From: Rhodoblastus sphagnicola
Lineage (GTDB): Bacteria; Pseudomonadota; Alphaproteobacteria; Rhizobiales; Beijerinckiaceae
Assembly: GCF_002937075.1 (NCBI RefSeq)
Contig: NZ_NHSJ01000100.1
Coordinates: 1-64,000 of the forward strand
Length of the DNA: 64,000 nucleotides
Direction: 5' to 3'
The notes under the pieces are model-generated. The model ran no database searches and was not told the origin of the DNA. It was given only the letters and a program-made list of their open reading frames with translations. Positions 1 through 64,000 of the stretch are shown here, in pieces. Each line of letters opens with the position of its first letter. The stretch's first letter is position 1. The translations under genes were made by a program, and so were the position numbers.

Positions 1-727
1 CTCCGCCGCAGCAATCGGCGCGTCGATCAGTGTTACGATTGGCGCTGGCGGCGCCGGCGGAACGTCAGTTTCAGGAGCCTCCGCGGTTGTTGGAAATAAT
101 GGCGCGGCGGGCGGCAACACATCGTTTGGCTCGCTGCTGACCGCCTTTGGCGGCGGCGCAGGTGCTGGAGGCCAGCTTGCAGCGGCCTCGGGCGGCGGCG
201 GCGGCGGGACTCCGTGGCTTCAAGGGGGGAATGCGTCCGGCTCTACGGGGGGGACATCGCTATCAATAGGAAGCGCCGGCTCGTCCGGCGCGGCGGTGGC
301 GACTGTCGGCCTCGCAGGAGGTGGGAGTGGAGGCGCTGGATCTTCTGCGGCTGGCGCCGCTTTTACTGGAGGATCATCGCTGTTTGGGGCGGCAGGTGGG
401 GGATCTGGAGCGGGGATCACTGCTGGTAACGCGGTGTCTAACGGGGCGACAGGTGGAGCGTCGATCGCAACCGGGACGCAAGGGACTGCTGGCGCGGGGG
501 CGGGAGGAGTTGGCACATCTCCGGCGCTGTCCGGCAGACAATTCAATTTGTTTACTGGCGCTGGAGGTGGTGGCGGCGCGTCCGCCTTGGTGACGGCGTT
601 TGCCGGCGGCGCAGGCGGAACTCCTGGTGGCGGCGGCGGTGGTGGCGGCTGCGCGCAGGTCAATGGCGCGTCTGGCGCAGGCGGGGCGGGTGGCGCGGGC
701 TACGTTATTATCGTGGAGCATTTCTAA
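1..727 (+). CDS. Glycine-rich fibre-like phage protein (5' end outside window)
   Basis: The reading frame is open from the first bases of the window and ends at TAA 725-727, so only the C-terminal ~240 residues are present. The visible part is almost entirely Gly/Ala/Ser with repeated GGAGG, GGSGAG and GTSP-type stretches, and it ends in a short hydrophobic tail (YVIIVEHF). Low-complexity Gly-rich proteins ending in a V-I-I-V-E type tail are common as phage tail-fibre or receptor-binding tips. The genes immediately downstream are an endolysin and a lysozyme, which supports a phage origin. It lies outside the Mu-like prophage, whose end is at 4040. The receptor-binding role is inferred. Confidence 0.6.
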   Translation, partial: SAAAIGASISVTIGAGGAGGTSVSGASAVVGNNGAAGGNTSFGSLLTAFGGGAGAGGQLAAASGGGGGGTPWLQGGNASGSTGGTSLSIGSAGSSGAAVATVGLAGGGSGGAGSSAAGAAFTGGSSLFGAAGGGSGAGITAGNAVSNGATGGASIATGTQGTAGAGAGGVGTSPALSGRQFNLFTGAGGGGGASALVTAFAGGAGGTPGGGGGGGGCAQVNGASGAGGAGGAGYVIIVEHF

Positions 728-1092
728 TGCCCCAATCCTGTGCGCTCCTCGACCAAACTGGCGTCTGATAGCACACTATCGAATGGGACGGCGTCAGCGC
801 CACGCTGACCAATGGCGCATGGGTTGCGCCCGCAGTTACACCCATCGTCCCACAATCGGTCAGCCGAGCGCAATTCTTCGCGGTGGCGGCCAATGCCGGG
901 ATTATCACCATCGCCCAGGGCGAAGCGCTTTTCGCTAATGGAACGATCCCGGCGAACCTCGCGACTGCGATCGCGACGTTCCCCCTGGCGGAGCAAGATG
1001 CCGCTGAAATCGCGATTCTTGGCGAGCCAACCTATTGTCGCACCGACCCGTTCGTTGCGGCGCTTGGCGCGGTCCCGCAAAGCCTTCCCTGA
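727..1092 (+). pseudogene. Small phage protein gene broken by two in-frame stops
   Basis: ATG 727 overlaps the stop of the preceding gene (TAATG) and reads 13 codons (MPQSCALLDQTGV). It then meets TGA TAG at 766-771, and the same frame stays open to TGA 1090-1092. The downstream part reads HTIEWDGVSATLTNG and continues to IAILGEPTYCRTDPF. IEWDG-type sequence is typical of short proteins that follow phage tail fibres. No frame change is needed to join the two parts, so this looks like a recently decayed gene with two adjacent nonsense codons. A GTG at 883 could start a 69-residue remnant, but no good ribosome site precedes it. Confidence 0.5.
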
Positions 1093-1103
1093 AAGGAATA
1101 TCG

Positions 1104-1649
1104 ATGACCTTCCTCACCGATCCGCGCGGGTTCACCGCGACGGAATTCGTGGCCTATGCCCGCGATCTGAAATGGGCGCACGGCTGGCGTCCGCAATTCG
1201 TCACCCTGCACAACAGCGCCGAACCGAACTTGGCGCAGTGGACGCACTTTGGCTTAGGCAAGGACCAGGGCGCCAAGCGCGTCCGCAACCTGAATGCTTA
1301 TTACAAGGGTCTCGGGTGGCACAGCGGCCCGCACCTCTTCGTCGCGCCGGATTTCATCTGGCTCGCCTGCGATCTCGAACATGATGGCGTCCATGCGTCC
1401 TGCTACAACAAGACTTCGATCGGCGTCGAAATGGTTGGCGATTATTCGGTGGAATCTTTCGACAGCGGCGGCGGCGCAAACGTCCGCGACAATGCCGTGG
1501 CGGCGGTCGCGGCGATCTATCGCGCGCTCGGGACAGACCCGGTCACGCTGCGCTTCCACAAGGAATGCGCGCGCGATCATCACGACTGCCCAGGCAAGCA
1601 TGTGGACAAGGCGGATTTCGTCGCGCGCGTGAAAAAGGCGGTGACGTGA
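1104..1649 (+). CDS. N-acetylmuramoyl-L-alanine amidase-type endolysin (copy 1)
   Basis: This 181-residue protein resembles phage peptidoglycan amidases of the Amidase_2/PGRP fold. Candidate zinc ligands are the His in FVTLHNS, the His in LRFHKECARDHHDCPG and the nearby Cys/Asp; the GVEMVGDY core is also visible. It is clearly homologous to the amidase at 31690-32244 inside the Mu-like prophage (shared LKWA, FVTLHN, HSGPH, FVAPDFIW, DLEHDGVHAS and SIGVEMVGDY segments). ATG 1104 was chosen because GAAAGGA (1091-1097) lies just before it. A partner lysozyme follows. The protein would cut the peptide from the glycan strand at lysis. It has no signal peptide, so it would need a holin. Confidence 0.8.
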   Translation: MTFLTDPRGFTATEFVAYARDLKWAHGWRPQFVTLHNSAEPNLAQWTHFGLGKDQGAKRVRNLNAYYKGLGWHSGPHLFVAPDFIWLACDLEHDGVHASCYNKTSIGVEMVGDYSVESFDSGGGANVRDNAVAAVAAIYRALGTDPVTLRFHKECARDHHDCPGKHVDKADFVARVKKAVT

Positions 1650-1708
1650 GCCTCACCGCCGCGCTGAGCGAATGTGCGGCCAAACTCTCCCTATTTCTGG
1701 AGCGGAAC

Positions 1709-2152
1709 ATGGACATGAAAGCCTATTACGCCTCGGCGGCCATGATCCTGAAATTCTGGATCGCCGTCGGCCTCACCCTCGAACAAGCCTGCGGGATGCT
1801 GGCCCAGGCGGACGCGGAAAGCTCGCTCGATCCCAAGGCGGTCGGCGATCACGGACAGGCTTTCGGGCTGAACCAATGGCACGAGAGCCGCGTCGACGCC
1901 ATCCGCAACGGTTGCGGCGTCGACTTGCGCGCGTTGCCCCCGCTCGAAGATCAGTTGAAGGCGGCGCATTGGGAACTGACGCACACCGAAAAGCGCGCCT
2001 GGACGGCGATCAAGCAGGCGAAAACCGCCTATGACGCCGGCTATGCCGCCTGCCGGTTCTGGGAGCGTCCCGGCGCGCCCGGCCAATACGCTAAGCGTGG
2101 CCAGAAGGCCGAAAGCTGGAAAACCCACTTTTTGAAAAACCCGGTCGCCTGA
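1709..2152 (+). CDS. Phage tail-type lysozyme/glycosidase
   Basis: The ~147-residue product resembles the phage tail lysozyme (Phage_lysozyme2-like) family. Family-type segments are GMLAQADAESSLDPKAVGDHG, with the likely catalytic Glu in AESS, followed by AFGLNQWH and, near the C-terminus, YAACRFWERP and YAKRG. It would cleave peptidoglycan glycan strands. ATG 1709 has a GGAG motif about 7 nt upstream (1699-1702). An alternative start is GTG 1646, which overlaps the amidase stop (GTGA) and would add 21 residues; translational coupling makes that possible. It pairs with the preceding amidase, giving two different cell-wall activities in one cassette. Confidence 0.7.
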   Translation: MDMKAYYASAAMILKFWIAVGLTLEQACGMLAQADAESSLDPKAVGDHGQAFGLNQWHESRVDAIRNGCGVDLRALPPLEDQLKAAHWELTHTEKRAWTAIKQAKTAYDAGYAACRFWERPGAPGQYAKRGQKAESWKTHFLKNPVA

Positions 2153-2160
2153 CCGATCAA

Positions 2161-2194
2161 ACCGCGCGTCGGGCGCCGGCGGGCGACGCGCGGT
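2161..2194 (+). terminator. Hairpin after lysozyme gene, possible terminator or attenuator
   Basis: An 11-bp perfect inverted repeat (2161-2171 with 2184-2194, ACCGCGCGTCG and its complement) lies 9 bp after the lysozyme stop. Only a short CTTT follows, so it may attenuate rather than end transcription into the next gene at 2231. Confidence 0.4.
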
Positions 2195-2230
2195 CTTTCA
2201 CCGCGCCGGCAACCCTTTGAAGGTCTGAAA

Positions 2231-2731
2231 ATGAAACAAGTTCTGTCCATCAGGGCGGCGCTGGCGCTTGCCTTCGTTGTCATCTGCGTCATCCTCGGGT
2301 TTACGCCGGCCAATGCCGCGGACGCCGCCGCCGCTTCGACCGATGTCGTCGTCCCCTGGGGCGCGTGGCTCTCGTCCGCGCTCGCCAGCATCGTTTCGAT
2401 CGCCATTACGTTTCTGTCTTACGCGGTCGCCAAATGGGCGCCAGCCTATGTCAAGGTCTTCGTGACCGACGACCTTATCAGCAAGGCGGTCAATTACGGC
2501 TTCGGCGCGGTCGAAGGCGCGGTCGCCGGCAAGTCGCTCGACATCAAGACCGCGAACGCCGTGATCGCCTCGGCCGCGAATTACGCCGTCCAGTCCGAAC
2601 CTCTGATCGCCAAATGGCTCGGCGCGAACCTGATGCCGACCATCCTGGCCAAACTCTCGGCGCTCGGCGTCCTGCCGGCGGACGCCTCCGCCGCGAATAC
2701 CGGCGCCGGCGTGACCGGAGCGGCGAAATGA
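2231..2731 (+). CDS. Exported or membrane phage protein of unknown function
   Basis: The protein has 166 residues. An N-terminal hydrophobic segment ending in ANAADA looks like a signal peptide (cleavage near residue 30). A second hydrophobic stretch follows at about residues 45-65 (WLSSALASIVSIAITFLSY). The remainder is a helical, Ala-rich region that could pack as a bundle. Small proteins of this type next to endolysin genes are often holin-related, but no family was recognised. AAGG about 8 nt before ATG supports the start. The stop overlaps the next start (ATGA). Confidence 0.6.
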   Translation: MKQVLSIRAALALAFVVICVILGFTPANAADAAAASTDVVVPWGAWLSSALASIVSIAITFLSYAVAKWAPAYVKVFVTDDLISKAVNYGFGAVEGAVAGKSLDIKTANAVIASAANYAVQSEPLIAKWLGANLMPTILAKLSALGVLPADASAANTGAGVTGAAK

Positions 2732-2859
2732 GCGAAGACACACAAGACATCCTCGCGGGCTTTGGCGTCGTCGCCGTGGTCATCGTGTTTATCGCGGCCG
2801 CTCTTGGTTTCTACCTCGCGCATTTGGGAATCACAGGGCCGCAGGCGTGGGGGCCGTGA
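2728..2859 (+). CDS. Small single-pass membrane protein (43 aa)
   Basis: ATG 2728 overlaps the previous stop in an ATGA arrangement. The product is one hydrophobic helix (roughly residues 10-32) with an acidic N-terminus (MSEDTQD). It is coupled at both ends to its neighbours (the next start, GTG 2856, overlaps its TGA), which supports translation despite its size. A holin or holin-accessory role is possible from its position between lysis genes, but this is inference only. Confidence 0.5.
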   Translation: MSEDTQDILAGFGVVAVVIVFIAAALGFYLAHLGITGPQAWGP

Positions 2860-3257
2860 CCGCCGCGCGCCTCCAGACTATTGAGCAACTGCTCAAAAAG
2901 GTCGATGCGCTCAATATTAAAAAGCTGATCGCGGACGTTGAATCCGCGATCAAGCATCCGACGATTCCCGGCGCCATCGAGGCGCTGGAGGAGGGCGCGG
3001 CGGACGGGTCGGTCATCGCTGGACTTATTCCTGGCGGGGCTGCAATCGCGGTCGATCTCGGCCTCGCCGCAACTGTGCTCAGCCTGCTGGACGAGGCGGT
3101 GAACGCCGCTCCGCTCGCTCCGGATTTCGGCGCGCGCCTCGCCAAGGTCCATATCCATGCGCCGGCGCTGTTCACCGTCAACCACGGTCCGATCAAGTCG
3201 ATTTTCGGCGACGACGACGGCCCGGAACGCGTCTTCGGCTTCACGCCGGACCCCTGA
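2856..3257 (+). CDS. Hypothetical phage protein
   Basis: This frame encodes about 133 residues from GTG 2856, which overlaps the preceding stop (GTGA). A GTG at 2847 is an alternative start. The N-terminal third is a charged helix (RLQTIEQLLKKVDAL). A glycine-containing hydrophobic segment sits in the middle (VIAGLIPGGAAIAVDLGLAATVLSLL), and the C-terminus carries an acidic GDDDGPERVFG stretch. No family was recognised. Its place in a tightly coupled four-gene string suggests a function with the small membrane proteins. Confidence 0.5.
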   Translation: MTAARLQTIEQLLKKVDALNIKKLIADVESAIKHPTIPGAIEALEEGAADGSVIAGLIPGGAAIAVDLGLAATVLSLLDEAVNAAPLAPDFGARLAKVHIHAPALFTVNHGPIKSIFGDDDGPERVFGFTPDP

Positions 3258-3281
3258 AACCCACCACGATGGAAGAACACC

Positions 3282-3602
3282 ATGATCCGCATCTCTCTTG
3301 CGGGCGCGCTGGCTTGCGCCCTGTTCGCTTCGACGGCTTCGGCCATGTCGTACAAACTTCCCACCGCTGACCAAATCCAGCAGGACGCCAAGACCGCCGC
3401 CGCCGTCGCACAAATCTTCGCCTGCGACATCAGCGCCGCCGCCAATATCGCGCTTGTCGCGGAGGAAGCGGCGAACTCTGGCGGTCAGGTTGTCCGCACC
3501 GGAACCACGACCAAGATTGTCGGCGTCTCGACTGCGCTTTGCGGCGCCATTGGCGGCGCGTCCTCGACCATCGCCGTTTCCGCCGTTCCGGCCTCCAGGT
3601 AA
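3282..3602 (+). CDS. Small secreted or periplasmic protein, function unknown
   Basis: This 106-residue protein has a clear signal peptide (MIRISLAGALACALFASTAS, cleaved after ASA). The mature part is Ala/Thr-rich with two Cys residues (FACDIS and TALCGAIG) that could form a disulfide. GGAAG lies 6-10 nt before ATG. No domain was recognised. Phage-borne exported proteins of this size are often morons acting on the host envelope, but nothing here shows that directly. Confidence 0.5.
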   Translation: MIRISLAGALACALFASTASAMSYKLPTADQIQQDAKTAAAVAQIFACDISAAANIALVAEEAANSGGQVVRTGTTTKIVGVSTALCGAIGGASSTIAVSAVPASR

Positions 3603-3734
3603 TGGTCGCCAGGGCCGCGCGGCCTCGGTCTCTATTGCGGGAGACCGGGTCCGGTGACGCGCCGGGTTGACTGGGACGCCGCCGCTTGAGGCGCGATCCA
3701 TCCGTGAAAGCAAAGCAGGACGACGCATGTGATT

Positions 3735-3989
3735 ATGGCCGAGATTCCCAGTTGGCTGGTGACATTGGGCGCCAGCGTCCTGACGGCGGTGGGCGGTTTC
3801 ATTCTCGCTCTGGTCAATCGCGGGCCGGCGATGCAGACCGCGCTGGACGCCCGTCTGCAAACCTTGATCGACGGCTATGAGCGGCGGGTCGATGACCTGA
3901 TGCTGGAAGTTCATTGTCTGCGAGAGGAGGTCGTCAATCTTCGTCGCGCGCTCGCCGAAGCGCATTACAAGAGTGGTTTCGGCGCCTGA
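3735..3989 (+). CDS. Small membrane-anchored coiled-coil protein
   Basis: The ~84-residue product has one N-terminal transmembrane helix (WLVTLGASVLTAVGGFILAL) followed by a heptad-like charged helix (YERRVDDLMLEVHCLREEV). This TM-plus-coiled-coil layout resembles an i-spanin or the DUF2730-type protein at 29971-30291. GTG 3729 is an in-frame alternative start. It is the last gene before a terminator later split by the Mu-like prophage, so it probably ended the operon of the older element. Confidence 0.5.
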   Translation: MAEIPSWLVTLGASVLTAVGGFILALVNRGPAMQTALDARLQTLIDGYERRVDDLMLEVHCLREEVVNLRRALAEAHYKSGFGA

Positions 3990-4018
3990 CTCTCGCCCCT
4001 CCGGGGTATTGAAAATCC

Positions 4019-4039
4019 GCCCCGTCCGGCTTGCGCCGG
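4019..4039 (+). terminator. 5' half of a Rho-independent terminator split by prophage insertion
   Basis: Arm 1 is GCCCCGTCCGGC (4019-4030) and the loop is TTGC (4031-4034); then comes GCCGG, the first part of arm 2, where the prophage inserted. The continuation is at 46700-46717: GCCGG again, then GCGGGGC and six T residues. Rejoined, the two arms pair over 12 bp with one G-U wobble and are followed by T6. This would have ended the operon of the 3735-3989 gene. Confidence 0.75.
4035..4039. repeat. 5-bp target-site duplication (GCCGG), copy 1
   Basis: The five bases immediately outside the TGTA end at 4040 are GCCGG, identical to the five bases immediately outside the other end (46700-46704). 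Five base pairs is the Mu-family duplication length. Confidence 0.9.
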
Positions 4040-4086
4040 TGTAGCGCGGCAAATCAGATGGCCAAATGCGTCAGATCATTTGGCCA
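4040..4086 (+). other. Prophage right end with transposase-site repeats R1 and R2
   Basis: R1 is the terminal site (4040-4064; TGTA, then CGCGGCAAATCAGATGGCCA). R2 is TGCGTCAGATCATTTGGCCA at 4067-4086. The TGGCCA edges of R1 (4059) and R2 (4081) are 22 bp apart, as R1 and R2 are in Mu. Together the two sites create a 10-bp inverted repeat (4059-4068 with 4077-4086). A weaker R3 may lie just inward, but it is not clear. Confidence 0.85.
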
Positions 4087-4116
4087 GACCCTCGTTTTTG
4101 CAAAAGGCCCCTTGAG

Positions 4117-4923
4117 CTAATTGCTCACAATGATCTCCCGCGCCGGTTGCTGTCTGCCGCTCCCCGGAGCCGAATAGGTCAGGGAAACTGCTTCGACCTT
4201 GAACCGTCTGTAGACTCGGCGTGTTTCTGGCAGGTCGTTTATCGTCAGGATGAAACGGCCTTCAATGCGGCTTAAAGCCTCCGCCATGTGCTCGTGCTGC
4301 GCTGGATCGAATAGGTCCTTCCCGTAATAGTCTTCCGTGCCGAAATAGGGCGGGTCGAGGAAGAACAGCGTGCGCGGACGGTCCCAGCGGGACAGAAATG
4401 CCGCCCAGTCCAGGCATTCGATCGTCACGCCGGCGAGCCGCGCATGGATGGCTTCGAGCGCCACCCCCAGCTTGATCACGTCGAACCGCGCCGGGCCGCC
4501 CATCTGGACGCCGAAGGTGCGGCCGGCGACCTTGCCGCCGAATGAGAGCTTTTGCAGGTAGAGAAACCGCGCCGCGCGCTCCAGATCGGTAAGGCTGTCG
4601 GGGGTTTGCGCCCGCAGCCGCTCGAACTCCGCCCGGCTGGTGAGCTGCCATTTCAGCATGTCCATGAACGCCTGGTAATGACGCTGGAGGACACGAAAAA
4701 AGATTGCGACATCCCGGCTCATGTCATTGATCACTTCGCAGCGCGGCGCGGTTTCGCGGCGGAAAAACACTCCGCCCATACCGACAAACCCCTCGGCGTA
4801 GACCTCATGAGGAGTCGCGGCGATCTTTTCCGCCAGCCGGCTCGCAAGCTGCCTTTTGCCTCCGATATAGCCAGCCGCCGGCTTGGCGCGCGGGGCGGCT
4901 CTGAATTCCTGATGATCTTCCAT
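4117..4923 (-). CDS. D12-class DNA adenine N6-methyltransferase (phage Dam)
   Basis: This 268-residue enzyme methylates adenine N6 in DNA using S-adenosylmethionine. Motif I is YIGGKRQL (SAM binding, about residue 20), followed by EGFVGMGGVFF. The catalytic motif IV is DPPY in FFLDPPYFGTEDYYGK. START ATG 4923 (MEDHQEF) fits the family N-terminus; upstream in-frame codons are poor coding sequence. It is the last gene before the prophage right end, the place that mom occupies in Mu, so it probably protects phage DNA against host restriction or marks packaged DNA. Target sequence unknown. Confidence 0.85.
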   Translation of the reverse strand: MEDHQEFRAAPRAKPAAGYIGGKRQLASRLAEKIAATPHEVYAEGFVGMGGVFFRRETAPRCEVINDMSRDVAIFFRVLQRHYQAFMDMLKWQLTSRAEFERLRAQTPDSLTDLERAARFLYLQKLSFGGKVAGRTFGVQMGGPARFDVIKLGVALEAIHARLAGVTIECLDWAAFLSRWDRPRTLFFLDPPYFGTEDYYGKDLFDPAQHEHMAEALSRIEGRFILTINDLPETRRVYRRFKVEAVSLTYSAPGSGRQQPAREIIVSN

Positions 4924-5066
4924 TGCACAAACATTCGTGATCGCGCACCATCGCACGGCCGCCGTAGGCCAGTGAGAGGGGCAGCGTGATGTGCTGATGC
5001 GTTGCGCGGGTTTGGTCGCCAAACTCACCCCGCGTCCGGGTTTAGGCCCGGCCCTTCTCGCAGCGG

Positions 5067-6083
5067 TCAACCGCTCGAGTCCTCTTTCGCCGGCGGGTTG
5101 GCCGCCTTCACCTCGCAGTCGAAGCTGATCTCGATCCCCGCGTGGAAGGCCGTGCTCTTGTGCTTGATCGTCCAGTCCCGATCGTCGTCATCACCGAAGC
5201 CGCTCGTGGTGATGATTCCGCCCGCCGCCGGCGCGATGATCCCGGCCCGCAGCGCGCCCCGGAAATGCGCCTCGTTGCGCTTGAAGTGCCCGGAATGCGC
5301 CGAAGCCGCATTCTTGGCCTCGGTTTCCGTCCCGAAAATGTGCGGAAACACATAGTCCGGCCCGTTGCTTTCATCCCCCGCCGAGAATGTCTTGCGCTTG
5401 CCCGACGCCCGATCGACCATGCTGGCCTTGCATTTGCCGCGCTTGGGCCGTTCCTTCGCGCCGAGCGACCAGCCATCGTGCAAATCGTTGGGCGTCACCA
5501 CCAGCGCCGGAATGTCCGCGCCCGAGGCGCTCTGGCCTTGGCCCTTGGGCACGATCACCAGCCGGCCCTCGGCCACCTTGGCGATCGCGCCGACGCTCCG
5601 CGCCAGCCTGGTGGCGAAATGCATGTCGGATTCGCCGTGCTGGGCGACCACCTTCTCGATCTTGATCTGTGCGATCGAGGCGTGGACGGCGGCGGCCAAC
5701 CCGTTGTCGCCGGCGAGTTGTTGGAACACGTCGCCATAGGTTTTCGGCGCCTTCCAGTTGCGGTTCTTCTGGGTTTTTAGCGTCTTGTCGAGCTGTGCGG
5801 CCTGCGCCGTAATGTCGAACACCGCCGCCTCGCCGTGCTTGGTGACCTCCTGGACCTTGAAACTGCCCTGTTTGGCGATGCCGGTTTCCCGCCAGCCGAG
5901 CACGACCTCCAGCACGGCGCCCGTCGCCGGCTTGCTCAGCCGGCCGTCGTAGTTGGACACCTTCAGCCGCAGCGTGTCGGTTTTCTCGCCATCGGTCTCA
6001 TCGATCCGGGCCGCCAGCACGCGGCCGGCGAGGCGCCCGCTGATGTCCTGGCCGTTCAGCCAGATTTGCACAATTGGGTTCAT
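5067..6083 (-). CDS. Tail protein D / baseplate hub (P2 gpD-like late control D)
   Basis: The 338-residue protein matches the phage late control D / P2 gpD hub family, which forms the baseplate hub that docks the spike and the end of the tube. Visible family features are MNPIVQIWLNGQDIS at the start, WKAPKTYGDVFQQLAGDNGL and the HGESDMHFATRLARSVGA domain core. A C-terminal block of KSAMVDRASGK type is followed by an Ala-rich region with TSGFGDDDDRDWTIKH. The start is ATG 6083, directly after the gpX stop. It sits at the end of the tail operon as gpD does in P2. Confidence 0.85.
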   Translation of the reverse strand: MNPIVQIWLNGQDISGRLAGRVLAARIDETDGEKTDTLRLKVSNYDGRLSKPATGAVLEVVLGWRETGIAKQGSFKVQEVTKHGEAAVFDITAQAAQLDKTLKTQKNRNWKAPKTYGDVFQQLAGDNGLAAAVHASIAQIKIEKVVAQHGESDMHFATRLARSVGAIAKVAEGRLVIVPKGQGQSASGADIPALVVTPNDLHDGWSLGAKERPKRGKCKASMVDRASGKRKTFSAGDESNGPDYVFPHIFGTETEAKNAASAHSGHFKRNEAHFRGALRAGIIAPAAGGIITTSGFGDDDDRDWTIKHKSTAFHAGIEISFDCEVKAANPPAKEDSSG

Positions 6084-6084
6084 G

Positions 6085-6309
6085 TCAGTCCCACAGGCTG
6101 AATGTAGCGAGGGTTTTGGCCGGGGCCGGCGCGATATAGGGCAGGATGATCGTGGTGGCCTGCGGCAGCACCGGGCCGAGATCGGCGAGGCCGGGATTGG
6201 CGGCGAGCACGGTTTCGGCGGCTTGCGCGACCGAGGCGCCGTAAAATCCGGCGCAGATCGCGTCGAGCATCTCGTTTTGCCCGGTGACATAGGTGGTTGA
6301 GCCGCTCAT
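6085..6309 (-). CDS. Tail protein X (P2 gpX-like, LysM-type)
   Basis: This 74-residue protein is of the P2 gpX family. GFYGASVAQAAETVLAANPGLADLGPVLP is the LysM-like core in which most gpX proteins show N-P-G-L, and it ends in a short IILPYIAPA segment. It lies between U and D as in P2 and helps to join the tail tube and baseplate. The stop is 1 nt before the gpD start. Confidence 0.85.
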   Translation of the reverse strand: MSGSTTYVTGQNEMLDAICAGFYGASVAQAAETVLAANPGLADLGPVLPQATTIILPYIAPAPAKTLATFSLWD

Positions 6310-6319
6310 ACCTCATTCC

Positions 6320-6739
6320 TCACGCTGGCCAAAATGCGAAAATGCCGCCGCCGAAATCGTCGGCCGCGCTGAATTTAAGGGTGTATTCGACCTTTTGCGG
6401 TCGGCCGTCTGGCAGATGACTGGAGGCGCGATATTCGACCTCCTCCAGCCGGAACAGCCCGAAGGCGTCGCCGCCGCCGGAAAACAGCATGTCCACCGCG
6501 CCGGCGCCGGCCGCTTGCTGCATGGCCACGATCTGGCCAAACGGGTCTCCGTCCATGGCGGCGGGGTAGATCGTGCCCTTGACGGTCAAATCCTCCTCGG
6601 CGGGGCCGAGATATTGCCCCGGCGGCCGGCGGCCGAACACGGGCGGTTTTGACCAGCGCCCCGCCCATTTGTGGGTCAACTCCTCGAACGAGGCGGCGCC
6701 GGCGTTGAAGGAATAATCGCCCCAAATCAGCAGAGACAT
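6320..6739 (-). CDS. Tail protein U (P2 gpU-like)
   Basis: This 139-residue protein resembles P2 gpU (phage_P2_GpU). Its N-terminus MSLLIWGDYSFNAGAASFEELTH, and its DLTVKGTIYP and VEYRASSHLPDGRPQKVEYTL segments, fit the family pattern. GpU lies at the head-proximal end of P2-type tails. It follows the tape measure with a 1-nt overlap, keeping the P2 order T-U-X-D. Confidence 0.85.
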   Translation of the reverse strand: MSLLIWGDYSFNAGAASFEELTHKWAGRWSKPPVFGRRPPGQYLGPAEEDLTVKGTIYPAAMDGDPFGQIVAMQQAAGAGAVDMLFSGGGDAFGLFRLEEVEYRASSHLPDGRPQKVEYTLKFSAADDFGGGIFAFWPA

Positions 6740-9126
6740 CAGCGGTGCTCCGGTCCGTCATGGAGCGCGCCGCTCGACGGGCTGAATGAATGGCCGCCGC
6801 CGCCGGGTCCGAGGCCGCCGAGCACCTGTTTGAGCTTCATCGCCTTTTCGATCGCCACGTCGAACGAGGCCGTATCGATCTTCGGCGAGAATGTCCCGTT
6901 GATCTGCTGCAGCACGGAATGGGCCTCGTTGCCCTTGGTCACCGCCAGATCGAGCTGGCTTGCGTCCACGTTGGGCGTCACCTGCTCGCCATTGAGCATT
7001 TGCAACGTTTGGATGGCGCTTTGCCCCCGCTGTTGCACTTCCTGGAGCGCCTGCGTGGCGCTCGCAAGATTTTCGGGTGTTGGAAGAGGCAGGCCTACCG
7101 TGCCGGGCTTGCCGCCTGGACCAAACCACGGCTTGTCTGTCGGCGATGGGAAGGGGATAGCATTTTCCCCCTTGTTGCCAGGGACTGAGCCAAGCATCTC
7201 GCGGTTGGCGGCCCCCGCCGCCGCAATTATGGGAATTCCTGCGAGCGCAGCCAGCGTCGTCCAAAGGGGGAGACCACCAAGTGCGCCCAAAGGTGCAGCG
7301 CCCTTCGGCAGCGGGCCTTTTGTTGGCAGGCCAGAGCTAAGCGCCAGCTTGCCCGCAGCCGCGTCCAGCGCAGCCGCAGCTCCGGTGAGTTGCGTCGCCG
7401 CTACGGATAGGCCGAAGCCCTTGTAGAGTTGGTAAGCCAGATAGCCGGAGCCAGCGAGCGCGCCAGCGCCCAGGCCGGCGCCGATCCCCGCCGCAGCAAT
7501 GGGATGCTTTGACGCCGCCTCGGCCAGGGCGTTAATGCCGGACGTGATCTTGTTGAGCCCTGCGGCGATGGCGGGCATGGCGCCCCGCGAGGTGGCGGCG
7601 CTGAGGTCATTCAGCGATTTGGTCAGCGCGGTGAACGAGGATGCCGCCTCCTGCGCCTGATTGGCGGCCGCCTGTTCCGCATCCGCCGCCGCCTCCAAAT
7701 TCCTCTGGTGCTGCTTGATCGCCTCCTCCTGCTGGAGAAGCTTGGAGACGAGGTTGGCGGCTGTCCCTGGCAGAGCCTTGTTGGCGAAGGCTATCTGATC
7801 CTCAAGCGATTTGATGCCATTGGCCTGCATCGCCGGCTTGAAAACCTCCCAGACCCATCGGTCCGGGTTGGTGGCGAGCAGATCGTCGCCCTTGAGTTTA
7901 CCGCCGTAGCCAGTGACCTTGCCGGCCTTGTTTCGGTGGATTTTGCCATCGTCGGCGAACAGACCTATGTCGCTCAGGAGTTGCGATGCCGTTCCCCGAT
8001 GCTCCAAGCCGCCGCGCAGCGTCTTCACCATCATCGACAGCGCGTCGCCGGCCGAGGAGCCGCGCAGCTCTTGGATCAGGCTCGGCATGGTGGCGTTGAT
8101 GAAATGGTCGGACAGCGTGCCGCCCGCCGACTTGGAATATTTCGCGGCCTCGTAAATCTGTTCCGGGGTGATCGTCTTGCCGAACACCTGCATGGCCTTC
8201 ACCTGACCGTCCAGGTAGGCCTTGAACTGTTCGGGGCTATTCATGCGGCCAAGGGACTCGGCGGCTTTCACGATCAGCGCGAGTCCGCTGTTGTCGACAC
8301 CCATGCCTTTCAGCACGGAGCCCGCGCGCGCGAGGTCGTTGATGATGTGGAACGTTTCTTCGGGATGTTTCACCGCCGAGCGCGCCTCGGTGAACAGCTC
8401 CTCGATCTCCGTCACGCCCATGTTGGGCGCGCCGCGCTTGGCCTCGATCGCGGCCTTCTGGATGCGCGCGATCTCGCTGGCGGGGATGCCTGCGTTGAGC
8501 GCCTTGACCTCGACATGCTGGCGCTCGGCGCCGGCCTTGATGGTCTCCTCGCCCATATGCCAGATCGAATGCGCCGAGACGGCCGAAGCGGCCCCGCCCA
8601 GCATCAAGGCGCCCGCGCCATGATGCCGCTGCTCGCGCTCGATGCGCGCCTGTTCGCGTCTTTCGCGCGCGGCGGCGGCTTCGCGGTCCCGCTCAGCCTT
8701 CACATAGGCCGCCGACCGCTGCCGCTGCAGGCCCGCCTGCGCCGCCGCCTGCTCCCTGGCCGACCGTTCGATCGCGGCGACCGTCCGCTGTTCGCTGGCG
8801 ACCACGCGCTCGTTGGCGGCAACGATCTCATTTGCCGCAGCGGCGGCGCTTTCGGCCTTGGCCCGTTCCGCCGCCTCGACCGCGCGCGCGGCCTCCATCT
8901 CGGCCTTCTGCGTCGCCAGCATTTCCTCGCGGCGACGGACGAGGCCTTGCGACGCCCGGTCGAACGTCGCCTTGTCCCACAGATCCTTGGTGGTGCCGGT
9001 GGTGCGGATCGTGTGCAGCGCGTCCATCTCGCGCTTGAACTTTTCCGCCGCCGTCTCGGCGTTCTTCGCCGGCCCGGAGAACTGATCCACCAGCTTGAGG
9101 ATCATCGAGACGGACATGTCAGTCAT
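6739..9126 (-). CDS. Tail tape measure protein
   Basis: A 795-residue protein sets tail length. The N-terminus (LVDQFSGPAKNAETAAEKF) is typical of TP901/P2 T-type tape measures. A long Ala/Glu/Arg-rich helical stretch (residues ~60-180) comes next, then a globular TP901-like domain with GVTEIEELFTEARSAVKHPEE. Central hydrophobic, Gly/Ala-rich segments (for example IAAAGIGAGLGAGALAGSGYLAY) are the usual membrane-active parts. It starts just after the E' frame ends (9136), the P2 arrangement. ATG 9117 is an alternative start. Confidence 0.9.
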   Translation of the reverse strand: MTDMSVSMILKLVDQFSGPAKNAETAAEKFKREMDALHTIRTTGTTKDLWDKATFDRASQGLVRRREEMLATQKAEMEAARAVEAAERAKAESAAAAANEIVAANERVVASEQRTVAAIERSAREQAAAQAGLQRQRSAAYVKAERDREAAAARERREQARIEREQRHHGAGALMLGGAASAVSAHSIWHMGEETIKAGAERQHVEVKALNAGIPASEIARIQKAAIEAKRGAPNMGVTEIEELFTEARSAVKHPEETFHIINDLARAGSVLKGMGVDNSGLALIVKAAESLGRMNSPEQFKAYLDGQVKAMQVFGKTITPEQIYEAAKYSKSAGGTLSDHFINATMPSLIQELRGSSAGDALSMMVKTLRGGLEHRGTASQLLSDIGLFADDGKIHRNKAGKVTGYGGKLKGDDLLATNPDRWVWEVFKPAMQANGIKSLEDQIAFANKALPGTAANLVSKLLQQEEAIKQHQRNLEAAADAEQAAANQAQEAASSFTALTKSLNDLSAATSRGAMPAIAAGLNKITSGINALAEAASKHPIAAAGIGAGLGAGALAGSGYLAYQLYKGFGLSVAATQLTGAAAALDAAAGKLALSSGLPTKGPLPKGAAPLGALGGLPLWTTLAALAGIPIIAAAGAANREMLGSVPGNKGENAIPFPSPTDKPWFGPGGKPGTVGLPLPTPENLASATQALQEVQQRGQSAIQTLQMLNGEQVTPNVDASQLDLAVTKGNEAHSVLQQINGTFSPKIDTASFDVAIEKAMKLKQVLGGLGPGGGGHSFSPSSGALHDGPEHR

Positions 9127-9135
9127 CTCAAGACC

Positions 9136-9602
9136 TCAAGTTTGGGCGAGACGGGCGCGGGCGCGCTCCCAGAGGCGCGCCAGCAGGGGCAGTTTCAGCC
9201 CGCGCAATTCGGCGAGCGTGTAGGGGTAGCAGAGACCGACATCGAGAATAAGATCGTCGAAACCGCCGGGGCCTAGCCCCACAAAAGCTTTCCCAGCGCG
9301 ACATCCAGCGCCTTGGCATCGACCGAGGCCATTTTTTGCAACGCCTCGATCGGCAGGCCAGTGAAAGCCGTCAGGAGCCCGAATGTGTCGAGTTTCGCAT
9401 CCTTGCGGGTGGAGCGCTCGTAATCGGCGCCCGTCGGGATGCGCAGGGCCACTTGCTTGTACGTGACGCCCTTCAGCTTGAACGGCCGCTTCAGCGCGAC
9501 CGTCTCGCCGTCGAACGTCTCACCGGCATCGAAATCGACGATTTTAGGCTCGTCCGCAGCCGCGCCGCCCATGGTTTCCTCGCTCATGAAATCCTCGTTC
9601 AA
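9136..9602 (-). CDS. Tail assembly chaperone E-E' fusion made by -1 frameshift
   Basis: Zero-frame E is translated to GGA AAG (9293-9288); a -1 slip then continues as AFVGLGPGGFDDLILDVGLC and on through LAELRGLKLPLLARLW to TGA 9136-9138. The added 50 residues are clearly coding. The heptamer G GGA AAG is the one lambda uses for gpG-T. A 7-nt spacer (CTTTTGT) and a GGGGC-TAG-GCCCC hairpin follow, and the hairpin contains the E stop. In P2- and lambda-type tails the fusion is a tape-measure chaperone made in small amounts. The sequence signals are seen; the frameshift itself is inferred. Confidence 0.8.
9268..9294 (-). promoter_or_regulatory. Programmed -1 ribosomal frameshift signal
   Basis: Slippery GGGAAAG at 9294-9288, spacer 9287-9281, then a 5-bp stem (9280-9276 with 9272-9268) whose loop TAG is the E stop codon. 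The frame, spacing and stem all fit -1 frameshifting into the E' frame. Confidence 0.75.
9273..9602 (-). CDS. Tail assembly chaperone E (short frame)
   Basis: A 109-residue protein of the P2 gpE-like tail assembly chaperone family (Phage_TAC). Its N-terminal half is acidic; the middle has LKRPFKLKGVTYKQVALRIPTGADYE and a helical C-terminus ending ALGKLLWG. It precedes the tape measure, as gpE does in P2. A GGGAAAG slippery sequence near the 3' end (9288-9294) allows a second, longer product (see 9136-9602). Confidence 0.85.
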   Translation of the reverse strand: MNEDFMSEETMGGAAADEPKIVDFDAGETFDGETVALKRPFKLKGVTYKQVALRIPTGADYERSTRKDAKLDTFGLLTAFTGLPIEALQKMASVDAKALDVALGKLLWG

Positions 9603-9623
9603 TCCCGTTTAAAGCGCCCAGGC

Positions 9624-10130
9624 TCAGAGAGCATTCGCGATCCAGGTATATTCGTCCGTGCCGCCGATGATGTATTTGTTGGCCTCGACGTCGATGTCGT
9701 AGATCGTTGTGCCGTCGATGATGAGCTTCAGCGCGTCGAGCGAGGATTTCACGGTGAGCTTGGCAAGCTTGCCCGCCTCCCAGCCGCCCGGATCGAGCGT
9801 CATGAACTGCCCGCGACAGGTCAGGCTGGCCGTGTGCGTCGCCCCGCCGTCGCCGTCGAGCGCGGCCGTGTTCGACAGCGTGATGCTCTTCTTCGAGAAC
9901 AGCCCGGCCTGTTTGATCACCTGGGGATCGTAGGAATTGAAGGTGACCTCCCACTCGAATTCCTTGTAGCCCATGGCGATCTGGCGCGTGCCGAGCATGC
10001 CGCCGCCGCGGAACTTCTCCATGACCTTTTCGATTTTCGGCGTCGAGCATTTCTCGGTCGAGCCGAGCTTGCCCACGCCGTCAACATAGCTGTTGAACGC
10101 TTGCAGGACATAATCGAGCTGGTTGGACAT
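9624..10130 (-). CDS. Major tail tube protein (P2 FII-like)
   Basis: This 168-residue protein belongs to the P2 FII tube family. Family-type features are an N-terminal EKCSTPKIEKVMEKFRGGGM region, a short FEWEVTFNSYDP strand and FMTLDPGGWEAGKLAKL. The ring-forming protein builds the inner tube. It lies between the sheath and chaperone E, as in P2. Confidence 0.9.
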   Translation of the reverse strand: MSNQLDYVLQAFNSYVDGVGKLGSTEKCSTPKIEKVMEKFRGGGMLGTRQIAMGYKEFEWEVTFNSYDPQVIKQAGLFSKKSITLSNTAALDGDGGATHTASLTCRGQFMTLDPGGWEAGKLAKLTVKSSLDALKLIIDGTTIYDIDVEANKYIIGGTDEYTWIANAL

Positions 10131-10140
10131 AAGGGGCTCC

Positions 10141-11361
10141 TCAACCGCCGTTCAGGCTGGCGGCCACCGCCGTCACCAGCGCCGTGTAATAATCCTGGTT
10201 GCGGTGCGCGTAGTTCTGGATGTGCTCCATCGGCGCGACCGGCTCGGGGTCGAAATCCCACGCCCAGATGCCCTGGCTGGTTTGCTGCGGCGTGTTGCGC
10301 TCAGGATCGAGCCAGACCTTGCCGCCAACAATGGCGCCGAGCTTGGCCAGATAATCGAAATAGCCCTGCATGCTCGCGGCCATCTCGCGCAGCAGCTGCA
10401 CGGAGGGCGGCTTGTCCACCGCCCAGGCCTGCACCGCCTGCACCGCCTCGTAGATCATGTCGGCGCAGGTGCGCACCGCCTCGAACACCCATTGGGGATC
10501 GTTGGAACAGGTGCCGTTGCCCCAGCGCCGCCAGCCGGGATAGCCGTTGTCGGGCGCCGACAGCGTAAGGATGATTTGCTCGGCGTTGAGCAGGTTGGCC
10601 TGGTCGTTCGGGCTGTCGGTGTAGTCGATCGGCGAGGATACGCCGCCCACGCCATTGTAGGCGAAGTTGGACGGCGAGAACCAGAATCCGTTTTCCAGAT
10701 GCACGCGGGCGGTCAGGCCGGCGGCCGACGCCGAGGTCGGGCGCGCCACATAGGCGTTGGCCGTCTCGTCCCACACTTCTACGCTGGGATAGAACACGTT
10801 GATGCGGGCGCTGGTGAAATCGTTGCGATAGGCGATGGCGTCGCTGTCGGAGGTCGAGGGGCAATCGGCGTAGATGCGCCCGCGCAGGTCGGTTGCGATC
10901 GGCAGCAGGGCGGAGACGACGGGATTGACGCCCGGCGCGCCGCCAGCCACGGGACGGTCCGAGGTGAAGCCCGGCGCGATGAAAGTGCGTGGCTTCACGC
11001 CGGTCAGCGCGAGCGCGTTGCGGAAGGCGTTGACGCCGGTTTTTTGCGCAACCGATCCGACCAGGTCGGACAATTGCGAGCCGCGATCGGCCGTGCTGGC
11101 GACACGCACCACCACCACGGCGGCTCCGGCTTCCTCGTAAATCTGCGAGACGGAGTTAAGCAGCGTTCCGGACGTCCCCAGTTTCGCGGCGAGGCGCGGC
11201 GTGGCCGCGAGCAGGACCGGGGTGTTGAGCGGAAAAACGTCGGGGTCGGCGGCGTCGGCGGTGCCGATCAGGCCGATCGGCGCGGAAGCGGCGGTTTTTA
11301 CCGGCCGAATGCCATCGTTCAGTTCGATGGTTTCGGTGCCGTGCAGGAATTGCGTGGTCAT
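10141..11361 (-). CDS. Tail sheath protein (P2 FI-like)
   Basis: A 406-residue contractile sheath protein. Typical features are FLHGTETIELNDGIRPVKT at the N-terminus, an AGAAVVVVRV strand and VSALLPIATDLRGRIYADCP. A conserved GYPGWRRWGNGTCSNDPQW block and a C-terminal ALVTAVAASLN strand for inter-subunit handshakes are also present. Its start follows a terminator (11451-11489) and the late dyad (11426-11442), so it heads a separate tail transcription unit, as the tail genes do in Mu. Confidence 0.92.
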   Translation of the reverse strand: MTTQFLHGTETIELNDGIRPVKTAASAPIGLIGTADAADPDVFPLNTPVLLAATPRLAAKLGTSGTLLNSVSQIYEEAGAAVVVVRVASTADRGSQLSDLVGSVAQKTGVNAFRNALALTGVKPRTFIAPGFTSDRPVAGGAPGVNPVVSALLPIATDLRGRIYADCPSTSDSDAIAYRNDFTSARINVFYPSVEVWDETANAYVARPTSASAAGLTARVHLENGFWFSPSNFAYNGVGGVSSPIDYTDSPNDQANLLNAEQIILTLSAPDNGYPGWRRWGNGTCSNDPQWVFEAVRTCADMIYEAVQAVQAWAVDKPPSVQLLREMAASMQGYFDYLAKLGAIVGGKVWLDPERNTPQQTSQGIWAWDFDPEPVAPMEHIQNYAHRNQDYYTALVTAVAASLNGG

Positions 11362-11425
11362 GAGCGCCCGCGTCTGGTTGAGAAATCTCAGGCCAGACGT
11401 TGCCCGCGCGACCCCGCGCCTTCCA

Positions 11426-11442
11426 CGCTGGTGGGGCCAGCG
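11426..11442 (-). promoter_or_regulatory. Late-operon dyad, copy C (upstream of sheath)
   Basis: Minus-strand CGCTGGCCCCACCAGCG followed by TGGAAG, about 64 bp before the sheath ATG. Copies with the same arms and the same TGRA tail precede the gene I operon (23944-23960) and the lysis amidase (32325-32341). It is a candidate binding site for the Mor/C-like activator. Confidence 0.55.
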
Positions 11443-11450
11443 GGAAACAA

Positions 11451-11489
11451 AAAGCCCGGTGCGGGTTCCGAGGAACGCGGCCGGGCTTT
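11451..11489 (-). terminator. Rho-independent terminator after fibre genes
   Basis: On the minus strand AAAGCCCGG (from 11489) pairs with CCGGGCTTT (to 11451), followed by TTTG; the A-run on the plus strand is 11449-11453. It separates the fibre gene at 11602-13674 from the sheath operon. Confidence 0.65.
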
Positions 11490-11601
11490 GAACGGAGCTT
11501 AAATCGAATTTATCCGGTGGGCAAATGGGCGCGCGCGACGTTACGCCATCACGTCGAGACCCGGATAGGTGGCTTCGAGGCGAAAATTCATGAGATTCTC
11601 G

Positions 11602-13674
11602 TTACTGAGCAAGCGCCGCATACGGAAATATCGTCACCTGAATCACCTCCTTTTGGGTCGAGTATCCGATGATGAGATTTGTGCCATCATAATCGACGCC
11701 GGGGTAGGATGGGCCGCCCAATTTGGCGGATCCCGCATAAACAGGATTCGGCTGCACGCCCGACCTGACCGCATAGACCGACTGCAGCGACCCGTCCGTG
11801 CGAAATATGCTGAGCGTCAGCGTGTCGCGATACGACGATTGATCCAGCGGGTTATGCACCAACCCTATTCGCCCATCCGGCAAGAGGATGCCTGCACCGT
11901 TCGACGGCTCGTTGGGAATGTCCGTGGGCGTCAGCGGCCCCCAGGTTTTGCCCGCATCGGTAGATTCCTGCCCCCAATACAGAGTCAGGCGGTTTGACGA
12001 CCATGTGCCGAATTTTCGCCAAAGCCGTTGCAACCGCTGACCTGTGGAATCCGTCGCCAGAGTGACCGGCTCGATAAACAGGCCCGTCGCGGGAAAACCA
12101 GGAAACTGAGTCGTCCCGACCCATGACGACGGCTGCGTGGCGCCCGGCCAAGCGCCGCCGTTCGGGCCGAAAACATTCGCGGATCCGAACAGCAAGGGGG
12201 ATACAGCAGGGTCATATGCGCCGACAGGATACCCAGACAGCGGGGTATAAGGCTCTGTCGAGATCAAGAACGGCGCCCCGACAGTTCCATCTGCCTTGCA
12301 TTCGGTGGCGACGAGCGCCAGAGCTGTGACGGTGGAATCCTGGATCGACGATACGAGGTACAGCCGCCCTCCGTTTTTGACAAATTGCCTGGGCCATACC
12401 AGTCGACCACCGGCGCCGCCGACCATGGCATCGGCTTGGGCGGCGACGAGCGGTGCGCCAAAATTTGCGCCGCCGTTTGTGGACGACGACACCGCCGCGA
12501 TTTGACCTCGACCGTCCTCGCCATTCAGACCGCTCGAGAATGCGACCCAGAGTCGCCCCGGCATGGACGCAACGCGCACATGATGATGGTATCTGTGCGA
12601 CGCCAGCACCCCGTCCGTGGGTGTAGTGCCGTCCGGAGTGATGACTGTGGTTGTCACCGCCGACGGGATTGCGGTGTATGGTCCCCGCATGGCGACTGCG
12701 CCGGCTCCCCAACGTAGAAAATGCGACGTAGTGGTCGAAATCGTGCGCGAGGACGCAAATCCGGCGATGAGGCCCGAGACCTCGTAATCCGTCATGATGT
12801 TTGCCGACAAAATCAACGCGGCGATTTTGCCGTTGAAATACGACGCGCCCTGCATACCGATGTAGACCATCGTTGATGCGGTGGCAGAGGTTGCCCCCGT
12901 CGTCTGAAACGGCGTCTTGACGTCCATCGCCCAGTTGACCTGGTGCGTCAATTTCGCGTTGGTGAAATCGAATCGCGCGATCTCCACGTCCCACCCGGTA
13001 TCAATCGGGAGGCCGGTCGTCTGAGCAAACGCATCCGTATCAAGCCGGCGCCCGCCGGCCTCGATCGCCCCGTTGTTCAGCCCCATGATCAGGCGGGTGG
13101 AACCGCTCCCCGACGACGCGTAGAATATCGGCTGCGCCGCACTGGTCAGTGTCGTGTCGTATGCGCGCAGAGCAGCAACAGTGACACCTGACGCGCCATT
13201 GGCAAATGCGGAGAGGGCCGACGTCGCATCGATGTAATTGGCGACGCCATCAAAGTCCCAGACGCCGCGACCGTCCGTGACCGTCCACAGAGGCATCTGA
13301 GCGACGGTCGAGATCGTGATATGACGACCCGCGCCGCTTTCGTCGTAAACCCGCGAGATCAGGCCGGGCGAACCCGCCAGCCATGCCCCTATGCGGGCGC
13401 TGTTTGGCCAGCCGTCGATGGCAGCGCGCGGCGCGTAAACGTCCAAAGTCGAGAGATCACTCTCGCGCGTGATTTGGTAAAGTGGCCCCGAATAGCTGCT
13501 GACGAGCCGACGCGCGCCATAAACGGCGTAGGGGGACGAGACTTGATCCAGAGGGGATTCGAGGGATGACGCCAGACTAACCGGCGCGCTCGGCGGAATT
13601 GCCGGAGGCCCTCCGGCGACGACGGCGGTCGCGCCAAAAACCAGCAGGAAGACGAGAGAGAGCAACCGCTTCAT
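11602..13674 (-). CDS. Exported sialidase-like (Asp-box) putative receptor-binding protein
   Basis: The 690-residue protein starts with a signal-like sequence (MKRLLSLVFLLVFGATAVVA). Residues ~40-270 resemble a concanavalin or arabinofuranosidase-type lectin fold (SPYAVYGARRL, RVYDESGAGRHIT, VWDFDGVANYIDA). The C-terminal ~350 residues have Asp-box/BNR sialidase-repeat signatures (SSSTNGGANFGAP and ESTDAGKTWGP), suggesting a glycan-binding or glycan-cleaving beta-propeller. It lies between the fibre genes and the sheath. The signal-like N-terminus is odd for a virion protein and could mean export by the host lysogen or a membrane-like anchor in assembly. The enzymatic role is unproven. Confidence 0.55.
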   Translation of the reverse strand: MKRLLSLVFLLVFGATAVVAGGPPAIPPSAPVSLASSLESPLDQVSSPYAVYGARRLVSSYSGPLYQITRESDLSTLDVYAPRAAIDGWPNSARIGAWLAGSPGLISRVYDESGAGRHITISTVAQMPLWTVTDGRGVWDFDGVANYIDATSALSAFANGASGVTVAALRAYDTTLTSAAQPIFYASSGSGSTRLIMGLNNGAIEAGGRRLDTDAFAQTTGLPIDTGWDVEIARFDFTNAKLTHQVNWAMDVKTPFQTTGATSATASTMVYIGMQGASYFNGKIAALILSANIMTDYEVSGLIAGFASSRTISTTTSHFLRWGAGAVAMRGPYTAIPSAVTTTVITPDGTTPTDGVLASHRYHHHVRVASMPGRLWVAFSSGLNGEDGRGQIAAVSSSTNGGANFGAPLVAAQADAMVGGAGGRLVWPRQFVKNGGRLYLVSSIQDSTVTALALVATECKADGTVGAPFLISTEPYTPLSGYPVGAYDPAVSPLLFGSANVFGPNGGAWPGATQPSSWVGTTQFPGFPATGLFIEPVTLATDSTGQRLQRLWRKFGTWSSNRLTLYWGQESTDAGKTWGPLTPTDIPNEPSNGAGILLPDGRIGLVHNPLDQSSYRDTLTLSIFRTDGSLQSVYAVRSGVQPNPVYAGSAKLGGPSYPGVDYDGTNLIIGYSTQKEVIQVTIFPYAALAQ

Positions 13675-13676
13675 GG

Positions 13677-14255
13677 TCAATTCCCGGTGTACTGGACGGC
13701 GTCGGTCGTGACCGTACCCATGATGCAGATCGAGGACAGATTGGTGGCGCCGTAGGCGGCCGCCTGGCCGGGCGCGAGGCCAAACCCAGTGGACGCCGAC
13801 AGCGTCGCGCACGGCCCGACCAGCACGGCCGCCGAGTTTGACGAGAGCGCCTGGATGACGACGCCATTGACCATCGCCTGCGACGGCAGCGCGGCCGGCG
13901 TCGCGGTCGCGATCTGGCGATTGGCGAAAATCGTCGCCGGATTGCCGGCCGACGCCACGCCGATCCGCGTCGAGGCGGCGTTGGCGCCCTGCAATGCGTA
14001 CCAATTGCCGTTGGCGGTGAGCGCCGGAGAAATGGCGCCGAACGGCAGGAAAATTGCGCCGGTGGAACCGGTCGGCGTCGTCGCGGAATCCATCAGCCAA
14101 ACGCCCTCGGTCGAGAGCGAATTGACGATGATCGTGCCGGTCCCGATCTGCGTCCAGCCCGTGATCGTCTTGACCGTCGTGTCAGCCCGCGCCGGAGGGG
14201 CGACTGCGAGCAGCAGCGCCAACACCGCGCCGATAAGCCGTACAAAAACCCTCAT
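13677..14255 (-). CDS. Exported Ala/Thr-rich protein, fibre region
   Basis: A 192-residue protein with a signal peptide (VRLIGAVLALLLAVAPPARA) and a repeat-rich beta mature region (GTGTIIVNSLSTEGVWLMDS, NGNWYALQGANAASTRIGV). Start ATG 14255 has AAGGGG just upstream; ATG 14270 is a weaker alternative. Its stop is 2 nt before the sialidase-like gene. The family is unknown. Together these two signal-bearing genes look like an inserted module in the fibre region. Confidence 0.5.
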   Translation of the reverse strand: MRVFVRLIGAVLALLLAVAPPARADTTVKTITGWTQIGTGTIIVNSLSTEGVWLMDSATTPTGSTGAIFLPFGAISPALTANGNWYALQGANAASTRIGVASAGNPATIFANRQIATATPAALPSQAMVNGVVIQALSSNSAAVLVGPCATLSASTGFGLAPGQAAAYGATNLSSICIMGTVTTDAVQYTGN

Positions 14256-14266
14256 TTGAGTCCCCT

Positions 14267-14641
14267 TCAAGGCGTCGTCACGCCGGCGCTGATCGCGATG
14301 GCGAGCGGCGCGGCGCAGAGGTTGAGCGTCTCGCCGTCGCCCTCGGCGAGGATGTCGGCGACGGCTGTCGTCCCGGCATAGGGCGCCAGGAATTTGGTCT
14401 GCGCGGCGGTGAGCACATAGTGCAGGACGCCGCTGGCGTCGCCGGAGAGCGCGCCATTGGACGAGGACAGATCGGCGAGAATATTCGTCGATCCGACCGC
14501 ATCGCGCACCTGCATCCGAAACACGATCCCGGTGAGATCGACGCCGGCCAGCACCGTGAGCGCGCCGCGAAAATCAGCGTTGGTCTCGATGGTGAGCGAC
14601 GGCGACAGCGCCACGCCGGCGAGTTGGGCGATGTTGGTCAT
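14267..14641 (-). CDS. Tail-fibre-associated beta-domain protein
   Basis: This 124-residue protein contains the pattern DLTGIVFRMQVRDAVGSTNIL, then a LHYVLTAAQTKFL segment. This resembles a small beta-sandwich domain common in phage tail-fibre and baseplate-attached proteins. It has no signal peptide. It lies between two fibre-related genes; the exact role is unknown. Confidence 0.5.
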   Translation of the reverse strand: MTNIAQLAGVALSPSLTIETNADFRGALTVLAGVDLTGIVFRMQVRDAVGSTNILADLSSSNGALSGDASGVLHYVLTAAQTKFLAPYAGTTAVADILAEGDGETLNLCAAPLAIAISAGVTTP

Positions 14642-14648
14642 TGCCGCA

Positions 14649-15344
14649 TCACGCGTTGACGCCGGCGATCGTGATCGCGGCCGGGGTGGAGATCGTGGCG
14701 CCGGCGGCGTTCAATTCCGCCGCGACAGCGCCGAGCGCGGTCTCGAACGCGGCCAAGGCGCTGGCGAGCGAGCCGCTCGCGCCCTGAGCCGCCGTCGCCG
14801 CGTTGGCGCTGGCCGTCAGCGCGGTTTGCGCCGCCAGCAGATCGAGCGAGGCTTTCTGCACGCCCAGAACCCGCGCCGCGAAGACGCTGGCCGAGGACGC
14901 CCCGAAAGCCGCCGCCAGATTGGCGAAGGCGGTTTTCAGCGGATCGGCCGTTGGCGCGTCGCCGGCGTTGCTGTTGAGGATCGACGCGGCATTGGCATAG
15001 GCCGTGGTGTGATTGGCGTCCGGCGTGATCTGGGTGACGATCGCGGCGCAGGCGGCGCCAGCGGCGGCGATGACGGCCGCGCGCATTTGCGGTAGCGTCG
15101 GAGCCGCCAGTCCCGTCGCCGGCAATCCCGCCGCAATCAGCACGGCGTCGAGCGCGGCGAAAGTGGCCGCGCCGGTCTCGTCGACCGGCCACGCCGGCGC
15201 CACGCCGCCGCGCGCGGCGACGAAGGCGAGGTAATTGGCGTCCGTGGCGGCCACGAGGGCGCCCTTGGCCGAGGAATAGATGACGGGCGACGTCTCGCCG
15301 ACCGGTTGGCCAGACCAGAACCAGGCGGGTGGTGTGTATCTCAT
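14649..15344 (-). CDS. Putative tail-fibre protein, Ala-rich
   Basis: A 231-residue Ala-rich protein. The first ~70 residues (MRYTPPAWFWSGQPVGETSP, then YSSAKGALVAATDANYLAFVAARGG) resemble phage proteins that follow tail fibres. The rest is a predicted long helical region with many Ala residues. The start overlaps the previous gene's stop (ATGA 15344-15341). No enzyme motif is visible; a fibre or fibre-assembly role is inferred from position. Confidence 0.5.
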   Translation of the reverse strand: MRYTPPAWFWSGQPVGETSPVIYSSAKGALVAATDANYLAFVAARGGVAPAWPVDETGAATFAALDAVLIAAGLPATGLAAPTLPQMRAAVIAAAGAACAAIVTQITPDANHTTAYANAASILNSNAGDAPTADPLKTAFANLAAAFGASSASVFAARVLGVQKASLDLLAAQTALTASANAATAAQGASGSLASALAAFETALGAVAAELNAAGATISTPAAITIAGVNA

Positions 15345-16312
15345 TTAAGGAGTCCGTTCGTGTTGGTGCCTGCGATGGTTCCGGGTATCCAGTACTCGCC
15401 CTGGCCTTGCGTGTTGAGTTCGGCGAATTCGATCGCGAACCGCTTCCCGGTCGGCGTCCCGTTGAAGGTGACATAGCCCGACGCGAAGCTCAGGGTTCCG
15501 GCGGCGCCACAGCACATGTTGGCGATCGCATAGGATGAGCCGCTGTAGGACAGCGCCAGCGGCGCGCCGACGCCGCCGAAAATGATCGAGGCGCCCTGCG
15601 CTGCGTCGGCGAACCAGCCGCTGGCGCCGGATGCCTGGACATTGCCTTTGAGATACAGGGCCGCGGCGCCGTTGACGTCGATCTGGCCGTTGGCGGCGGT
15701 CGGACCGAAATTGCAGTTGGAGATGTGGACGACGGCGGACTGGTCGGCGATCAGGCCGCTGCCCGCGCTCGACTGGATGGTGCAGCCGGACAGCGACAGG
15801 TTGGTGTTGACGGCGCTGACCGAAAAGCCGGTCGGCGACTGGGTGTTGAATATGGTCTGACCCGCGCCCGCGCAATTGACGATCCAATTTGAAATGCCCG
15901 ACGCGCCTAGCGTCAGATTGTCGTATGTGCCCGCCGCGATGTTCAGCGTCAGGCCCGGCGAAGAGAATTGTGAGAGATAGCTGGCCGCGTGGTCCGTCGT
16001 CTTCCACGGCGCGGTCGCGGCGGTCCCCGGGTTGGAATCCGAACCGATCGCAGGGTTGATGAAGAATGCGTTCGCTGGCGCCGTGTTGGTCTGGCTGATG
16101 GCCTGCTTGACCGCGTTGGTTCCGGGCGCCTGGAGGAAAGCGAGGAATTTGGCAGGCGAGATGTACAGATTGTCGGCGGTCCCCGCGATAATGTCGGCGA
16201 CCAGCGCCTCGGCGGGAATGGTCGATTGAAATTGCGCGATCAGCGCCTGGAGCGTGGTGTTTTCCGCGACCAGGGCGGCGGCGGCGGCGTTGATATTGTC
16301 GGCGAGAGCCAT
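15341..16312 (-). CDS. Tail fibre with right-handed beta-helix
   Basis: The 323-residue protein has a helical N-terminal part (ADNINAAAAALVAENTTLQALIAQ), then FFINPAIGSDSNPGTAATAPWKT. That motif commonly starts a parallel beta-helix in phage fibres and pectate lyase-like proteins. Repeating coils of the form (S/N)LSLSGCTIQSSAG, VVHISNCNFG and ALYLKGNVQAS follow. It would form the distal part of the fibre and bind, or possibly cleave, a surface glycan. Confidence 0.65.
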   Translation of the reverse strand: MALADNINAAAAALVAENTTLQALIAQFQSTIPAEALVADIIAGTADNLYISPAKFLAFLQAPGTNAVKQAISQTNTAPANAFFINPAIGSDSNPGTAATAPWKTTDHAASYLSQFSSPGLTLNIAAGTYDNLTLGASGISNWIVNCAGAGQTIFNTQSPTGFSVSAVNTNLSLSGCTIQSSAGSGLIADQSAVVHISNCNFGPTAANGQIDVNGAAALYLKGNVQASGASGWFADAAQGASIIFGGVGAPLALSYSGSSYAIANMCCGAAGTLSFASGYVTFNGTPTGKRFAIEFAELNTQGQGEYWIPGTIAGTNTNGLLK

Positions 16313-16319
16313 GGTTACC

Positions 16320-16943
16320 TCAGATCGTTGTCAGGTTGATCGCCGTGGCGATGGCGTCGATGCGCCGGCGCTGTTTGTCGAGCGCGGCTCGATGCTTCAG
16401 TTCGTGGCCTTGCAGCATGAGAATGGTTTGGTCGGCCTGCGCGATGGCCTGGAGCAGCGTGGCCAGCGCGGCGTCGATCGAGAGCACGTCGTCGCTGGTG
16501 GCATAGGTGACGGCGGGCGTGAGGATCAGCGGCGTGGCGTCGTCGACCGAGACGGAAACGGTCAGATTGAACGCCGAGACCTGTCCCGTCGCCGAGGTCG
16601 ATTTCTCGATCTGGGTGTTGGCGACCACGACGACATTGCCCTGCTCGTCGAGGATCGCCACTTCGCGGATCCAGAACGGGCCGATCGCATTGCCAGAGCC
16701 GTCCACCGCCGGCAGCGGGCAGACGATATCGATCTGCTGCAAATTGCCGGGATTGACGGAGGCGCTCATGATCGGCGCCGCATAGACCATATGGATCAGG
16801 CCGCTTTCGATCGAGCCGAGCAGCGGCACGGCGCCATTGCCGTCGCCCACGGCGAAACTCACGAACTGGACCTTGGCGCCACCGGCCTCGGCCGCCGTGA
16901 CGCGCTGTTTGTATTTGGCCGTAGTTTTCGAACCATAAGTCAT
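16320..16943 (-). CDS. Tail fibre / collar protein (P2 gpH N-terminal-like)
   Basis: This 207-residue protein resembles the N-terminal attachment domain of P2 gpH-type fibres (phage tail-collar fibre, DUF3751). Visible segments are KVQFVSFAVGDGNG, IREVAILDEQGNVVVVANTQIEKS and VSVDDATPLILTP. The C-terminal ~40 residues are helical and charged. It follows baseplate gene I, the P2 position for the fibre gene. The rest of a P2-type fibre appears as a separate gene (15341-16312). Confidence 0.8.
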   Translation of the reverse strand: MTYGSKTTAKYKQRVTAAEAGGAKVQFVSFAVGDGNGAVPLLGSIESGLIHMVYAAPIMSASVNPGNLQQIDIVCPLPAVDGSGNAIGPFWIREVAILDEQGNVVVVANTQIEKSTSATGQVSAFNLTVSVSVDDATPLILTPAVTYATSDDVLSIDAALATLLQAIAQADQTILMLQGHELKHRAALDKQRRRIDAIATAINLTTI

Positions 16944-17545
16944 TGCATTGGCTCCACCTGGACGTCGCCATGCACCCACAGCGCCGCGCCGAACACGGCG
17001 CCGCCCAGCGCGCGCGGATTGGGATCGTCGGGCAGGATCTGGATCAGACCGCCCACCGCGCAGGCCGCGCCGAACACGTTGCCGGCGGCGGGCGCCTGGT
17101 AACGGAGCGCCGGCCAGTCCCGCACATTTTTCCGCGCCATAACCGAGGTCAGCACGGAACCGGAATCGGGCGGATCGCGGGTCGGATCGAGCGTGACCAG
17201 CGCCTCGAAACCGGGCCAGGCGAGTCCGGCCTCGAAGAAGTCGCGGATCGTGACGGGATAGCCGAGGTCGAACGAAATCTCCGTTTCCAGCATGGCCGGC
17301 GTTCCCGCCAGTTCGTGCTCTACGAAGGCGTTTTGCGCGCGGGCGCGATTGAAATAGGAATCGGCCGGATCGAACCGGCGCAGGCTGCGCTCCCAGCACA
17401 ACAGCGGCAGGAAGGCGGCCGAACATTGCATCGGCTGGCGGTTGCGCCGGATCGCCTGAACGTCGAGCGCCAGCATGCGCGCGCCAGCCGATGACAGCGC
17501 ATGTTCGGTGGGCGATGCGGTCGGGGGCAGCATGGACTCGGTCAT
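16940..17545 (-). CDS. Baseplate protein I (P2 gpI-like)
   Basis: A 201-residue protein of the P2 gpI family. The MLPPTASPTEHALSSAGARM start, QCSAAFLPLLCWERSLRRFDP (with the typical LP.LAW-like motif) and ARAQNAFVEHELAGTPA are typical. It overlaps gpJ upstream and the fibre gene downstream (ATGA). It acts as part of the baseplate wedge with W and J. Confidence 0.85.
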   Translation of the reverse strand: MTESMLPPTASPTEHALSSAGARMLALDVQAIRRNRQPMQCSAAFLPLLCWERSLRRFDPADSYFNRARAQNAFVEHELAGTPAMLETEISFDLGYPVTIRDFFEAGLAWPGFEALVTLDPTRDPPDSGSVLTSVMARKNVRDWPALRYQAPAAGNVFGAACAVGGLIQILPDDPNPRALGGAVFGAALWVHGDVQVEPMQ

Positions 17546-18432
17546 GAGCCCCTCCGCGACCACGTCAGATTGACGCCGGCAAGGATCGGCGCGGCAAAGG
17601 GATCGCCGCCGATCGCGGCGCCGGGCCGCGCCAGCGTCACGTCATTGACGAGGCCGGCGGCGTTATAGGCCAGCACCGCCGCGATCTGGTTGGGCGTGAC
17701 GCGATTGCCGATGGTCGCGCGATCGGCGCAAAAGGTTTTCAGCGCCGCCGCCCGCGCCGCGACCACGGCGAGCGGATCGGCGCCGGTCTCCAGCACCAGA
17801 TTGGCCTCGACCGTGTAGAACAAAGGCGTGGCGGCGAAGACGGACACGGAATCGTTGACCGGCCGCGCCGCGCGGTCCGAACAGGCGGCGAGCACGGCGG
17901 CGAGCACATCCGCGCTGGCGACGCCGCTGGGTCCAGACCCCAGGCAGTAAATCCATACCGCGCCGACCGGGACGCCCGTCGTCTCGTGGCCGTAAACCGC
18001 GACATCGGCGATCTGCGTAGGCGAGACGGACAGGGCCAAAGCCTGATAGCGCTGTGACGTGCCGCCGGTCGCCAGCGCCTCCCAGGCCAGTTGCGCGCGC
18101 TGTTTCAGGCTGGCGTTGGACTCGCCCATGGCGCGCACAATATTGACGTCGGCCGCGCGCAGATCGACGTCGGAATCCTCGACCGCGCTCGCCAAAAACG
18201 TGCTCGCCGCCGCCTCGTTGATGCGCTGGATCATCAGGCCCTCGCGATAGGCGTAGGCCGACAGCACGAAAGTGAGCGGATTGCCCTTGAGCGCGTTGAC
18301 ATTGTAAGCGATCCCCGCCGCTTGCAGCCGCGCGCTCGCATCCGACAGGGTGGCGTCGAGGATGGCCTGAAACGACCAGGGCGAAACCGCCGAGGGCGTG
18401 GGCAAAGCGGCGAGGTTGATGGTCTGATACAT
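17542..18432 (-). CDS. Baseplate protein J (P2 gpJ-like)
   Basis: This 296-residue protein resembles the baseplate J wedge. Family-like features are EDSDVDLRAADVNIVRAMGESN and ALSVSPTQIADVAVYGHETTGVPVGAVWIYCLG. A C-terminal region AADPLAVVAARAAALKTF is followed by AYNAAGLVNDVTLARPG. It has a 1-nt overlap with W and a 4-nt overlap with I. Confidence 0.9.
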   Translation of the reverse strand: MYQTINLAALPTPSAVSPWSFQAILDATLSDASARLQAAGIAYNVNALKGNPLTFVLSAYAYREGLMIQRINEAAASTFLASAVEDSDVDLRAADVNIVRAMGESNASLKQRAQLAWEALATGGTSQRYQALALSVSPTQIADVAVYGHETTGVPVGAVWIYCLGSGPSGVASADVLAAVLAACSDRAARPVNDSVSVFAATPLFYTVEANLVLETGADPLAVVAARAAALKTFCADRATIGNRVTPNQIAAVLAYNAAGLVNDVTLARPGAAIGGDPFAAPILAGVNLTWSRRGS

Positions 18433-18818
18433 CAAGCCCCCACCGCGATCATGCCGGCCGGCGCGACCTGGACGGATTGGCCCTGCGGGTTGGAATAATC
18501 GCCCAGATGCCCGTTGGGATAGAACACGCCGGCGATATCGAAACCGACACCGCCATCGGAGCCCAGCCGCGTCGGCGTGATCTTCGTCAGCCGGAAGCCC
18601 GGCTCCCAGGCGCGGAAGGCGCGGGCCAGCGCGGTGAAATAGCGCCCGATGGTCGGGCTGTTCTGCGGCCGGTCCAGCAGGTCCGGGATATCCGAGCCGA
18701 AAGTGCGGTTGAGCACGAGCGAGCCGATCGCGGTTTGCGCGATGCAGTTGAGCGACTGGGCGCATTCGTCCCAGCCGGTCAGCGTCTCGCCAGTGTTGCT
18801 ATCGAGCCCGACGCGCAT
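18432..18818 (-). CDS. Baseplate wedge protein W (GPW/gp25 family)
   Basis: This 128-residue gp25-type wedge protein carries the characteristic SLNCIAQTAIGSLVLNRTFGSDIPDLLDRP segment with PNGHLGDYSNPQ near the end. Family members are 120-140 residues. It belongs to the V-W-J-I baseplate block. Confidence 0.9.
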   Translation of the reverse strand: MRVGLDSNTGETLTGWDECAQSLNCIAQTAIGSLVLNRTFGSDIPDLLDRPQNSPTIGRYFTALARAFRAWEPGFRLTKITPTRLGSDGGVGFDIAGVFYPNGHLGDYSNPQGQSVQVAPAGMIAVGA

Positions 18819-19057
18819 CAGGACGCGGCCTTGTCCGTGGCGGAGGCGGCGGTTTTGGCGGGCGCGGCGGCGGCGCTGGCGGCGGCTTTAAGGGCGATCA
18901 CGCCCTCGCTCAGCCAGTGCGCGGCGACGGGCGCGCTGATAGTGATTTCATTGCCCTTCAGAACCTTGCGGCCGGCGATGTGGAGGTTCTCGACATCGGC
19001 GACGACGACATAGGTTTGCGTCGGCAAGGTCTTTGGCGTGCGGTCGAAAAAGGGCAT
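18818..19057 (-). CDS. Small hypothetical tail-region protein
   Basis: A 79-residue protein with a compact N-terminal part (TYVVVADVENLHIAGRKVLKGNEITI) containing HWLSEGVIAL near residue 50 and an Ala/Lys-rich tail. The shape resembles the small DUF2635-type proteins found near Mu gp37-38, but the match is weak. Lies between V and W. Confidence 0.5.
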   Translation of the reverse strand: MPFFDRTPKTLPTQTYVVVADVENLHIAGRKVLKGNEITISAPVAAHWLSEGVIALKAAASAAAAPAKTAASATDKAAS

Positions 19058-19068
19058 TTAAACACCTT

Positions 19069-19536
19069 TCAAGCTTGGTTCAGCGCTTCGGGTTTGATGG
19101 TGTATTTCGTCCCGCCCAGCTCCAGAACGAACTGGGGAATGGAGCCGGCGACGACATGGGCGCCATTGCCGTCCACGGATTTGAACTGACCGCCGCCGGG
19201 CTTCGACATCACCTTGGAGCCGTCATTGGCGGGCGGCTTCTGCTGGCCGGAATAGCCGGCGGCGCGGCAATAGGCGTTGGCCATGTCGCCCGACGGCGCG
19301 TAGACGTGGACGAGATCGCCCTTGGCGAGCGGCGACACATTGCCGCCGGAATCGCAGACGGGAATGTCGTGGCTGTCGTAGCCGAGATCGACCACGGCGA
19401 CGTGCTTCTTGGCGTCGTAGCTCTTGACGATCGCCATCATGCCCGAGGCCAGATGGATGCGCCGCTCCATCTCCGCGAGGAGATAGGCCATGTCGTCGAT
19501 CTGTCGTTGCAGGCTGGCCAGGGCGTCGTCGCTCAT
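19069..19536 (-). CDS. Baseplate assembly protein V (spike)
   Basis: A 155-residue gpV-like protein. It contains a short helical N-terminus, an OB-like domain (MMAIVKSYDAKKHVAVVDLG followed by DIPVCDSGGNVSPLAKGD) and a short C-terminal beta-helix (GGGQFKSVDGNGAHVVAGS). P2 gpV forms the trimeric membrane-piercing spike; this one is shorter than P2's 211 residues. It is linked to the preceding gp37-like gene by an ATGA overlap. Confidence 0.8.
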   Translation of the reverse strand: MSDDALASLQRQIDDMAYLLAEMERRIHLASGMMAIVKSYDAKKHVAVVDLGYDSHDIPVCDSGGNVSPLAKGDLVHVYAPSGDMANAYCRAAGYSGQQKPPANDGSKVMSKPGGGQFKSVDGNGAHVVAGSIPQFVLELGGTKYTIKPEALNQA

Positions 19537-20177
19537 CCGACGCTCCCGTCCGGCTGGAATGTCCCGGCGAGCGGCGCGGCGTCGGGCGCCGAGACGGTGA
19601 CGTCGGTCAGGATTTCGTCGCCGCTCTTCATCGCGACGCCGTTGATCCAGATGTCCGAGAGCGCGGCGATGGCGCCCGCCTCGATCACGCCGAAATCGGT
19701 GACGCCGAATGTGTCAGGGTCGATCATCTCGCCAATTTTCAACGGCGAGGTCCAGGTGACCTGCCAGATGGCGACGCCGGCGAGATCGGAGCCTCCCGAA
19801 TATTCGTTCTGCGCGGCCAGATCCTCGGGCCGCCGCGCGCCGGCGGTGGCGAAGCGGTTTCCCTCCAGCGCGAGCGTCATGGCGCCGGCCATGGCGGCGG
19901 CGGCGATATTCCGATCCACCCTGTTCTGGCCCTTGATCTCGTCCTTGGCGATGAGCACCAAGGCCCAGCGGGTCGGCAGCATCACGCGGCCGTCGCTGAC
20001 CCGGAGCGTGCGGCCGAAACCGACCAGGGCGAGCGCGGCGATCGGCGCGCGCACCGAATAGCGCTTCAGCTCTTCGAGCGTGAACGTGCCGCCATGGGTC
20101 TCGACCGCGACGCCCGGCAGGGTCTTTTCGACCTGGGCGAGGATGGCCTCGCGGAAGGAGAAGAGGGCGGCGGTCAT
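19533..20177 (-). CDS. Mu gp37-like protein (DUF1834)
   Basis: This 214-residue protein begins FREAILAQVEKTLPGVAVETHGG and includes APIAALALVGFGR and NIAAAAMAGAMTLALEGNRF, matching the DUF1834/Gp37 phage group. Its position, following the virion morphogenesis protein and before the tail genes, fits Mu gp37. It probably serves in the head-tail connection. Confidence 0.75.
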   Translation of the reverse strand: MTAALFSFREAILAQVEKTLPGVAVETHGGTFTLEELKRYSVRAPIAALALVGFGRTLRVSDGRVMLPTRWALVLIAKDEIKGQNRVDRNIAAAAMAGAMTLALEGNRFATAGARRPEDLAAQNEYSGGSDLAGVAIWQVTWTSPLKIGEMIDPDTFGVTDFGVIEAGAIAALSDIWINGVAMKSGDEILTDVTVSAPDAAPLAGTFQPDGSVG

Positions 20178-20671
20178 TGCAGCACCTTGGCGACGAAGCG
20201 GGCGGCGGTCGCCTCCAGTTCCTTTGCGTTCTCGGAGGACACGCCGAGATATTGGCGCTTCGGCATAGTGACGCTCTTGACCACCGCGAATGCGACATGG
20301 CCCTTGCTCACCCACCAGAATTTCAGGGCGTTGCCGTTCACTGGCTTGATGACGCCGCCGAAGTTATGGATGCGCGCGCCGATCCAGCCCGAGCCCCAGA
20401 TAGCGGCGTCGCCCTTGACAGCATGATCGATCGATCGCGCCAGATGCGCGCCGGTCTGGAAAAGCGCCGCGCGGCCGTCATACGTTTTCACCCACGGGAA
20501 TCCATTGGGCGAGCGGTGCTCGACTTCGATGCGGCGCTTGGTCTGCTCAGCGCCGAGCCGCGAGAGGCCGTCGAGCAGATGATGGAAATCCAGCGACCCC
20601 ATCGCGTTCAGCCGCGCGGTCGCCTGATCCAGTCCGGAGATTTCGAGTTTGAAGCCGATGCCCGACATCAC
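20174..20671 (-). CDS. Virion morphogenesis protein (Mu G / P2 S-like)
   Basis: The 165-residue protein carries features of the phage virion morphogenesis family (P2 S / Mu gpG): FKLEISGLDQATARLNAMG at the start, TKRRIEVEHRSPNGFPW in the middle and a C-terminal YLGVSSENAKELEATAARFV. It is a tail-completion protein acting at the head-tail joint. Start ATG 20671 overlaps the gp36-like stop (ATGA). Confidence 0.8.
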   Translation of the reverse strand: MMSGIGFKLEISGLDQATARLNAMGSLDFHHLLDGLSRLGAEQTKRRIEVEHRSPNGFPWVKTYDGRAALFQTGAHLARSIDHAVKGDAAIWGSGWIGARIHNFGGVIKPVNGNALKFWWVSKGHVAFAVVKSVTMPKRQYLGVSSENAKELEATAARFVAKVLQ

Positions 20672-21108
20672 AGCCTCCGCAGACGGCGGCGCAGGCTGTC
20701 GCCGGCGTCGTCGATCAGCACGGGCTCATCCGGCCCGATCGGCGTCCCGGCCTCGGCCGAGGGGATGATGTTGAGGGTGGCCTTGCCTTCGGAGAGATCG
20801 CGCAGGAAGGCGAGCGCGGCCTTTTCGGCGGCGATGATGATCTCGTTGCGCGCGGCGGGCGTGTTGGCGAGCTGGCCCACGGCGAGATCGCAGCAAAGGC
20901 CGCGCAGCAGGATGGCGGCGTCGGGCTGCGCCAGCACCGGCAGCTTGTAGCGCCGGCCGAGATAGGAATCCATGATGGCCGCGCCGGCGTCGAGCGCGCC
21001 GGAAATCCGGGTTTCGTCCGGAGCCTCGGCCGCATCATCCCACGCGAGGAGATTGACGCCCTCGGTGGACCATTTTCCGCGCAAATCTGCAATCGTCGCG
21101 TAGGCCAT
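20668..21108 (-). CDS. Mu gp36-like protein (DUF1320)
   Basis: A 146-residue protein. MAYATIADLRGKWSTEGVNLL is followed by the RISGALDAGAAIMDSYLGRRY motif typical of DUF1320 (gp36). It also has ILLRGLCCDLAVGQLANTPA. Located between the capsid operon and the S-like gene, it is thought to be a head-completion or connector protein. Confidence 0.85.
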   Translation of the reverse strand: MAYATIADLRGKWSTEGVNLLAWDDAAEAPDETRISGALDAGAAIMDSYLGRRYKLPVLAQPDAAILLRGLCCDLAVGQLANTPAARNEIIIAAEKAALAFLRDLSEGKATLNIIPSAEAGTPIGPDEPVLIDDAGDSLRRRLRRL

Positions 21109-21125
21109 GCCGGCTCCTGAAAAGA

Positions 21126-21145
21126 GCCGGGGCTTTCGCCCCGGC
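21126..21145 (-). terminator. Hairpin between capsid operon and gp36-like gene
   Basis: An 8-bp GC stem (21126-21133 with 21138-21145) with loop TTTC on the plus strand. On the minus strand it is followed by TCTTTTC. It may lower expression of the distal genes after the highly expressed capsid genes. Confidence 0.5.
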
Positions 21146-21217
21146 AGTCTGGGAGGAAACGCGCCTGAATGGAGCGCGGGTTATCCGGGCGCCATGAACT
21201 TTGCGCCCGAATTCGTG

Positions 21218-21502
21218 TCAGGCCTGCGGCTCGGGCGCCTTGGGCGTCTCCGGCTCCGGCGCGGGCGCCGGTTCGACCCAGCGCACTTCGAGATAGCTGT
21301 CCGCCTCGATCTCGGCGAAAGCCTCGGCAGTGATTTCTGAAAGGTCGATTTCTCTTTCGGTCGGGCCGAACTGGACGCCGCCGCGCCAGCGCCCGTCCTC
21401 GGGACCGCGCACCTTGACCTTTTCGCCGGGAGCGCCGGCCATTTCCGGCGCGGCCTCTTCGTTTTCCGCCTGCGTGGATTTGGGTGTCTTCGCCATATCC
21501 AC
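21218..21502 (-). CDS. Mu gp35-like protein, acidic
   Basis: A 94-residue acidic protein with a Pro-rich C-terminus (PAPAPEPETPKAPEPQ). The centre, KVKVRGPEDGRWRGGVQFGPTEREIDLSEITAEAFAEIEAD, resembles the HI1506-like/gp35 group that sits just after the major capsid in Mu-like phages. The start may be ATG 21502 or 21496. Confidence 0.6.
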   Translation of the reverse strand: MDMAKTPKSTQAENEEAAPEMAGAPGEKVKVRGPEDGRWRGGVQFGPTEREIDLSEITAEAFAEIEADSYLEVRWVEPAPAPEPETPKAPEPQA

Positions 21503-21506
21503 CCCC

Positions 21507-22460
21507 TCACGCCAGCCAGGGCGACATGAACACTTCGACCAGATTGCGGTCGGTGTTGTCGATCATGCCGAGCGCGCCGGACTGCACCGCGCCGCCGGGG
21601 ACGCCGTCCACCGGCAGGAACTGCGACGTGATCAGGTCGCGCGCGACTTGATCCAGCGAGGGGCCGACCACCAACAGGTTCGGTTTGACGTTGAGCGGGC
21701 GGCCGAAGTCGCCCTTGAGATTGATCATGGCGGCGCGCGCGGCGCGGAAATTGGCGCGGGTCAGTGGCGCGTTGGAGGCGAAGGCGGTCTGCCAGAAGCC
21801 GTAGCCGGCATTGCAGCGGCCGTCCGTGCCATAGACATATTCGTTGCACTCGAACACGCGGTCGGAAGAGTTCGGATCGGTCTTTGAGACGAAGCCGAAA
21901 GCGCGGCGCTTCTGGTAGATGAAGGGCTTCACGATCTTCGTGGTGTCCAGCAAATACCAGGGCGCATTGGTCGGGCTGCCCACCGTCTGGACATTCGACA
22001 CGAACGTGACGGTCCCGTTGACGTCCTTCACCGGATGGTTGGTGTCGAAGAAGTTCTGGCCGTCGAAACAGCGGCTGGCGAAGCCGCCGGCGAACAGGCC
22101 ATAGACCAGTTCGTCGGGGAACAGGGCGACGGACTCGCCCAGGCCCGTGAACAGCGGGTTGAACAAGCCGTAGCTGTCATCCTCGATCTGCTCGCGCTTG
22201 ACGGTGACCGTAGATTCGAAGGTGCGGTTCCTGATCTGGTAGCCGAAGCTGTCCAGCGCATTGGCGACGCGGTCGCCGACCCATTCGCGGATGCGCGGCA
22301 TCTGGCCGAGCCAGCCGTAATTTTCGGCGGCGGCCGTGGACGAGGTTTCCATCGCCACGCGCTTCCAGGTCGGCTCGACGCTTCGCAAACCGCCGTTGAA
22401 CTGGAAGTTAAAGCCCTGGAAGATCGCATCCAGGACGGAAGGCGTAATAATTCTGGGCAT
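21507..22460 (-). CDS. Major capsid protein (Mu T-like)
   Basis: This 317-residue protein matches the Mu-like major head subunit gpT. Typical segments are ITPSVLDAIFQGFNFQFNGGL, WLGQMPRIREWVGDRV and a long E-loop-like region SFGYQIRNRTFESTVTVKREQIEDDSYG. FTGLGESVALFPDELVY and a C-terminal VFMSPWLA are also present. The fold is HK97-like. It follows the protease/scaffold gene and the small decoration-like gene. Confidence 0.92.
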   Translation of the reverse strand: MPRIITPSVLDAIFQGFNFQFNGGLRSVEPTWKRVAMETSSTAAAENYGWLGQMPRIREWVGDRVANALDSFGYQIRNRTFESTVTVKREQIEDDSYGLFNPLFTGLGESVALFPDELVYGLFAGGFASRCFDGQNFFDTNHPVKDVNGTVTFVSNVQTVGSPTNAPWYLLDTTKIVKPFIYQKRRAFGFVSKTDPNSSDRVFECNEYVYGTDGRCNAGYGFWQTAFASNAPLTRANFRAARAAMINLKGDFGRPLNVKPNLLVVGPSLDQVARDLITSQFLPVDGVPGGAVQSGALGMIDNTDRNLVEVFMSPWLA

Positions 22461-22483
22461 CGCGCGCTCCTATTCGGCCGGGG

Positions 22484-22906
22484 TCAGTTGAACGTCACCC
22501 AGGCGGCGCCGGTGGAATCGATGTTGAAGAGAGTGCCGGCGGCTGGCTTCGCGCCGGAATTGCTGGTCTTGGAAATCGTGTTGTCGTCACTGACGTAGAC
22601 GGTGTTTCCGATGTCGGAAATCGTGACCGGGTCGGTCGCGTCATTGTTCATCAGATACGTGCCGAGATTGGCGTCGGCGCTGAGCGCGCCCGCGCCGCCG
22701 GTGCGGTTGTCGGCCGTACCGTCGGCGACGCCGACCACCTTCAGCGCCGCGCTGGCGGAAGCGGGAACGGCGACGGCGGACGAACCGGCGCCGGACAGGG
22801 CGACCATGCCGCCTTCCCAAATCACGGTGGAGGCGGCGACCGGAAACCGGCGCCAGGTGCGGTTGAGCAAAACCTTGGGCAGACGCCCGGCGGTGAGAGC
22901 GGCCAT
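22484..22906 (-). CDS. Putative capsid decoration protein
   Basis: A 140-residue protein rich in Ala, Ser, Thr and Gly. The order (protease/scaffold, this gene, capsid) is that of the decoration or stabilising protein in other Mu-like phages. ADGTADNRTGGAGALSADAN and an ISDIGNTVYVSDDNTIS motif suggest a beta-rich trimeric protein similar to lambda D or DUF2190. Family assignment is tentative. Confidence 0.55.
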   Translation of the reverse strand: MAALTAGRLPKVLLNRTWRRFPVAASTVIWEGGMVALSGAGSSAVAVPASASAALKVVGVADGTADNRTGGAGALSADANLGTYLMNNDATDPVTISDIGNTVYVSDDNTISKTSNSGAKPAAGTLFNIDSTGAAWVTFN

Positions 22907-22915
22907 GGTGCGTCC

Positions 22916-23404
22916 TTACTTCTTCTGACTGGAGAGAAATTCGGCGAAGGCCTTGTCGTCGAGGCCCATGGCCACGGCGACCGCCTGCTGGTCGGAATTG
23001 AGCGCGACAGTCTGAGCGCCGGCCTGGGCGTCGATCTGGACATCGATGTCGGGCAGCAGCGCCGGCAGGTCCTTCACCATGGCGGCGAAGCGGTCAAATC
23101 CGATCTGGTCGGCGCAATTGGCAAGATGATAGTCGCGCGACGTTGGCGCGATCTTGCGGTCGCGGATCGCCTGATCGACGGCGGCTTCGGCGGCGGCCTT
23201 GAGGCGCGCGGCGCCATCGTCGGCGATCTTCTTCTCGGCCTCGGAAGCGCGGTTGAGCGCGACATGATAATCGGCCACCGGCACGAACAGGGACGGGTCG
23301 GGCCTTTGCGCATTCTGCGCGACCTGCAACCGATCGACCGCCGCGATGGCGTCGTTCTCGGTGGCCGTGTCGGGGAGGCCGAGTTTTTTGAGCAGTTCCT
23401 TCAT
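22916..23404 (-). CDS. Nested in-frame scaffold protein (Mu Z-like)
   Basis: Inside gene I, ATG 23404 (MKELLKKLGLPDTATENDAI) is preceded by AGGAG at 23418-23414, 9 nt away, which is a much better ribosome site than expected by chance. It would give a 162-residue protein made of the scaffold half of gpI only. Mu makes its scaffold Z in the same way from within I. Expression is inferred. Confidence 0.6.
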   Translation of the reverse strand: MKELLKKLGLPDTATENDAIAAVDRLQVAQNAQRPDPSLFVPVADYHVALNRASEAEKKIADDGAARLKAAAEAAVDQAIRDRKIAPTSRDYHLANCADQIGFDRFAAMVKDLPALLPDIDVQIDAQAGAQTVALNSDQQAVAVAMGLDDKAFAEFLSSQKK

Positions 23405-23905
23405 GGATATCGACTCCTGATTGAGCGCCGCCTGTCTGAAATTGGGGCGATTGACGAGACCCGCGCCGACGACCTCGATCAGCTCGCCCCGCGCGTCATG
23501 CGCGAAGGACGGCGAGAGATAGCGGTACTCCCGGGAATTGATGGCGGCGGCGCCCTTTTGCGTCCAGGCGACGCGCCCGAAGATCTTGCCGTCGCGAATT
23601 TCCAGCGCCTCGATCCAGCCGGCGGCTGGGGCGGCCTCGCCCTTGGGGGCCTTGACCCATTGCGCGTGCTCGAAATCAATCGGCAGGTCGAGCCCGCGCC
23701 GGTTGAACGCGACGATCATCTTTTGCGGATCGGACAGCGTCCAGCTGCGACCGTCGACACCCTGGAGGCGCGGACCCGCAGGCAGCAGCTGGACCCATTC
23801 GGGAGCGCCTTCTGCCGCCTCGGCGTTCAGAGCGACCGCCGCGCCGAAAGCCGCGTCGGCGGCGTCGGAATTATGGGCGAGCGAAGTGCGGCGGGGTGTT
23901 GTCAT
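22916..23905 (-). CDS. Capsid protease (Mu I-like)
   Basis: The 329-residue protein belongs to the Mu gpI protease family. The N-terminal half has PEWVQLLPAGPRLQGVDGRSW, FNRRGLDLPIDFEHAQW (the acidic/His motif of the protease) and REYRYLSPSFAHDA, as in other gpI proteins. The C-terminal half is the scaffolding region (Ala- and charge-rich helices). It cleaves the scaffold and itself during capsid maturation. Start ATG 23905. A late dyad lies 38 bp upstream, at 23944-23960. Confidence 0.88.
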   Translation of the reverse strand: MTTPRRTSLAHNSDAADAAFGAAVALNAEAAEGAPEWVQLLPAGPRLQGVDGRSWTLSDPQKMIVAFNRRGLDLPIDFEHAQWVKAPKGEAAPAAGWIEALEIRDGKIFGRVAWTQKGAAAINSREYRYLSPSFAHDARGELIEVVGAGLVNRPNFRQAALNQESISMKELLKKLGLPDTATENDAIAAVDRLQVAQNAQRPDPSLFVPVADYHVALNRASEAEKKIADDGAARLKAAAEAAVDQAIRDRKIAPTSRDYHLANCADQIGFDRFAAMVKDLPALLPDIDVQIDAQAGAQTVALNSDQQAVAVAMGLDDKAFAEFLSSQKK

Positions 23906-23943
23906 GGCCCGGCGACAATCGCAACGGGGCCGGATTGCCTCCA

Positions 23944-23960
23944 CGCTGGCGCCGCCAGCG
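23944..23960 (-). promoter_or_regulatory. Late-operon dyad, copy B (upstream of gene I)
   Basis: Minus-strand CGCTGGCGGCGCCAGCG followed by TGGAGG, 38 bp before the gene I start. In Mu a late promoter (PI) sits at the same place. See 11426-11442 and 32325-32341. Confidence 0.6.
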
Positions 23961-24117
23961 GGAGCAAATCCTCGTCAGGTGAAACCGCGTGCGAGGGGCG
24001 CTTAAAACATCGCCGTTAAAGCACCATTGAAAGCCTTGGGCGGCCTTCGCGTCCGATCACGCCCGGATATGGCGGCGCAGCGACAATAGGGCTCAGCGGG
24101 CCTCCCTGCAATGGTTC

Positions 24118-25263
24118 CTATTCGGCAATGTCCTGCACGTAAATCGCCCCGCTTTTCTCGACGCGCAACGTCACGGCGCCAACATAAATCAGATCGCCCT
24201 CGCGACGAAACCGCCCGCCGTCGATCTCCGCCTGCAAGGCTGCGTACTGTTCCGGCGTCGCGCCGATCCGCGCGGCGTCCGCAACCGACAATCTGATCAC
24301 CGAGGAACTGAGATCCAGCTGCTGCTTCTGGTCGTCGGGTAGCGAGGCGACCGGCGCCGCGATCTGCCCGCGCTGCAGATTGGCGACCTCGGACAAAGCC
24401 GGGTTGAACTTGATCTCGCCAGACTTGATCATCCGCGCGAGCCAGCTATCGGCAATATCCTCCACCGCGATGCGGCGCATCTCAGGCGTCATCGCGTCGA
24501 TCTTGCCCACGAGGAAATCGGCCGCGCCGCGCTGGCGCACTATGCCGGGATTGCCCGCCCAGGCCGGATCGACGCCAACGGGCACATCGCGCACTTCGCC
24601 GGTGCGCTTGTTGACATGGGGACGCCGGCCGAAGCTCTGGGGACGATCGAGATTGTCTGGATCGACGCCGCGCTTTGCCGCCTCCCAGTCCGAAATCTGG
24701 CGCACGCGGCATTGGCAGCCCCAGCCGTTGGGCGGGTAATGCTCGGACCACCATTCATCGTCCACCGGCAGGATCGTACCCACCCATTCCAGATGTTCCA
24801 GACGCTTGTGGACGGCGGTCGAGATCAGATATTCGAGATAGGGTAGGATGTCCTTGGTGCGCTGGATGCGCTCCCATTCGCCGGCGGCATAAGCCGAATT
24901 GACGTTCGCCCAATAGATCGTGCGCAGCCGCCGCGATGAGCCAAGCTGAACTTCCTTCATTTCGCCGGTGAGCGGGTCGCGCTCTGTCGCCTTGCCCCAC
25001 CAGCCCTTGGCTTGCAGCGTCGGCCGCAGGTTCTTGCGGAACTCCTCAAAGTCCTGGCGATTGTGGATCGCCTCGGAGACCGCCGCCTTGATGTCGCCAA
25101 GCACGTCAAAGCCCGCCGACTTCGCCACGGTGAAGGCGTGGGCGTGCTCCTCGACGGAAAAATCCTCGTAGTGAAACGACGGTTTAACGCCCTTTGAATC
25201 GAAGAAGCGCAGCACCTCCGCCGGCGGCTTCTTGAACAGGTCGGAGGAAAAAGCGTCAGCCAT
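24118..25263 (-). CDS. Head morphogenesis protein (Mu F / SPP1 gp7-like)
   Basis: A 381-residue minor head protein. The SPP1 gp7/Mu F motif region is visible as SRRLRTIYWANVNSAYAAGEWERIQ, then YLISTAVHKRLEHLEWVGTILPVDDEWWSEHYPPNGWGCQCRVRQ. It acts at the portal early in head assembly. Overlaps the portal gene by 8 nt. Confidence 0.9.
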   Translation of the reverse strand: MADAFSSDLFKKPPAEVLRFFDSKGVKPSFHYEDFSVEEHAHAFTVAKSAGFDVLGDIKAAVSEAIHNRQDFEEFRKNLRPTLQAKGWWGKATERDPLTGEMKEVQLGSSRRLRTIYWANVNSAYAAGEWERIQRTKDILPYLEYLISTAVHKRLEHLEWVGTILPVDDEWWSEHYPPNGWGCQCRVRQISDWEAAKRGVDPDNLDRPQSFGRRPHVNKRTGEVRDVPVGVDPAWAGNPGIVRQRGAADFLVGKIDAMTPEMRRIAVEDIADSWLARMIKSGEIKFNPALSEVANLQRGQIAAPVASLPDDQKQQLDLSSSVIRLSVADAARIGATPEQYAALQAEIDGGRFRREGDLIYVGAVTLRVEKSGAIYVQDIAE

Positions 25264-26998
25264 CCAGACGCCCGCCCGGCCCGGAGCCCTCGCCGAAACC
25301 GCGCGCCTTCATGGCGGAGATCATCAGCCTTTTGGCGAGTGGATCGAGCTTCAGTTTTCCTGCGAGCCGGTCCAGCCGCGCCAGAAAGTCGTCAAATCCC
25401 GTGGCCTGCGCCAGTTCGGCTTCGACCTGTTCAACGATTGGCCCGAGCTGCGCCTCCCATTCATCCGCCTCGTCCTCGCCGATCGCATCGACCACATCGG
25501 GCTCCGTGGCCGGCGCGCTGGCATTGTGGGCAAGCCGCAACGGCCGGCCGCAGCCGCAGGCGCACCGGCCCTGCGCATTGGTCGCGGCCATGCGCTCGGC
25601 CTGGCTGGTGTCCGGCGCCGGTTCTTGCGCCGCGCCCTTCGCCGCCGCCCGCAACAGCTTCTCGCCCTCTGCTGGCTCGCGCAGCCCCACGATCTCGCGC
25701 GCCTCCGCCTGCGCCACCTCCAGCCCGACATTGACCAGCGTCGCGATCGCCGTGCTCTTGACCGCAATGTCCTGCGGCTCCGCCACCGGGAATTTTACCC
25801 ATGGCGCCTTCGCGCCCGCGCCGAAATTGATCTGGACGAACCATCTGATGACGTCGCGGTTGACCGTCAGCTCGGCCTCTTCGGCGTCATCCTCCAGGAT
25901 GTCGATGCGGACTTCGTCATGCACCTTGGCTTGCGCCAGGCCGCCGGCCTGGCCGTCCGTGGTCATCGTCTGCCCGAGGATCGCCTTGGATATTTGCTTG
26001 TCGAGATAATCGGCGAAAGTGGCGAACGGCTTGTCGGCGTAGCCCTTGGCTTCGAGAAACTCGATGACCATGGTCTCCGGGATGATGGCGGCGGCGTCCA
26101 CCGCGATGCGCGACACCGCCTGGAGCAGCTTGCGCTTGTCCTCCGCCGTCGCGCCCGGATGATATTTGCCGACCCGCAGCGGCATGCCGTAGACGTCGAG
26201 AAACGTCATCCAGTCTTTCAAGCTGAATTGCTTGAACAGCCACGACCAGGCGCACAGCCAGGCGTAGCCGCCGCGAATGGGAATGCCTGATTTGATCTCC
26301 GGCTTGTGCACCACGAATTTCGCCGGCGGCAGCGCCGCGCCGTCGATCGCGCCAAGCACGGCGATGCGCGCCTCGGTGCGCGACACATAATCGAAGGTGA
26401 AATATTTCGGGTCGCGCCAGACATAGGCGACCGGCTTGAGCAGGCCGTCATCGACCGCCCACATGATTTCCGTGACGGAAAACCCCTTGCCGAACGCATC
26501 CACCATGCTCTTCATCAGCGAGCGCCACGCCGGCGCCGCCACCAACTCGCGCACGGCATCGACAATCCGTTTATCGACGTTGCGCGCGCCCTCCTCGATC
26601 GACGGCTTCAGCCGCGCCACTTGCCGTTTGCGCGTGGACAGCACGGCGAGATAATGCAGGTCGCGCTCCTCCATCTCCTCCGCGAGTTCCAGGAAGGACC
26701 GGAGATCGCCACGCTTGGTGTTTTGCAGGATGCTGGCCAGCCGCTCGGGCGACAGGCCGCTGGCGACGCTCTGATCCCAGAACGAGCGGACGCCGATCAG
26801 TTCGGGCCGCGCCAGCTCTTCCGAAAGCTCCTCCACCTCGGGCAACGACAGCTCGCGGTCAGGGATTTGGCCGTCTTCCAGCAGCGGCGACGGGCCGTGC
26901 ATGCCGACTTCGCCCTCCGGGGCCTCGCCGACGCGCGGCTGCATCGGATCGAGCGGCGCGGTTTGCTCCTTGCGCTTTTTCTTCTTGTCGCGCGCCAT
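25256..26998 (-). CDS. Portal protein (Mu gp29-like, DUF935)
   Basis: A 580-residue Mu-type portal protein. Typical parts are a basic N-terminus (ARDKKKKRKEQ), GVRSFWDQSVASGLSPERLASIL, STRKRQVARLKPSIEEG and VDAFGKGFSVTEIMWAV. LGQTMTTDGQAGGLAQAKVHDEVR is a DUF935 hallmark. A Cys-rich CACGCGRP segment at about residue 478 resembles a small metal-binding insert found in many gp29 proteins. Start ATG 26998 overlaps the terminase stop. Confidence 0.9.
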   Translation of the reverse strand: MARDKKKKRKEQTAPLDPMQPRVGEAPEGEVGMHGPSPLLEDGQIPDRELSLPEVEELSEELARPELIGVRSFWDQSVASGLSPERLASILQNTKRGDLRSFLELAEEMEERDLHYLAVLSTRKRQVARLKPSIEEGARNVDKRIVDAVRELVAAPAWRSLMKSMVDAFGKGFSVTEIMWAVDDGLLKPVAYVWRDPKYFTFDYVSRTEARIAVLGAIDGAALPPAKFVVHKPEIKSGIPIRGGYAWLCAWSWLFKQFSLKDWMTFLDVYGMPLRVGKYHPGATAEDKRKLLQAVSRIAVDAAAIIPETMVIEFLEAKGYADKPFATFADYLDKQISKAILGQTMTTDGQAGGLAQAKVHDEVRIDILEDDAEEAELTVNRDVIRWFVQINFGAGAKAPWVKFPVAEPQDIAVKSTAIATLVNVGLEVAQAEAREIVGLREPAEGEKLLRAAAKGAAQEPAPDTSQAERMAATNAQGRCACGCGRPLRLAHNASAPATEPDVVDAIGEDEADEWEAQLGPIVEQVEAELAQATGFDDFLARLDRLAGKLKLDPLAKRLMISAMKARGFGEGSGPGGRLDG

Positions 26999-28626
26999 CA
27001 ATACAGCCCTCTCGTGTCGACCAAGCCGGCATCCTCGGCCTCGTCTTTGCTGCGCTGAGCTTCCAGCGCGGTCGCGATGCTCTCGTAATCATATTCATGC
27101 AGCGACGACCGGCTGGCGGCATGGGCCAGCATCAGGGCGACGGCCGAGTCGCCGTGGCGGTCTTTTTTCACGCCCGACCGCAACGCCGGCATGAACGGCA
27201 CGCCGCCCTTGACCTGGACGAGGCGGAGATCGGCGGTGATTTCCGCGTCGGCGGGAATTTCCAGCATGTCGTCTTCAAAGGCCGATTTCACCGGCTCGGC
27301 GTTCTCGCGATACCAGGGCACGTTCAGCATCACGGCCTCGGAGCGCAGCTCGCCCAGCTCCTGCTGCGCGGCCTCGGCGACGGCGAAGCCGAGCCCGGTG
27401 GCGTCGCCCTTGAACCCACAGAAGCGCGGCAGCCGCTTGAAGATGTAGCTCTGCACCTGCTTCTGGCAGTCGAACGGGATGGCGCGCATTTCGACCACGA
27501 AGGGCGTCGTGCGCTTCAGCGTGCGCTGGATGGCGAGTGGCCACAGCACGGAGAGATCGGACACGCGGCCGTAGTCGCCGCCCATGAAATGCATCAGCAA
27601 CGGATCGCATTTCATCAGCAGCGGCAGCAGCTCGCGCTCGCACCAACTTTCGATGTCGGAGCGCCGCAAATGGTCGGACCAGAAGGTGAAGTCGCGCGGC
27701 CGAGTCAGCCGCAGCACCGGAATCCCCTGCCGCGCCCGCGCCTCGATCAGCGCCGCCGACAACCACGAGCCCTCGCCCTCGCTGGGGATGCAGAACAGCT
27801 CCTCATCCGCCGCGTCGCCATATTCCCGGATGATGCCGGCGCGCCAGGCGGCCTCGGCCTCGACGCTCCATTGCTCGCCGGTGCGCAGGCACACCCGCTT
27901 GTAAAGCCCGTCGCGCAGGGCGTCGTCGAAGTCGAACCGGCAATAGCCATAGCCCTTGGAGCCGGAGCGCGCCTCCTTGACGAGGGTGTTGTAATAATTG
28001 TCCTCGCCGTTGTGGGTCGAGATGACCAGGACGCGCCCACCCCAGATCAGGAGGGCGAGAGCGGCCTTCATGAGGCCCTTGAGGTCATCGTGGAAGGCGG
28101 CTTCGTCGATAATGACGAACCCCTGAAAACCGCGCAGCGAGCGCGGACGCGATGCCAGGGCGATGATCTCGAATCCGCTGGCGAAGCGGATGCGGAACGC
28201 CTTGATGTGTTTCGACGGGTCCGGCCCGTCATCGAACATGAATTCCTGAATGCCGGCTTCGGTGATAGCGTCGTTGAACGCACGCGCCCACATGCCGCAG
28301 CAGTCGATGAACTCCCGCGCCATGTCGAGGTTGTAGCCGATATAGAGCGAGTCCATGCCGCCTTCGGCGCGCTGCGACGCCGAGATTAGGACGGCCTGCG
28401 AACCCACACCCCAAGTGGCGCCCGTCCGCCGGGACTTCTCCACGACAGTGACGCGGAAGGCGGCGACGGTCGAAAGCAGTTTCTGCTGGTAGCCGAGCAG
28501 GATCGCGTCGAGGCTGTCGCCGGTGTCCACGCCGGCGGCCAGCGACTCCAGCCGCAGCTTCTTCCATTCAGCTTCGGTGATGAACCGGGCGGACTGGATT
28601 TGCTCTTTGGTCGGGAGCGCGGTCAA
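26998..28626 (-). CDS. Terminase large subunit (Mu gp28-like)
   Basis: This 542-residue packaging ATPase/nuclease has an adapted Walker A region (VVEKSRRTGATWGVG), a Walker B VIIDEAAFHDD and a coupling motif VLVISTHNGEDNYYN. The C-terminal nuclease part starts near HFMGGDYGRVSDLSVLWPLA, with LPRFCGFKGDATGLGFAVAE. Mu-family terminases package by headful from the integrated phage end. It lies between gp27 and gp29 homologues with short overlaps. Confidence 0.92.
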   Translation of the reverse strand: MTALPTKEQIQSARFITEAEWKKLRLESLAAGVDTGDSLDAILLGYQQKLLSTVAAFRVTVVEKSRRTGATWGVGSQAVLISASQRAEGGMDSLYIGYNLDMAREFIDCCGMWARAFNDAITEAGIQEFMFDDGPDPSKHIKAFRIRFASGFEIIALASRPRSLRGFQGFVIIDEAAFHDDLKGLMKAALALLIWGGRVLVISTHNGEDNYYNTLVKEARSGSKGYGYCRFDFDDALRDGLYKRVCLRTGEQWSVEAEAAWRAGIIREYGDAADEELFCIPSEGEGSWLSAALIEARARQGIPVLRLTRPRDFTFWSDHLRRSDIESWCERELLPLLMKCDPLLMHFMGGDYGRVSDLSVLWPLAIQRTLKRTTPFVVEMRAIPFDCQKQVQSYIFKRLPRFCGFKGDATGLGFAVAEAAQQELGELRSEAVMLNVPWYRENAEPVKSAFEDDMLEIPADAEITADLRLVQVKGGVPFMPALRSGVKKDRHGDSAVALMLAHAASRSSLHEYDYESIATALEAQRSKDEAEDAGLVDTRGLY

Positions 28627-28868
28627 GCGGCGCTCATTTCTTCAACGGCCAGTTCCCAGGCGGCGTCTTGCGCCAGCATGATCACGCCAGTGTTGATCTG
28701 ACGGCGGTACTTGTTGACGAGACGAAGGACCGTTTCCTTCTGCCGCTTGGTCCATTTTTCGAATGGCTTCTGAAGCATAGAATTAACGAAGCGCTTGTCC
28801 CAGCGGCCCGGCAGGAACGAGCAGCGCGCCAGCGCGGCGAGTATTTGCAAATAGGGGGATTCGGCCAT
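28623..28868 (-). CDS. Small hypothetical phage protein
   Basis: An 81-residue protein with two helical parts (MAESPYLQILAALARCSFLP, then LRLVNKYRRQINTGV). Its PFEKWTKRQKETV stretch is basic and aromatic. It overlaps the terminase start by 4 nt (ATGA) and is therefore probably translated with it. Function unknown. Confidence 0.55.
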   Translation of the reverse strand: MAESPYLQILAALARCSFLPGRWDKRFVNSMLQKPFEKWTKRQKETVLRLVNKYRRQINTGVIMLAQDAAWELAVEEMSAA

Positions 28869-28869
28869 C

Positions 28870-29103
28870 TCAGCAGACCTCCGCGAGAACGGCGCGCACG
28901 CGGATCACTTGGCCGCAAAGGCCATTCCACACCCAACCGCCGCCATTGAAGTCCGTCCAGTAGCCCTTGCACCACTCGCGCCAGCGTGCCTTCTCGTCGG
29001 CAGGCGCGTAGCGATACATCCAATGCTCGACCAGCAGCTCGACAGGTTCGTCAATTTCCTTCCACCAGCACAGCTCCGGGAGGCCAGTTAGCGCATCGCA
29101 CAT
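28870..29103 (-). CDS. Small hypothetical phage protein, Trp-rich
   Basis: A 77-residue protein rich in aromatic residues (LCWWKEIDEPVELLVEHWMYRY, KARWREWCKGYWTDFNGGGW). No family recognised. It lies in the terminase block, 1 nt from its downstream neighbour and 1 nt from the gp27-like gene. Confidence 0.5.
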   Translation of the reverse strand: MCDALTGLPELCWWKEIDEPVELLVEHWMYRYAPADEKARWREWCKGYWTDFNGGGWVWNGLCGQVIRVRAVLAEVC

Positions 29104-29104
29104 C

Positions 29105-29671
29105 TCACGCCCCCTTCTGGATAACGCCGAGCTGCTCCATGATCTTGTTGCGCGTCGCGGCGGTGAGGCCCTTGGCGCGCGAAACCGTCTCGACGGCGCC
29201 GGCCACTTTGCCCTCGAACTCCGCCAGCGCGCGGCGCTTGGCGTCGCCGGACAGCCTCTGGCCTTCGATTGTGTGCTTGTAGGCGCGCGAAAGCTCCATC
29301 GCGCCCTTGGGGTCGAATTCGTCGGCCTCGCGGTCGAGCAGCTCCGTGATCAGCGTCTTGATCAGTTCGCCTATCACGATATCGGCCTCGGCGATCTTCT
29401 CCGGCGTGAACTGCGGGGCGATGCCCTCGAACAGGGCGCGGCGCTCCGCGATCTTCTTCGAGGCCTTTGCAATCCGGATTGAACGGCGATTGAACGCCGA
29501 TTTGCTGACGGGATCGACGCCCTTGACCGCGAGCCTGTCATTCAGTTCGAACAGGATATCGGCCTGCGAGCGCTTGCGCGCGTTCAGCTCGCTCATCGCC
29601 CAGACGAGATCGTCCTGCGCCTCGTCGGGCAGAAGGTCGAGGGAGGAGAGCCGGCCGCGTCCCTCCGCCAT
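29105..29671 (-). CDS. Terminase small subunit (Mu gp27-like, DUF3486)
   Basis: A 188-residue protein of the DUF3486 family: GRGRLSSLDLLPDEAQDDLVWA at the start (with a helix-turn-helix-like SQADILFELNDRLAVKGVDPVSKSAFNRRSIRI) and a long helical C-terminus. In Mu-like phages this gene precedes gp28 and is thought to be the DNA-recognition subunit of the terminase. Confidence 0.85.
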   Translation of the reverse strand: MAEGRGRLSSLDLLPDEAQDDLVWAMSELNARKRSQADILFELNDRLAVKGVDPVSKSAFNRRSIRIAKASKKIAERRALFEGIAPQFTPEKIAEADIVIGELIKTLITELLDREADEFDPKGAMELSRAYKHTIEGQRLSGDAKRRALAEFEGKVAGAVETVSRAKGLTAATRNKIMEQLGVIQKGA

Positions 29672-29974
29672 TTATGCCTCCGGCGGGCTGGGCCGCTTCA
29701 CGCCCGGAAGCACGATGCGGCGCTCGACATGGTCGAGTCCGCGCGCGGTCAGCGTGGCGATCTTCACCGTGGCCACGTCCTGGACCGTGATGGCGCCCAT
29801 TTCGGCGAGCCAGCCGAGCTGGACATGCAGCCAGTCGCGCGTGCGGTTGATGCCCCACAGAGCGTCCAGTTCGTCGCGCAGCATTGACGAATTCACCCGC
29901 AGATCCGGCTGCTCGGCCAGAACCCGCAGAATGACCAGCCGCGCCTCTTCTTCCAGACGACTCGCGAAGCTCAT
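29672..29974 (-). CDS. Mu gp26-like winged-helix protein
   Basis: A 100-residue protein of the phage VpaChn25_0724-like family. It has ARLVILRVLAEQPDLRVNSSMLRDELDALW with an HTH layout and GWLAEMGAITVQDVATVKIATLTARGLDH. It overlaps the previous gene (ATGA 29974-29971). A DNA-binding or packaging-related role is suspected. Confidence 0.65.
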   Translation of the reverse strand: MSFASRLEEEARLVILRVLAEQPDLRVNSSMLRDELDALWGINRTRDWLHVQLGWLAEMGAITVQDVATVKIATLTARGLDHVERRIVLPGVKRPSPPEA

Positions 29975-30291
29975 TTTGCATGCCCTTCCAGCGCCCAGTT
30001 CTGCAACCGCTCCGAAATCGCCTTGATCGGCTCGACGCGCGCCAGCAGCGTCTTCATCTCACCGCGCATTTCGGCCATGGTGAGCTGAAGCTCATGCACC
30101 AGGTCCACGTTCGGCAGATGCTTGACCTCGGTCTCGACGGTGGCGAGGCGCTTGTCGAGCGCGTCGCAGGTCGCCTCGACCGCCTCGATTTTGTCGGAGC
30201 GGCGATTGATCCAGGCGAGGACCATCGCCGCGAGCGAAAACGTCACCGATACGAACACCGCCGCCCACTGCGCCATAGTCCCCGAATCCAT
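29971..30291 (-). CDS. Mu gp25-like membrane protein (DUF2730)
   Basis: A 106-residue protein with one N-terminal transmembrane helix (WAAVFVSVTFSLAAMVLAWI) and a long coiled-coil C-terminus (LDKRLATVETEVKHL, LQLTMAEMRGEMKTLLARV). This is the DUF2730 layout of Mu gp25. Its stop and start overlap with neighbours. Confidence 0.75.
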   Translation of the reverse strand: MDSGTMAQWAAVFVSVTFSLAAMVLAWINRRSDKIEAVEATCDALDKRLATVETEVKHLPNVDLVHELQLTMAEMRGEMKTLLARVEPIKAISERLQNWALEGHAK

Positions 30292-30563
30292 CAGCTCATT
30301 CCCATCAAGCGCCCGAGGCGCGCCAAAACACTGGTGAAAACGGCGAGGAACGCATCGTCCCGCGCCGGTAGAAGAATAAACCCCGCCTCTTCCAGGCGGG
30401 CGATCTCGCCCTCGACGATCAGGGCGTATTTGCGCCAGATCGCCTCGTCGTCGGCGGGGTCGAAATCGAACGACGACAGCTTGTTCGCCAGCATGTCCGG
30501 ATCGAACCCGCCCTCGGTCGCGCGCCGGCGCGCCTCCGCCTCGATCAGCCCGGCGCGGCTCAC
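30291..30563 (-). CDS. Small hypothetical phage protein
   Basis: A 90-residue product from GTG 30563, which overlaps the Rz1-like stop (GTGA). ATG 30608 is an upstream alternative adding 15 poor residues. Contains an acidic FDFDPADDEAIWRKYALIVEGEIARLEEAG region. Function unknown. Confidence 0.5.
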   Translation of the reverse strand: MSRAGLIEAEARRRATEGGFDPDMLANKLSSFDFDPADDEAIWRKYALIVEGEIARLEEAGFILLPARDDAFLAVFTSVLARLGRLMGMS

Positions 30564-30826
30564 TTGCCGTCCCTGCAGATACGGATCGCGCTGGTCTCGC
30601 GCTCCCATTCCTGCGCCAGCACCTGCATGCCGGGGTCTGTGCGGTCGCGGCGCATCACGGCCGCGACCTCACGCTTTTGCGCCGCCGTCCACTGGGTCGG
30701 CTGGCCGCAGCGGGCCTTGAGCGGCGCCAGCGCCGCCGCCGTGATCCTCGTCGTCGGCGTCGTGTTGCAGCCGGTCAGCAATATCGTCGACAGAGCGAGT
30801 GCCCCGATCATTCGCAAGCTGAGCAT
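30560..30826 (-). CDS. Outer-membrane spanin (Rz1-like lipoprotein)
   Basis: An 88-residue lipoprotein. The signal sequence LRMIGALALSTILLTGC contains a lipobox (LTGC, Cys at about residue 19). The mature part, ~70 residues, is short and basic, with PTTRI and a WTAAQKREVAAVMRRD helix. The start lies inside the Rz-like frame at 30669-30980, in a different frame, the classical overlapping Rz/Rz1 arrangement. It would join with the inner-membrane spanin to fuse the membranes at lysis. Confidence 0.7.
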   Translation of the reverse strand: MLSLRMIGALALSTILLTGCNTTPTTRITAAALAPLKARCGQPTQWTAAQKREVAAVMRRDRTDPGMQVLAQEWERETSAIRICRDGK

Positions 30827-30980
30827 CGGCGGTCTCCACGGTTTTGGCGTCGATGTCGGAGGCGAGCGCGTCGGCGCCCGCCTGCCTGTCTTGTGCGCGC
30901 GCCGCCTCGGCCTGCCGCGCTTTCAGGGCGTCGAGCAGGTCCTTCAAGAACACGAAGATGGCGGCGAGCATTTGCAGCAT
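30669..30980 (-). CDS. Inner-membrane spanin (Rz-like)
   Basis: A 103-residue protein with an N-terminal membrane helix (MLQMLAAIFVFLKDLLDALK) and then a charged Ala/Asp/Glu-rich helix (ARQAEAARAQDRQAGADALA and onward). Size and topology fit an i-spanin. The Rz1-like gene begins within it (ATG 30826). It sits between the holin-like gene and the head genes. Confidence 0.6.
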   Translation of the reverse strand: MLQMLAAIFVFLKDLLDALKARQAEAARAQDRQAGADALASDIDAKTVETADAQLANDRGTRSVDDIADRLQHDADDEDHGGGAGAAQGPLRPADPVDGGAKA

Positions 30981-30983
30981 GGA

Positions 30984-31166
30984 TCAACCCGCCTTGAAGA
31001 CCGGCGAGTTGGTCAGGGCGCGGACGCCGATGATGGCCGCGCCGATCACGCCGCCCGCCGTGGGCGACAGGCCGAGCGTGGTCCAGTCGATGCCCGCGAT
31101 ATAATTCACGGCCGGAGAGACGACGGCGACGCCGAGGCCAAGAAGAACAGTTTTCCAACCCTTCAT
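30984..31166 (-). CDS. Holin-like small membrane protein
   Basis: A 60-residue protein with two hydrophobic segments (VLLGLGVAVVSPAVNYIAGI, then GGVIGAAIIGVRAL). The size and place, 3 nt before the spanin genes and after the amidase, suggest a holin. No family was clearly recognised. Confidence 0.5.
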   Translation of the reverse strand: MKGWKTVLLGLGVAVVSPAVNYIAGIDWTTLGLSPTAGGVIGAAIIGVRALTNSPVFKAG

Positions 31167-31193
31167 GTCGAACCCCTCAGTTCAAATCTATAA

Positions 31194-31562
31194 TCAGGAC
31201 GCAGCCGGGGCTTCGGCGGCGGGGTCAGCGGCGGCCGGGGCGGTGGCCGAAGCAACGGCGGCTTCGGCGCCGACGGCGGCGTCCTTCAACGACGCGGTCA
31301 GGGCGTCGATCTGGGTGGCGGCGGCCTCGACAGTGGCGCTGTCATCGGAAGCGAGACCCGCCTTGATTTTCGCCGTCTCCGCCGTGATCGCGTCGCCGAT
31401 CTCCTTGACGACGGGCGTCAGCGTGGCGACGGCGGAAGTGAGATGTTCGATTGCGCTCATGAGACTGTCCATCCTTTTCCCAAGGTCCAAAATCAGGGGC
31501 CGCAAATCGCCCCCGTCGTCCCGCCTCTGGGTCTGGCGGGAATTCGAACGCCGGCCGCTCAC
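31194..31562 (-). CDS. Hypothetical phage protein with coiled coil and Ala-rich tail
   Basis: A protein of ~122 residues from ATG 31562, which overlaps the preceding stop (ATGA). ATG 31472 or 31460 are internal alternatives. The middle is helical (MDSLMSAIEHLTSAVATLTP, VVKEIGDAITAETAKIKAGL). The tail is Ala/Pro (SATAPAAADPAAEAPAAS). Resembles capsid-decoration or chaperone-like small phage proteins, but is unassigned. Confidence 0.5.
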   Translation of the reverse strand: MSGRRSNSRQTQRRDDGGDLRPLILDLGKRMDSLMSAIEHLTSAVATLTPVVKEIGDAITAETAKIKAGLASDDSATVEAAATQIDALTASLKDAAVGAEAAVASATAPAAADPAAEAPAAS

Positions 31563-31693
31563 GGCAACAGCCGCGCGAGCAGCACCACCACGCCAAGCAA
31601 GAAAGCGGCGCAGCCGATATTCGCTGAGGGCGGGTCCTCAGCCAGCGCCACCAGCGCCAGACCGCCGAAGATGAGGAAGACGGGCGTGATCAT
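31559..31693 (-). CDS. Small two-helix membrane protein (44 aa)
   Basis: A short frame from ATG 31693, overlapping the amidase stop. Two hydrophobic stretches (MITPVFLIFGGLALVALAED, then AFLLGVVVLLARLL) are separated by a polar linker. It is coupled to the amidase, so it may be the holin or an antiholin together with 30984-31166. Confidence 0.5.
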   Translation of the reverse strand: MITPVFLIFGGLALVALAEDPPSANIGCAAFLLGVVVLLARLLP

Positions 31694-32244
31694 GCCGCAA
31701 CGCCCATGTGCTGCTTCACCCGCGCGACAAAATCCGCCTTGTCCACGGCCTTGCCGGGACAGTCGTGATGGTCGCGCGCGCATTCCTTGTGGAATTTCAG
31801 ACTGTCCGCCGCGATCCCCAGCGCGTGGGACAACGCGCCGACCGCCGCCGCCGCATTGTCGCGCACCTTGGCGCCGTCGCCGGTGGTGAAGGACTCGACC
31901 GCATAGTCGCCGACCATCTCGACGCCGATCGACACCTTGTTGAAACAGGAGGCGTGAACGCCATCATGCTCAAGGTCGCAGGCGATCCAGATGAAATCCG
32001 GCGCGACGAAGATGTGCGGCCCGGAATGCCAGCCCTGCTCATCATGATAATAATGGTTGAGGTTGCGAATGCGGCGCTCGCCCTCCTCCTTGCCCATGCC
32101 GAAATGCGCCCATTGCTTCAGGCTCGGTTCGGCCGTGTTGTGCAGGGTGACGAATTTCGGACGCCACGCCGCCCACTTCAGCTTGGCGACGTAAAACGTG
32201 AATTCGGCGGGCGTGAAAGCCAGCGGATTGGCGAGGAAGGACAT
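31690..32244 (-). CDS. N-acetylmuramoyl-L-alanine amidase-type endolysin (copy 2)
   Basis: A 184-residue endolysin homologous to the one at 1104-1649 over its whole length (FVTLHNTAEPSLKQWAHFGM, GPHIFVAPDFIWIACDLEHD, SIGVEMVGDY, HKECARDHHDCPGK). It lacks a signal peptide. Follows the Mor/C-like regulator and the late dyad (copy A), as lys does in Mu. It probably cleaves the amide bond at lysis with the downstream holin-like and spanin genes. Confidence 0.85.
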   Translation of the reverse strand: MSFLANPLAFTPAEFTFYVAKLKWAAWRPKFVTLHNTAEPSLKQWAHFGMGKEEGERRIRNLNHYYHDEQGWHSGPHIFVAPDFIWIACDLEHDGVHASCFNKVSIGVEMVGDYAVESFTTGDGAKVRDNAAAAVGALSHALGIAADSLKFHKECARDHHDCPGKAVDKADFVARVKQHMGVAA

Positions 32245-32324
32245 GGCGGCTCCGGGATCGGGCGCCGGGGCTTATCGCCCCGTCGGATGATCCCGAAATT
32301 GCACGGGAATGCCGCGCCGCTTCA

Positions 32325-32341
32325 CGCTGGCGTCGCCAGCG
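32325..32341 (-). promoter_or_regulatory. Late-operon dyad, copy A (upstream of lysis genes)
   Basis: Minus-strand CGCTGGCGACGCCAGCG followed by TGAAG, about 80 bp before the amidase ATG and immediately after the Mor/C-like gene. This is the position of Plys in Mu. Perfect 7-bp arms around a 3-bp centre. Confidence 0.6.
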
Positions 32342-32728
32342 TCAGTCGTCGAACAGGGAAAGCTGGTTGGATTTGACCAGGTCGCGCGCACGATAGGAAT
32401 AGATCGTGCGGACATGGACGCCGGCTTTTGCCGCGGCCTCGTTGGCCGATGCGCCGGCCTCAAGCGCGGCGAGGGCCAGACGGCGCCGCCCGGCAGGGGT
32501 GTTCTGCGGCGCGACCGGCAGGACTATATCCTCGCCGCCCCGCCAATTGCAAATGGCCTGCGCCGCCGCCTCGCCGACCGCGAAACGCAGCCAGTGTTCT
32601 GGTCCGCAATGCTCCGGACGCGGGATGAAAACCCGCGTGCCGCCCTTGGCGGCGCCAAGCTTCATCACTGCGTCGAGGCCGGCGATTTCGGCGATTTCGC
32701 GATAAATCGGCGGCAGGAAATCAAGCAT
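32342..32728 (-). CDS. Mor/C-family transcription activator
   Basis: A 128-residue protein with the Mor/C layout. An N-terminal helical dimerisation half (LPPIYREIAEIAGLDAVMKLG, GGTRVFIPRPE, FAVGEAAAQAICNWRGGEDIVLP) is followed by a C-terminal helix-turn-helix (LAALEAGASANEAAAKAGVHVRTIYSYRARDL). It is the only Mor/C-type gene seen. It lies exactly where Mu C lies, just before the lysis genes, and overlaps the MT-A70 gene. It is the best candidate to act at the three late dyads. Confidence 0.75.
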   Translation of the reverse strand: MLDFLPPIYREIAEIAGLDAVMKLGAAKGGTRVFIPRPEHCGPEHWLRFAVGEAAAQAICNWRGGEDIVLPVAPQNTPAGRRRLALAALEAGASANEAAAKAGVHVRTIYSYRARDLVKSNQLSLFDD

Positions 32729-33335
32729 CGCTCGCCTCCCCTTGGGAGGTGCGGGCCACCCCGAACTTGCCGGCCTGGTCGCCCCAGCAATCCCAGCCCG
32801 GACGATTGGTGCGCGAGAACAAGTCGAGCCGGAACGCCGTGGGCTTGAAGCGCTCGACCGCCGCGTAGAATTCCTCCGGCTTTTCCGAATGGCGGCGCGC
32901 GACGCCGTCGAACATGCCGCCCTCAGCTGCGTCGAGAATGGACTCGAGCGCACCCGCATAGGCCGGACCGCCGCGCTTGCCGATCAGAATGTCCTCGTGC
33001 TGCGTCCGCACAACGAAGCCCGGCCCGGTGCGCACGGCGCCGGCGCGTGTCACCTTGCGCCATGCGATCCGCGTGCAATAGCGGAAACCCCAGGCGCGCA
33101 GCACGTCGAAGCTGCGATCCAGCAAAGGCGCGGAGGTCCACAGGAACAGCCAGGCGTCCCGCCGCGCCACACTGGCGACGTCGAGCGTGCAAATGCGCTC
33201 GATCGGATGGCAGGCGTAATGCTTTTGCGGCGCCTTCTCCCAGCCTTTGGGCGAATAGGTCTTGACCTCCCAGGGCGGATCGGCGGCGATGATGTCGTAG
33301 CGGCGCGAGGGCAGCGGCGGGAAAAGGGGTATCAT
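32721..33335 (-). CDS. MT-A70-family DNA adenine methyltransferase
   Basis: A 204-residue enzyme with the MT-A70 motifs: YDIIAADPPWEVKTYSPKGW (catalytic DPPW) and DAWLFLWTSAPLL. SEKPEEFYAAVERFKPTAFRLDLFSRTNRPGWDCWG is the usual family C-terminus. It methylates adenine N6 in phage or host DNA. Together with the D12 enzyme at the right end, the phage encodes two adenine methyltransferases. Confidence 0.88.
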   Translation of the reverse strand: MIPLFPPLPSRRYDIIAADPPWEVKTYSPKGWEKAPQKHYACHPIERICTLDVASVARRDAWLFLWTSAPLLDRSFDVLRAWGFRYCTRIAWRKVTRAGAVRTGPGFVVRTQHEDILIGKRGGPAYAGALESILDAAEGGMFDGVARRHSEKPEEFYAAVERFKPTAFRLDLFSRTNRPGWDCWGDQAGKFGVARTSQGEASDA

Positions 33336-33601
33336 GCCCGTTCTCCGTCACGACGGGCCGCCTCGCGGTCATAGGCTGCGCACAACGCCGCAAACAGCCG
33401 ATTGCATTTGGCGTCAGCGCGACGGCACGCTGCGAACGCCTGTTCGCATTGGACATTGGCGACGAGATAAGCCCGATACTTGGAAGGCTTTGTTCGCGCC
33501 GCCTCTCTGGCGTCACCGCAGGCGCGGCTCTTGGCCAGATAGTCGGCCGAAGCGGCGTCGGCCTTGAGGGCGAGGATGGTCTCGACAGGATCAAACTCCA
33601 T
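33332..33601 (-). CDS. Hypothetical early protein (89 aa)
   Basis: From ATG 33601 (MEFDPVETILALKADAASAD). Helical with four Cys residues (RACGD, VQCEQAFAAC, KCNRLFAALC) and a basic tail. It overlaps the MT-A70 gene (ATGA). No family recognised. Confidence 0.5.
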   Translation of the reverse strand: MEFDPVETILALKADAASADYLAKSRACGDAREAARTKPSKYRAYLVANVQCEQAFAACRRADAKCNRLFAALCAAYDREAARRDGERA

Positions 33602-33848
33602 CGCCGCCTCCCTCAAACGCCTGCAAAATCCATTCCGGCACGTCATCCCGGCGCGCCGCAAGCGCGGCCAGCCCGCGTCCCACGGCTTCGAGCTGGGGCA
33701 GGCGTCCGCGCCTTTTGGCGATCTCTTCGACGGTAAAAGTTGTGCGCTTGTCGCCACGCGCCAGCGCCGCTTTTTGCGCCTCCAGGCGGTCGCGGCGCTC
33801 GGCGTAAGTCAGCCGCATCTCGTTGACGAGGGCGTCCAGCGCGATCAT
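33591..33848 (-). CDS. Hypothetical early protein (85 aa)
   Basis: Two helices separated by a polar loop (ALVNEMRLTYAERRDRLEAQ, TVEEIAKRRGRLPQLEAVGR). Overlaps its neighbour by 11 nt. No family recognised. Confidence 0.5.
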   Translation of the reverse strand: MIALDALVNEMRLTYAERRDRLEAQKAALARGDKRTTFTVEEIAKRRGRLPQLEAVGRGLAALAARRDDVPEWILQAFEGGGDGV

Positions 33849-33897
33849 GACCGGCCTCCCATGCGGAAGGCCGGCTTTATCGCATTACTAATCCGGG

Positions 33898-34182
33898 TCA
33901 GACCGCCTGGCTGGCCACGGCGTCCAGATGGGCCAGTATCGTCTCGGCGTTCTGCGTCAGCATCTCCAACATGGCCGACAATTCGTCCGGAGTCGCGGCA
34001 ACCGCCTTGCATTGCGCAACCAGCGCCGTGATTGCGCGCATGGCCGCCACCAGCTGCGCGGTCCGCGTCGTCGCCGAGTCGAGATTGCGCTGTGCGGCGC
34101 ACCAACTCCGCAAGTCGGCCGCGCTCGGATTTAGGGCGAGCACCGGGCAAAGGGCGGGGGTGGAAAAGTCTAAATAACTCAC
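33898..34182 (-). CDS. Hypothetical early protein (94 aa)
   Basis: Start GTG 34182 is chosen because AGAGG lies ~8 nt upstream and poor coding sequence precedes it. The product is helical (SYLDFSTPALCPVLALNP, then RTAQLVAAMRAITALVAQCK and ELSAMLEMLTQNAETILAHL). No family recognised. A 246-bp gap follows upstream. Confidence 0.5.
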   Translation of the reverse strand: MSYLDFSTPALCPVLALNPSAADLRSWCAAQRNLDSATTRTAQLVAAMRAITALVAQCKAVAATPDELSAMLEMLTQNAETILAHLDAVASQAV

Positions 34183-34428
34183 AATGTACACCTCTCTGAG
34201 CCATTCGGCTCCGGGAGTTAGCAACACCGCCGTAAGCCGATGCCCGCGCGTCTTTAGGCTTGCACCCTGGACATACACGTGCGGCTCCCGGATGAACGTC
34301 GTGAGACGCTTTCTCGGGGCGTAGCCGCTTACGGAAGTGGATGTCCGGGCCGCTTGCTACGGCGGGACTGGACCTGAAAACGCTAGGCGCTTTAATGGGA
34401 TTGGTCAATTTGATCTGGCGCAAGCCTG
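34183..34428. other. Intergenic gap with an end-site-like repeat
   Basis: No gene is seen in this 246-bp stretch. TTGGTCAATTTGATCTGGCG (34401-34420, followed by CA) resembles the transposase-site repeat L2 (plus-strand TGGCCATTTGATCTGACACA) with one inserted base and three changes. The rest shows no strong promoter or terminator. Confidence 0.4.
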
Positions 34429-34767
34429 TCATGCGCGGACCCTCGCCGCTTCGCGCGCGACGGCCACGCGGCGCTGGAAGGCCTTGCCATAGGCCGTCCA
34501 CAGCTTCGCCGCTTGCCGCGTCGACTCCTTGGAAATTCGCATCAGATTGGTGGTCGCCTCATCGAAACGCCCGGCCTCGATCCGGGCGCGGGCGGCGCGG
34601 GCATCGGCGATCGCCGTGTCGCTCGCCTTCTTCCAGGCGGAAAAGCTCGCCGCCTCCCGCTTGCGCGCCGCCTCGACCCGCGCGCGCAACAGCGCGGGAC
34701 CATCCGCCGGGCAGAATTGCTCCGCCAGCGCCAGCAGTTCGTCGCGGTCGAGGTCGGCGAGCTGCAT
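34429..34767 (-). CDS. Hypothetical early protein (112 aa)
   Basis: A mostly helical, charged protein (QLADLDRDELLALAEQFCPA, RARVEAARKREAASFSAWKK). Two nucleotides from the next gene. Function unknown. Confidence 0.5.
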   Translation of the reverse strand: MQLADLDRDELLALAEQFCPADGPALLRARVEAARKREAASFSAWKKASDTAIADARAARARIEAGRFDEATTNLMRISKESTRQAAKLWTAYGKAFQRRVAVAREAARVRA

Positions 34768-34768
34768 G

Positions 34769-35500
34769 TCACGCGCCCTTATCGAGGAAGGAGAGGCGCG
34801 GCAGGCTTACGCCGCCTCGCTTTACGACGCCCGCCGGCTCGGCCCGCGCCTGGGCGCGGCGCTCGTCTAGCGCCGAGCGCCCTGCCGGCGGCTCGCCCAT
34901 GGGCAGGGCATGCCCGGACCGGCGCGGCTTCGGCTCCGGGCGATATTTCACCGGCGCGCTCCGGAGGATTTCGCGCACCAACTCGACCGGCAACGCGCAT
35001 TCGCGCGCGATGAAGACGGCGCCCTGACCAGCGGCGGCGAAGCCGCGCACGGCGCTGAGCACCGTGCGCGGCATATGGCTGGCGAGCGCGGCCGGCGTTT
35101 CAGGCTGTGGCGCGGGTTGTTGGACCGACGGCGCGGGCGCCGCCGAAACGAGTGGCGCCGCGTCGAGCGGGGCTTCTGCCTCCGCCGCCTCGATCTCCGA
35201 CGCCACAATGGCGCCGACAACCTCATCGACCCAATCCTCGCGCCACCAGGACGCGGACGCGCGATATTTCTGGACGTTCGAGGCCGACCCGCGCGCAAGG
35301 CCGAGCATCCGCTCGATCGCCACAACCCGCAGGTCGGGCAGCGCCTCGCGTAGCGCGACGAAGGCGATGGTCCGCGCGCGCGCCATGGGCGAAGACGCGC
35401 CCGTCCTGACCTCGTATAGCGTCAGGGGATCGGCCCCGGTGAGCCGCGCCGCCGCCACGACGGCGCGGGCGATCCGGTCGGCGGTGGCGAACTCAACCAT
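34769..35500 (-). CDS. Early protein with DnaA domain IV-like segment
   Basis: A 243-residue protein from ATG 35500. Residues ~8-70 (IARAVVAAARLTGADPLTLY, RARTIAFVALREALPDLRVV, AIERMLGLARGSASNVQKYR) look like a compact helix-turn-helix of the DnaA domain IV kind. The middle is acidic, Ala/Pro-rich and probably disordered. The C-terminal part has a second short helical motif (GQGAVFIARECALPVELVRE) and a basic end. No ATPase domain. Overlaps gemA by 8 nt. Confidence 0.45.
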   Translation of the reverse strand: MVEFATADRIARAVVAAARLTGADPLTLYEVRTGASSPMARARTIAFVALREALPDLRVVAIERMLGLARGSASNVQKYRASASWWREDWVDEVVGAIVASEIEAAEAEAPLDAAPLVSAAPAPSVQQPAPQPETPAALASHMPRTVLSAVRGFAAAGQGAVFIARECALPVELVREILRSAPVKYRPEPKPRRSGHALPMGEPPAGRSALDERRAQARAEPAGVVKRGGVSLPRLSFLDKGA

Positions 35501-36134
35501 TGGCGCCCCCGATCTCCTGCTGGCGGCGCAGCACCGCGCCCATTTTCGCCGCGAGCTTGTCGAGTTGCCGATCGGTGCAGTCTTCCAGCTTGCCGAACCC
35601 TTCGAGCGTGGCGAAACTGCCCATGTCGAAGCCGGCCAGCCCGGCCCAGCGGATGCGCCGGTCGATCGCGGCGAGCACCCGCAGCTTGTTGCGCCGCCCC
35701 GCATCGGCGCCGCTCACCCATTCGACGCCGGCCTCGCGCGCGATCCACGCCTTGAGCCCCTCGATGGCGGGCCGCGCGGCCTCGCCATCCACCATGAACC
35801 TGTCATGGTCGACCTTGCATTGCCGCTTCACGAAGGCGAGCATGGCCGCATCGTCGGGCTTCTCGACGATGCCGAGGTTGTAGGCCGCGATCCACAGCGC
35901 CTGAAGCACCGGCGCGAACTTGCCCGACGCCCGCTTGGCGGAAAAAGCGGGCTTCGGCTGACCGGCCGCCGCGCGCAAATCGTCGAGCAGCGCGCCGGCC
36001 TGATCCTCGGAAAGCTCCCGGCTTGAAACCACCTTGAAGCGGCCTTCAAGGTGGGCGCGATAGTCGGCGTCGGTCATGCCTGCCTGTTTTTTCAGGACGT
36101 GGATGGCCTTGGTTTGATCCAGACGGGGGCTCAT
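35493..36134 (-). CDS. gemA: GemA-like regulator (Mu gp16, DUF1018)
   Basis: A 213-residue DUF1018 protein. Features are IHVLKKQAGMTDADYRAHLEGRF with a middle KFAPVLQALWIAAYNLGIVEK and C-terminal WVSGADAGRRNKLRVLAAIDRRI. GemA of Mu alters host gene expression and DNA supercoiling. Start ATG 36134 gives the family's N-terminus. Confidence 0.85.
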   Translation of the reverse strand: MSPRLDQTKAIHVLKKQAGMTDADYRAHLEGRFKVVSSRELSEDQAGALLDDLRAAAGQPKPAFSAKRASGKFAPVLQALWIAAYNLGIVEKPDDAAMLAFVKRQCKVDHDRFMVDGEAARPAIEGLKAWIAREAGVEWVSGADAGRRNKLRVLAAIDRRIRWAGLAGFDMGSFATLEGFGKLEDCTDRQLDKLAAKMGAVLRRQQEIGGANG

Positions 36135-36373
36135 GCGGCGGTCCTCGCCAGGCGAGAGATGACGCCGAGCACGGCGCGCGCCAAGGGAGTCAAAACGGCG
36201 CGGCCGTCGCGGCCCTCGCACAGATCGCGCGTCGCGGCCAAGGTGACCTCCTCCCAGGCCAGGGGAGCGCCGGAAAGCTCCGCCAAGGCGACGGCGGCCA
36301 GTTGCTTCAACGCGTCATCGGAAAGCGAGGCCGCGACCATATTCACGGCGAACAAAACGTTTTCGTCGCTCAT
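36131..36373 (-). CDS. Hypothetical early protein (80 aa)
   Basis: Helical acidic protein (LFAVNMVAASLSDDALKQLA, AVALAELSGAPLAWEEVTLA). Coupled by ATGA overlaps to gemA downstream and the 140-residue gene upstream. No family recognised. Confidence 0.5.
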   Translation of the reverse strand: MSDENVLFAVNMVAASLSDDALKQLAAVALAELSGAPLAWEEVTLAATRDLCEGRDGRAVLTPLARAVLGVISRLARTAA

Positions 36374-36792
36374 CTCGCACCCTCCGCGAAAATGCCGACG
36401 CCACCGCGCGCCACCAGCACATGGGCGCGGTCGAAAACGGCTTGCGCATGCAGCCCGGCGGAGAAGCCGCAGCAGTAGTAGAACCCGGCGTCGAGGGGCA
36501 CGATCTCCCCGGCCACGGCGTCGAGAAACCCGCGCCCATAGTCGGGATGATCCGGGCTGTCAGGCGGGAACGGCCGGGCCTCGAAAGCCCGGCACTCCGG
36601 CCCGTCCTCGCCGATTACCCAGGCTTCGGGATAGTCCGGAGCCTCGGCGTCGTAGATCGCGGCGGCGAACAAGATCCAGCAGCCCGAAGCATCCGAGGGA
36701 TCGCCATGGCGTGAGCAATGCTCACACCAGGCCTTTTCGAAGGCGCGCGCCACCGGCCCGGTTTGCGGCTTGAACACGCGCCGCTCAGCCAT
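36370..36792 (-). CDS. Hypothetical early protein (140 aa)
   Basis: An aromatic- and Cys-containing protein (AWCEHCSRHGDP, SGCWILFAAAIYDAEAPDYP, DAGFYYCCGFSAGLHAQAVF). The paired CxxC-like Cys residues could bind metal. Unassigned. Confidence 0.5.
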   Translation of the reverse strand: MAERRVFKPQTGPVARAFEKAWCEHCSRHGDPSDASGCWILFAAAIYDAEAPDYPEAWVIGEDGPECRAFEARPFPPDSPDHPDYGRGFLDAVAGEIVPLDAGFYYCCGFSAGLHAQAVFDRAHVLVARGGVGIFAEGAR

Positions 36793-36994
36793 GTCGGTCT
36801 CCCACGAAAGCGCGGAAGGAGATGTCCTCGAACTCCGCGAAGGCGCGGGCGCGGACGTGGTCGATCGCGAGGCCGAGAAACCCGGACGCGGCCGACACGC
36901 ACAGGGCGGCGAGCCACCAGTCGGCGCGGAAGAGCTGAACGCCGGCGCCCGCCGCGAAGGCGAGCGCCGCGATGCAATAGGCGAGGAGTCTCAC
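36785..36994 (-). CDS. Small membrane protein (69 aa)
   Basis: Two hydrophobic segments (MRLLAYCIAALAFAAGAGVQ and WWLAALCVSAASGFLGLAID) and a charged tail. Overlaps both neighbours. Function unknown. Confidence 0.5.
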   Translation of the reverse strand: MRLLAYCIAALAFAAGAGVQLFRADWWLAALCVSAASGFLGLAIDHVRARAFAEFEDISFRAFVGDRHG

Positions 36995-37371
36995 GCCGCC
37001 CTCCCGATGTATCGGCTGGACACAAAGCGCGCGATGCGCGCCAGCAGCGGCAGCACGCGCGAGATGCGGAAGCGCCGACGCATCGGCGCCAAGTCGAAGC
37101 TGTTGCGCACAACAACCAGCGCGCGCGACCTGTCGACGCGGAGGGACTCCACCCCCTTGGCTTCCGCCCAGGCCTGCTTCATGGCGGCCGAAAAATCCAC
37201 CGGCGTGGCGGCGAGGCAGGCCTTCAGCGTCATCGTGTATTTGTAGCGACCGCAGACAACGGACCGGGAGTCCTCCCAGGCCGCGCGGGCTTTCGCCTCG
37301 CGGGCGTCGCGGGCGATTTTGTGGGCGCGCCGCATGATGTCGCCCTTGTTGTAAACGTGGATGGTTTTCAT
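36991..37371 (-). CDS. Hypothetical early protein (126 aa), basic
   Basis: A basic protein (GDIMRRAHKIARDAREAKAR, MRRRFRISRVLPLLARIARF). Positively charged helices could contact nucleic acid. Coupled to neighbours by ATGA overlaps. Unassigned. Confidence 0.5.
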   Translation of the reverse strand: MKTIHVYNKGDIMRRAHKIARDAREAKARAAWEDSRSVVCGRYKYTMTLKACLAATPVDFSAAMKQAWAEAKGVESLRVDRSRALVVVRNSFDLAPMRRRFRISRVLPLLARIARFVSSRYIGRAA

Positions 37372-37583
37372 GTTGCCCTCCCGATGATGTCGAGGATGGC
37401 GTCGGGATAGACCAGAGCGAGGATCGGCCCGGCTTCGGTCTCGACGTCGATCAGCAGATGGCCGGCGCGCAAAGCGCGCACGGTTCCCTTGTGGCGAGCC
37501 CCCTGAAAATCCACCGTGACGATGTCGCGGGGCGCGACGGCGACGGGCTCGGCCGCCTTGGCGAGGAGCATCAGTTCAAGCAT
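37368..37583 (-). CDS. Hypothetical early protein (71 aa)
   Basis: From ATG 37583. A compact beta-like fold is suggested by APRDIVTVDFQGARHKGTVR and HLLIDVETEAGPILALVYPD. Overlaps the next gene by 8 nt. Unassigned. Confidence 0.45.
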   Translation of the reverse strand: MLELMLLAKAAEPVAVAPRDIVTVDFQGARHKGTVRALRAGHLLIDVETEAGPILALVYPDAILDIIGRAT

Positions 37584-37803
37584 TCGCGGCCTCGCTATCG
37601 GCGGCGACCACGGGGCGGCTAAGCAACCGCGCGACGGTGTAAAGCCGCAAGAGGCTGTCTCCCTTTGACGTGCCGTAGCCCCAATCTCCGGGCGCGCCGA
37701 AAGCCTTGCGGACTTCATCGATGATCTGGACCACCTCCTCGCGCGTGGGCTGCGGAGGGAGCGGTTGTTGGCCAAGGCCCGCGAGCAATTCGTTCGTCAT
37801 CAT
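37576..37803 (-). CDS. Hypothetical early protein (75 aa)
   Basis: Pro-rich N-terminal part (LGQQPLPPQPTREEVVQIID) followed by a helical region (LLRLYTVARLLSRPVVAADS). Start ATG 37803 or 37800. Unassigned. Confidence 0.45.
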   Translation of the reverse strand: MMTNELLAGLGQQPLPPQPTREEVVQIIDEVRKAFGAPGDWGYGTSKGDSLLRLYTVARLLSRPVVAADSEAANA

Positions 37804-37815
37804 GCGTTGCCTCCC

Positions 37816-38457
37816 TCAAGCCGCTGCGAGATCGATGGTGATGCTGGACCAGGCCGCCTCGGGAGCCGGCCGGCACTGGAAGCGCAGATACGCCTTGGAG
37901 CCGAGGACGCGGATGGAATCGCGCACGGCGTCCATGGCCCGCTGCCAGCGCTCGTCGGCGATCTCGACGCGCAACAGCATGAAGATTTCCGCGCGGTTGA
38001 TCCGGCCTTCCTTGTCGACCTGGAAGGCGCGCGTCACCAGGGCGCGGATGTTGGCCGAGGCGTCCGCCGCCCATTCGGACAGGCATTCGTCGACCAGCTT
38101 CTTCGCCGTCTGCAGCTCCGGCCCGAAGTCGAGCTGGTCCTGCATGTGCAACATCACGCGCATGCAGCCGTCGAAGCTGGTCAGCGTGAGATTACCTTTC
38201 GCGCCGCCCAGCTTGGCGCCGTATTCCTGATCGACCAGCGCCTGAAGCGCACCGATGTCCTCGAAAGTGTGCCCCTTGAACCGGGATACCTGCGCCGACA
38301 GCTCGGCCGCGAAGGCGAGAATTTTGCGCACCTGTCCGTCAATCAGCAGGTCCATCGCCTTGATCGATTCGACAGGCACGAGTGCGCCGCGCGCGTCGCG
38401 AAGGTAGGGACGACCGGAGACATCGATGGCGCCGGGATGAGAATGTTCAGAAGCCAT
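37816..38457 (-). CDS. DUF3164-family early protein
   Basis: A 213-residue protein with the DUF3164 pattern: GAIDVSGRPYLRDARGALVP, IKAMDLLIDGQVRKI, YGAKLGGAKGNLTLTSFDG and GRINRAEIFMLLRVEI, RWQRAMDAVRDSIRVLGSKAYLRF. Conserved in the early block of Mu-like phages; molecular role unknown. Start ATG 38457 gives the family N-terminus. Confidence 0.8.
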   Translation of the reverse strand: MASEHSHPGAIDVSGRPYLRDARGALVPVESIKAMDLLIDGQVRKILAFAAELSAQVSRFKGHTFEDIGALQALVDQEYGAKLGGAKGNLTLTSFDGCMRVMLHMQDQLDFGPELQTAKKLVDECLSEWAADASANIRALVTRAFQVDKEGRINRAEIFMLLRVEIADERWQRAMDAVRDSIRVLGSKAYLRFQCRPAPEAAWSSITIDLAAA

Positions 38458-38920
38458 TGTGATAAGCCTTTTCCATGCGCTCGATTTCGCGCCTTTGATT
38501 GTGGAAGGTGGAGATGATCGAGCCCGCCTCATGCGCGAGATCGGGAGGAACGGGCGCCGGCCCGAGCCGGGGCCGGCCCTTCGCCTTCCCCTTCATCCAG
38601 GGCTTTTTCCGCGTCTTCACCCGCTCCGGCGCGCGGGGCAGCTTTGCCGCCAGCGCCGCGTCGAGCGCGGCGAAGGTTTTGGCGAAACGGGCCTCCCGCA
38701 AATAGCGGTCGAAGCGCCGCCAGCCGCACGAGACCGTCTGGCCCATCGAATGGATCGGCGCGGCGATTTCCTCGGAGCTGCGCGCCGTGTAGCGCCGCGC
38801 CAGCTCTCCATAAGCAGCCCGCGCCGCGACGATGTTGCGTCGCTTCGTGGCCGTGCGCACCTCGGCGACGGAGAGGCCGAAAGCTTCCGCCACCATCACG
38901 ATGAGATCGGCGAGCTTCAT
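38447..38920 (-). CDS. Early protein with DnaA domain IV-like DNA-binding region
   Basis: A 157-residue protein whose first ~60 residues (IVMVAEAFGLSVAEVRTATK, RRNIVAARAAYGELARRYTA, RSSEEIAAPIHSMGQTV) follow the DnaA C-terminal domain pattern: helix, basic loop, R-rich helix, HTH. The second half is basic (TRKKPWMKGKAKGRPRLGPA). It has no AAA+ domain. It may bind specific sites in the phage or host origin, but this is inferred. Confidence 0.5.
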   Translation of the reverse strand: MKLADLIVMVAEAFGLSVAEVRTATKRRNIVAARAAYGELARRYTARSSEEIAAPIHSMGQTVSCGWRRFDRYLREARFAKTFAALDAALAAKLPRAPERVKTRKKPWMKGKAKGRPRLGPAPVPPDLAHEAGSIISTFHNQRREIERMEKAYHNGF

Positions 38921-39225
38921 GCGACGCCTCCCGCGTTCGACGACGCCTTGCGCCGGCGCGACATCCGGTAAGCCGCCAGCACGGACAGCTTCCCGGACCG
39001 CGCGGCGGCGACGACGGCCTCGGCCTTTCGCGCCACCGCCAGATCGCGCGCCGCCTTGGCGGCAAGCCGTTTCAACCGCTCCGGCTGCTCCAGCGCCTCG
39101 ATCTCGGCGACAGCCACCTCCAGCGTCAGCTTCAGCAGTTCAAGCCCTGGCCCCTTTAGCTCGACGCCCCAAGGATTAGCCGCCAGATAGTCGCGCCAGG
39201 CGCGCAGCCCCTCAGCTCTGGACAT
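38917..39225 (-). CDS. Hypothetical early protein (102 aa)
   Basis: A helical protein (LRAWRDYLAANPWGVELKGP, LELLKLTLEVAVAEIEALEQ, AAKAARDLAVARKAEAVVAA) with a basic C-terminus (MSRRRKASS). Unassigned. Confidence 0.5.
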   Translation of the reverse strand: MSRAEGLRAWRDYLAANPWGVELKGPGLELLKLTLEVAVAEIEALEQPERLKRLAAKAARDLAVARKAEAVVAAARSGKLSVLAAYRMSRRRKASSNAGGVA

Positions 39226-39625
39226 CGGAGCCTCCCTCGTCGTCGCGCTTCGACAGCCGCGAATGCGGGCAGCCGGAGCGGCAGGCGCGGGAAATCCGCG
39301 CCCGGAGGGAAGACGAGCCGATCCGCCTCATCTTCTGTTCGGAGAGGCAGCGGTCGCGGGTCAGTTCGCCGAGAACGGGGCAATCCACCGTCTCGTTCAT
39401 CAGCGCGCCGCGCACTCTTGCCTCGACCGTGCCCATGTCGCCGGGATAGGTCCCGTTGATGACGCCGGTGACCACGGCGGGCGAATAGCCGAGACGCCGC
39501 GCCACCTCGGAGCCGGACGAGCGGTTTGCCTCCTCGGCGAGGACGCGCACCCAATCGGGCAGCGCCGCCCCCCAGTTGCGTTCGGCGTTCCCGACAAAGT
39601 TGGTCCGGGATTTAGACGAGGCCAT
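39212..39625 (-). CDS. Early HTH protein (137 aa)
   Basis: An HTH of the LacI/Xre kind is visible (GSEVARRLGYSPAVVTGVIN, then GTYPGDMGTVEARVRGALMN). The C-terminal part has Cys residues (VDCPVLGELTRDRC, RACRSGCPHS) that might bind metal. Resembles regulators common beside MuB in Mu-like phages. Confidence 0.6.
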   Translation of the reverse strand: MASSKSRTNFVGNAERNWGAALPDWVRVLAEEANRSSGSEVARRLGYSPAVVTGVINGTYPGDMGTVEARVRGALMNETVDCPVLGELTRDRCLSEQKMRRIGSSSLRARISRACRSGCPHSRLSKRDDEGGSDVQS

Positions 39626-40238
39626 TGCGCACCTCGCTTTCGCCGACGATTTTCTGGAGGTTTTGGTCGAACACGAAGTCGGCCTGCAGCAGCTTCGGCG
39701 GCAGCGGCCCCGTGTTGCCGGTGCGGGTCAGGTTGTAGCGCGCGGAGACCGAACCACGGCGGGTCCGGATCGGCGGCTTGACCACATGCACGATCCCGGC
39801 GCGAACCAGCGACCGAACATATCTTTGCACCGTGTTTCGAAGGACAACGACCTCTTCGGTGGAGGACGCCAGCGCCAGCTCGTCGGTTGTCCACGAGCCT
39901 TTCAGCATCCGCATCGTCTGCCAAATTTGCTCAGTGACCAGCCCGTAAGCGCCATCGGAGGTTGGCCGCCGCAGGCCCGGCCCCTTGGCGCGTGGACGCT
40001 TGACGGCGTAGACGTGCTTGGGCTTTCCGGCGAGTGAAGGCACAGAGCCCACCACGATCAATTCGCCCTCATTCCGCATGGCGCGAATCCAATTCCGCAC
40101 GGTGGCGTAAGCCACCCCGCAGGTGCAGCCGGCCAGATCGGCGGTCGTGAATCCCTTCGATCCAAATTCGCAGGCTGCCTTCCAATAAAAGGCGGGCGAC
40201 CGCATGAGGGAAACCTTGAGAGAGTGTGTCATAGCCAC
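39612..40238 (-). CDS. Winged-helix early protein (208 aa)
   Basis: Two HTH-like segments (FTTADLAGCTCGVAYATVRN, then TTDELALASSTEEVVVLRNT and VQRYVRSLVRAGIVHVVKP) suggest a tandem winged-helix DNA-binding protein. It follows MuB by a 4-nt gap. Its role in replication or regulation is inferred from position. Confidence 0.6.
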   Translation of the reverse strand: MAMTHSLKVSLMRSPAFYWKAACEFGSKGFTTADLAGCTCGVAYATVRNWIRAMRNEGELIVVGSVPSLAGKPKHVYAVKRPRAKGPGLRRPTSDGAYGLVTEQIWQTMRMLKGSWTTDELALASSTEEVVVLRNTVQRYVRSLVRAGIVHVVKPPIRTRRGSVSARYNLTRTGNTGPLPPKLLQADFVFDQNLQKIVGESEVRNGLV

Positions 40239-40242
40239 CCCC

Positions 40243-41001
40243 TCACAGCTTGCCGTTGCGCATGGCCGGCGCGTCGCCGGTCGCGATCAGAGCGCCGTAA
40301 TTTGCGAGGGTCAGCCCACCTGCCGGCTGGTTAGTCGCGGCCCAGTCGCGCGCATTGGCCAAATTGGTGACAATGCGTCGGGCGCGTCCCTGCGTCTTTT
40401 CTCGGATGGCGACGATCAGCGCGTCCTCGATCGGGGTGTCGCCGAGGATCATCTGCGCCAGCGCCCGCGTATCGTCCTCTTCACAGGGCTGAGCCTGGAC
40501 GAATTTCAGGACGCGATTGTGCACGCGCTCGATGCGCACGAGCAGTTGCGGCAGCGCCTCCTCGCCGATCAACAGCACCGGCACTTGCGACTTGTCGGCG
40601 ATCTCGCGGACGATCTCGACATAGCCCTTCGTGACCATCTTGTCGGCTTCGTCGATGATCAGCGGACGGTCGGGTTCGTCGCCGAGCAGCCGCACCACCT
40701 GCTCGACCATATCCGCGACCGAACCGCGCGGATTCACGATTCCCAATTCATAGAGAATGTTGGTGGCCAGCGTTTTCGAGGTCCAGGACGATCCGACCTC
40801 AACATAAATTCCGCGCATCAAATTGCGCACGTAGGCGGCGGCGTAAGTCTTGCCGTAGCCGGAAAATCCTGAAAACACGCCGAAATTCGGCAGGCCCGGC
40901 GACCGGTCCTTAACCAGCATGGCAAGTTCGACGAAGGCGAGAACATTGCTGAGCACGATCAGCGATTGTCCGGTATTGACGTTTTTCGGCCTATCTGCCA
41001 T
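40243..41001 (-). CDS. Transposition protein B (MuB-like AAA+ ATPase)
   Basis: A 252-residue ATPase. Walker A is GFSGYGKT (residues 45-52) and Walker B PLIIDEAD (113-120). An arginine-rich KTQGRARRIVTNLANARDW segment supports the AAA+ fold. MuB binds target DNA, controls target choice and immunity, and delivers targets to MuA. It lies directly after muA on the same strand. Confidence 0.9.
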   Translation of the reverse strand: MADRPKNVNTGQSLIVLSNVLAFVELAMLVKDRSPGLPNFGVFSGFSGYGKTYAAAYVRNLMRGIYVEVGSSWTSKTLATNILYELGIVNPRGSVADMVEQVVRLLGDEPDRPLIIDEADKMVTKGYVEIVREIADKSQVPVLLIGEEALPQLLVRIERVHNRVLKFVQAQPCEEDDTRALAQMILGDTPIEDALIVAIREKTQGRARRIVTNLANARDWAATNQPAGGLTLANYGALIATGDAPAMRNGKL

Positions 41002-41062
41002 TTTCTTCTCCTGTAAGGTCTATTTCGAAATCCGAAGCCTCTGAGGTTCCAGCTCAGGGGCT

Positions 41063-43186
41063 TCATTTTTTCGCGGATTGCTCCGCGAAAGCCTGCACAG
41101 CGACCAGGGCGCGGTACTCCGACCCGGCGCGGTAGCCCGCCAGCCAGCGGGCATCCTCAATGCTCAATGCGATCCCGGATTTTTCCTGTTCCTCCATCTG
41201 TTTGGCGCGCGCGAAGCGCTGGTGGCGGGTCTCGGGCAGCACCGCCAGAACGGGCAGTGGCGCGATCGTGATGCGCTCGATGTTTTGCGCGGGTGACAGT
41301 GCGGCAGGCGCCTGAGCCTGCCCGTCGATCGCGGCGCGCGCCGCTTCGAGCGAAGACGTGGAATAGGTTTCGGTGGGACGCGGCAGCGCAATCAGCTTGC
41401 CCGCCGCCTCGGCCTCGCGGCGGGCGATCTCGGCGGCGAGCGCCGGCTTGTTCTTCTTGAGGTCGCGCAGCTCGCGGCGGATTGGCGCGGTGCGCTCGGC
41501 CAGCAGCGCTGCCTGCGCCGTCTTGGTCTGCGCCAGCAGTTTCGACGGATCGACGCCCGCCATCTCCGGGCACACGCCCTCGCCGAGAAATCGCAGACCA
41601 TCCTCGCTAAAGCAGAAGATGCGGCCGAGGTCGGCGGGGTCCATGCGCACGAACACGCGCGTCCCCGGCAGCACGGCGGGAACCATGTAAACCGAATTAT
41701 CGGTCCTCACGCCCTTCTTGGAAACCGTGCGCACACCGTCGTTGCCGGCGATCGGAGCCATCAGCAAATCGAGCGCATGGACATCGTCGATCTTGCGGAT
41801 GCTACCCTGGTACGAAGCCGCCTTCTGAAACGGCGACATCCGCCCCATGTCATCGCCGCCATGTTTGCGATGCTCGTAGCGCACGCCCGCCCAATGGTCG
41901 CAAGCCGCCTGAAACGCCTTGGCGTCGAGCGACACGTCGAACACTTTGTCGTCGGACATGCCCATGCGCTCAGCGAAGCTCCGGCGCTCTTCGATCACCT
42001 TGCGCTCGCCGACATTGTGGCCGACGAAGCCCGGCAAATCCGACGCGCAATCGTGCTGAAACGTCTTGATGACGCGCTCGACGTGCGCCTTGGCCTTGGG
42101 GTCATAGGCCCTGGCGACATTCACCTCGATCTTGAGCGCATGCTCCATCAGCGCGACGGTGCGCCGCGCCTTGAAATCCGAACCATTGTCGGTCTTGATC
42201 CGCTCGGGAACGCCCCACGCCAGCAGCGCCCGGCGCAGCAGCAGGCACACAGCCTCCGAGCGCGGCGTCTTGGTGACGTAAATGATGGTGCGGCGGGAGA
42301 AACGGTCGATGCAGGCGTAAATCTGATGCCGCCCGGAGGTCAGCATCACGTCGGCCGGCGAGGCGTCGATCAGCCAAAGCTCATTGAGCCGCGAAACCGC
42401 GTTGGAGTTGGCGCCGGAAATCTCATATTTCGATTTGTAGGCATCCGGATTGGTGACGCAGCTGAGCGCGACCTTTTCGACGTCTTTAAGCGCGGTTAAA
42501 GCGCGCGAAACCGTGACCACGGACACGTCAATCTCGGGGAACTGCGCCCGCAAATAATCGTGCGCCGACTGCGCTGAGGAATGCGGCTTGAGCGCGATGT
42601 AACCCAGCAGCCAGCCGCGCACTTCCGGCGCATCCAGCACGCCCTTGCCGCGCCGCCCGACGCCGCGATCGACAGCGAGACGCCCGATCTCTCCGGCCGC
42701 GCGCAGGTCGCGCCAACGCCGAAGCGAACGCGGCGACAACTGCTTCACCGCCGTGCGGACCCAATCATCCACCTCGACCTTGCCGGCATTGTAGTGGGCG
42801 CAGAAAATGGTGTCGGCGGTCTGCCGAGTCATCGCGCCGCCTTTGGCGATCCGGTCGGCGGCGCAAACCAGCGCGAGCCGCGCGTCGCGATGTTCCAACG
42901 CCGCCGCATTCACCTGCTCCGGCTCGAATGCCTCGCCGAGCAGCCGGTCCTCCTCCGCCACCACCACGCGCCCGGTCGCCTTGGCGACATAGGCCGCGAG
43001 CACGGCCGGCGGCAGCAGGTCCACATGATATTCCACACCTCCGCCGCGCTTCTGGCGGTCCCGGCTCAACCCCGAACGCTCCGCCCAAGCCTCGCGCGCA
43101 GCCAGATCGTCCCATCCCTGACGGGTGGAAGGGAAGCCGGGCAGCGCCAGCACCGCAAGTTCGGATGTGGTCAGCCAGGATTTCAT
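41063..43186 (-). CDS. Transposase A (MuA-like DDE transposase)
   Basis: A 707-residue DDE transposase from ATG 43186 (MKSWLTTSEL). The start has an HTH (TTSELAVLALPGFPSTRQGW) like Mu A domain I. Catalytic residues are D274 (WLIDAS), D333 (IKTDNGSD) and E370 (AHVERVIK), close to D269/D336/E392 of MuA. A mu-transposase C-terminal domain follows (SVYMVPAVLPGTRVFVRMDP). It cuts and joins the phage ends at the repeats near 4040 and 46699. The enzyme and its binding sites are on one element. Confidence 0.93.
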   Translation of the reverse strand: MKSWLTTSELAVLALPGFPSTRQGWDDLAAREAWAERSGLSRDRQKRGGGVEYHVDLLPPAVLAAYVAKATGRVVVAEEDRLLGEAFEPEQVNAAALEHRDARLALVCAADRIAKGGAMTRQTADTIFCAHYNAGKVEVDDWVRTAVKQLSPRSLRRWRDLRAAGEIGRLAVDRGVGRRGKGVLDAPEVRGWLLGYIALKPHSSAQSAHDYLRAQFPEIDVSVVTVSRALTALKDVEKVALSCVTNPDAYKSKYEISGANSNAVSRLNELWLIDASPADVMLTSGRHQIYACIDRFSRRTIIYVTKTPRSEAVCLLLRRALLAWGVPERIKTDNGSDFKARRTVALMEHALKIEVNVARAYDPKAKAHVERVIKTFQHDCASDLPGFVGHNVGERKVIEERRSFAERMGMSDDKVFDVSLDAKAFQAACDHWAGVRYEHRKHGGDDMGRMSPFQKAASYQGSIRKIDDVHALDLLMAPIAGNDGVRTVSKKGVRTDNSVYMVPAVLPGTRVFVRMDPADLGRIFCFSEDGLRFLGEGVCPEMAGVDPSKLLAQTKTAQAALLAERTAPIRRELRDLKKNKPALAAEIARREAEAAGKLIALPRPTETYSTSSLEAARAAIDGQAQAPAALSPAQNIERITIAPLPVLAVLPETRHQRFARAKQMEEQEKSGIALSIEDARWLAGYRAGSEYRALVAVQAFAEQSAKK

Positions 43187-43190
43187 GGGA

Positions 43191-43319
43191 TCAGCGAGAC
43201 CGGGGAGAGCGGGAGCGCGCGCGCCGCTCAAGCATGAGCGCGCCAAAAATCACGGCCGCCGCCACTGCCCAGGGCGCGAGACAGAACACGAGCAGGAGAA
43301 AGCGGTCGGGGGAGATCAT
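43191..43319 (-). CDS. Small single-pass membrane protein (42 aa)
   Basis: ATG 43319 overlaps the previous stop (ATGA). Hydrophobic helix (FLLLVFCLAPWAVAAAVIFG) with a basic tail rich in Arg/Ser. The position, 4 nt before muA, shows it is part of the early operon. Function unknown. Confidence 0.5.
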   Translation of the reverse strand: MISPDRFLLLVFCLAPWAVAAAVIFGALMLERRARSRSPRSR

Positions 43320-43657
43320 TTCGCGGCGATCTCCGGGGAATTGAGATCAGCCACCGCCGCCATGATTGAGAAAAAGCGGTCGATCGGCGGCAATGTGCGG
43401 CCGGTGGAATAGTCCTTGAGTGTCCCGCCTGGAATCCCCGTCCTCTGGGCAATTTGCTGACGCGGTTCGGCCTCGCCGAGAACCTCGCGCAAGAACTCGG
43501 CGGCGTCGACGCTGAGCGAAGCCAAGATTTTCGCCTGATGGACAATGCCGACCTGCTCATCCTGCCTGACCAGATCACGTAGGCGCGCAAGCTCCGCCTC
43601 AATTTTGCCGATGGAGGCATAGATCGCGAGGCGGCCATCGTCGGAAGGGGAGCTCAT
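43316..43657 (-). CDS. HTH regulator sharing a motif with the repressor
   Basis: A 113-residue protein. Residues 80-95 (LKDYSTGRTLPPIDRF) are nearly identical to two repeats in the phage repressor (LKDYFTGRTTPPIDRF and LVDYQTGRTSPTVDRF). An N-terminal coiled coil (IYASIGKIEAELARLRDLV) could mediate dimers. It may modulate the same operators. Overlaps the ParB-like and small membrane genes. Confidence 0.65.
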   Translation of the reverse strand: MSSPSDDGRLAIYASIGKIEAELARLRDLVRQDEQVGIVHQAKILASLSVDAAEFLREVLGEAEPRQQIAQRTGIPGGTLKDYSTGRTLPPIDRFFSIMAAVADLNSPEIAAK

Positions 43658-44499
43658 TTCTTCGCTCCCCTGGTCGCCGCGTAGGAGAGTCCTGCGAATT
43701 CTAGAAACTGCGAGCGTGTGATCTTGTCGGCCCGGTCCCAGGCGCCGACCAGTTCGGCATAAATCCGCTTTTGAGGCGGCTCGATCGGCGGCGGCTCAGC
43801 CAGACCCACAGCAACCAGCGCCGGCGCGATGGCCTTGGCCCGCCCGTCGCGGATCGCAGCCGCGATCTGGCGCTGTTCATCGGCGGGCCGCTTCGCTAGC
43901 GCCAGCAATTCCCGCTGATTGTCTTCAATTGCCGAACCACGCAGGTCACGGACGGCCTGTTCGTCCAACTTTGAGATTTCGAGCAGATACTGGATGGCCC
44001 GCTCGGAGACATCGAGCTTACGGGCAATGTTCTTGGAAAACCGTTCGCCGAAGGTTCGCAAACTTTGCGATTTTTGAACCGCATGTGAATTCCGCGACTT
44101 ACCATTTATCTTGTCGGGATAGATGCGGTCATAGACGCCCTGGCGGGCGGCGACGAACATGGCGAGATCGAGCTGCTTCAGCTCGCCGCGCATCAGATTT
44201 TCGTCAATCTCGGCAAGCTGCGCCTGATCGTCATCCATATCTCGGATGATGACGTGGCCGTTTTCACCGACCTCAAGCCGTTCGATTTTCAACAGCCTAA
44301 AACATTCCAGGCGATGTAGACCGAAGATCAGCCCATATTCGAAACCGTCGCACAGCTTCGGTCGCACAAGAATCGGAGAGCGCGGCTTGCCAGCATTGTC
44401 CCGGATTGACGGGGCGATGAATTCGACCACGTCCGGGTCAAAATCGCGCAGTCGATTGCGCGTATCAATGCTGGTGATATCAATGAAAGGAGGAGCCAT
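43654..44499 (-). CDS. ParB-like N-terminal domain protein
   Basis: A 281-residue protein from ATG 44499 (overlapping the ner stop). The ParB/Srx-like domain shows RPKLCDGFEYGLIFGLHRLE (G-x-H-R-x motif) and LAEIDENLMRGELKQLDLAM. After that is a KorB/ParB-like HTH region (SKNIARKLDVSERAIQYLLE). It may bind DNA at operator-like sites; it lacks a typical partition partner (no ParA seen). Confidence 0.7.
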   Translation of the reverse strand: MAPPFIDITSIDTRNRLRDFDPDVVEFIAPSIRDNAGKPRSPILVRPKLCDGFEYGLIFGLHRLECFRLLKIERLEVGENGHVIIRDMDDDQAQLAEIDENLMRGELKQLDLAMFVAARQGVYDRIYPDKINGKSRNSHAVQKSQSLRTFGERFSKNIARKLDVSERAIQYLLEISKLDEQAVRDLRGSAIEDNQRELLALAKRPADEQRQIAAAIRDGRAKAIAPALVAVGLAEPPPIEPPQKRIYAELVGAWDRADKITRSQFLEFAGLSYAATRGAKK

Positions 44500-44780
44500 C
44501 AGGACGCCTTTTTGCGGGACAACAGCGCATTTTCGGGTGTAGCTTCGGCCAGCGGCGCCGGGTAAAAGCTCGGCCAAAGTTCGTGAAGCGGTACGCCGAT
44601 GAATTTGGAAATCGCGACGTTCGCACGCGGATGGCGCTTACCCAGCGCCCAATGCATGCTTTTCGGCGCTAGGCCGATGTTGCGACCCATCTCCGAGAGG
44701 GTCGAACCACGTTTTCGCACCGCAGCGATGATGTCGGCGCGATGCCAGCCGGAGGGAACATGTGAGGAAGCGGTCATCAC
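44499..44780 (-). CDS. ner: Ner-like transcription regulator
   Basis: A 93-residue protein with the Ner/Nlp pattern: WHRADIIAAVRKRGSTLSEM, GRNIGLAPKSMHWALGKRHP, then ANVAISKFIGVPLHELWPSF. Ner of Mu shuts down early transcription and repressor expression. It is divergent from the repressor gene across a 77-bp region with repeated ATCACC/GGTGAT half-sites. Confidence 0.88.
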   Translation of the reverse strand: MMTASSHVPSGWHRADIIAAVRKRGSTLSEMGRNIGLAPKSMHWALGKRHPRANVAISKFIGVPLHELWPSFYPAPLAEATPENALLSRKKAS

Positions 44781-44866
44781 CTAAATATCACCCACAAATC
44801 AGTTATGGGTGATTATTCGCAAGCGAACGAGATAACGTCAAGCGGAAACCATCACCCATGGGTGAT
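44776..44866. promoter_or_regulatory. Operator cluster between Ner-like gene and repressor
   Basis: Half-sites are ATCACCT (44776-44782), ATCACCCA (44787-44794) and TGGGTGAT (44806-44813). A perfect 16-bp palindrome ATCACCCATGGGTGAT lies at 44851-44866 and spans the repressor ATG (44858). They are the obvious candidates for repressor and/or Ner binding. A palindrome at the start codon would allow autorepression. Confidence 0.75.
44812..44841 (-). promoter_or_regulatory. Candidate early promoter (Pe)
   Basis: On the minus strand: TTGACG (44841-44836), 18-nt spacer, AATAAT (44817-44812), reading towards ner and muA. The -10 overlaps the TGGGTGAT half-site (44806-44813), so repressor binding there would block it. 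Confidence 0.5.
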
Positions 44867-45898
44867 TTATTGAAAAACGAGCATGATGATAACGTCGCGC
44901 GGTTCGGCGCGCGCGCGCTCGACCTGCTGCGCGGAGCGTTGCAGGGAACAGCCCAACGCAAGGGCATCGCGCAAAAGACTGGAATTTCCGAGAATACGCT
45001 CAAGGACTATTTCACCGGCCGCACGACTCCGCCGATAGACCGTTTTTTCGCGATCTTACTCGCCGCAGGTCTTAGCCCGGCTGACGCTATGCGCTTCGAG
45101 GGCGGAGCGCCGGATGAATCCTCCGACATTCTGTCCCTCTCAGCAAAGCAAGTAGATTACACTGCGTGCCAGTTGAGCGCGTTATTCCTTGAAAAGCTTC
45201 AGGGTTATCTCTATATCCCAACAAAACGACGTATAATCAGTACTTTAACAAAAATACCTGAAAAAACGTTGGTGGATTACCAGACCGGTCGTACATCTCC
45301 CACGGTCGATCGGTTCTTGTTGATAGCCGCCGCTTGCGACACCGTGCCGTCGGTTTTCTTTGGCGACGCTGAAATTGTGGCGCAGCCGCCTGGAATTTCA
45401 TCCAATTTTGCCGCGCCGACATCGGCTCTCCCCGCCCCACCGATCGAGATCGTCCACATCCCGCACCTCGACGTTTCCGCCGCTGCGGGCGAAGGCAAAT
45501 TCGTCGATGTCGTCCAGGTCGAGAGCGTCATCCCTTTCCCTTATGTCTTCCTGGAAAAGCTGCTCGGCGACGATGCGGCCAGGGCGAGGCTCGAAACCCT
45601 GCGTGCGCGCGGCTCCTCGATGAAGCCGACGATCGACGATGGTGCACTGCTGATGATAGACCGCGCCCAATCGATCCTGCCTTCGGCACACTCCAAGCGC
45701 AGCAAGAGCCCGCTCGACGTTTACGTGTTCCTTCAAAAGGGAGACGTGCGACTGAAGCGCCTGCAAAGGATCGATAATGACTGGATCTCCATCCACAGCG
45801 ACAATGCTGTCGAATACCAGCCTGAAGTATTCAACCTGAAGCGCGACGGCTCCTTTAAAATTATCGGCAAAGTTGTTTGGTGGGATAATCGGCTATGA
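44858..45898 (+). CDS. LexA-like phage repressor (S24) with duplicated DNA-binding domain
   Basis: A 346-residue repressor, reading away from the lytic genes. Two similar HTH domains: residues ~20-63 (ending LKDYFTGRTTPPIDRF) and ~105-153 (ending LVDYQTGRTSPTVDRF). The C-terminal S24 peptidase domain shows a cleavage-type Ala210-Gly211 (SAAAGEG), candidate catalytic Ser254 (RGSSMKP) and Lys300 (VRLKRLQ). It would keep the phage silent and self-cleave on RecA activation, linking induction to SOS. It overlaps the downstream gene (ATGA). Confidence 0.85.
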   Translation: MGDLLKNEHDDNVARFGARALDLLRGALQGTAQRKGIAQKTGISENTLKDYFTGRTTPPIDRFFAILLAAGLSPADAMRFEGGAPDESSDILSLSAKQVDYTACQLSALFLEKLQGYLYIPTKRRIISTLTKIPEKTLVDYQTGRTSPTVDRFLLIAAACDTVPSVFFGDAEIVAQPPGISSNFAAPTSALPAPPIEIVHIPHLDVSAAAGEGKFVDVVQVESVIPFPYVFLEKLLGDDAARARLETLRARGSSMKPTIDDGALLMIDRAQSILPSAHSKRSKSPLDVYVFLQKGDVRLKRLQRIDNDWISIHSDNAVEYQPEVFNLKRDGSFKIIGKVVWWDNRL

Positions 45899-46368
45899 AG
45901 CATGCTCTCTTTGCATTCGTGATGTTGCTTTCATCTTCTTGTTTTGCGGCGCCTACGTTTAAGGCTGACGAATTCGCAACGGCTTTCAACGAAGCCGCGA
46001 GAAAGCTTAAAATCGATACCCGCTTTGCTCTCCAGCAGTGCGCCAAGGATGATCGAGACACTTGCACCTATCAGGCCAGTGAACATGTCGCCGCGTTAAT
46101 CGTCAAAAGGGCGTCCGGCCTGACCGGCGTCGTTATCTGGGATGGCGACTCGAAGTCGATGGCCGACTGGCTCCTATCGATCTCCGTCGCGATGGAGATT
46201 TTTTCGCCCAGCGTCGATAAAGATCAGCGCGGCGTCGCCTTAAGAACGATCATGTCCGGCTTTAAAGGTAAGGACAAGAAGGGGGAGGCGATGCTCGATG
46301 GCGAGAAATATGCGCTCCAGGTGGTGCAAGGGATGGGTCTCTGGTTTTCAATTGATCCGGCCGAATGA
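45895..46368 (+). CDS. Exported protein of the repressor operon
   Basis: A 157-residue protein with a signal peptide (MKHALFAFVMLLSSSCFA, cleaved after SCFAA). The mature part has two Cys residues (ALQQCAKDDRDTCTYQ), which could form a disulfide. It overlaps the repressor stop (ATGA), so it is co-expressed in the lysogen. It may be a lysogenic-conversion or exclusion factor; no family was recognised. Confidence 0.55.
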   Translation: MKHALFAFVMLLSSSCFAAPTFKADEFATAFNEAARKLKIDTRFALQQCAKDDRDTCTYQASEHVAALIVKRASGLTGVVIWDGDSKSMADWLLSISVAMEIFSPSVDKDQRGVALRTIMSGFKGKDKKGEAMLDGEKYALQVVQGMGLWFSIDPAE

Positions 46369-46674
46369 CCACACCGGGAACACCTTCGAGGCCCGTAAAA
46401 TTTGCATGTTGGCCCAAAACGCCAAGTCGCGCCCAATGCACTGCACTCTCCCGAATTCCGGGCAAGTCCGCCAAATCGCGGCACGCCTCGCCGCGCGCCT
46501 GACCATTTGCACCTTCCAGCCGGACTCGCCCGGAATTCGATGCCGCCGCGTCGATTCTTGGCCATTTGATCTGACACACGCCTTCGACGTAAGCTCGCCT
46601 CGCCGCCGCCCTCTGACGCCCGGTTTCCTAGGCCCTCGGCGCGCTCAATCCCACCCAATGCCGGCTAATCCCGC
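46369..46674. other. Prophage left-end region with site L2
   Basis: No coding sequence is evident in this stretch. TGGCCATTTGATCTGACACA (46559-46578) is L2, inverted relative to the plus strand and 116 bp from the terminal site L1 by its TGGCCA edge. A weaker TGACCATTTG (46500-46509) may be a half-site L3. The L1-L2 spacing is close to that in Mu (about 105). Confidence 0.7.
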
Positions 46675-46699
46675 TGGCCATATGATTTGATGCATTACA
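46675..46699 (-). other. Prophage left terminus, site L1
   Basis: Minus-strand TGTAA then TGCATCAAATCATATGGCCA, 25 bp, ends at 46699. Compared with the right end, both read TGTA..GC..CAAATCA.ATGGCCA. The next five bases (46700-46704) repeat 4035-4039. Confidence 0.9.
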
Positions 46700-46704
46700 G
46701 CCGG
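46700..46704. repeat. 5-bp target-site duplication (GCCGG), copy 2
   Basis: Identical to 4035-4039. Completes the flank of the prophage and also begins the second part of the disrupted terminator. Confidence 0.9.
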
Positions 46705-46717
46705 GCGGGGCTTTTTT
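46700..46717 (+). terminator. 3' half of the split terminator
   Basis: GCCGGGCGGGGC (46700-46711) with T6 at 46712-46717 pairs with 4019-4030 when the prophage is removed in silico. The junction site of the prophage is inside this arm. Confidence 0.75.
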
Positions 46718-46776
46718 GCGTTTCGGGCGCGTGTCGCATGCTCTCTTGACTCTTTCGGCGTTTCGGGATTTGATAA

Positions 46777-46791
46777 GAACATAGCAAGAAC
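46777..46791 (+). promoter_or_regulatory. LexA box of the imuA operon (GAAC-N7-GAAC)
   Basis: GAACATAGCAAGAAC, the alphaproteobacterial SOS box (GTTC-N7-GTTC on the other strand), ends 40 bp before ATG 46832. A TTGACT (46746-46751) and an AT-rich -10 (46769-46775) lie just upstream. The whole site remains outside the prophage. Confidence 0.85.
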
Positions 46792-46831
46792 AATCTCGTG
46801 CAAACGCCATGCATGTCATGCAGAGGGGCGA

Positions 46832-47653
46832 ATGATGTCTCGCGTCAAAACCTTGGCTGGCTTGCGGTTGGTTCTCGCCCGGATCGCGATCCGGCATGGC
46901 CTTGGCGCGCCGGATCGCGAGCAGGCTTTCGCTCTTGGCGCGAGCGAGGTGGATCATGTCCTGGGCGGCGGATTGAACCGCGCCGCCTTGCACGAAATTC
47001 ATGCGCCTTGGGCCGATTGGTCGGCCGCCGCCGGCTTCTGCCTGGCTTTGGCCCGGCGCGCCGCGCCGGAGCGGCCTTTGCTTTGGGCGCGGCCGGATTT
47101 TCTCGATGACGAGGCTGGGCGACTGAATGGCGTCGGTCTGGCGGAGTTTGGCGTCGATCCCGCGCTCTTGTCGCTGGTGCGGGGGCGCGATGCGCAAGCC
47201 GTCTTGCGCGCCGGGATGGAGGCGGCGCGCTGCAAGAGCCTCGGCGCCGCCTTGATCGAAATTGTCGGGACGCCGCATGTGTTAAAAAATCTCACCGCCA
47301 CCTTGCGTCTGGCGCGGGCGGCGGAAAAATCCGGCGTCACCTTGTTCCTGCTGCGCGTCGGTCTCGAAGACGCGCAAACCGGCCCCCCGCCCAGCGCCGC
47401 CGCCTCTCGTTGGCAGGCGCGCGCCTGTCTGTCGCGCGCCCTGTCCGCCAATGCGCCGGGCGCGCCCGGTTTTGAGATCACCTTGCTGCGCCATCGTGGG
47501 CTAACGGCGGAACGTTCGTGGCGTTTGGAGTGGTTGCGTGACCAAGGCCTGTTTCACCAGATCCCAGAGCCGGACGATGCGGCTTTACCTCGCTCTCTTC
47601 CTGCCCTTCCTGCCGACGGAGCGGTTGCGCCTTTGCGGCGGCGCGCCGGATGA
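46832..47653 (+). CDS. imuA: ImuA, RecA-like accessory factor of translesion synthesis
   Basis: A 273-residue protein similar to ImuA/SulA-like proteins of alphaproteobacteria. It resembles a RecA fold without a good Walker A (FALGASEVDHVLGGGLNRAALHEI, CKSLGAALIEIVGTPHVLKN). It works with ImuB and DnaE2 in SOS-induced mutagenesis. A GAGGGG precedes the start; ATG 46835 is equally possible. A LexA box is 40 bp upstream. The 3' end overlaps imuB. Confidence 0.85.
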   Translation: MMSRVKTLAGLRLVLARIAIRHGLGAPDREQAFALGASEVDHVLGGGLNRAALHEIHAPWADWSAAAGFCLALARRAAPERPLLWARPDFLDDEAGRLNGVGLAEFGVDPALLSLVRGRDAQAVLRAGMEAARCKSLGAALIEIVGTPHVLKNLTATLRLARAAEKSGVTLFLLRVGLEDAQTGPPPSAAASRWQARACLSRALSANAPGAPGFEITLLRHRGLTAERSWRLEWLRDQGLFHQIPEPDDAALPRSLPALPADGAVAPLRRRAG

Positions 47654-49100
47654 AGGCCCCTTCGCCCTGGTGGAAAAACGCGCCAATGCGCAAAGGCTTT
47701 TTGCGCTCGACCCCGCCGCCCTGGCGCAGGGATTGACGCCCGGCCTGTCGCTGTCGGATGCGCGGGCGCGTTTGCCAAGCCTCCTCGTCGCGCCCGCCGA
47801 TCCCGCCGCCGATCGCGCCCTGCTGTTGCGCCTTGCGGCGCGCTGCGAACGCTACACACCGCTTGCGGCGCTCGACGAACCGCATGGCCTTGTGCTCGAT
47901 ATCGCCGGCTGCGCGCATCTGTTCGGCGGAGAGGAGGCGATGCGCGCGCGCGTCATCGCCGATTTCCGCGCATGGGGTCTCACCGCTCAGGCCGCCGTGG
48001 CGCCGTCGCCAGATTGCGCGCGCGCTTTGGCGCGGTTTTCCGCTGGCGGAACCTTTACGGACCAAGCGGAAGGCGCAGTCGCGCGTTTGCCGCTGGCCGC
48101 ATTGGAAGCGGATGAGGAAATCCATTTCGCTCTTGGTCGCGCCGGCTTCAAGACGCTCGGCGATCTGGCGGCGCGGCCGACGCGGGTGTTCGCCGCGCGT
48201 TTCGGAAATGAGTTTCCTTTTCGACTCGAACGGCTGTTCGGCCGCGCCGACCATCGCATCACGCCTCTGAGGCCTCCGCCCGACCGCATGGTCGAACGGC
48301 ATTTCCTCGAACCTTTTTCGCAGCGCGAGGCGGTGGAATCTGTCATCGACGACCTGCTGCATGACGTCGCTCTCCTTTTGGAGCAGCGCGGCGAAGGCGG
48401 ACGCAGGTTCGAACTGTCTTTCTTTCGCGCCGATGGCCATGTGCGCCGCCTTGATATAGAAACCCTGCGGCCGACGCGCGACGAAAAATTCCTCGCGCGG
48501 CTGTTTCGCGAAAAACTCGACTCGCTCGCCGATCCGCTCGACCCCGGCTTCGGCTTCGACGCCCTGCGTCTCGCCGTGCCGCGCGCGGAAACATGCGACG
48601 CGCATCAGGAGAGTTTCGACGGCGCCGCCCGGAACGACAACGAGCGGGAGTTGAGCGAATTGCTCGATCGCCTCACCACGCGTTTCGGCCGCGCGCGCGT
48701 GCTGCGATTCATGCGCGAGGATGCGCATGAGCCAGAGCGTGAAAGCCGCGCGGTTCCCGCCTCCGCGCCGCCTTCAACATGGCCCGCGCCGGTTCCCGGC
48801 GAGCCGCCGGCGCGGCCTCTCACTCTGTTCGATCCGCCACAACCGGTCGAGGTCGTTGCGCTCGCGCCGGATGGGCCGCCCGCGCGATTTCGCTGGCGGC
48901 GAAAAATACATGACGTGCTGCGCGCCGAAGGACCGGAGCGCATCGCGCCCGACTGGCGGTTGCATGGACTGGAGGCGCCGGAGCGGGACTATTATCGCGT
49001 CGAGGATGCGGAAGGGCGGCGGTTCTGGCTGTTCCGCCACGGCCTTTACGAGCGCGGCGAGGCGGCGCCGCGTTGGTTTCTTCATGGACTGTTTGCGTGA
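47538..49100 (+). CDS. imuB: ImuB, Y-family-like mutasome subunit
   Basis: A 520-residue protein related to Y-family polymerases but lacking their catalytic acids. It has LYLALFLPFLPTERLRLCGG at the start and PLAALDEPHGLVLDIAGCAH in the palm-like part; the little-finger-like and C-terminal regions extend ~200 residues. ImuB links DnaE2 to the sliding clamp. GTG 47538 has GGAG 7 nt upstream; ATG 47577 (MRLYLALFLP) is an alternative that gives the common family N-terminus. It overlaps imuA by 116 nt (77 if 47577). Confidence 0.85.
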   Translation: MTKACFTRSQSRTMRLYLALFLPFLPTERLRLCGGAPDEGPFALVEKRANAQRLFALDPAALAQGLTPGLSLSDARARLPSLLVAPADPAADRALLLRLAARCERYTPLAALDEPHGLVLDIAGCAHLFGGEEAMRARVIADFRAWGLTAQAAVAPSPDCARALARFSAGGTFTDQAEGAVARLPLAALEADEEIHFALGRAGFKTLGDLAARPTRVFAARFGNEFPFRLERLFGRADHRITPLRPPPDRMVERHFLEPFSQREAVESVIDDLLHDVALLLEQRGEGGRRFELSFFRADGHVRRLDIETLRPTRDEKFLARLFREKLDSLADPLDPGFGFDALRLAVPRAETCDAHQESFDGAARNDNERELSELLDRLTTRFGRARVLRFMREDAHEPERESRAVPASAPPSTWPAPVPGEPPARPLTLFDPPQPVEVVALAPDGPPARFRWRRKIHDVLRAEGPERIAPDWRLHGLEAPERDYYRVEDAEGRRFWLFRHGLYERGEAAPRWFLHGLFA

Positions 49101-52100
49101 CTTACGCCGAACTGGCTTGCGCCTCGAATTATTCTTTTCTGCGCGGCGCCTCGCAGCCGGAAACGCTGATCCTCAGGGCTTTGAAACTGGGGTATTCGGG
49201 CCTCGGCCTGTGTGATCGCAATTCCGTCGCCGGCGTGGTGCGCGCGCTTGGCGCGCTGGAAGATTTTTGCGAGGACGAGAAGCTTTCCAAGCGGGCGAAA
49301 AATTTCAAGTTCATTGTCGGGGCGCGTCTGGTCTTCGCGGATGGCGCGCCTGATATCATCGCCTATCCAAGGAACCGCGCCGGCTGGGGGCGACTCTGTC
49401 GCCTGCTCACCGTTGGGAAACGTCGCGCGAAAAAGGGCGAATGCCTTTTGAATTTCGAGGATTTGCTGACCGACGCGGGCGACCTTCTGTTGATCCTCTT
49501 GCCGCCGCCCCCACCGCGTGAATGTGAGTCCTTTCTGGCGCGCGCGAAAAACAAATGCGCGGGGCTCTGGCTCGGAGTCGCCATGCCGCGCGGCGGCGCG
49601 GATCGACGCCGGCTTCAAGCCTTGCGGGAGATGGCGCTGCGGCAGGGCGTAAAGAGTCTCGCGCAGAACGATGTGCTTTATGCCTGCCCCGAAGACCGCC
49701 CCTTGCAGGACGTGCTGACCTGCGTGCGGGAGCATGTCACGCTCGCGCAGGCGGGTCGTCGCCTGGAGAGCAATGCGGAACGGCATTTGAAGGCGCCAGG
49801 CGAAATGGCGCGACTGTTCGCCGACGCGCCGGAGGCGATTGAAGAGACGCAAAACTTTCTCGCGCGGGTAAAATTTCATCTGCGCGACCTCGCCTATGAA
49901 TATCCCGATGAACCCGTGCCGCAAGGCTGGACGCCGCAGGTCTGGCTGGAAGAGTTGGTTCACCGCGCCCTGCCGTTGCGCTATCCCGAAGGGGCGCCGC
50001 AAAAGGTGAGCGACCTCCTTGCGCATGAACTGGCCTTGATCGCGGAACTCGATTACGCGCCCTATTTTCTCACCATTCACGACATTGTTTCCTTCGCGCG
50101 GGAAAAGGGCATTCTGTGCCAGGGGCGTGGCTCGGCGGCCAATTCGGCGGTTTGCTATGTGCTCGGCATCACCGCCGTCGATCCGGCGGTCAACGATCTG
50201 CTGTTCGCGCGCTTCATCTCGTCGGAGCGGCGCGAACCGCCTGATATCGACGTCGATTTCGAGCATGAGCGCCGCGAGGAGGTCATCCAGCATATTTACG
50301 CGAAATACGGTCGCGCGCGCGCGGGGCTCGCGGCGGAGGTGATCCGCTATCGCTCGCGCAGCGCCTTGCGCGATGTGGCGAAGGTTTTTGATCTGTCCGA
50401 GGACATGATCGGCGCGCTGTCGTCGTTGCAATGGGGCGGCCATGGTTCGCCACGGCTCGGCGGCGCGGAGGTCGCGAAGGCGGGCCTCGATCCCGACAAT
50501 CCCGTCATTGCGCAAGTGCTGTTTTTCGCGCAAAAAACTCTCGGGTTTCCGCGTCATCTTTCGCAGCATGTCGGGGGCTTCGTGCTCACGCGCGGGCGGC
50601 TCGACGAGATTTGCCCGATCGGCAACGCCGCCATGGCTGAGCGCACTTTTCTCGAATGGGACAAGGACGACATCGCCACGCTCGGGTTGATGAAGGTCGA
50701 TGTTCTCGCGCTGGGCATGCTCACCTGCATCCGCAAGGCGTTCGACCTGCTTGCGGCGCATGAGAATTTGCGCATCGGGCTGGCCGATGTCCCGCGCGAG
50801 GATTCCGCCGTTTACGACATGCTGTGCCGGGGCGATTCCGTTGGCGTGTTCCAGGTGGAGAGCCGCGCGCAGATGAACATGCTGCCACATCTGCGGCCGA
50901 GGGCGTTTTACGATCTCGTGATCGAGGTCGCCATCGTTCGCCCCGGACCGATTCAGGGCGATATGGTTCATCCCTATTTGCGTCGGCGCGCGGGTCTGGA
51001 GCCGGTTTCGTATCCTTCGCCCGCGCCCGGGCGCGGCGATGCGAACGAATTGCGGAGCGTGCTCGGCAAGACGCTGGGCGTGCCGCTGTTCCAGGAGCAG
51101 GCGATGCGCCTCGCCATGGTGGCGGCGGAGTTTTCCGAGGCCGAAGCCAATCGGTTGCGGCGCGCCATGGCGACATTCCGGCATCTCGGCGAGATCGGCC
51201 AGTTCGAATCCTTGATGGTCGAACGCATGGTTTCGCGCGGCTATGAGCGCGCGTTTGCCCAGCGCTGTTTCGAACAGATCAAGGGCTTTGGCTCTTATGG
51301 CTTTCCCGAAAGCCATGCGGCTTCCTTCGCGATTCTCGTCTATATTTCCGCCTGGCTGAAATGCCGGCATCCTCAGGTGTTCGCCTGCGCGCTGCTCAAC
51401 GCGCAGCCGATGGGTTTTTATGCGCCGGCGCAGATCGTGCGCGACGCCCGCGAACATGGGGTGGAAATCCGCCCGGTCGATGTCAACGCTTCCCAGTGGG
51501 ATAATACGCTGGAGCGCGGCGACGCCGGTCTTGCCTTGCGCATCGGCTTTCGCCAGATCAGCGGGCTGCGCGAGGATGAAATTGAAAAACTTGTGGCGGC
51601 GCGGGGGCAGGGGTTTGACACGCTGGAATCCTGCGCGGCGCGCACGGCTCTGTCCTCGCGCGCGCTAAAACTTCTTGCCGATGCCGACGCCTTCCGCTCC
51701 TGCCGCGCGATGACCTTTGAGCCGCGCGAGCGGTTCGATCGCCGCGCCGCGCTATGGGCCGCGCGCCGCCTGCCGGGCGAAAAAACCTTGCCCTTGTTCG
51801 CCGCCGCGGGGGTCGAGGAACTGGCGCAGGAGCCCGATCCCTTGTTGCCGGCGCTCGGCATCGGCGAGCAGGTCGTCGCGGATTATCAAAGCTTGCGGCT
51901 GACGCTCAACGCTCACCCCATGCAATTGCTGCGGCCGCTTTTTTCGCGCGAAAAATATTCCAGCGCCCGCGCGCTGGCGGGATGTCCCGACGGCGCCTGG
52001 CGCAAGGCGGCGGGGCTGGTGCTGATCCGTCAGCGTCCCGGCGACGGCAAGATGGTTTTTGTCACGCTGGAGGATGAGACCGGCGTGATCAATGTTGCGG

Positions 52101-52333
52101 TTTACGCGCGCCTGTTCGAGCAGTTTCGCCGGGAGACCATGGCGGCGCGGTTGATGGCGGTGGAGGGGAGGGTGCAGAAGAGTTGGGCCGGCGTGGTGCA
52201 TTTGCTGGCGCGGCGGATTTATGATCGCTCGGACGAATTGTCGCGTCTGGCGGAGGGGCTGCATGGACGCGCCGAGCGCGCGCATCATCCGCGCAATGTG
52301 CGGGTGATTCCGAAATCACGCGATTTCCATTAG
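49097..52333 (+). CDS. dnaE2: Error-prone DNA polymerase DnaE2
   Basis: A 1,078-residue C-family polymerase alpha subunit from GTG 49097, which overlaps the imuB stop (GTGA). An N-terminal PHP domain (YAELACASNYSFLRGASQPE, GLCDRNSVAGVVRAL) is followed by the polymerase core with catalytic Asp residues in PDIDVDFEHERREE and GLMKVDVLALGML. The C-terminal part has an HhH/OB region (IRQRPGDGKMVFVTLEDETG). It does error-prone bypass in SOS with ImuA and ImuB. Confidence 0.95.
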   Translation: MTYAELACASNYSFLRGASQPETLILRALKLGYSGLGLCDRNSVAGVVRALGALEDFCEDEKLSKRAKNFKFIVGARLVFADGAPDIIAYPRNRAGWGRLCRLLTVGKRRAKKGECLLNFEDLLTDAGDLLLILLPPPPPRECESFLARAKNKCAGLWLGVAMPRGGADRRRLQALREMALRQGVKSLAQNDVLYACPEDRPLQDVLTCVREHVTLAQAGRRLESNAERHLKAPGEMARLFADAPEAIEETQNFLARVKFHLRDLAYEYPDEPVPQGWTPQVWLEELVHRALPLRYPEGAPQKVSDLLAHELALIAELDYAPYFLTIHDIVSFAREKGILCQGRGSAANSAVCYVLGITAVDPAVNDLLFARFISSERREPPDIDVDFEHERREEVIQHIYAKYGRARAGLAAEVIRYRSRSALRDVAKVFDLSEDMIGALSSLQWGGHGSPRLGGAEVAKAGLDPDNPVIAQVLFFAQKTLGFPRHLSQHVGGFVLTRGRLDEICPIGNAAMAERTFLEWDKDDIATLGLMKVDVLALGMLTCIRKAFDLLAAHENLRIGLADVPREDSAVYDMLCRGDSVGVFQVESRAQMNMLPHLRPRAFYDLVIEVAIVRPGPIQGDMVHPYLRRRAGLEPVSYPSPAPGRGDANELRSVLGKTLGVPLFQEQAMRLAMVAAEFSEAEANRLRRAMATFRHLGEIGQFESLMVERMVSRGYERAFAQRCFEQIKGFGSYGFPESHAASFAILVYISAWLKCRHPQVFACALLNAQPMGFYAPAQIVRDAREHGVEIRPVDVNASQWDNTLERGDAGLALRIGFRQISGLREDEIEKLVAARGQGFDTLESCAARTALSSRALKLLADADAFRSCRAMTFEPRERFDRRAALWAARRLPGEKTLPLFAAAGVEELAQEPDPLLPALGIGEQVVADYQSLRLTLNAHPMQLLRPLFSREKYSSARALAGCPDGAWRKAAGLVLIRQRPGDGKMVFVTLEDETGVINVAVYARLFEQFRRETMAARLMAVEGRVQKSWAGVVHLLARRIYDRSDELSRLAEGLHGRAERAHHPRNVRVIPKSRDFH

Positions 52334-52373
52334 AGCAAGTTCGGTGAACTCACGTTCACCGAACTTGCTCTAA
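52330..52373 (+). repeat. 20-bp perfect stem-loop at the end of dnaE2
   Basis: 52330-52349 pairs with 52354-52373 (AGAGCAAGTTCGGTGAAC arms plus two more bp) with a TCAC loop. It spans the dnaE2 stop codon. No T-run follows; it may stabilise the mRNA end or be a mobile palindromic unit. Confidence 0.65.
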
Positions 52374-52386
52374 ATCTTTGGTTTTA

Positions 52387-52432
52387 CGCATATTCTTTTC
52401 CGAAAACCGCGCACGCTTTTCGGGAATATGCG
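52387..52432. repeat. REP-like palindromic element
   Basis: CGCATATTC (52387-52395) is inverted at 52424-52432 (GAATATGCG), with CCGAAAA and TTTTCGG inner arms. Palindromes of this kind (core with CCGAAAA and TTTTCGG) are dispersed in many Rhizobiales genomes. It abuts the DUF779 stop. Confidence 0.55.
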
Positions 52433-52819
52433 CTAGCCGCCGCGCCCGGGTTCGCCCGCAGCGGCGAGGGCTTCGGCTTCCGCGTCGGTGAAGACGCGCG
52501 AGCGGGTGTGGAAGCTGATCCCCTCCGGCGCCTCCAGCGAAAAACCGTTGGAGCCGCCCTGCGCCACGTCGATGATCAATTGCGTGTGGCGCCAATATTC
52601 GAACTGGTCCTCGCGGATGTAGAAGGGGCAGCCGCCGATCTCGCCGAGCAGGACGTCGCGCGGGCCGAGGTAATAGCCGTCGAGCGGATTGCACAATGGC
52701 GCCGAGCCTTCGCAGCAGCCGCCGGACTGGTAGAACAGCAGCGCGCCGTGTTTTTCGCGCAAGATGGCGATCCAGCGCAGGGTTTCTTCCGTGGCGATGA
52801 CGCGCGCTGGGGCGGACAT
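52433..52819 (-). CDS. DUF779-family protein
   Basis: A 128-residue protein of the DUF779 family. It has LFYQSGGCCEGSAPLCNP with a paired Cys motif and GYYLGPRDVLLGEIGGCPFYI. DUF779 genes are often beside alcohol or aldehyde dehydrogenases. Here it follows the aldehyde dehydrogenase gene on the same strand. The molecular role is unknown, although a Cys-based function is suspected. Confidence 0.85.
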   Translation of the reverse strand: MSAPARVIATEETLRWIAILREKHGALLFYQSGGCCEGSAPLCNPLDGYYLGPRDVLLGEIGGCPFYIREDQFEYWRHTQLIIDVAQGGSNGFSLEAPEGISFHTRSRVFTDAEAEALAAAGEPGRGG

Positions 52820-52886
52820 GGGCGGCGCTCCGAAAAAATGAAAATGCGCGGCCCGTCGCCGGCGCCGCGCAGAAATCCGTGGACCG

Positions 52887-52933
52887 CCCTCGTGGTTCGA
52901 GACGGAGGCTCCGCCTCCTCCTCACCATGAGGG
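52887..52933. repeat. Palindromic repeat between DUF779 gene and aldehyde dehydrogenase gene
   Basis: CCTCGTGGT (52888-52896) is inverted as ACCATGAGG (52924-52932), with an inner GGAGGC-TCC-GCCTCC stem. This type of palindrome is common in Rhizobiales intergenic DNA. It might act as an mRNA stabiliser. Confidence 0.45.
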
Positions 52934-52938
52934 CTTCA

Positions 52939-52971
52939 GGCCGCCCCGGTTCGCCGGGGCGGCCTTTTTTT
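52939..52971 (+). terminator. Strong GC-stem terminator (plus orientation)
   Basis: GGCCGCCCCGG (52939-52949), loop TTCG, CCGGGGCGGCC (52954-52964) followed by T7 (52965-52971). It ends plus-strand transcription, but the nearest plus-strand gene is dnaE2 some 600 bp upstream. On the minus strand it could still slow read-through from the aldehyde dehydrogenase gene. Confidence 0.75.
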
Positions 52972-52975
52972 GTTT

Positions 52976-54496
52976 TCAGAAGAACCCGAGGGACTTCGGG
53001 CTGTAGCTGACCAAAATGTTCTTGGTCTGCTGGTAGTTATCGAGCATCATCTTGTGGTTTTCGCGGCCGATGCCGGATTCCTTGTAGCCGCCGAAGGCCG
53101 CGTGGGCCGGATAGGCGTGGTAGCAGTTGGTCCACACGCGTCCCGCCTGGATACCGCGGCCCATCCGGTAGGCGCGGCCGATGTCGCGGGTCCACACGCC
53201 GGCGCCGAGGCCGAAGATGGTGTCGTTGGCGATTTCCAGGGCTTCCGCCTCGTCCTTGAAAGTTGTCACCGACACGACCGGTCCAAAGATCTCTTCCTGG
53301 AAGATCCGCATCTTGTTGTTGCCGTGGAACACGGTCGGCTCGATGTAATAGCCGGCTGCGAGTTCGTTGGTCATGGTCGCGCGCTTGCCGCCGGTGAGGC
53401 ACTGGGCGCCTTCCTGCTTGCCGATGTCGATGTAGGAGAGGATCTTGTCCATCTGCATCTGCGAGGCCTGGGCGCCGCACTGGGTGCTCATGTCGAGCGG
53501 GTTGCCCTGCTTGATCGCCTGCACGCGCTTGACGATGCGCTCCATGAAGCGGTCATAGACCGATTCCTGGATCAGGGCGCGGCTGGGGCAGGTGCAGACT
53601 TCGCCCTGGTTGAAGGCGAACAGGGTGAAGCCTTCCAGCGCCTTGTCGAAGAAGTCGTCGTCCTCGGCCAGCACGTCGGCGAAGAAGATGTTGGGCGACT
53701 TGCCGCCCAGTTCCAGCGTGGCCGGGATCAGGTTGTCGGCGGCGGCATGCGCGATGGTCCGGCCGGTGACGGTCGAGCCGGTGAAGGCGATCTTGCGGAT
53801 GCGTTTGCTCGACGCCAGCGCGCGGCCGGCTTCCGCGCCAAAACCGTTGACGATGTTGAGCACGCCTTCGGGCAGCAGGTCGGCGATCAGTTCGGCGAAC
53901 ACCAGAATGCTGACCGGGGTCTGCTCGGCCGGCTTCAACACGACGCAATTGCCGGCGGCGATCGCCGGGGCGAGCTTCCAGCCGGCCATCAGCAGCGGGA
54001 AGTTCCAGGGAATGATCTGGCCGACGACGCCGAGCGGTTCATGGAAGTGATAGGCGATGGTGTCGTGATCGACTTCCGAGATCGAACCCTCTTGCGCGCG
54101 CAAAACGCCGGCGAAATAGCGGAAATGGTCGGCCAGCAGCGGCACGTCGGCATAGGTGGTTTCGCGGATCGGCTTGCCGTTGTCGAGGGTTTCGACCAGC
54201 GCCAGCGAGGCCAGATTGTTCTCGATCCGGTCGGCGATCTTGAGCAGGATGTGGGAGCGCTGCGCCGCGGGCATGCGGCCCCAGGAGTCCTTGGCGTTGT
54301 GGGCGGCGTCGAGGGCGAGCTCGATGTCTTCGGCGGTCGAGCGCGGAACCTTGCACAGCACCTGGCCGGTTATCGGCGATAGGTTGTCAAAATACTGACC
54401 CTTGACCGGCGCGACCCACTTGCCGCCGATAAAATTGTCGAACTTGGACTTGATCAGGTTCTTGCCTGTCAGTTGCGCCACAGCTTCCTGGTACAT
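52976..54496 (-). CDS. NAD-dependent aldehyde dehydrogenase (ExaC-like)
   Basis: A 506-residue aldehyde dehydrogenase, catalytic Cys301 ([11 protein letters not shown]) and Glu262 (LELGGKSP), with [10 protein letters not shown] cofactor motif near residue 241 and Asn (PWNFP) near residue 165. It is very similar to the bacterial acetaldehyde/aldehyde dehydrogenase group (ExaC of Pseudomonas). Beside the quinoprotein alcohol dehydrogenase it would oxidise the aldehyde to acid. GGAGG lies about 10 nt before ATG 54496. Confidence 0.92.
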
Positions 54497-54981
54497 TTGT
54501 CTTCCTCCACATTGCGCGTTTCGCGCTTACCGGGCCGACCGCCGTTGGCGGCGCCGTTCGAAACTCAAGCGTTCAATTTATGCGCGGGGGGCTCGCCGAC
54601 GCGATGCAGGGACAGGCCCGCGCGACATCCGGTCACCGCCGAGGCGGCGACAAGGCAAGCGCTGGCCGTGGCGCGAAAACGCGCTGGACTCCTGTTTCGC
54701 ATGACCTCCCCAGGGCATGTCGTTTCAAGATTATGACTTCGACATTGTGGATGCTAATCCCGGCCGCACGCCTTGCGATAGTGCTCTTTAGTGGGATTGA
54801 CCCTTTGCCCCTGCCGGTATGAGAAGCTGAGGATTGGCGTCTCGCAAGCATCTACCGCGCCGCACAAGATTGTTTTCCTACTTTGGCGCCGTAGACGTTC
54901 CGCCTCGCTCCATTATCCTCATCCATGCGCCGAGAGCGCGATAACAAAGGGCCGAAACGGCTCCATGGTGGAGGAAGCACG
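54497..54981. other. Divergent control region between aldehyde dehydrogenase and pqqA
   Basis: No gene or RNA was recognised in these 485 bp. It contains the promoters of both the aldehyde dehydrogenase (minus) and pqqA (plus). Both genes share nearly the same ribosome-binding sequence GTGGAGGAAG. No sigma-54 element (TGGCAC-N5-TTGC) or clear -35/-10 pair was seen. Confidence 0.5.
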
Positions 54982-55068
54982 ATGAACGAGACAAGCTGGA
55001 CGACGCCGCAGGCCTGCGAAGTTTGCGTGGGCATGGAAGTCACCGCCTATATGTCAGCGGAAATCTAG
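54982..55068 (+). CDS. pqqA: PqqA, precursor peptide of PQQ
   Basis: A 28-residue peptide (MNETSWTTPQACEVCVGMEV followed by TAYMSAEI). Glu19 and Tyr23 in EVTAY are the residues that are joined and trimmed to make PQQ. The sequence is close to PqqA of methylotrophic alphaproteobacteria (CVGMEVTxY). GTGGAGGAAG lies 6 nt upstream. A strong hairpin follows before pqqB. Confidence 0.9.
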   Translation: MNETSWTTPQACEVCVGMEVTAYMSAEI

Positions 55069-55125
55069 ATCTACCGGTTTTAGGATTTCGCGCGCCTGGC
55101 CTCTCCCCGCTGATGCGCGCGTCTC

Positions 55126-55169
55126 GTTGCGGCGCGGGCCGGCCTCGCCCGCGCCGCAACGCATTTTTT
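55126..55169 (+). terminator. Attenuator/terminator between pqqA and pqqB
   Basis: A 14-bp perfect stem (GTTGCGGCGCGGGC at 55126-55139 with 55147-55160) with a 7-nt loop, then GCA and T6 (55164-55169). It should limit read-through, so that pqqA mRNA is more abundant than the downstream enzymes. Confidence 0.8.
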
Positions 55170-55183
55170 GAAATCAGGTCGAC

Positions 55184-56101
55184 ATGCGATTTCTTGTGCT
55201 CGGCTCGGCGGCCGGCGGCGGCCTGCCGCAGTGGAACTGCCTGTGCGAAAATTGCCGCCTCGCTTACGCCAACAGCCCGCGGATACAGCGGCGCTCGCAG
55301 GCGAGTCTCGCCGTCAGCGCCGACGGCGAAAATTGGATGGTGTTGTCGGCGACGCCCGACCTGCGCCAGCAGATCCTCGACAATCCGGCGCTGCATCCGA
55401 AGGCGGCGCCGCGACATTCTCCAATAAAGGCCGTGTTCGCGCCCAACGGCGACATCGACAACATCGCGGGGCTGCTGGTGATGCGCGAGATGCAGCCCTT
55501 CACCTTCTTCGCCACCGAAGCGGTGATGGCGCACACGCGCGGCGGCGTGTTCGGCGTGCTCAACGCCGATCTCGTCGCGCGCCGCACGGTGAAGCTTGAG
55601 CAAAGCATCGACACGGGTCTGGGTTTTTCCATCACGCCGTTCGTGACGCCGGGAAAGGCGCCGCTCTACACGGAGGCGGCCGATGAAGCGGACATCGAGC
55701 TTGGCGCCGAGGGCGAGAATACAGTCGGGCTTGAAATGGCGTGGGGCGGAAAACGCTTCTACTACATGCCCTCCTGCGCGCGCATGACCGACGCCTTGCG
55801 AAAACGTCTCGACGGCGCGGACGTCGTCTTCTTTGACGGCACCACCTTTGAAGACGACGAGATGATCCGCCTCGGTCTTTCGCGCAAGACGGCCTGGCGC
55901 ATGGGACATATGGCGATGAACGGCGACAAGGGATCGATCCGCGCGCTCAGCGGTCTGGCGATCCGGCGGCGCGTGTTCATCCACATCAACAATTCCAATC
56001 CGGCGCTGCTGTGCGATTCACCTGAAAGGGCGCGGGTCGAGGCGAGTGGCTGGGAAATTTCCTTCGACGGCATGGCGATCGACATGGCGGAGGTTTCATG
56101 A
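55184..56101 (+). CDS. pqqB: PqqB, metallo-beta-lactamase-fold PQQ biosynthesis protein
   Basis: A 305-residue PqqB. It has MRFLVLGSAAGGGLPQWNCL and CENCRLAY near the start (typical), FFATEAVMAHTRGG in the middle and IHINNSNPALLCDSPERARVEASGWEIS near the end. It belongs to the metallo-hydrolase fold and is thought to act as the Tyr-hydroxylating enzyme or transport partner. It overlaps pqqD by ATGA. Confidence 0.93.
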   Translation: MRFLVLGSAAGGGLPQWNCLCENCRLAYANSPRIQRRSQASLAVSADGENWMVLSATPDLRQQILDNPALHPKAAPRHSPIKAVFAPNGDIDNIAGLLVMREMQPFTFFATEAVMAHTRGGVFGVLNADLVARRTVKLEQSIDTGLGFSITPFVTPGKAPLYTEAADEADIELGAEGENTVGLEMAWGGKRFYYMPSCARMTDALRKRLDGADVVFFDGTTFEDDEMIRLGLSRKTAWRMGHMAMNGDKGSIRALSGLAIRRRVFIHINNSNPALLCDSPERARVEASGWEISFDGMAIDMAEVS

Positions 56102-56382
56102 GCGAAGATAATTTTACGGCTGAGTCGCGACCTTTCCTTTTGCGTGGCGTGCGGCTCAAGCACGACTTGGTGCGCAAGTGCTGGGTGCTGCTCGCGCCCG
56201 AGCGCTTCTTGCGCCTCAACGGGATCAGCGTGGATATTCTACAGCGCTGCGACGGCTCCGCGCCCTTGACGCGGATCGTCGATGAACTCGCGGACAAATA
56301 TCGGGCCGACCGCGTCGTGGTCGAGCGCGACGTGCGCGCGCTGCTCGCCGGCCTGCTCGAAAAACGGATGCTCGCCCTATGA
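56098..56382 (+). CDS. pqqD: PqqD, PqqA-binding chaperone
   Basis: A 94-residue PqqD (PFLLRGVRLKHDLVRKCWVL, PERFLRLNGISVDILQRCDG). It presents PqqA to PqqE. It directly follows pqqB and overlaps pqqE; the usual pqqC is absent here. Confidence 0.9.
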   Translation: MSEDNFTAESRPFLLRGVRLKHDLVRKCWVLLAPERFLRLNGISVDILQRCDGSAPLTRIVDELADKYRADRVVVERDVRALLAGLLEKRMLAL

Positions 56383-57491
56383 CTAACCCGCTCCCCCCGC
56401 CGTCGGGCATGCTGGCGGAACTCACCTATCGCTGCCCGCTGTCGTGTCCCTATTGCTCCAATCCGCTGGAGATGGCGGGTCGGCATGCGGAAATGTCCAC
56501 GCAGGAGTGGAAACGCATTTTTTCGCAGGCGGCCGAGATCGGGGTGCTGCACGCGCATCTCTCGGGCGGCGAGCCGGCGTCGCGGCGCGATCTGCTCGAA
56601 CTGGTCGCGCATTGCGCGCAGGTCGGGCTTTACACCAATCTCATCACCTCCGGCGTCGGCCTGACGAAAAAACTGTTCGACGATCTCGTCGCGGCGGGTC
56701 TCGATCACGTGCAATTGTCGATTCAGGACGCGAAGGCCGAAAGCGCCGACTGGATCGGCGGCTACCCCGGCGGTTTCGCCAAAAAACTCGAAGTGGCGCA
56801 ATGGGTCGCCGAAAGCGGCCTGCCGCTCACCGTCAATGCGGTGATCCATCGCGCCAACATTTCCCGCGCCGCCGCGATGGTGGACTTCGCCGTAAACTTA
56901 AGCGCGCGGCGGATCGAGATCGCCCATGCGCAATATTACGGCTGGGCGCTGCGCAATCGCGGCCATCTCATGCCGACCCGCGAGCAGAGCGAACGGGCTT
57001 ACGCGGAGGTCGAGGCGCGGCGCGTGTTTTACAAGGGACGCATCGTCATCGACCATGTCGCGCCCGACTATCACGCCAAATATCCCAAAGCCTGCATGAG
57101 CGGCTGGGGGCGGTTGACGTTCAACGTCACGCCGACGGGCAAGGTGCTGCCGTGCCATGCGGCGGAGACGATTCCGGGCCTGGAATTCTGGAACGCGCGC
57201 GAAAAATCCTTGGCCGAATGCTGGACCGACTCGCCCGGCTTCAACGCCTATCGCGGAACGGATTGGATGAAGGAGCCGTGCCGCTCCTGCGAGCGCAAAA
57301 CGGAAGATTTTGGCGGCTGCCGATGTCAGGCGCTTGCGCTGGCGGCCGACCCTGCGGCAACCGATCCGATCTGTTCCAAATCGCCACGGCATCATCTGAT
57401 CGGCGAAATCGCCGCGCGCGAATCGTCGGAAAAGGTCGAGGGTTTTGCGCCGCGCCGCATGGCGCCGACCAAGGTCGCCGACGAGGTTTGA
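56379..57491 (+). CDS. pqqE: PqqE, radical SAM PqqA Glu-Tyr cross-linking enzyme
   Basis: A 370-residue radical-SAM SPASM protein. The SAM cluster Cys19/Cys23/Cys26 is in CPLSCPYC, with LSGGEPASRRDL following. C-terminal Cys-rich SPASM region: CMSGWGRL, LPCHAAE, CRSCERKTEDFGGCRCQ. It forms the C-C bond between Glu and Tyr of PqqA. ATG 56379 overlaps the pqqD stop (ATGA). Confidence 0.95.
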   Translation: MTNPLPPPSGMLAELTYRCPLSCPYCSNPLEMAGRHAEMSTQEWKRIFSQAAEIGVLHAHLSGGEPASRRDLLELVAHCAQVGLYTNLITSGVGLTKKLFDDLVAAGLDHVQLSIQDAKAESADWIGGYPGGFAKKLEVAQWVAESGLPLTVNAVIHRANISRAAAMVDFAVNLSARRIEIAHAQYYGWALRNRGHLMPTREQSERAYAEVEARRVFYKGRIVIDHVAPDYHAKYPKACMSGWGRLTFNVTPTGKVLPCHAAETIPGLEFWNAREKSLAECWTDSPGFNAYRGTDWMKEPCRSCERKTEDFGGCRCQALALAADPAATDPICSKSPRHHLIGEIAARESSEKVEGFAPRRMAPTKVADEV

Positions 57492-57709
57492 GGCTTTCGC
57501 TGACAATGCCGACACCGAGCAAGCCGAACGTCGGCGCGCGGCGCGGCTCCCAAACGACGCGGAAGCTAAAAATTTATGCAAATCAATCAAATAAATATAG
57601 GCGACGGCCTGTCTAACCAAGGCGGTGGCGGTCTTTCGTCGAGGGCGCCAAAGTACAATTTCCCTCGATGCGGCTCGCTCTAAGATCGGGCAAAATTCTG
57701 GAGGATAAC
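57492..57709 (+). promoter_or_regulatory. AT-rich promoter region before cytochrome c
   Basis: 218 bp between pqqE and the cytochrome c gene. An AT-rich island at 57567-57600 contrasts with the GC-rich surroundings and is the likely core promoter of the cytochrome-MxaJ-like-dehydrogenase operon. No defined -35 or regulator site was seen. Confidence 0.4.
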
Positions 57710-58150
57710 GTGTCGTCATTTACCCGCAAACTCGGGCTTTCCGTCGTTTTTTGCGCCTCCGTGCTGGGCGCCGGCTCCGTCCTGGCTCATGGAAACGTGA
57801 CTCCGCAGGCGATCGACACAACCGGGCTTCCCCCCGCTGGTTCCGATTGGCTGGAAAAGAACCCTTATCGCGGCACGAAAGATCAGGAGTTGGCGACGAA
57901 GATCGGCTCTTCCGGCTTCAACCAGAACTGCGCCAGATGTCATGGCCTCGAGGCGGAATCCGGCGGTCTCGCGCCTGACCTGCGTTATCTCGACAAGGGC
58001 GACGAAGGCGACGCATGGTTCATCAATCGCGTCCGCCACGGCTATTCCCAGAACGGCGTCACCAAGATGCCGGTTTGGGAGGGCATTCTGTCGCAGGAAG
58101 CGATGTGGGCGATCCGCACCTATCTCGACTCCCGCTACCAGGGCGATTGA
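57710..58150 (+). CDS. Periplasmic c-type cytochrome (PedF/ExaB-like)
   Basis: A 146-residue protein with GTG start 57710, TCTGGAGG upstream and a signal peptide (LGLSVVFCASVLGAGSVLA, cleaved after LAHG). One heme site: CARCH (residue ~76). MPVWEG supplies the methionine. It resembles cytochrome c-550 PedF (VTPQAIDTTGLPP, then NCARCHGLEAESGGLAPDL), the electron acceptor of quinoprotein alcohol dehydrogenases. Confidence 0.9.
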   Translation: MSSFTRKLGLSVVFCASVLGAGSVLAHGNVTPQAIDTTGLPPAGSDWLEKNPYRGTKDQELATKIGSSGFNQNCARCHGLEAESGGLAPDLRYLDKGDEGDAWFINRVRHGYSQNGVTKMPVWEGILSQEAMWAIRTYLDSRYQGD

Positions 58151-58155
58151 GGTTG

Positions 58156-59001
58156 ATGCGCGCGTTTCGCGCCATCCTCGTTCTGTCCGCGCTGGGCGGC
58201 GCGCTGGCTGCTGAAGTGGCGCGGGCGCGTCCGCTCGACGTGGTCAAGTCCGGCGGCGTCCTGCGGATCACGGTTTACCGCGACTATCGTCCGTGGTCCT
58301 GGCAGGAAGGCGGACGCCTGAAGGGCATCGATGTCGAGATCGGAGCGGCCTTGGCCAAGGCGCTCGGATGCAAGGCGGATTACCTCGTGCTGCGCCCCGA
58401 CGACAATCTCAACGACGATCTCCGCAACGGCGTCTGGCGCGGCTCCATTCTCGGCGAAGCGCCGGGAGACGTGATGCTGCACGTGCCCAACGATCCGCGC
58501 GTCGAAGAAGCCAACGACAAGATCAAGCTGACCAGCGCTTACCAAACGGAAGGCTACGCCATGGCGGTCGATCCCGCCAAGGCCGAGCGGGCGCAAGATT
58601 TCTCGCTGTTCGAGCAGGAGAAGGTCGCTGTCGATCTTGGCACGCTCGCGGACATCATCCTGCTGTCGGCGCGCGACCACAAGCTCATCAACAATGTCGT
58701 GCATGTGCGCGGTGAGGACAAAGCGGCGCAGGCCTACGACAAGGGCGAGGTCGCGGCCTTCTATGGCGAGTCTGCGCTGGTCGAGCATCTCGCCCATGCG
58801 TCATCGCGACCGGCGGCCATCATCCATCCCCCGCACAAGCTGGCGAAGACCATTGCGATCGGTGGAGCGGTGAAGGCGGATTCCGTCGATCTCGGCGACG
58901 AGATCGACCGCCAGATGACGGCGCTTGCCACTTCCGGCGCGTTGAAGGCGATTTTCGCGTCCTATGGCGTCGAATGGCGCCAGCCGGCGCAAGACAGGTG
59001 A
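58156..59001 (+). CDS. MxaJ-like periplasmic substrate-binding protein
   Basis: A 281-residue family-3 periplasmic binding protein with a signal peptide ([20 protein letters not shown], cleaved near ARA). Matching the quinoprotein-associated group are [20 protein letters not shown] and [18 protein letters not shown]. These proteins accompany methanol or ethanol dehydrogenases and probably help their assembly or cofactor insertion. It lies 5 bp after the cytochrome stop. Confidence 0.85.
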
Positions 59002-59050
59002 GATCGCAAGGTCAGGCGCCTTGCGGGCGACTCTTGGCGCGGCATATGAT

Positions 59051-59170
59051 CGCCGCGCCATGTTGGACTGGGGCTTGGGCCGAAAACCGCCGCGCTATGT
59101 TGGAACGCAGACGCGGCGACCGCCGCGCCTTTTGGACAAGGACGCGGCGGAAACCGCCGCGTCCAGTAAA
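59051..59170 (+). repeat. Imperfect tandem repeats in the leader of the alcohol dehydrogenase gene
   Basis: The phrase CGCCGCG recurs at 59051, 59088, 59121 and 59155 (spacing 37, 33 and 34). At the first two it continues as C(C/T)ATGTTGGA. Stems GACGCGGCGG-AAA-CCGCCGCGTC (59141-59163) and TGGCGCGGC...GCCGCGCCA (59036-59061) are also present. They may form a leader structure or binding sites; the function is unknown. Confidence 0.45.
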
Positions 59171-59213
59171 ATGGCTCCGGACCGCGGGGCGATTCTTGGG
59201 AGGAATGGGAATC

Positions 59214-60980
59214 ATGAAACGCACAATTCTCGCCAGCGTCTCCATTCTGGGGATGGCCATGGGCGGCGCTCTCGCCGGCCCCGTCACCGATGCCGATATT
59301 CTCAATGACGGCAAGAATCCGAAGGAAGTCCTTACCAACGGCATGGGTCTGCAGGCCCACCGTTTCAGCATTCTCGACAAGGTCAACACCAAGAACGTGC
59401 AGAACCTGGTTCCGGCCTGGTCGTTCTCCTTCGGCGGCGAAAAGCAGCGCGGCCAGGAGGCGCAGGCGCTGGTGCATGACGGCATGGTCTTCGTCACCGG
59501 CTCCTACAGCCGCCTCTACGCCATGGACGCCAAGACCGGCGAGAAAATCTGGGAATATGACGCGCGCCTGCCGGAAGGCATCATGCCCTGCTGCGACGTG
59601 ATCAACCGCGGCGCGGCGATCTACGGCGACAAGGTCTATTTCTCCACACTCGACGCGCAGATCATCGCGCTCGACTACAAGACCGGCAAAGTGGCCTGGC
59701 ACAAGGCCATCGACGATTTCAAGGCGGGCTATTCGAGCTCCGCCGCGCCGATCATCGTGCCGACCAAGGCCAATGGCGCGCTCATCATCACCGGCGTGTC
59801 CGGCGGCGAATTCGGCGTTGTCGGCCGGGTCGAGGCGCGCGACGTCAACACCGGCGAACTGGTGTGGGCGCGTCCGACGCTCGAAGGCCTGGTGGGCCAG
59901 TACAAGGGCAAGGACACCACCATGACCGGCAAGGCCAACGAGACCTGGGCCGGCGACATGTACAAGACCGGCGGCGCCGCGACCTGGCTCGGCGGCACCT
60001 ACGACCCCGAAACCCATCTGGTGTTCTTTGGAACCGGCAATCCGGCGCCGTGGAATTCCTGGCTGCGTCCGGGCGACAACAAATGGGCCGCCTCGCGCCT
60101 CGCCATCGATCCGGAGAACGGCGAAATCAAGTGGGGTTTCCAGACCACCCCGCATGAAGGCTGGGACTATGACGGCGTGAACGAAGTGGTGTCGTTCGAC
60201 CTGCAAAAGGACGGCAAGACCATCAAGGCCGGCGGCACCGCCGACCGCAACGGCTTCTTCTACGTGCTGGACCGCACCAACGGCAAGTTCATCGACGCCA
60301 AGCCCTTCGTCGAGAAGATCACTTGGGCCAAGGAAATCGACAAGAACGGCCGCCCGGTCTTCAATGACGACATGCGCCCGGGCGACCCCACCAAGTCGGA
60401 AGACGGCAAGCAGGGCAAGACGGTGTTCGCGGTGCCGTCCTTCCTCGGCGGCAAGAACCAGATGCCGATCGCCTATTCCGACCAGACCAAGCTGTTCTAT
60501 ATCCCGTCGAACGAATGGGGCATGGACATCCACAACGAGCCGGTCGTCTACAAGAAGGGCGCGGCCTATCTCGGCGCGGGCTTCAACATCAAGGCGATCT
60601 TCGACGACCATATCGGCGCGCTGAAGGCCTTCGATCCCGTGTCGATGAAGATCGTCTGGCAGGTCAACAACAAGGCTCCGCTGTGGGGCGGCGTGATGAC
60701 CACCGCCGGCGGCCTGGTGTTCTACGGCACGCCCGAAGGCTATCTCAAGGCGCTCGACGCCAAGACCGGCAAGGAACTGTGGAAGTTCAACGTCGGCACC
60801 GGCATTGTCGCGCCGCCGGTCGCCTGGGAGCAGGACGGCGAGGAATATATCGGCGTCGCCGCCGGCTGGGGTGGCGCGGTGCCGCTGTGGGGCGGCGAAG
60901 TCGCCAAGACCTTCAAGGGCATCAACCAGGGCGGCTCGTATTGGGTGTTCAAGCTGCCGCCCAAATCCGCCGCGAACTGA
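59214..60980 (+). CDS. PQQ-dependent alcohol dehydrogenase, predicted lanthanide type (PedH/ExaF-like)
   Basis: A 588-residue quinoprotein with a signal peptide ([16 protein letters not shown]). Adjacent Cys126-Cys127 (MPCCDV), Glu199 (SGGEF) and Asn276 (GTGN) are cofactor residues; catalytic Asp318 is in WDYDG. Two residues later, Asp320 is the additional acid that distinguishes lanthanide enzymes (XoxF, ExaF, PedH) from calcium enzymes (Ala in MxaF WDYAG). The beta-propeller repeats [28 protein letters not shown] and [14 protein letters not shown] are typical. The start ATG 59214 has GGGAGG 9 nt upstream. Substrate (ethanol-like primary alcohol) is inferred from neighbours. Confidence 0.92.
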
Positions 60981-61008
60981 AGTCCGCCGCGAACTGACGC
61001 GTGACGAG

Positions 61009-61036
61009 GGGCGGCCGAACGGCCGCCCTTCTTTTG
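61009..61036 (+). terminator. Rho-independent terminator after alcohol dehydrogenase
   Basis: GGGCGGCCG (61009-61017), loop AA, CGGCCGCCC (61020-61028) followed by TTCTTTTG. It separates the highly expressed dehydrogenase from the regulator gene. Confidence 0.8.
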
Positions 61037-61140
61037 TCGGGGCTTGCGCCTCGGCGCGGCGCGGAGCAAACTCGTCAGGAAAAAGGCGGCGGGCGCATCA
61101 GCGCGACGGCGCAAAAAAGATTGCACTGGAAACGCCCTCG

Positions 61141-61815
61141 ATGACCCGCATTCTCATTGTCGACGACCATCCCCTGTTCCGCGAGGCGCTGGAGAGCGCC
61201 GTGCGCATGGAGCGGCCAAGCTGCGAAATTTTCGAGGCGACCACCATCGACGAGGCGCTGGAGCTTTTGAGCCGCGAGAAGGACATCGATCTCGGCCTGT
61301 TCGACCTGTTCCTGCCGGGCACATCCGGCCTGTCGGGGCTGGTGCGTGTGCGCGCCGCCTATCCGCACCTGCCGGTCATGGTGGTTTCGGGCCACGAGGA
61401 TCCGCGTGTGGTGCGCGACCTGCTGTCGATGGGCGTCGCCGGCTTCGTCTCCAAGGCGACGTCGAAAAGCGAACTCGCCCATTCCATCAATGAAGTCTTG
61501 AACGGCTCGATCTATTTGCCGGAGCGTTTCCGCGACATCAGCCAGCCGCAGCCCTCCGAGATTGAGCGCGGCGACATGCTGCGCCGGTTGCAGGACCTCA
61601 CGCCGCAACAATTGCGCGTGCTCGACATGATCCGCGCCGGCTTGCAGAACAAGCAGATCGCCTATGAGCTTGGCGTCGCCGAAACCACGGTCAAGGCGCA
61701 TGTTTCCGAGATTCTTCGCAAGCTGAATGTTTACAGCCGCACCAAGGCGGCGATCGAGGTCGGCAAGATGGATTTCGCGCAATTGCCGCTCGACATCGCC
61801 AAACCCAGCCATTGA
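61141..61815 (+). CDS. LuxR/NarL-type response regulator
   Basis: A 224-residue response regulator. The receiver domain has the acidic pair (ILIVDDHPLF), phosphorylatable Asp in LGLFDLFLPGTSG and the Lys in FVSKATSK. The LuxR HTH is at the C-terminus (LTPQQLRVLDMIRAGLQNKQ, ELGVAETTVKAHVSEILRKL). It probably controls the quinoprotein cluster, as ExaE/PedR-type regulators do. No sensor kinase is in the window. Confidence 0.9.
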   Translation: MTRILIVDDHPLFREALESAVRMERPSCEIFEATTIDEALELLSREKDIDLGLFDLFLPGTSGLSGLVRVRAAYPHLPVMVVSGHEDPRVVRDLLSMGVAGFVSKATSKSELAHSINEVLNGSIYLPERFRDISQPQPSEIERGDMLRRLQDLTPQQLRVLDMIRAGLQNKQIAYELGVAETTVKAHVSEILRKLNVYSRTKAAIEVGKMDFAQLPLDIAKPSH

Positions 61816-61826
61816 GCGAGGACGCC

Positions 61827-62792
61827 ATGATTGCTTCGCGCCTGTTCGCCTTTCTGTTCGCTTGCCTGCTGTCGCTCGCGCCCGCTTCCGCCGCCGAAAA
61901 AATCCGCCTCGCCACGCAGGCCACGGGCACGTTCGGCTGGGAGCTGGCGGTGGCCCGCGCCTATGGTCTCGACAAGGCCGCCGGTCTCGAGTTGGAGACC
62001 ACCGAACTCGCCACCACGGAAGCCGGCAAGATCGCGCTGGTCGGCGGCGGCGCCGACATCATCCTGTCGGACTGGCTGTGGGTGGCGCGCGAGCGCGGAC
62101 TCGGCCAGCCGTTGCTGTTCTTTCCGCATTCGACCGGGCTGGGCGCGGTGATGGCCAAAGAGCCGGCGAAGTTTTCGAGCGCCGCCGATCTCGTCGGGAA
62201 AAAACTTGGCGTCGCCGGCGGGCCGCTCGACAAGAGTTGGCTGCTGCTGCAAGCCTGGGGTCTGAAACAGGGCGTCGATCTGAAGAGTCAGGCCAATATC
62301 GTTTATGGCGCGCCGGCGCTGCTGGCGGAAAAGCTCGCGCAGGGTGAACTCGACGCCGCGCTGGAATTCTGGACGTTTTGCGCGCGACTCGAAACCAAAG
62401 GGTTTGGGCGGGCGGTCGATCTGATCGATGTCGAAAAAGACCTTGGCGCGAAAAGCCCGGTGATCGTGACCGGCTATGTGTTTACGCCGGCTTTCGCCGC
62501 GCGGCAGGGGCCAGCGCTGGCGCGGTTCTTCACCATGATGAAGCAGGCGAAAAAGCTGATCGCCGAGGATGACGCCGCCTTCGCCAAGATCGCCGGCATG
62601 ACCGGACTGCCCGACGCCGCTGGCCAGGCCATTGTTCGGCGTTACTACCGCGCGGGCGTTCCGACGGATGCGCTCGACAGCGAGGTGGCGGACGCCGCCG
62701 CGCTCTACAAGGTTCTGGCGAAGATCGGCGGCCCGCAACTCGTCGGCGGCGCAACCGAGCTTGATCAGGCGCTGTTCTACCGAGCGCCATGA
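61827..62792 (+). CDS. NitT/TauT-like ABC substrate-binding protein
   Basis: A 321-residue periplasmic binding protein with signal peptide (LFAFLFACLLSLAPASAAEK). The two-lobe NMT1-like pattern shows IRLATQATGTFGWELAVARA, GAADIILSDWLWVAR and KLGVAGGPLDKSWLLLQAWG. It follows the regulator by 11 bp and overlaps the permease (ATGA). Substrate unknown; in this setting an alcohol, acid or metal-related substrate is possible. Confidence 0.8.
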   Translation: MIASRLFAFLFACLLSLAPASAAEKIRLATQATGTFGWELAVARAYGLDKAAGLELETTELATTEAGKIALVGGGADIILSDWLWVARERGLGQPLLFFPHSTGLGAVMAKEPAKFSSAADLVGKKLGVAGGPLDKSWLLLQAWGLKQGVDLKSQANIVYGAPALLAEKLAQGELDAALEFWTFCARLETKGFGRAVDLIDVEKDLGAKSPVIVTGYVFTPAFAARQGPALARFFTMMKQAKKLIAEDDAAFAKIAGMTGLPDAAGQAIVRRYYRAGVPTDALDSEVADAAALYKVLAKIGGPQLVGGATELDQALFYRAP

Positions 62793-63526
62793 TCCGGCTG
62801 TTTTCGCTCGGTCTTTTTCTTCTGGCGTGGCAATTCGGGGCGATGACGCTCGGGCCGCATCACCTTCCGGCGCCGGCGCAAGTCGCCGCGACTTTCGCCG
62901 ACGAATGGCGCAGCGGCGACATGCCGCTCAATCTCGGCCTCACGCTGATGCGCGTGCTGGCGGGTTTCACGTTGGCGATGATCGCCGGTTCGGCTTTGGG
63001 CCTTGCGCTCGGACGCAAGCCGGCGCTCGATCGGCTGCTTGACCCTTGGTTGGTGATCGCGCTCAACACGCCAGCTTTGGTCGTGATCATCCTCGCCTAT
63101 GTCTGGGGCGGGTTGAATGAGATTTCCGCCTTGGCCGCCATTGCGTTGAACAAGTTTCCCAATGCCGTTGTGACGTTGCGCGAGGGGGCTCGCGCCCTCG
63201 ATCCGGCGCTCGATGAAATGGCTGAGGTGTTTGCCTTCTCGCGGTGGCGGCGCTGGCGCGACGTGTTGCTGCCGCAACTCGCGCCCTATTTCGCGGCGGC
63301 CGCGCGCGGCGGCCTCGCCCTGGTGTGGAAGATCGTGCTGGTGGTCGAGCTGTTGGGGCGGCCCAACGGGGTCGGCTTCAAGATGGGCATGGCTTTCCAA
63401 TTGTTCGACCTGCCGCTGCTGCTGGCCTATGCCTTGCCCTTCGTCGCCTTGATGGTTGTGGCGGAAACTTTCGTCCTGCGTCCCGCCGAGCGCTCGGCCA
63501 ATTGGTGGCGGCGCCATGGCGATTGA
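62789..63526 (+). CDS. ABC transporter permease (NitT/TauT type)
   Basis: A 245-residue inner-membrane protein with about six hydrophobic segments, an EAA-like loop (RWRRWRDVLLPQLAPYFAAA) that contacts the ATPase, and a preceding TREGARALDPALDEMAEVF. Overlaps the ATPase gene by 11 nt. Confidence 0.88.
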   Translation: MIRLFSLGLFLLAWQFGAMTLGPHHLPAPAQVAATFADEWRSGDMPLNLGLTLMRVLAGFTLAMIAGSALGLALGRKPALDRLLDPWLVIALNTPALVVIILAYVWGGLNEISALAAIALNKFPNAVVTLREGARALDPALDEMAEVFAFSRWRRWRDVLLPQLAPYFAAAARGGLALVWKIVLVVELLGRPNGVGFKMGMAFQLFDLPLLLAYALPFVALMVVAETFVLRPAERSANWWRRHGD

Positions 63527-64000
63527 GATCTCTGGGCTCACCAAGATTTTCGCTCGGGTGAATGGCGATGGGCGCGAGGTGTTTCGCGACTTTTCACTGA
63601 CGCTCGGCGCGGGCAAGGTCGCGGCGCTGCTGGGGCCGTCCGGCTGCGGCAAGTCCACCTTGCTGCGGCTGATCGCGGGAATCGAAAAGCTGTCCGCCGG
63701 ATCGGTGGTCGTTCCGGCGAAGCGGATTGGCATGGCGTTTCAGGAGCCGCGCCTGTTGCCGTGGCGCAGCGTCGCGGACAATCTGCGGCTGGCCGCGCCC
63801 GGCCTGTCCGATGCGGCGCTGGACGCTTCGTTGGCGGCTTTTGAACTCGACGGGCGCGGCGGGGATTTTCCCGGGCAATTGTCGCTTGGCCTCGCGCGGC
63901 GCGTGGCGCTGGCGCGGGCTTTCGCGGTCGAGCCGGACCTGCTGCTGTTGGATGAACCTTTCGCCTCGCTCGATCTCGCTTTGCATCGGCGCTTGCGGGC
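63516..64000 (+). CDS. ABC transporter ATP-binding protein (3' end outside window)
   Basis: The frame runs from ATG 63516 to the window end with no stop. Walker A is GPSGCGKST and Walker B is LLLLDEPFASLD; between them is the Q-loop AFQEPRLLPW. The signature is LSLGLARR, where the usual LSGGQ is replaced by LSLGL. The preceding GIEKLSAGSV is typical for this class. The transporter is completed by the two genes upstream. Confidence 0.88.
   Translation, partial: MAIEISGLTKIFARVNGDGREVFRDFSLTLGAGKVAALLGPSGCGKSTLLRLIAGIEKLSAGSVVVPAKRIGMAFQEPRLLPWRSVADNLRLAAPGLSDAALDASLAAFELDGRGGDFPGQLSLGLARRVALARAFAVEPDLLLLDEPFASLDLALHRRLR

Follow-up and report, generated by a model that had tools for sequence, protein, structure and literature searches.

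A Mu-like transposable prophage of 42,660 bp occupies positions 4040–46699 of the window, the whole 64,000-nt stretch of Rhodoblastus sphagnicola DNA analysed here. It lies on the minus strand, with its early genes at the high-coordinate end, and is recognized by its ends, its genes, an empty site in phage-free genomes and a set of related prophages. The phage was almost certainly inserted by DDE transposition, between resident lysis genes on one side and genes that look like imuA-imuB-dnaE2 on the other. Among the Mu-like transposable phages it is a new member and, as such, a finding of an ordinary kind. Its exact ends and empty site can serve as a reference when transposable prophages are delimited in Rhodoblastus and its family.

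Prophage ends and target-site duplication

At the right end of the phage, GCCGG (4035–4039, plus strand) is followed by TGTA (4040–4043), and at the left end TACA (46696–46699) is followed by a second GCCGG (46700–46704, plus strand). TGTA therefore starts at 4040 on the plus strand and at 46699 on the minus strand. The latter is the Mu left end, on the side of the repressor, and the phage is reversed in the window. Read inwards, 20 of the 25 terminal bases are common to both ends. The duplication is exactly five bases long: base 4034 (C) is unlike the last element base 46699 (A), and base 46705 (G) is unlike the first element base 4040 (T). Scanning the window for TG...CA pairs separated by over 1 kb and sharing 20 or more of their 25 terminal bases gave 26 pairs, and identical 5-bp flanks were present in only one of them, the 4040/46699 pair (about 26/1024 expected by chance). 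Several of the 26 pairs stem from the amidase repeat.

Two transposase-type sites are predicted at each end, using a matrix built from nine of the 11 scar-bearing relatives described below (G097 and G092, whose left ends are less regular, were omitted). The right end contains R1 (4047–4062, plus strand, score 20.3) and, 22 bp from it, R2 (4069–4084, plus strand, score 11.7). The left end contains L1 (46677–46692, minus strand, score 13.5) and, 116 bp away, L2 (46561–46576, minus strand, score 14.4). The best site in the 41-kb interior scores 11.8. The preliminary description had cited end-proximal repeats in favour of a Mu mechanism; such repeats are present, R1, L1 and L2 scoring above the interior and R2 being no stronger than it. 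A comparison of the left end with shuffled sequences yielded one promoter-like site (shuffle mean 1.0), which is no excess, and five terminator-like sites (shuffle mean 3.8), which do not stand out.

Duplications in related prophages

Strong matches to the transposase (E below 1e-100) were found in 22 genomes of the family, and the paired regions of 16 were fetched. The end search covered 15 relatives, after G122, whose contig breaks off, was dropped; a stretch of G159 (L078) was left unused. An exact 5-bp duplication borders 11 of these 15 prophages, each with a different 5-mer, with the qualification that the end consensus came from pairs first picked by a 5-bp rule and that only G092 of the 11 was found free of this rule. 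With the window included, 12 different 5-mers are seen, belonging to relatives and not to insertions of the same phage. The four relatives without a duplication comprise two with both ends and unlike flanks (G233 and G088), one with no clear left end (G203) and one with neither end (G138). As a control, flanks were swapped between the window and the relatives other than G138 and G203 (13 of 15), and none of the 182 combinations exceeded 3 bp. For Mu, a CYSRG target preference is given in the excerpted text of PMC5977238; none of the 12 duplications fits CYSRG in full, and two fit NYSRN.

The excerpted part of PMC8705779 states that Mu makes 5-bp and B3 6-bp duplications, and that prophages with contractile tails may also have B3-like transposition genes. 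The latter point speaks for a B3-type transposable phage, which is nevertheless very improbable, as the repeat is exactly five bases in the window and in 11 of the 15 relatives, and a 6-bp duplication was found in none of the 15. The Mu-like reading, proposed earlier from the 5-bp length and the TG...CA termini, agrees with these relatives and with the MuA-type, MuB, GemA and Mu-type head genes inside the element.

Empty sites in other Rhodoblastus genomes

In three other Rhodoblastus genomes, which have no phage at this position, a single GCCGG joins the window bases 4039 and 46700. The alignment of the left flank runs up to 4039 and that of the right flank starts at 46700; the two overlap by five bases, equal to one copy. 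This alignment with phage-free strains had been suggested in the preliminary description, whose ends prove right to the base and whose length of 42,660 bp is confirmed. The empty sites are evidence independent of the 5-bp picking rule. The left flank was matched in six relatives altogether; in the other three, no more than about 270 bp separates the two flanks, and no phage intervenes. Four genomes of the genus gave no flank match. Judged by sequence matches, the other genomes of the genus lack the transposase: eight of ten have no match, and the remaining two have weak ones (E 2e-5 and 1e-4) covering 16–19% of the protein.

These genomes also settle the boundary on the left, where the IMG/VR call (window 2–44499) would extend the element over the phage-like genes at 1–3989. 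Genes 1104–2152 do match phage families and are taken in by that record. Yet most of these genes occupy the same position in relatives that lack the phage, five or six of the seven genes called in 1104–3989 adjoining the empty-site joint in the three genomes, and the duplication and end sites fall at 4035–46704. The extension is refuted by the empty sites and retains next to no probability. The record itself, IMGVR_UViG_2831675700_000005, is the same prophage (100% identical over its last 13,434 bases, those compared). If collinear, it takes in 4,038 bases foreign to the phage and stops 2,200 bases short of the phage end, with the entire repressor gene and the left end missing. Thirty bases taken from the true left end were not matched exactly in any of the IMG/VR contigs that were scanned. 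The record is wrongly cut at both ends. The genes at 1–3989 are phage-like themselves, yet stand outside the Mu-like phage, as first claimed, and the relatives showed neither a different junction nor these genes travelling with the phage.

Phage genes and proposed mode of insertion

The transposase is a MuA-type DDE protein of 727 aa (41063–43246, minus strand; phrog_310, 4e-104), with rve, Mu-transpos_C and HTH_Tnp_Mu_1 matches. Its frame is open and the DDE-type residue set is present: D294, D353 and E390, selected as the triad for their motifs among 10 acidic columns without variation, are invariant in 24 of 24 sequences. Compared by sequence with solved structures, it matched no MuA core; the only matches were 1tns, the N-terminal domain of MuA (E 0.013), and TnsB (E 0.006). 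A pattern search of genome_contigs matched 184 stretches, none of them confirmed, and in viral_contigs the same prophage was the sole confirmed match. The adjoining gene encodes a MuB-type ATPase (40243–41001, minus strand; phrog_296, 3e-46), which matches PF13401 (AAA_22) and PF05621 (TniB).

Further genes encode a ParB-like protein (43654–44577, minus strand; phrog_3264, no Pfam match), GemA (35493–36134, minus strand; PF06252), an MT-A70 family methyltransferase (32721–33335, minus strand; PF05063) and a Mor-like late transcriptional activator (32342–32728, minus strand; phrog_836). The repressor is encoded on the opposite strand (44858–45898, plus) and combines an HTH with an S24 peptidase of CI/LexA type (PF00717, PF01381; phrog_4); it matched no solved structure at E 0.01. 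The head genes (20668–29671, minus strand) code for a head-tail adaptor, major head protein, protease, Mu F-like protein, portal and the large and small terminase subunits. They are followed by a contractile tail module (5067–20668, minus strand) with hub (GPD), tape measure, tube (FII), sheath, fibre and baseplate J proteins. The last gene before the right end encodes a D12-class N6-adenine DNA methyltransferase (4117–5070, minus strand; PF02086, phrog_56), which is also found in the right-end regions of 12 of the 15 relatives (one partial).

A lone 5-bp direct repeat cannot tell a transposition scar from the short attachment core of a site-specifically integrated prophage, but the latter is scarcely credible given a MuA-type transposase with MuB beside it, 11 scarred relatives with 11 different 5-bp repeats, and no site-specific integrase among the 39 of 66 called phage proteins that the family-library scan covered.

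Under transposition, the MuA-type transposase would bind, together with MuB, the repeated sites at the TG...CA ends and join the 3' ends to target strands five bases apart; repair of the 5-base gaps would then produce the two GCCGG copies. The S24-type repressor probably controls the phage, and lytic growth would be replicative, the packaged DNA carrying host sequence at its ends.

Comparison with known phages

The closest transposase in the phage collection is that of Rhodovulum phage RS1 and Rhodobacter phage RC1 (38.5% over 95%). RS1 matches 16 of the 66 called proteins, its early and head genes being arranged as in the Rhodoblastus prophage, and has no match for the D12 methyltransferase. 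RS1 and RC1 are described as Mu-like siphophages in the excerpted text of PMC10783043, and on that description the kind of tail differs from the Rhodoblastus prophage with its contractile sheath genes. Among the four phages compared, Ochrobactrum phage POA1180 (Abaiavirus) has most genes in common (19 of 66 proteins), with identities of 42% for the portal, 46% for the Mu F-like protein, 39% for the terminase, 31% for the sheath and 57% for the D12 methyltransferase. The transposase query matches only 54 residues of POA1180, outside the two genes annotated as transposases, and the deposited record starts at the terminase.

The record of Sinorhizobium phage Aussie starts with TGT and ends with ACA. 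Its right end, TGTAGCTCG, is close to TGTAGCGCG of the Rhodoblastus prophage, and both have a D12 methyltransferase near this end. Ten of the 66 proteins match, the transposase over 54 residues only, and neither the head protein nor the sheath has a match. The common right-end sequence TGTAGCGCG can help to set prophage boundaries in related genomes. A near-identity DNA search of the phage collection with window positions 4040–28600 gave no match.

Insertion point and neighbouring genes

The phage has inserted within an intrinsic terminator that lies upstream of the imuA-imuB-dnaE2-like genes and has divided it in two. Positions 4019–4039 contain the 5' arm and loop of the hairpin and the beginning of its 3' arm, and the 3' arm with the T-run is at 46700–46717 (both plus strand). 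The split may allow transcription from the repressor strand to run on into the imuA-like gene. Upstream of the same genes lies a GAAC-N7-GAAC sequence (46777–46791, plus strand), a putative LexA-type box. Two other GAAC-N7-GAAC boxes are present in the window, at 29481 and 44043.

On the other side, positions 1104–3989 (plus strand) are the lysis end of a resident GTA-like phage cluster distinct from the Mu-like phage, with an amidase, a phage tail lysozyme and small proteins; genes 1104–2152 match phage lysis, tape-measure and tail-lysozyme families. The capsid-position gene of this cluster is present as one copy in all 11 Rhodoblastus genomes, 19–26 kb from imuB in the seven whose contigs permit the check. 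Its protein has no Pfam or NCBIfam match, the only hit being phrog_13692, of unknown function. In G001, the cluster matches GTA_TIM, Rcc01698_C and TIGR02218 above cut-off, which are GTA-type baseplate genes; GTA_megatron, TIGR02217 and TIGR02219 also match, but below their own cut-offs. The cluster contains a hisC-like gene, and its genes are kept by purifying selection. That the genes next to the phage belong to a GTA-like cluster found throughout the genus is a by-product of the analysis which may matter more than the phage ends.

Tentatively, and with the odds against it, these sequence features might denote an undescribed genus-wide GTA-like element of Rhodoblastus, with the phage sitting in its terminator and carrying a related lysin. 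If so, phage and element may share or compete for lysis functions, and the split terminator may connect transcription of the phage repressor with the SOS mutagenesis operon.

The phage amidase (Amidase_2; 31690–32244, minus strand) is 71% identical in amino acids to the flank amidase at 1104–1649 and 69–71% identical to the resident amidases in general. A recent capture from the resident cluster was considered and rejected, as the residents are closer among themselves (76–78%).

Ends of the Prophage and the Empty Site

Reading the sequence at both ends of the 42,660-bp Mu-like prophage (4040-46699, minus strand) bears out the positions given in the preliminary description. TGTA starts at 4040, directly after a GCCGG at 4035-4039, and TACA (46696-46699) is directly followed by a second GCCGG at 46700-46704. 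Read inwards, the two ends are identical at 20 of their first 25 bases, and the GCCGG repeat cannot be extended at either side, being exactly 5 bp long. A scan of the window returned 26 TG...CA pairs more than 1 kb apart with the same degree of terminal agreement; the phage pair (4040/46699) is the only one with identical 5-bp flanks. Phages of the D3112 group have TGT at the start and ACA at the end (PMC5977238), and the target duplication measures 5 bp in Mu and 6 bp in B3 (PMC8705779).

Of 11 Rhodoblastus genomes, counting the window's own, seven contain a match to the left flank (3700-4039); G004, G006, G007 and G008 yielded no flank match. Alignments to three phage-free relatives (G001, G002 and G003) extend up to 4039 for the left flank and begin at 46700 for the right. 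The same five subject bases lie under both alignments; therefore, a single GCCGG is present at the joint, as had been predicted for strains without the phage. In G005, G009 and G010, the flank alignments end before the junction, the flanks lying ~270 bp or less apart with no intervening phage. Within the genus, the transposase gene is confined to the window's genome, G005 and G010 giving weak partial matches. Seven genes were called in 1104-3989, and six of them in G001 and five each in G002 and G003 are found beside the phage-free joint, which places the genes at 1-3989 outside the phage, as already proposed. The preliminary description is correct in all its particulars, and now rests on comparison, beyond pattern alone. 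The prophage is a further member of a well-known kind, the Mu-like transposable phages.

Ends of Related Prophages

Transposase matches were present in 60 of 298 family genomes at an E value of 0.001, 22 of them strong. Paired end regions were fetched for 16 genomes, of which 15 were testable. A first pass, requiring a 5-bp repeat, provided an end consensus, by which a second pass placed the ends blind to the flanks. An exact 5-bp repeat, different in each case, was found in 11 of the 15 prophages in this second pass, and was not found in the other four (G233, G088, G203 and G138). In 182 pairs made by exchanging flanks within a set consisting of the window and 13 relatives, agreement never exceeded 3 bp. 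Because the first pass demanded the repeat, the second is partly circular; the empty-site result is unaffected. Right ends start with TGTAGCGCG in 14 of the 15 relatives, like that of the window's phage, the consensus that located them itself containing TGTAGCGCG.

A transposase-site matrix built from nine of the 11 scar-bearing relatives predicts two sites per end of the window's phage, spaced 22 bp at the right and 116 bp at the left, an arrangement we take to be reminiscent of Mu R1-R2 and L1-L2. The inner right-end site scores 11.7, no stronger than the best in the 41-kb interior (11.8).

Gene Content and Known Relatives

Between the ends, 66 proteins were called with a simple gene caller, 39 of which were covered by the family-library scan. 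Downward from 46699, the order is repressor (HTH and S24 peptidase, opposite strand), ParB-like protein, MuA, MuB, GemA, late activator, amidase, terminase, portal, Mu F-like protein, protease, major head protein, adaptor, baseplate, fibre, sheath, tube, tape measure, hub and D12 methyltransferase. With the repressor and MuA at the high-coordinate end, the left end of Mu corresponds to 46699. Two of the families in this order, FII (tube) and GPD (hub), are known from P2. Between the fibre and sheath genes, a large protein (11602-14100, of which 11602-13674 was scanned with Pfam) matches the BNR_2 and arabinofuranosidase-type families and gave no match in a PHROGs search; it is perhaps a fibre or a surface-sugar enzyme.

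The transposase was aligned with those of 22 relatives and phage RS1 (24 sequences). Ten acidic columns are invariant, among which D294, D353 and E390 (24/24) were chosen by their motifs as the putative catalytic triad. Among 50,697 phage records, the closest transposases are those of RS1 and RC1, at 38.5% identity. Compared gene by gene, POA1180 shares the most of the 66 proteins (19), followed by RS1 (16), Aussie (10) and RR1-B (8).

The terminal gene at the right end, encoding the D12 methyltransferase (4117-5070), is more alike among relatives than the tail genes. Twelve of the 15 relatives carry it in their right-end regions, in one case partially, with identities of 56-67%; G027, G138 and G203 gave no match there. 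It is the final annotated gene in RR1-B and the penultimate one in Aussie; in Mu, the equivalent position is taken by the modification gene mom.

The IMG/VR record IMGVR_UViG_2831675700_000005 (44,498 bp; fetched stretches L039 and L261) is the window's prophage. Its last 13,434 bases are identical to 31066-44499, and a string from window position 121 was found at base 120 of a stretch fetched from it; the record therefore spans 2-44499, if collinear. On that condition, it takes in 4,038 bases of the neighbouring cluster and lacks 2,200 phage bases; its provirus boundaries are wrong at both sides. An exact-match search of the IMG/VR contigs, which may omit entries from very near genomes, did not find the string at 46650-46679.

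The Split Terminator and the Right-Hand Genes

When the flanks were joined by script, the empty site formed a 12-pair hairpin around GCCGG, with one G-T pair, followed by six T. This is an intrinsic terminator, the two hairpin arms of which are separated by the inserted phage. Right of the phage lie 46832-47653 (no match in a Pfam search), a Y-family-like protein (47577-49100; weak Pfam scores, one just under the cut-off and one over) and a DnaE-type polymerase (49097-52333), called here, from their order, putative imuA-imuB-dnaE2. GAAC-N7-GAAC, which we take to be the LexA box of alphaproteobacteria, stands at 46777-46791; the window holds three such motifs. As the repressor strand of the phage points toward the imuA-imuB-dnaE2-like genes, read-through into them would be possible.

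The Neighbouring GTA-Like Cluster

The part most deserving further attention is the neighbouring cluster. Window 1-3989 forms the lysis end of a phage-like cluster present across the genus, with an amidase (1104-1649) and a phage tail lysozyme (1646-2152), both outside the prophage. In G001, their counterparts terminate a cluster of roughly 36 kb (contig C29, about 827-864 kb; stretches L040, L076 and L077) encoding a terminase, portal, protease, capsid-position protein, tape measure and GTA-type baseplate genes (GTA_TIM, Rcc01698_C and TIGR02218). The capsid-position protein, from an unnamed family, has a single match in each of the 11 genus genomes; at family level, 41 of 298 genomes have matches, a number of them distant or partial. 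Its gene lies 19-26 kb from imuB in seven genomes (G001-G005, G009 and G010); the two are on separate contigs in G006, G007, G008 and the window's genome. Five cluster genes compared with G001 have dN/dS values of 0.10-0.37, one portal match containing a stop.

Two findings speak against a gene transfer agent. The cluster encodes a CI-type repressor that has an S24-like match (phrog_4, phrog_6201), and records from Chromobacterium, Acinetobacter and Anaerolineae contain relatives of the capsid-position protein (47-49%), as expected of a roaming phage. Among the titles listed by a literature search, with most subscription journals outside it, none concerned a GTA or Mu-like phage of Rhodoblastus.

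A hisC-like gene, named by eye from its sequence, is located on the opposite strand within the GTA-like cluster (L076:18437-19495). It lies between portal and protease in eight of nine genus loci and adjoins the protease in the ninth (L243, cut there); it was not matched in the other 37 of the 46 loci, several of them short. The cluster portal (L077:301-2259) has a C-terminal PF15644 match (papain fold, glutamine deamidase; residues 554-647). The amidases of the phage (31690-32244) and the resident cluster (1104-1649) share 71% protein identity, and their genes form an inverted DNA repeat ~30 kb apart, a possible recombination site.
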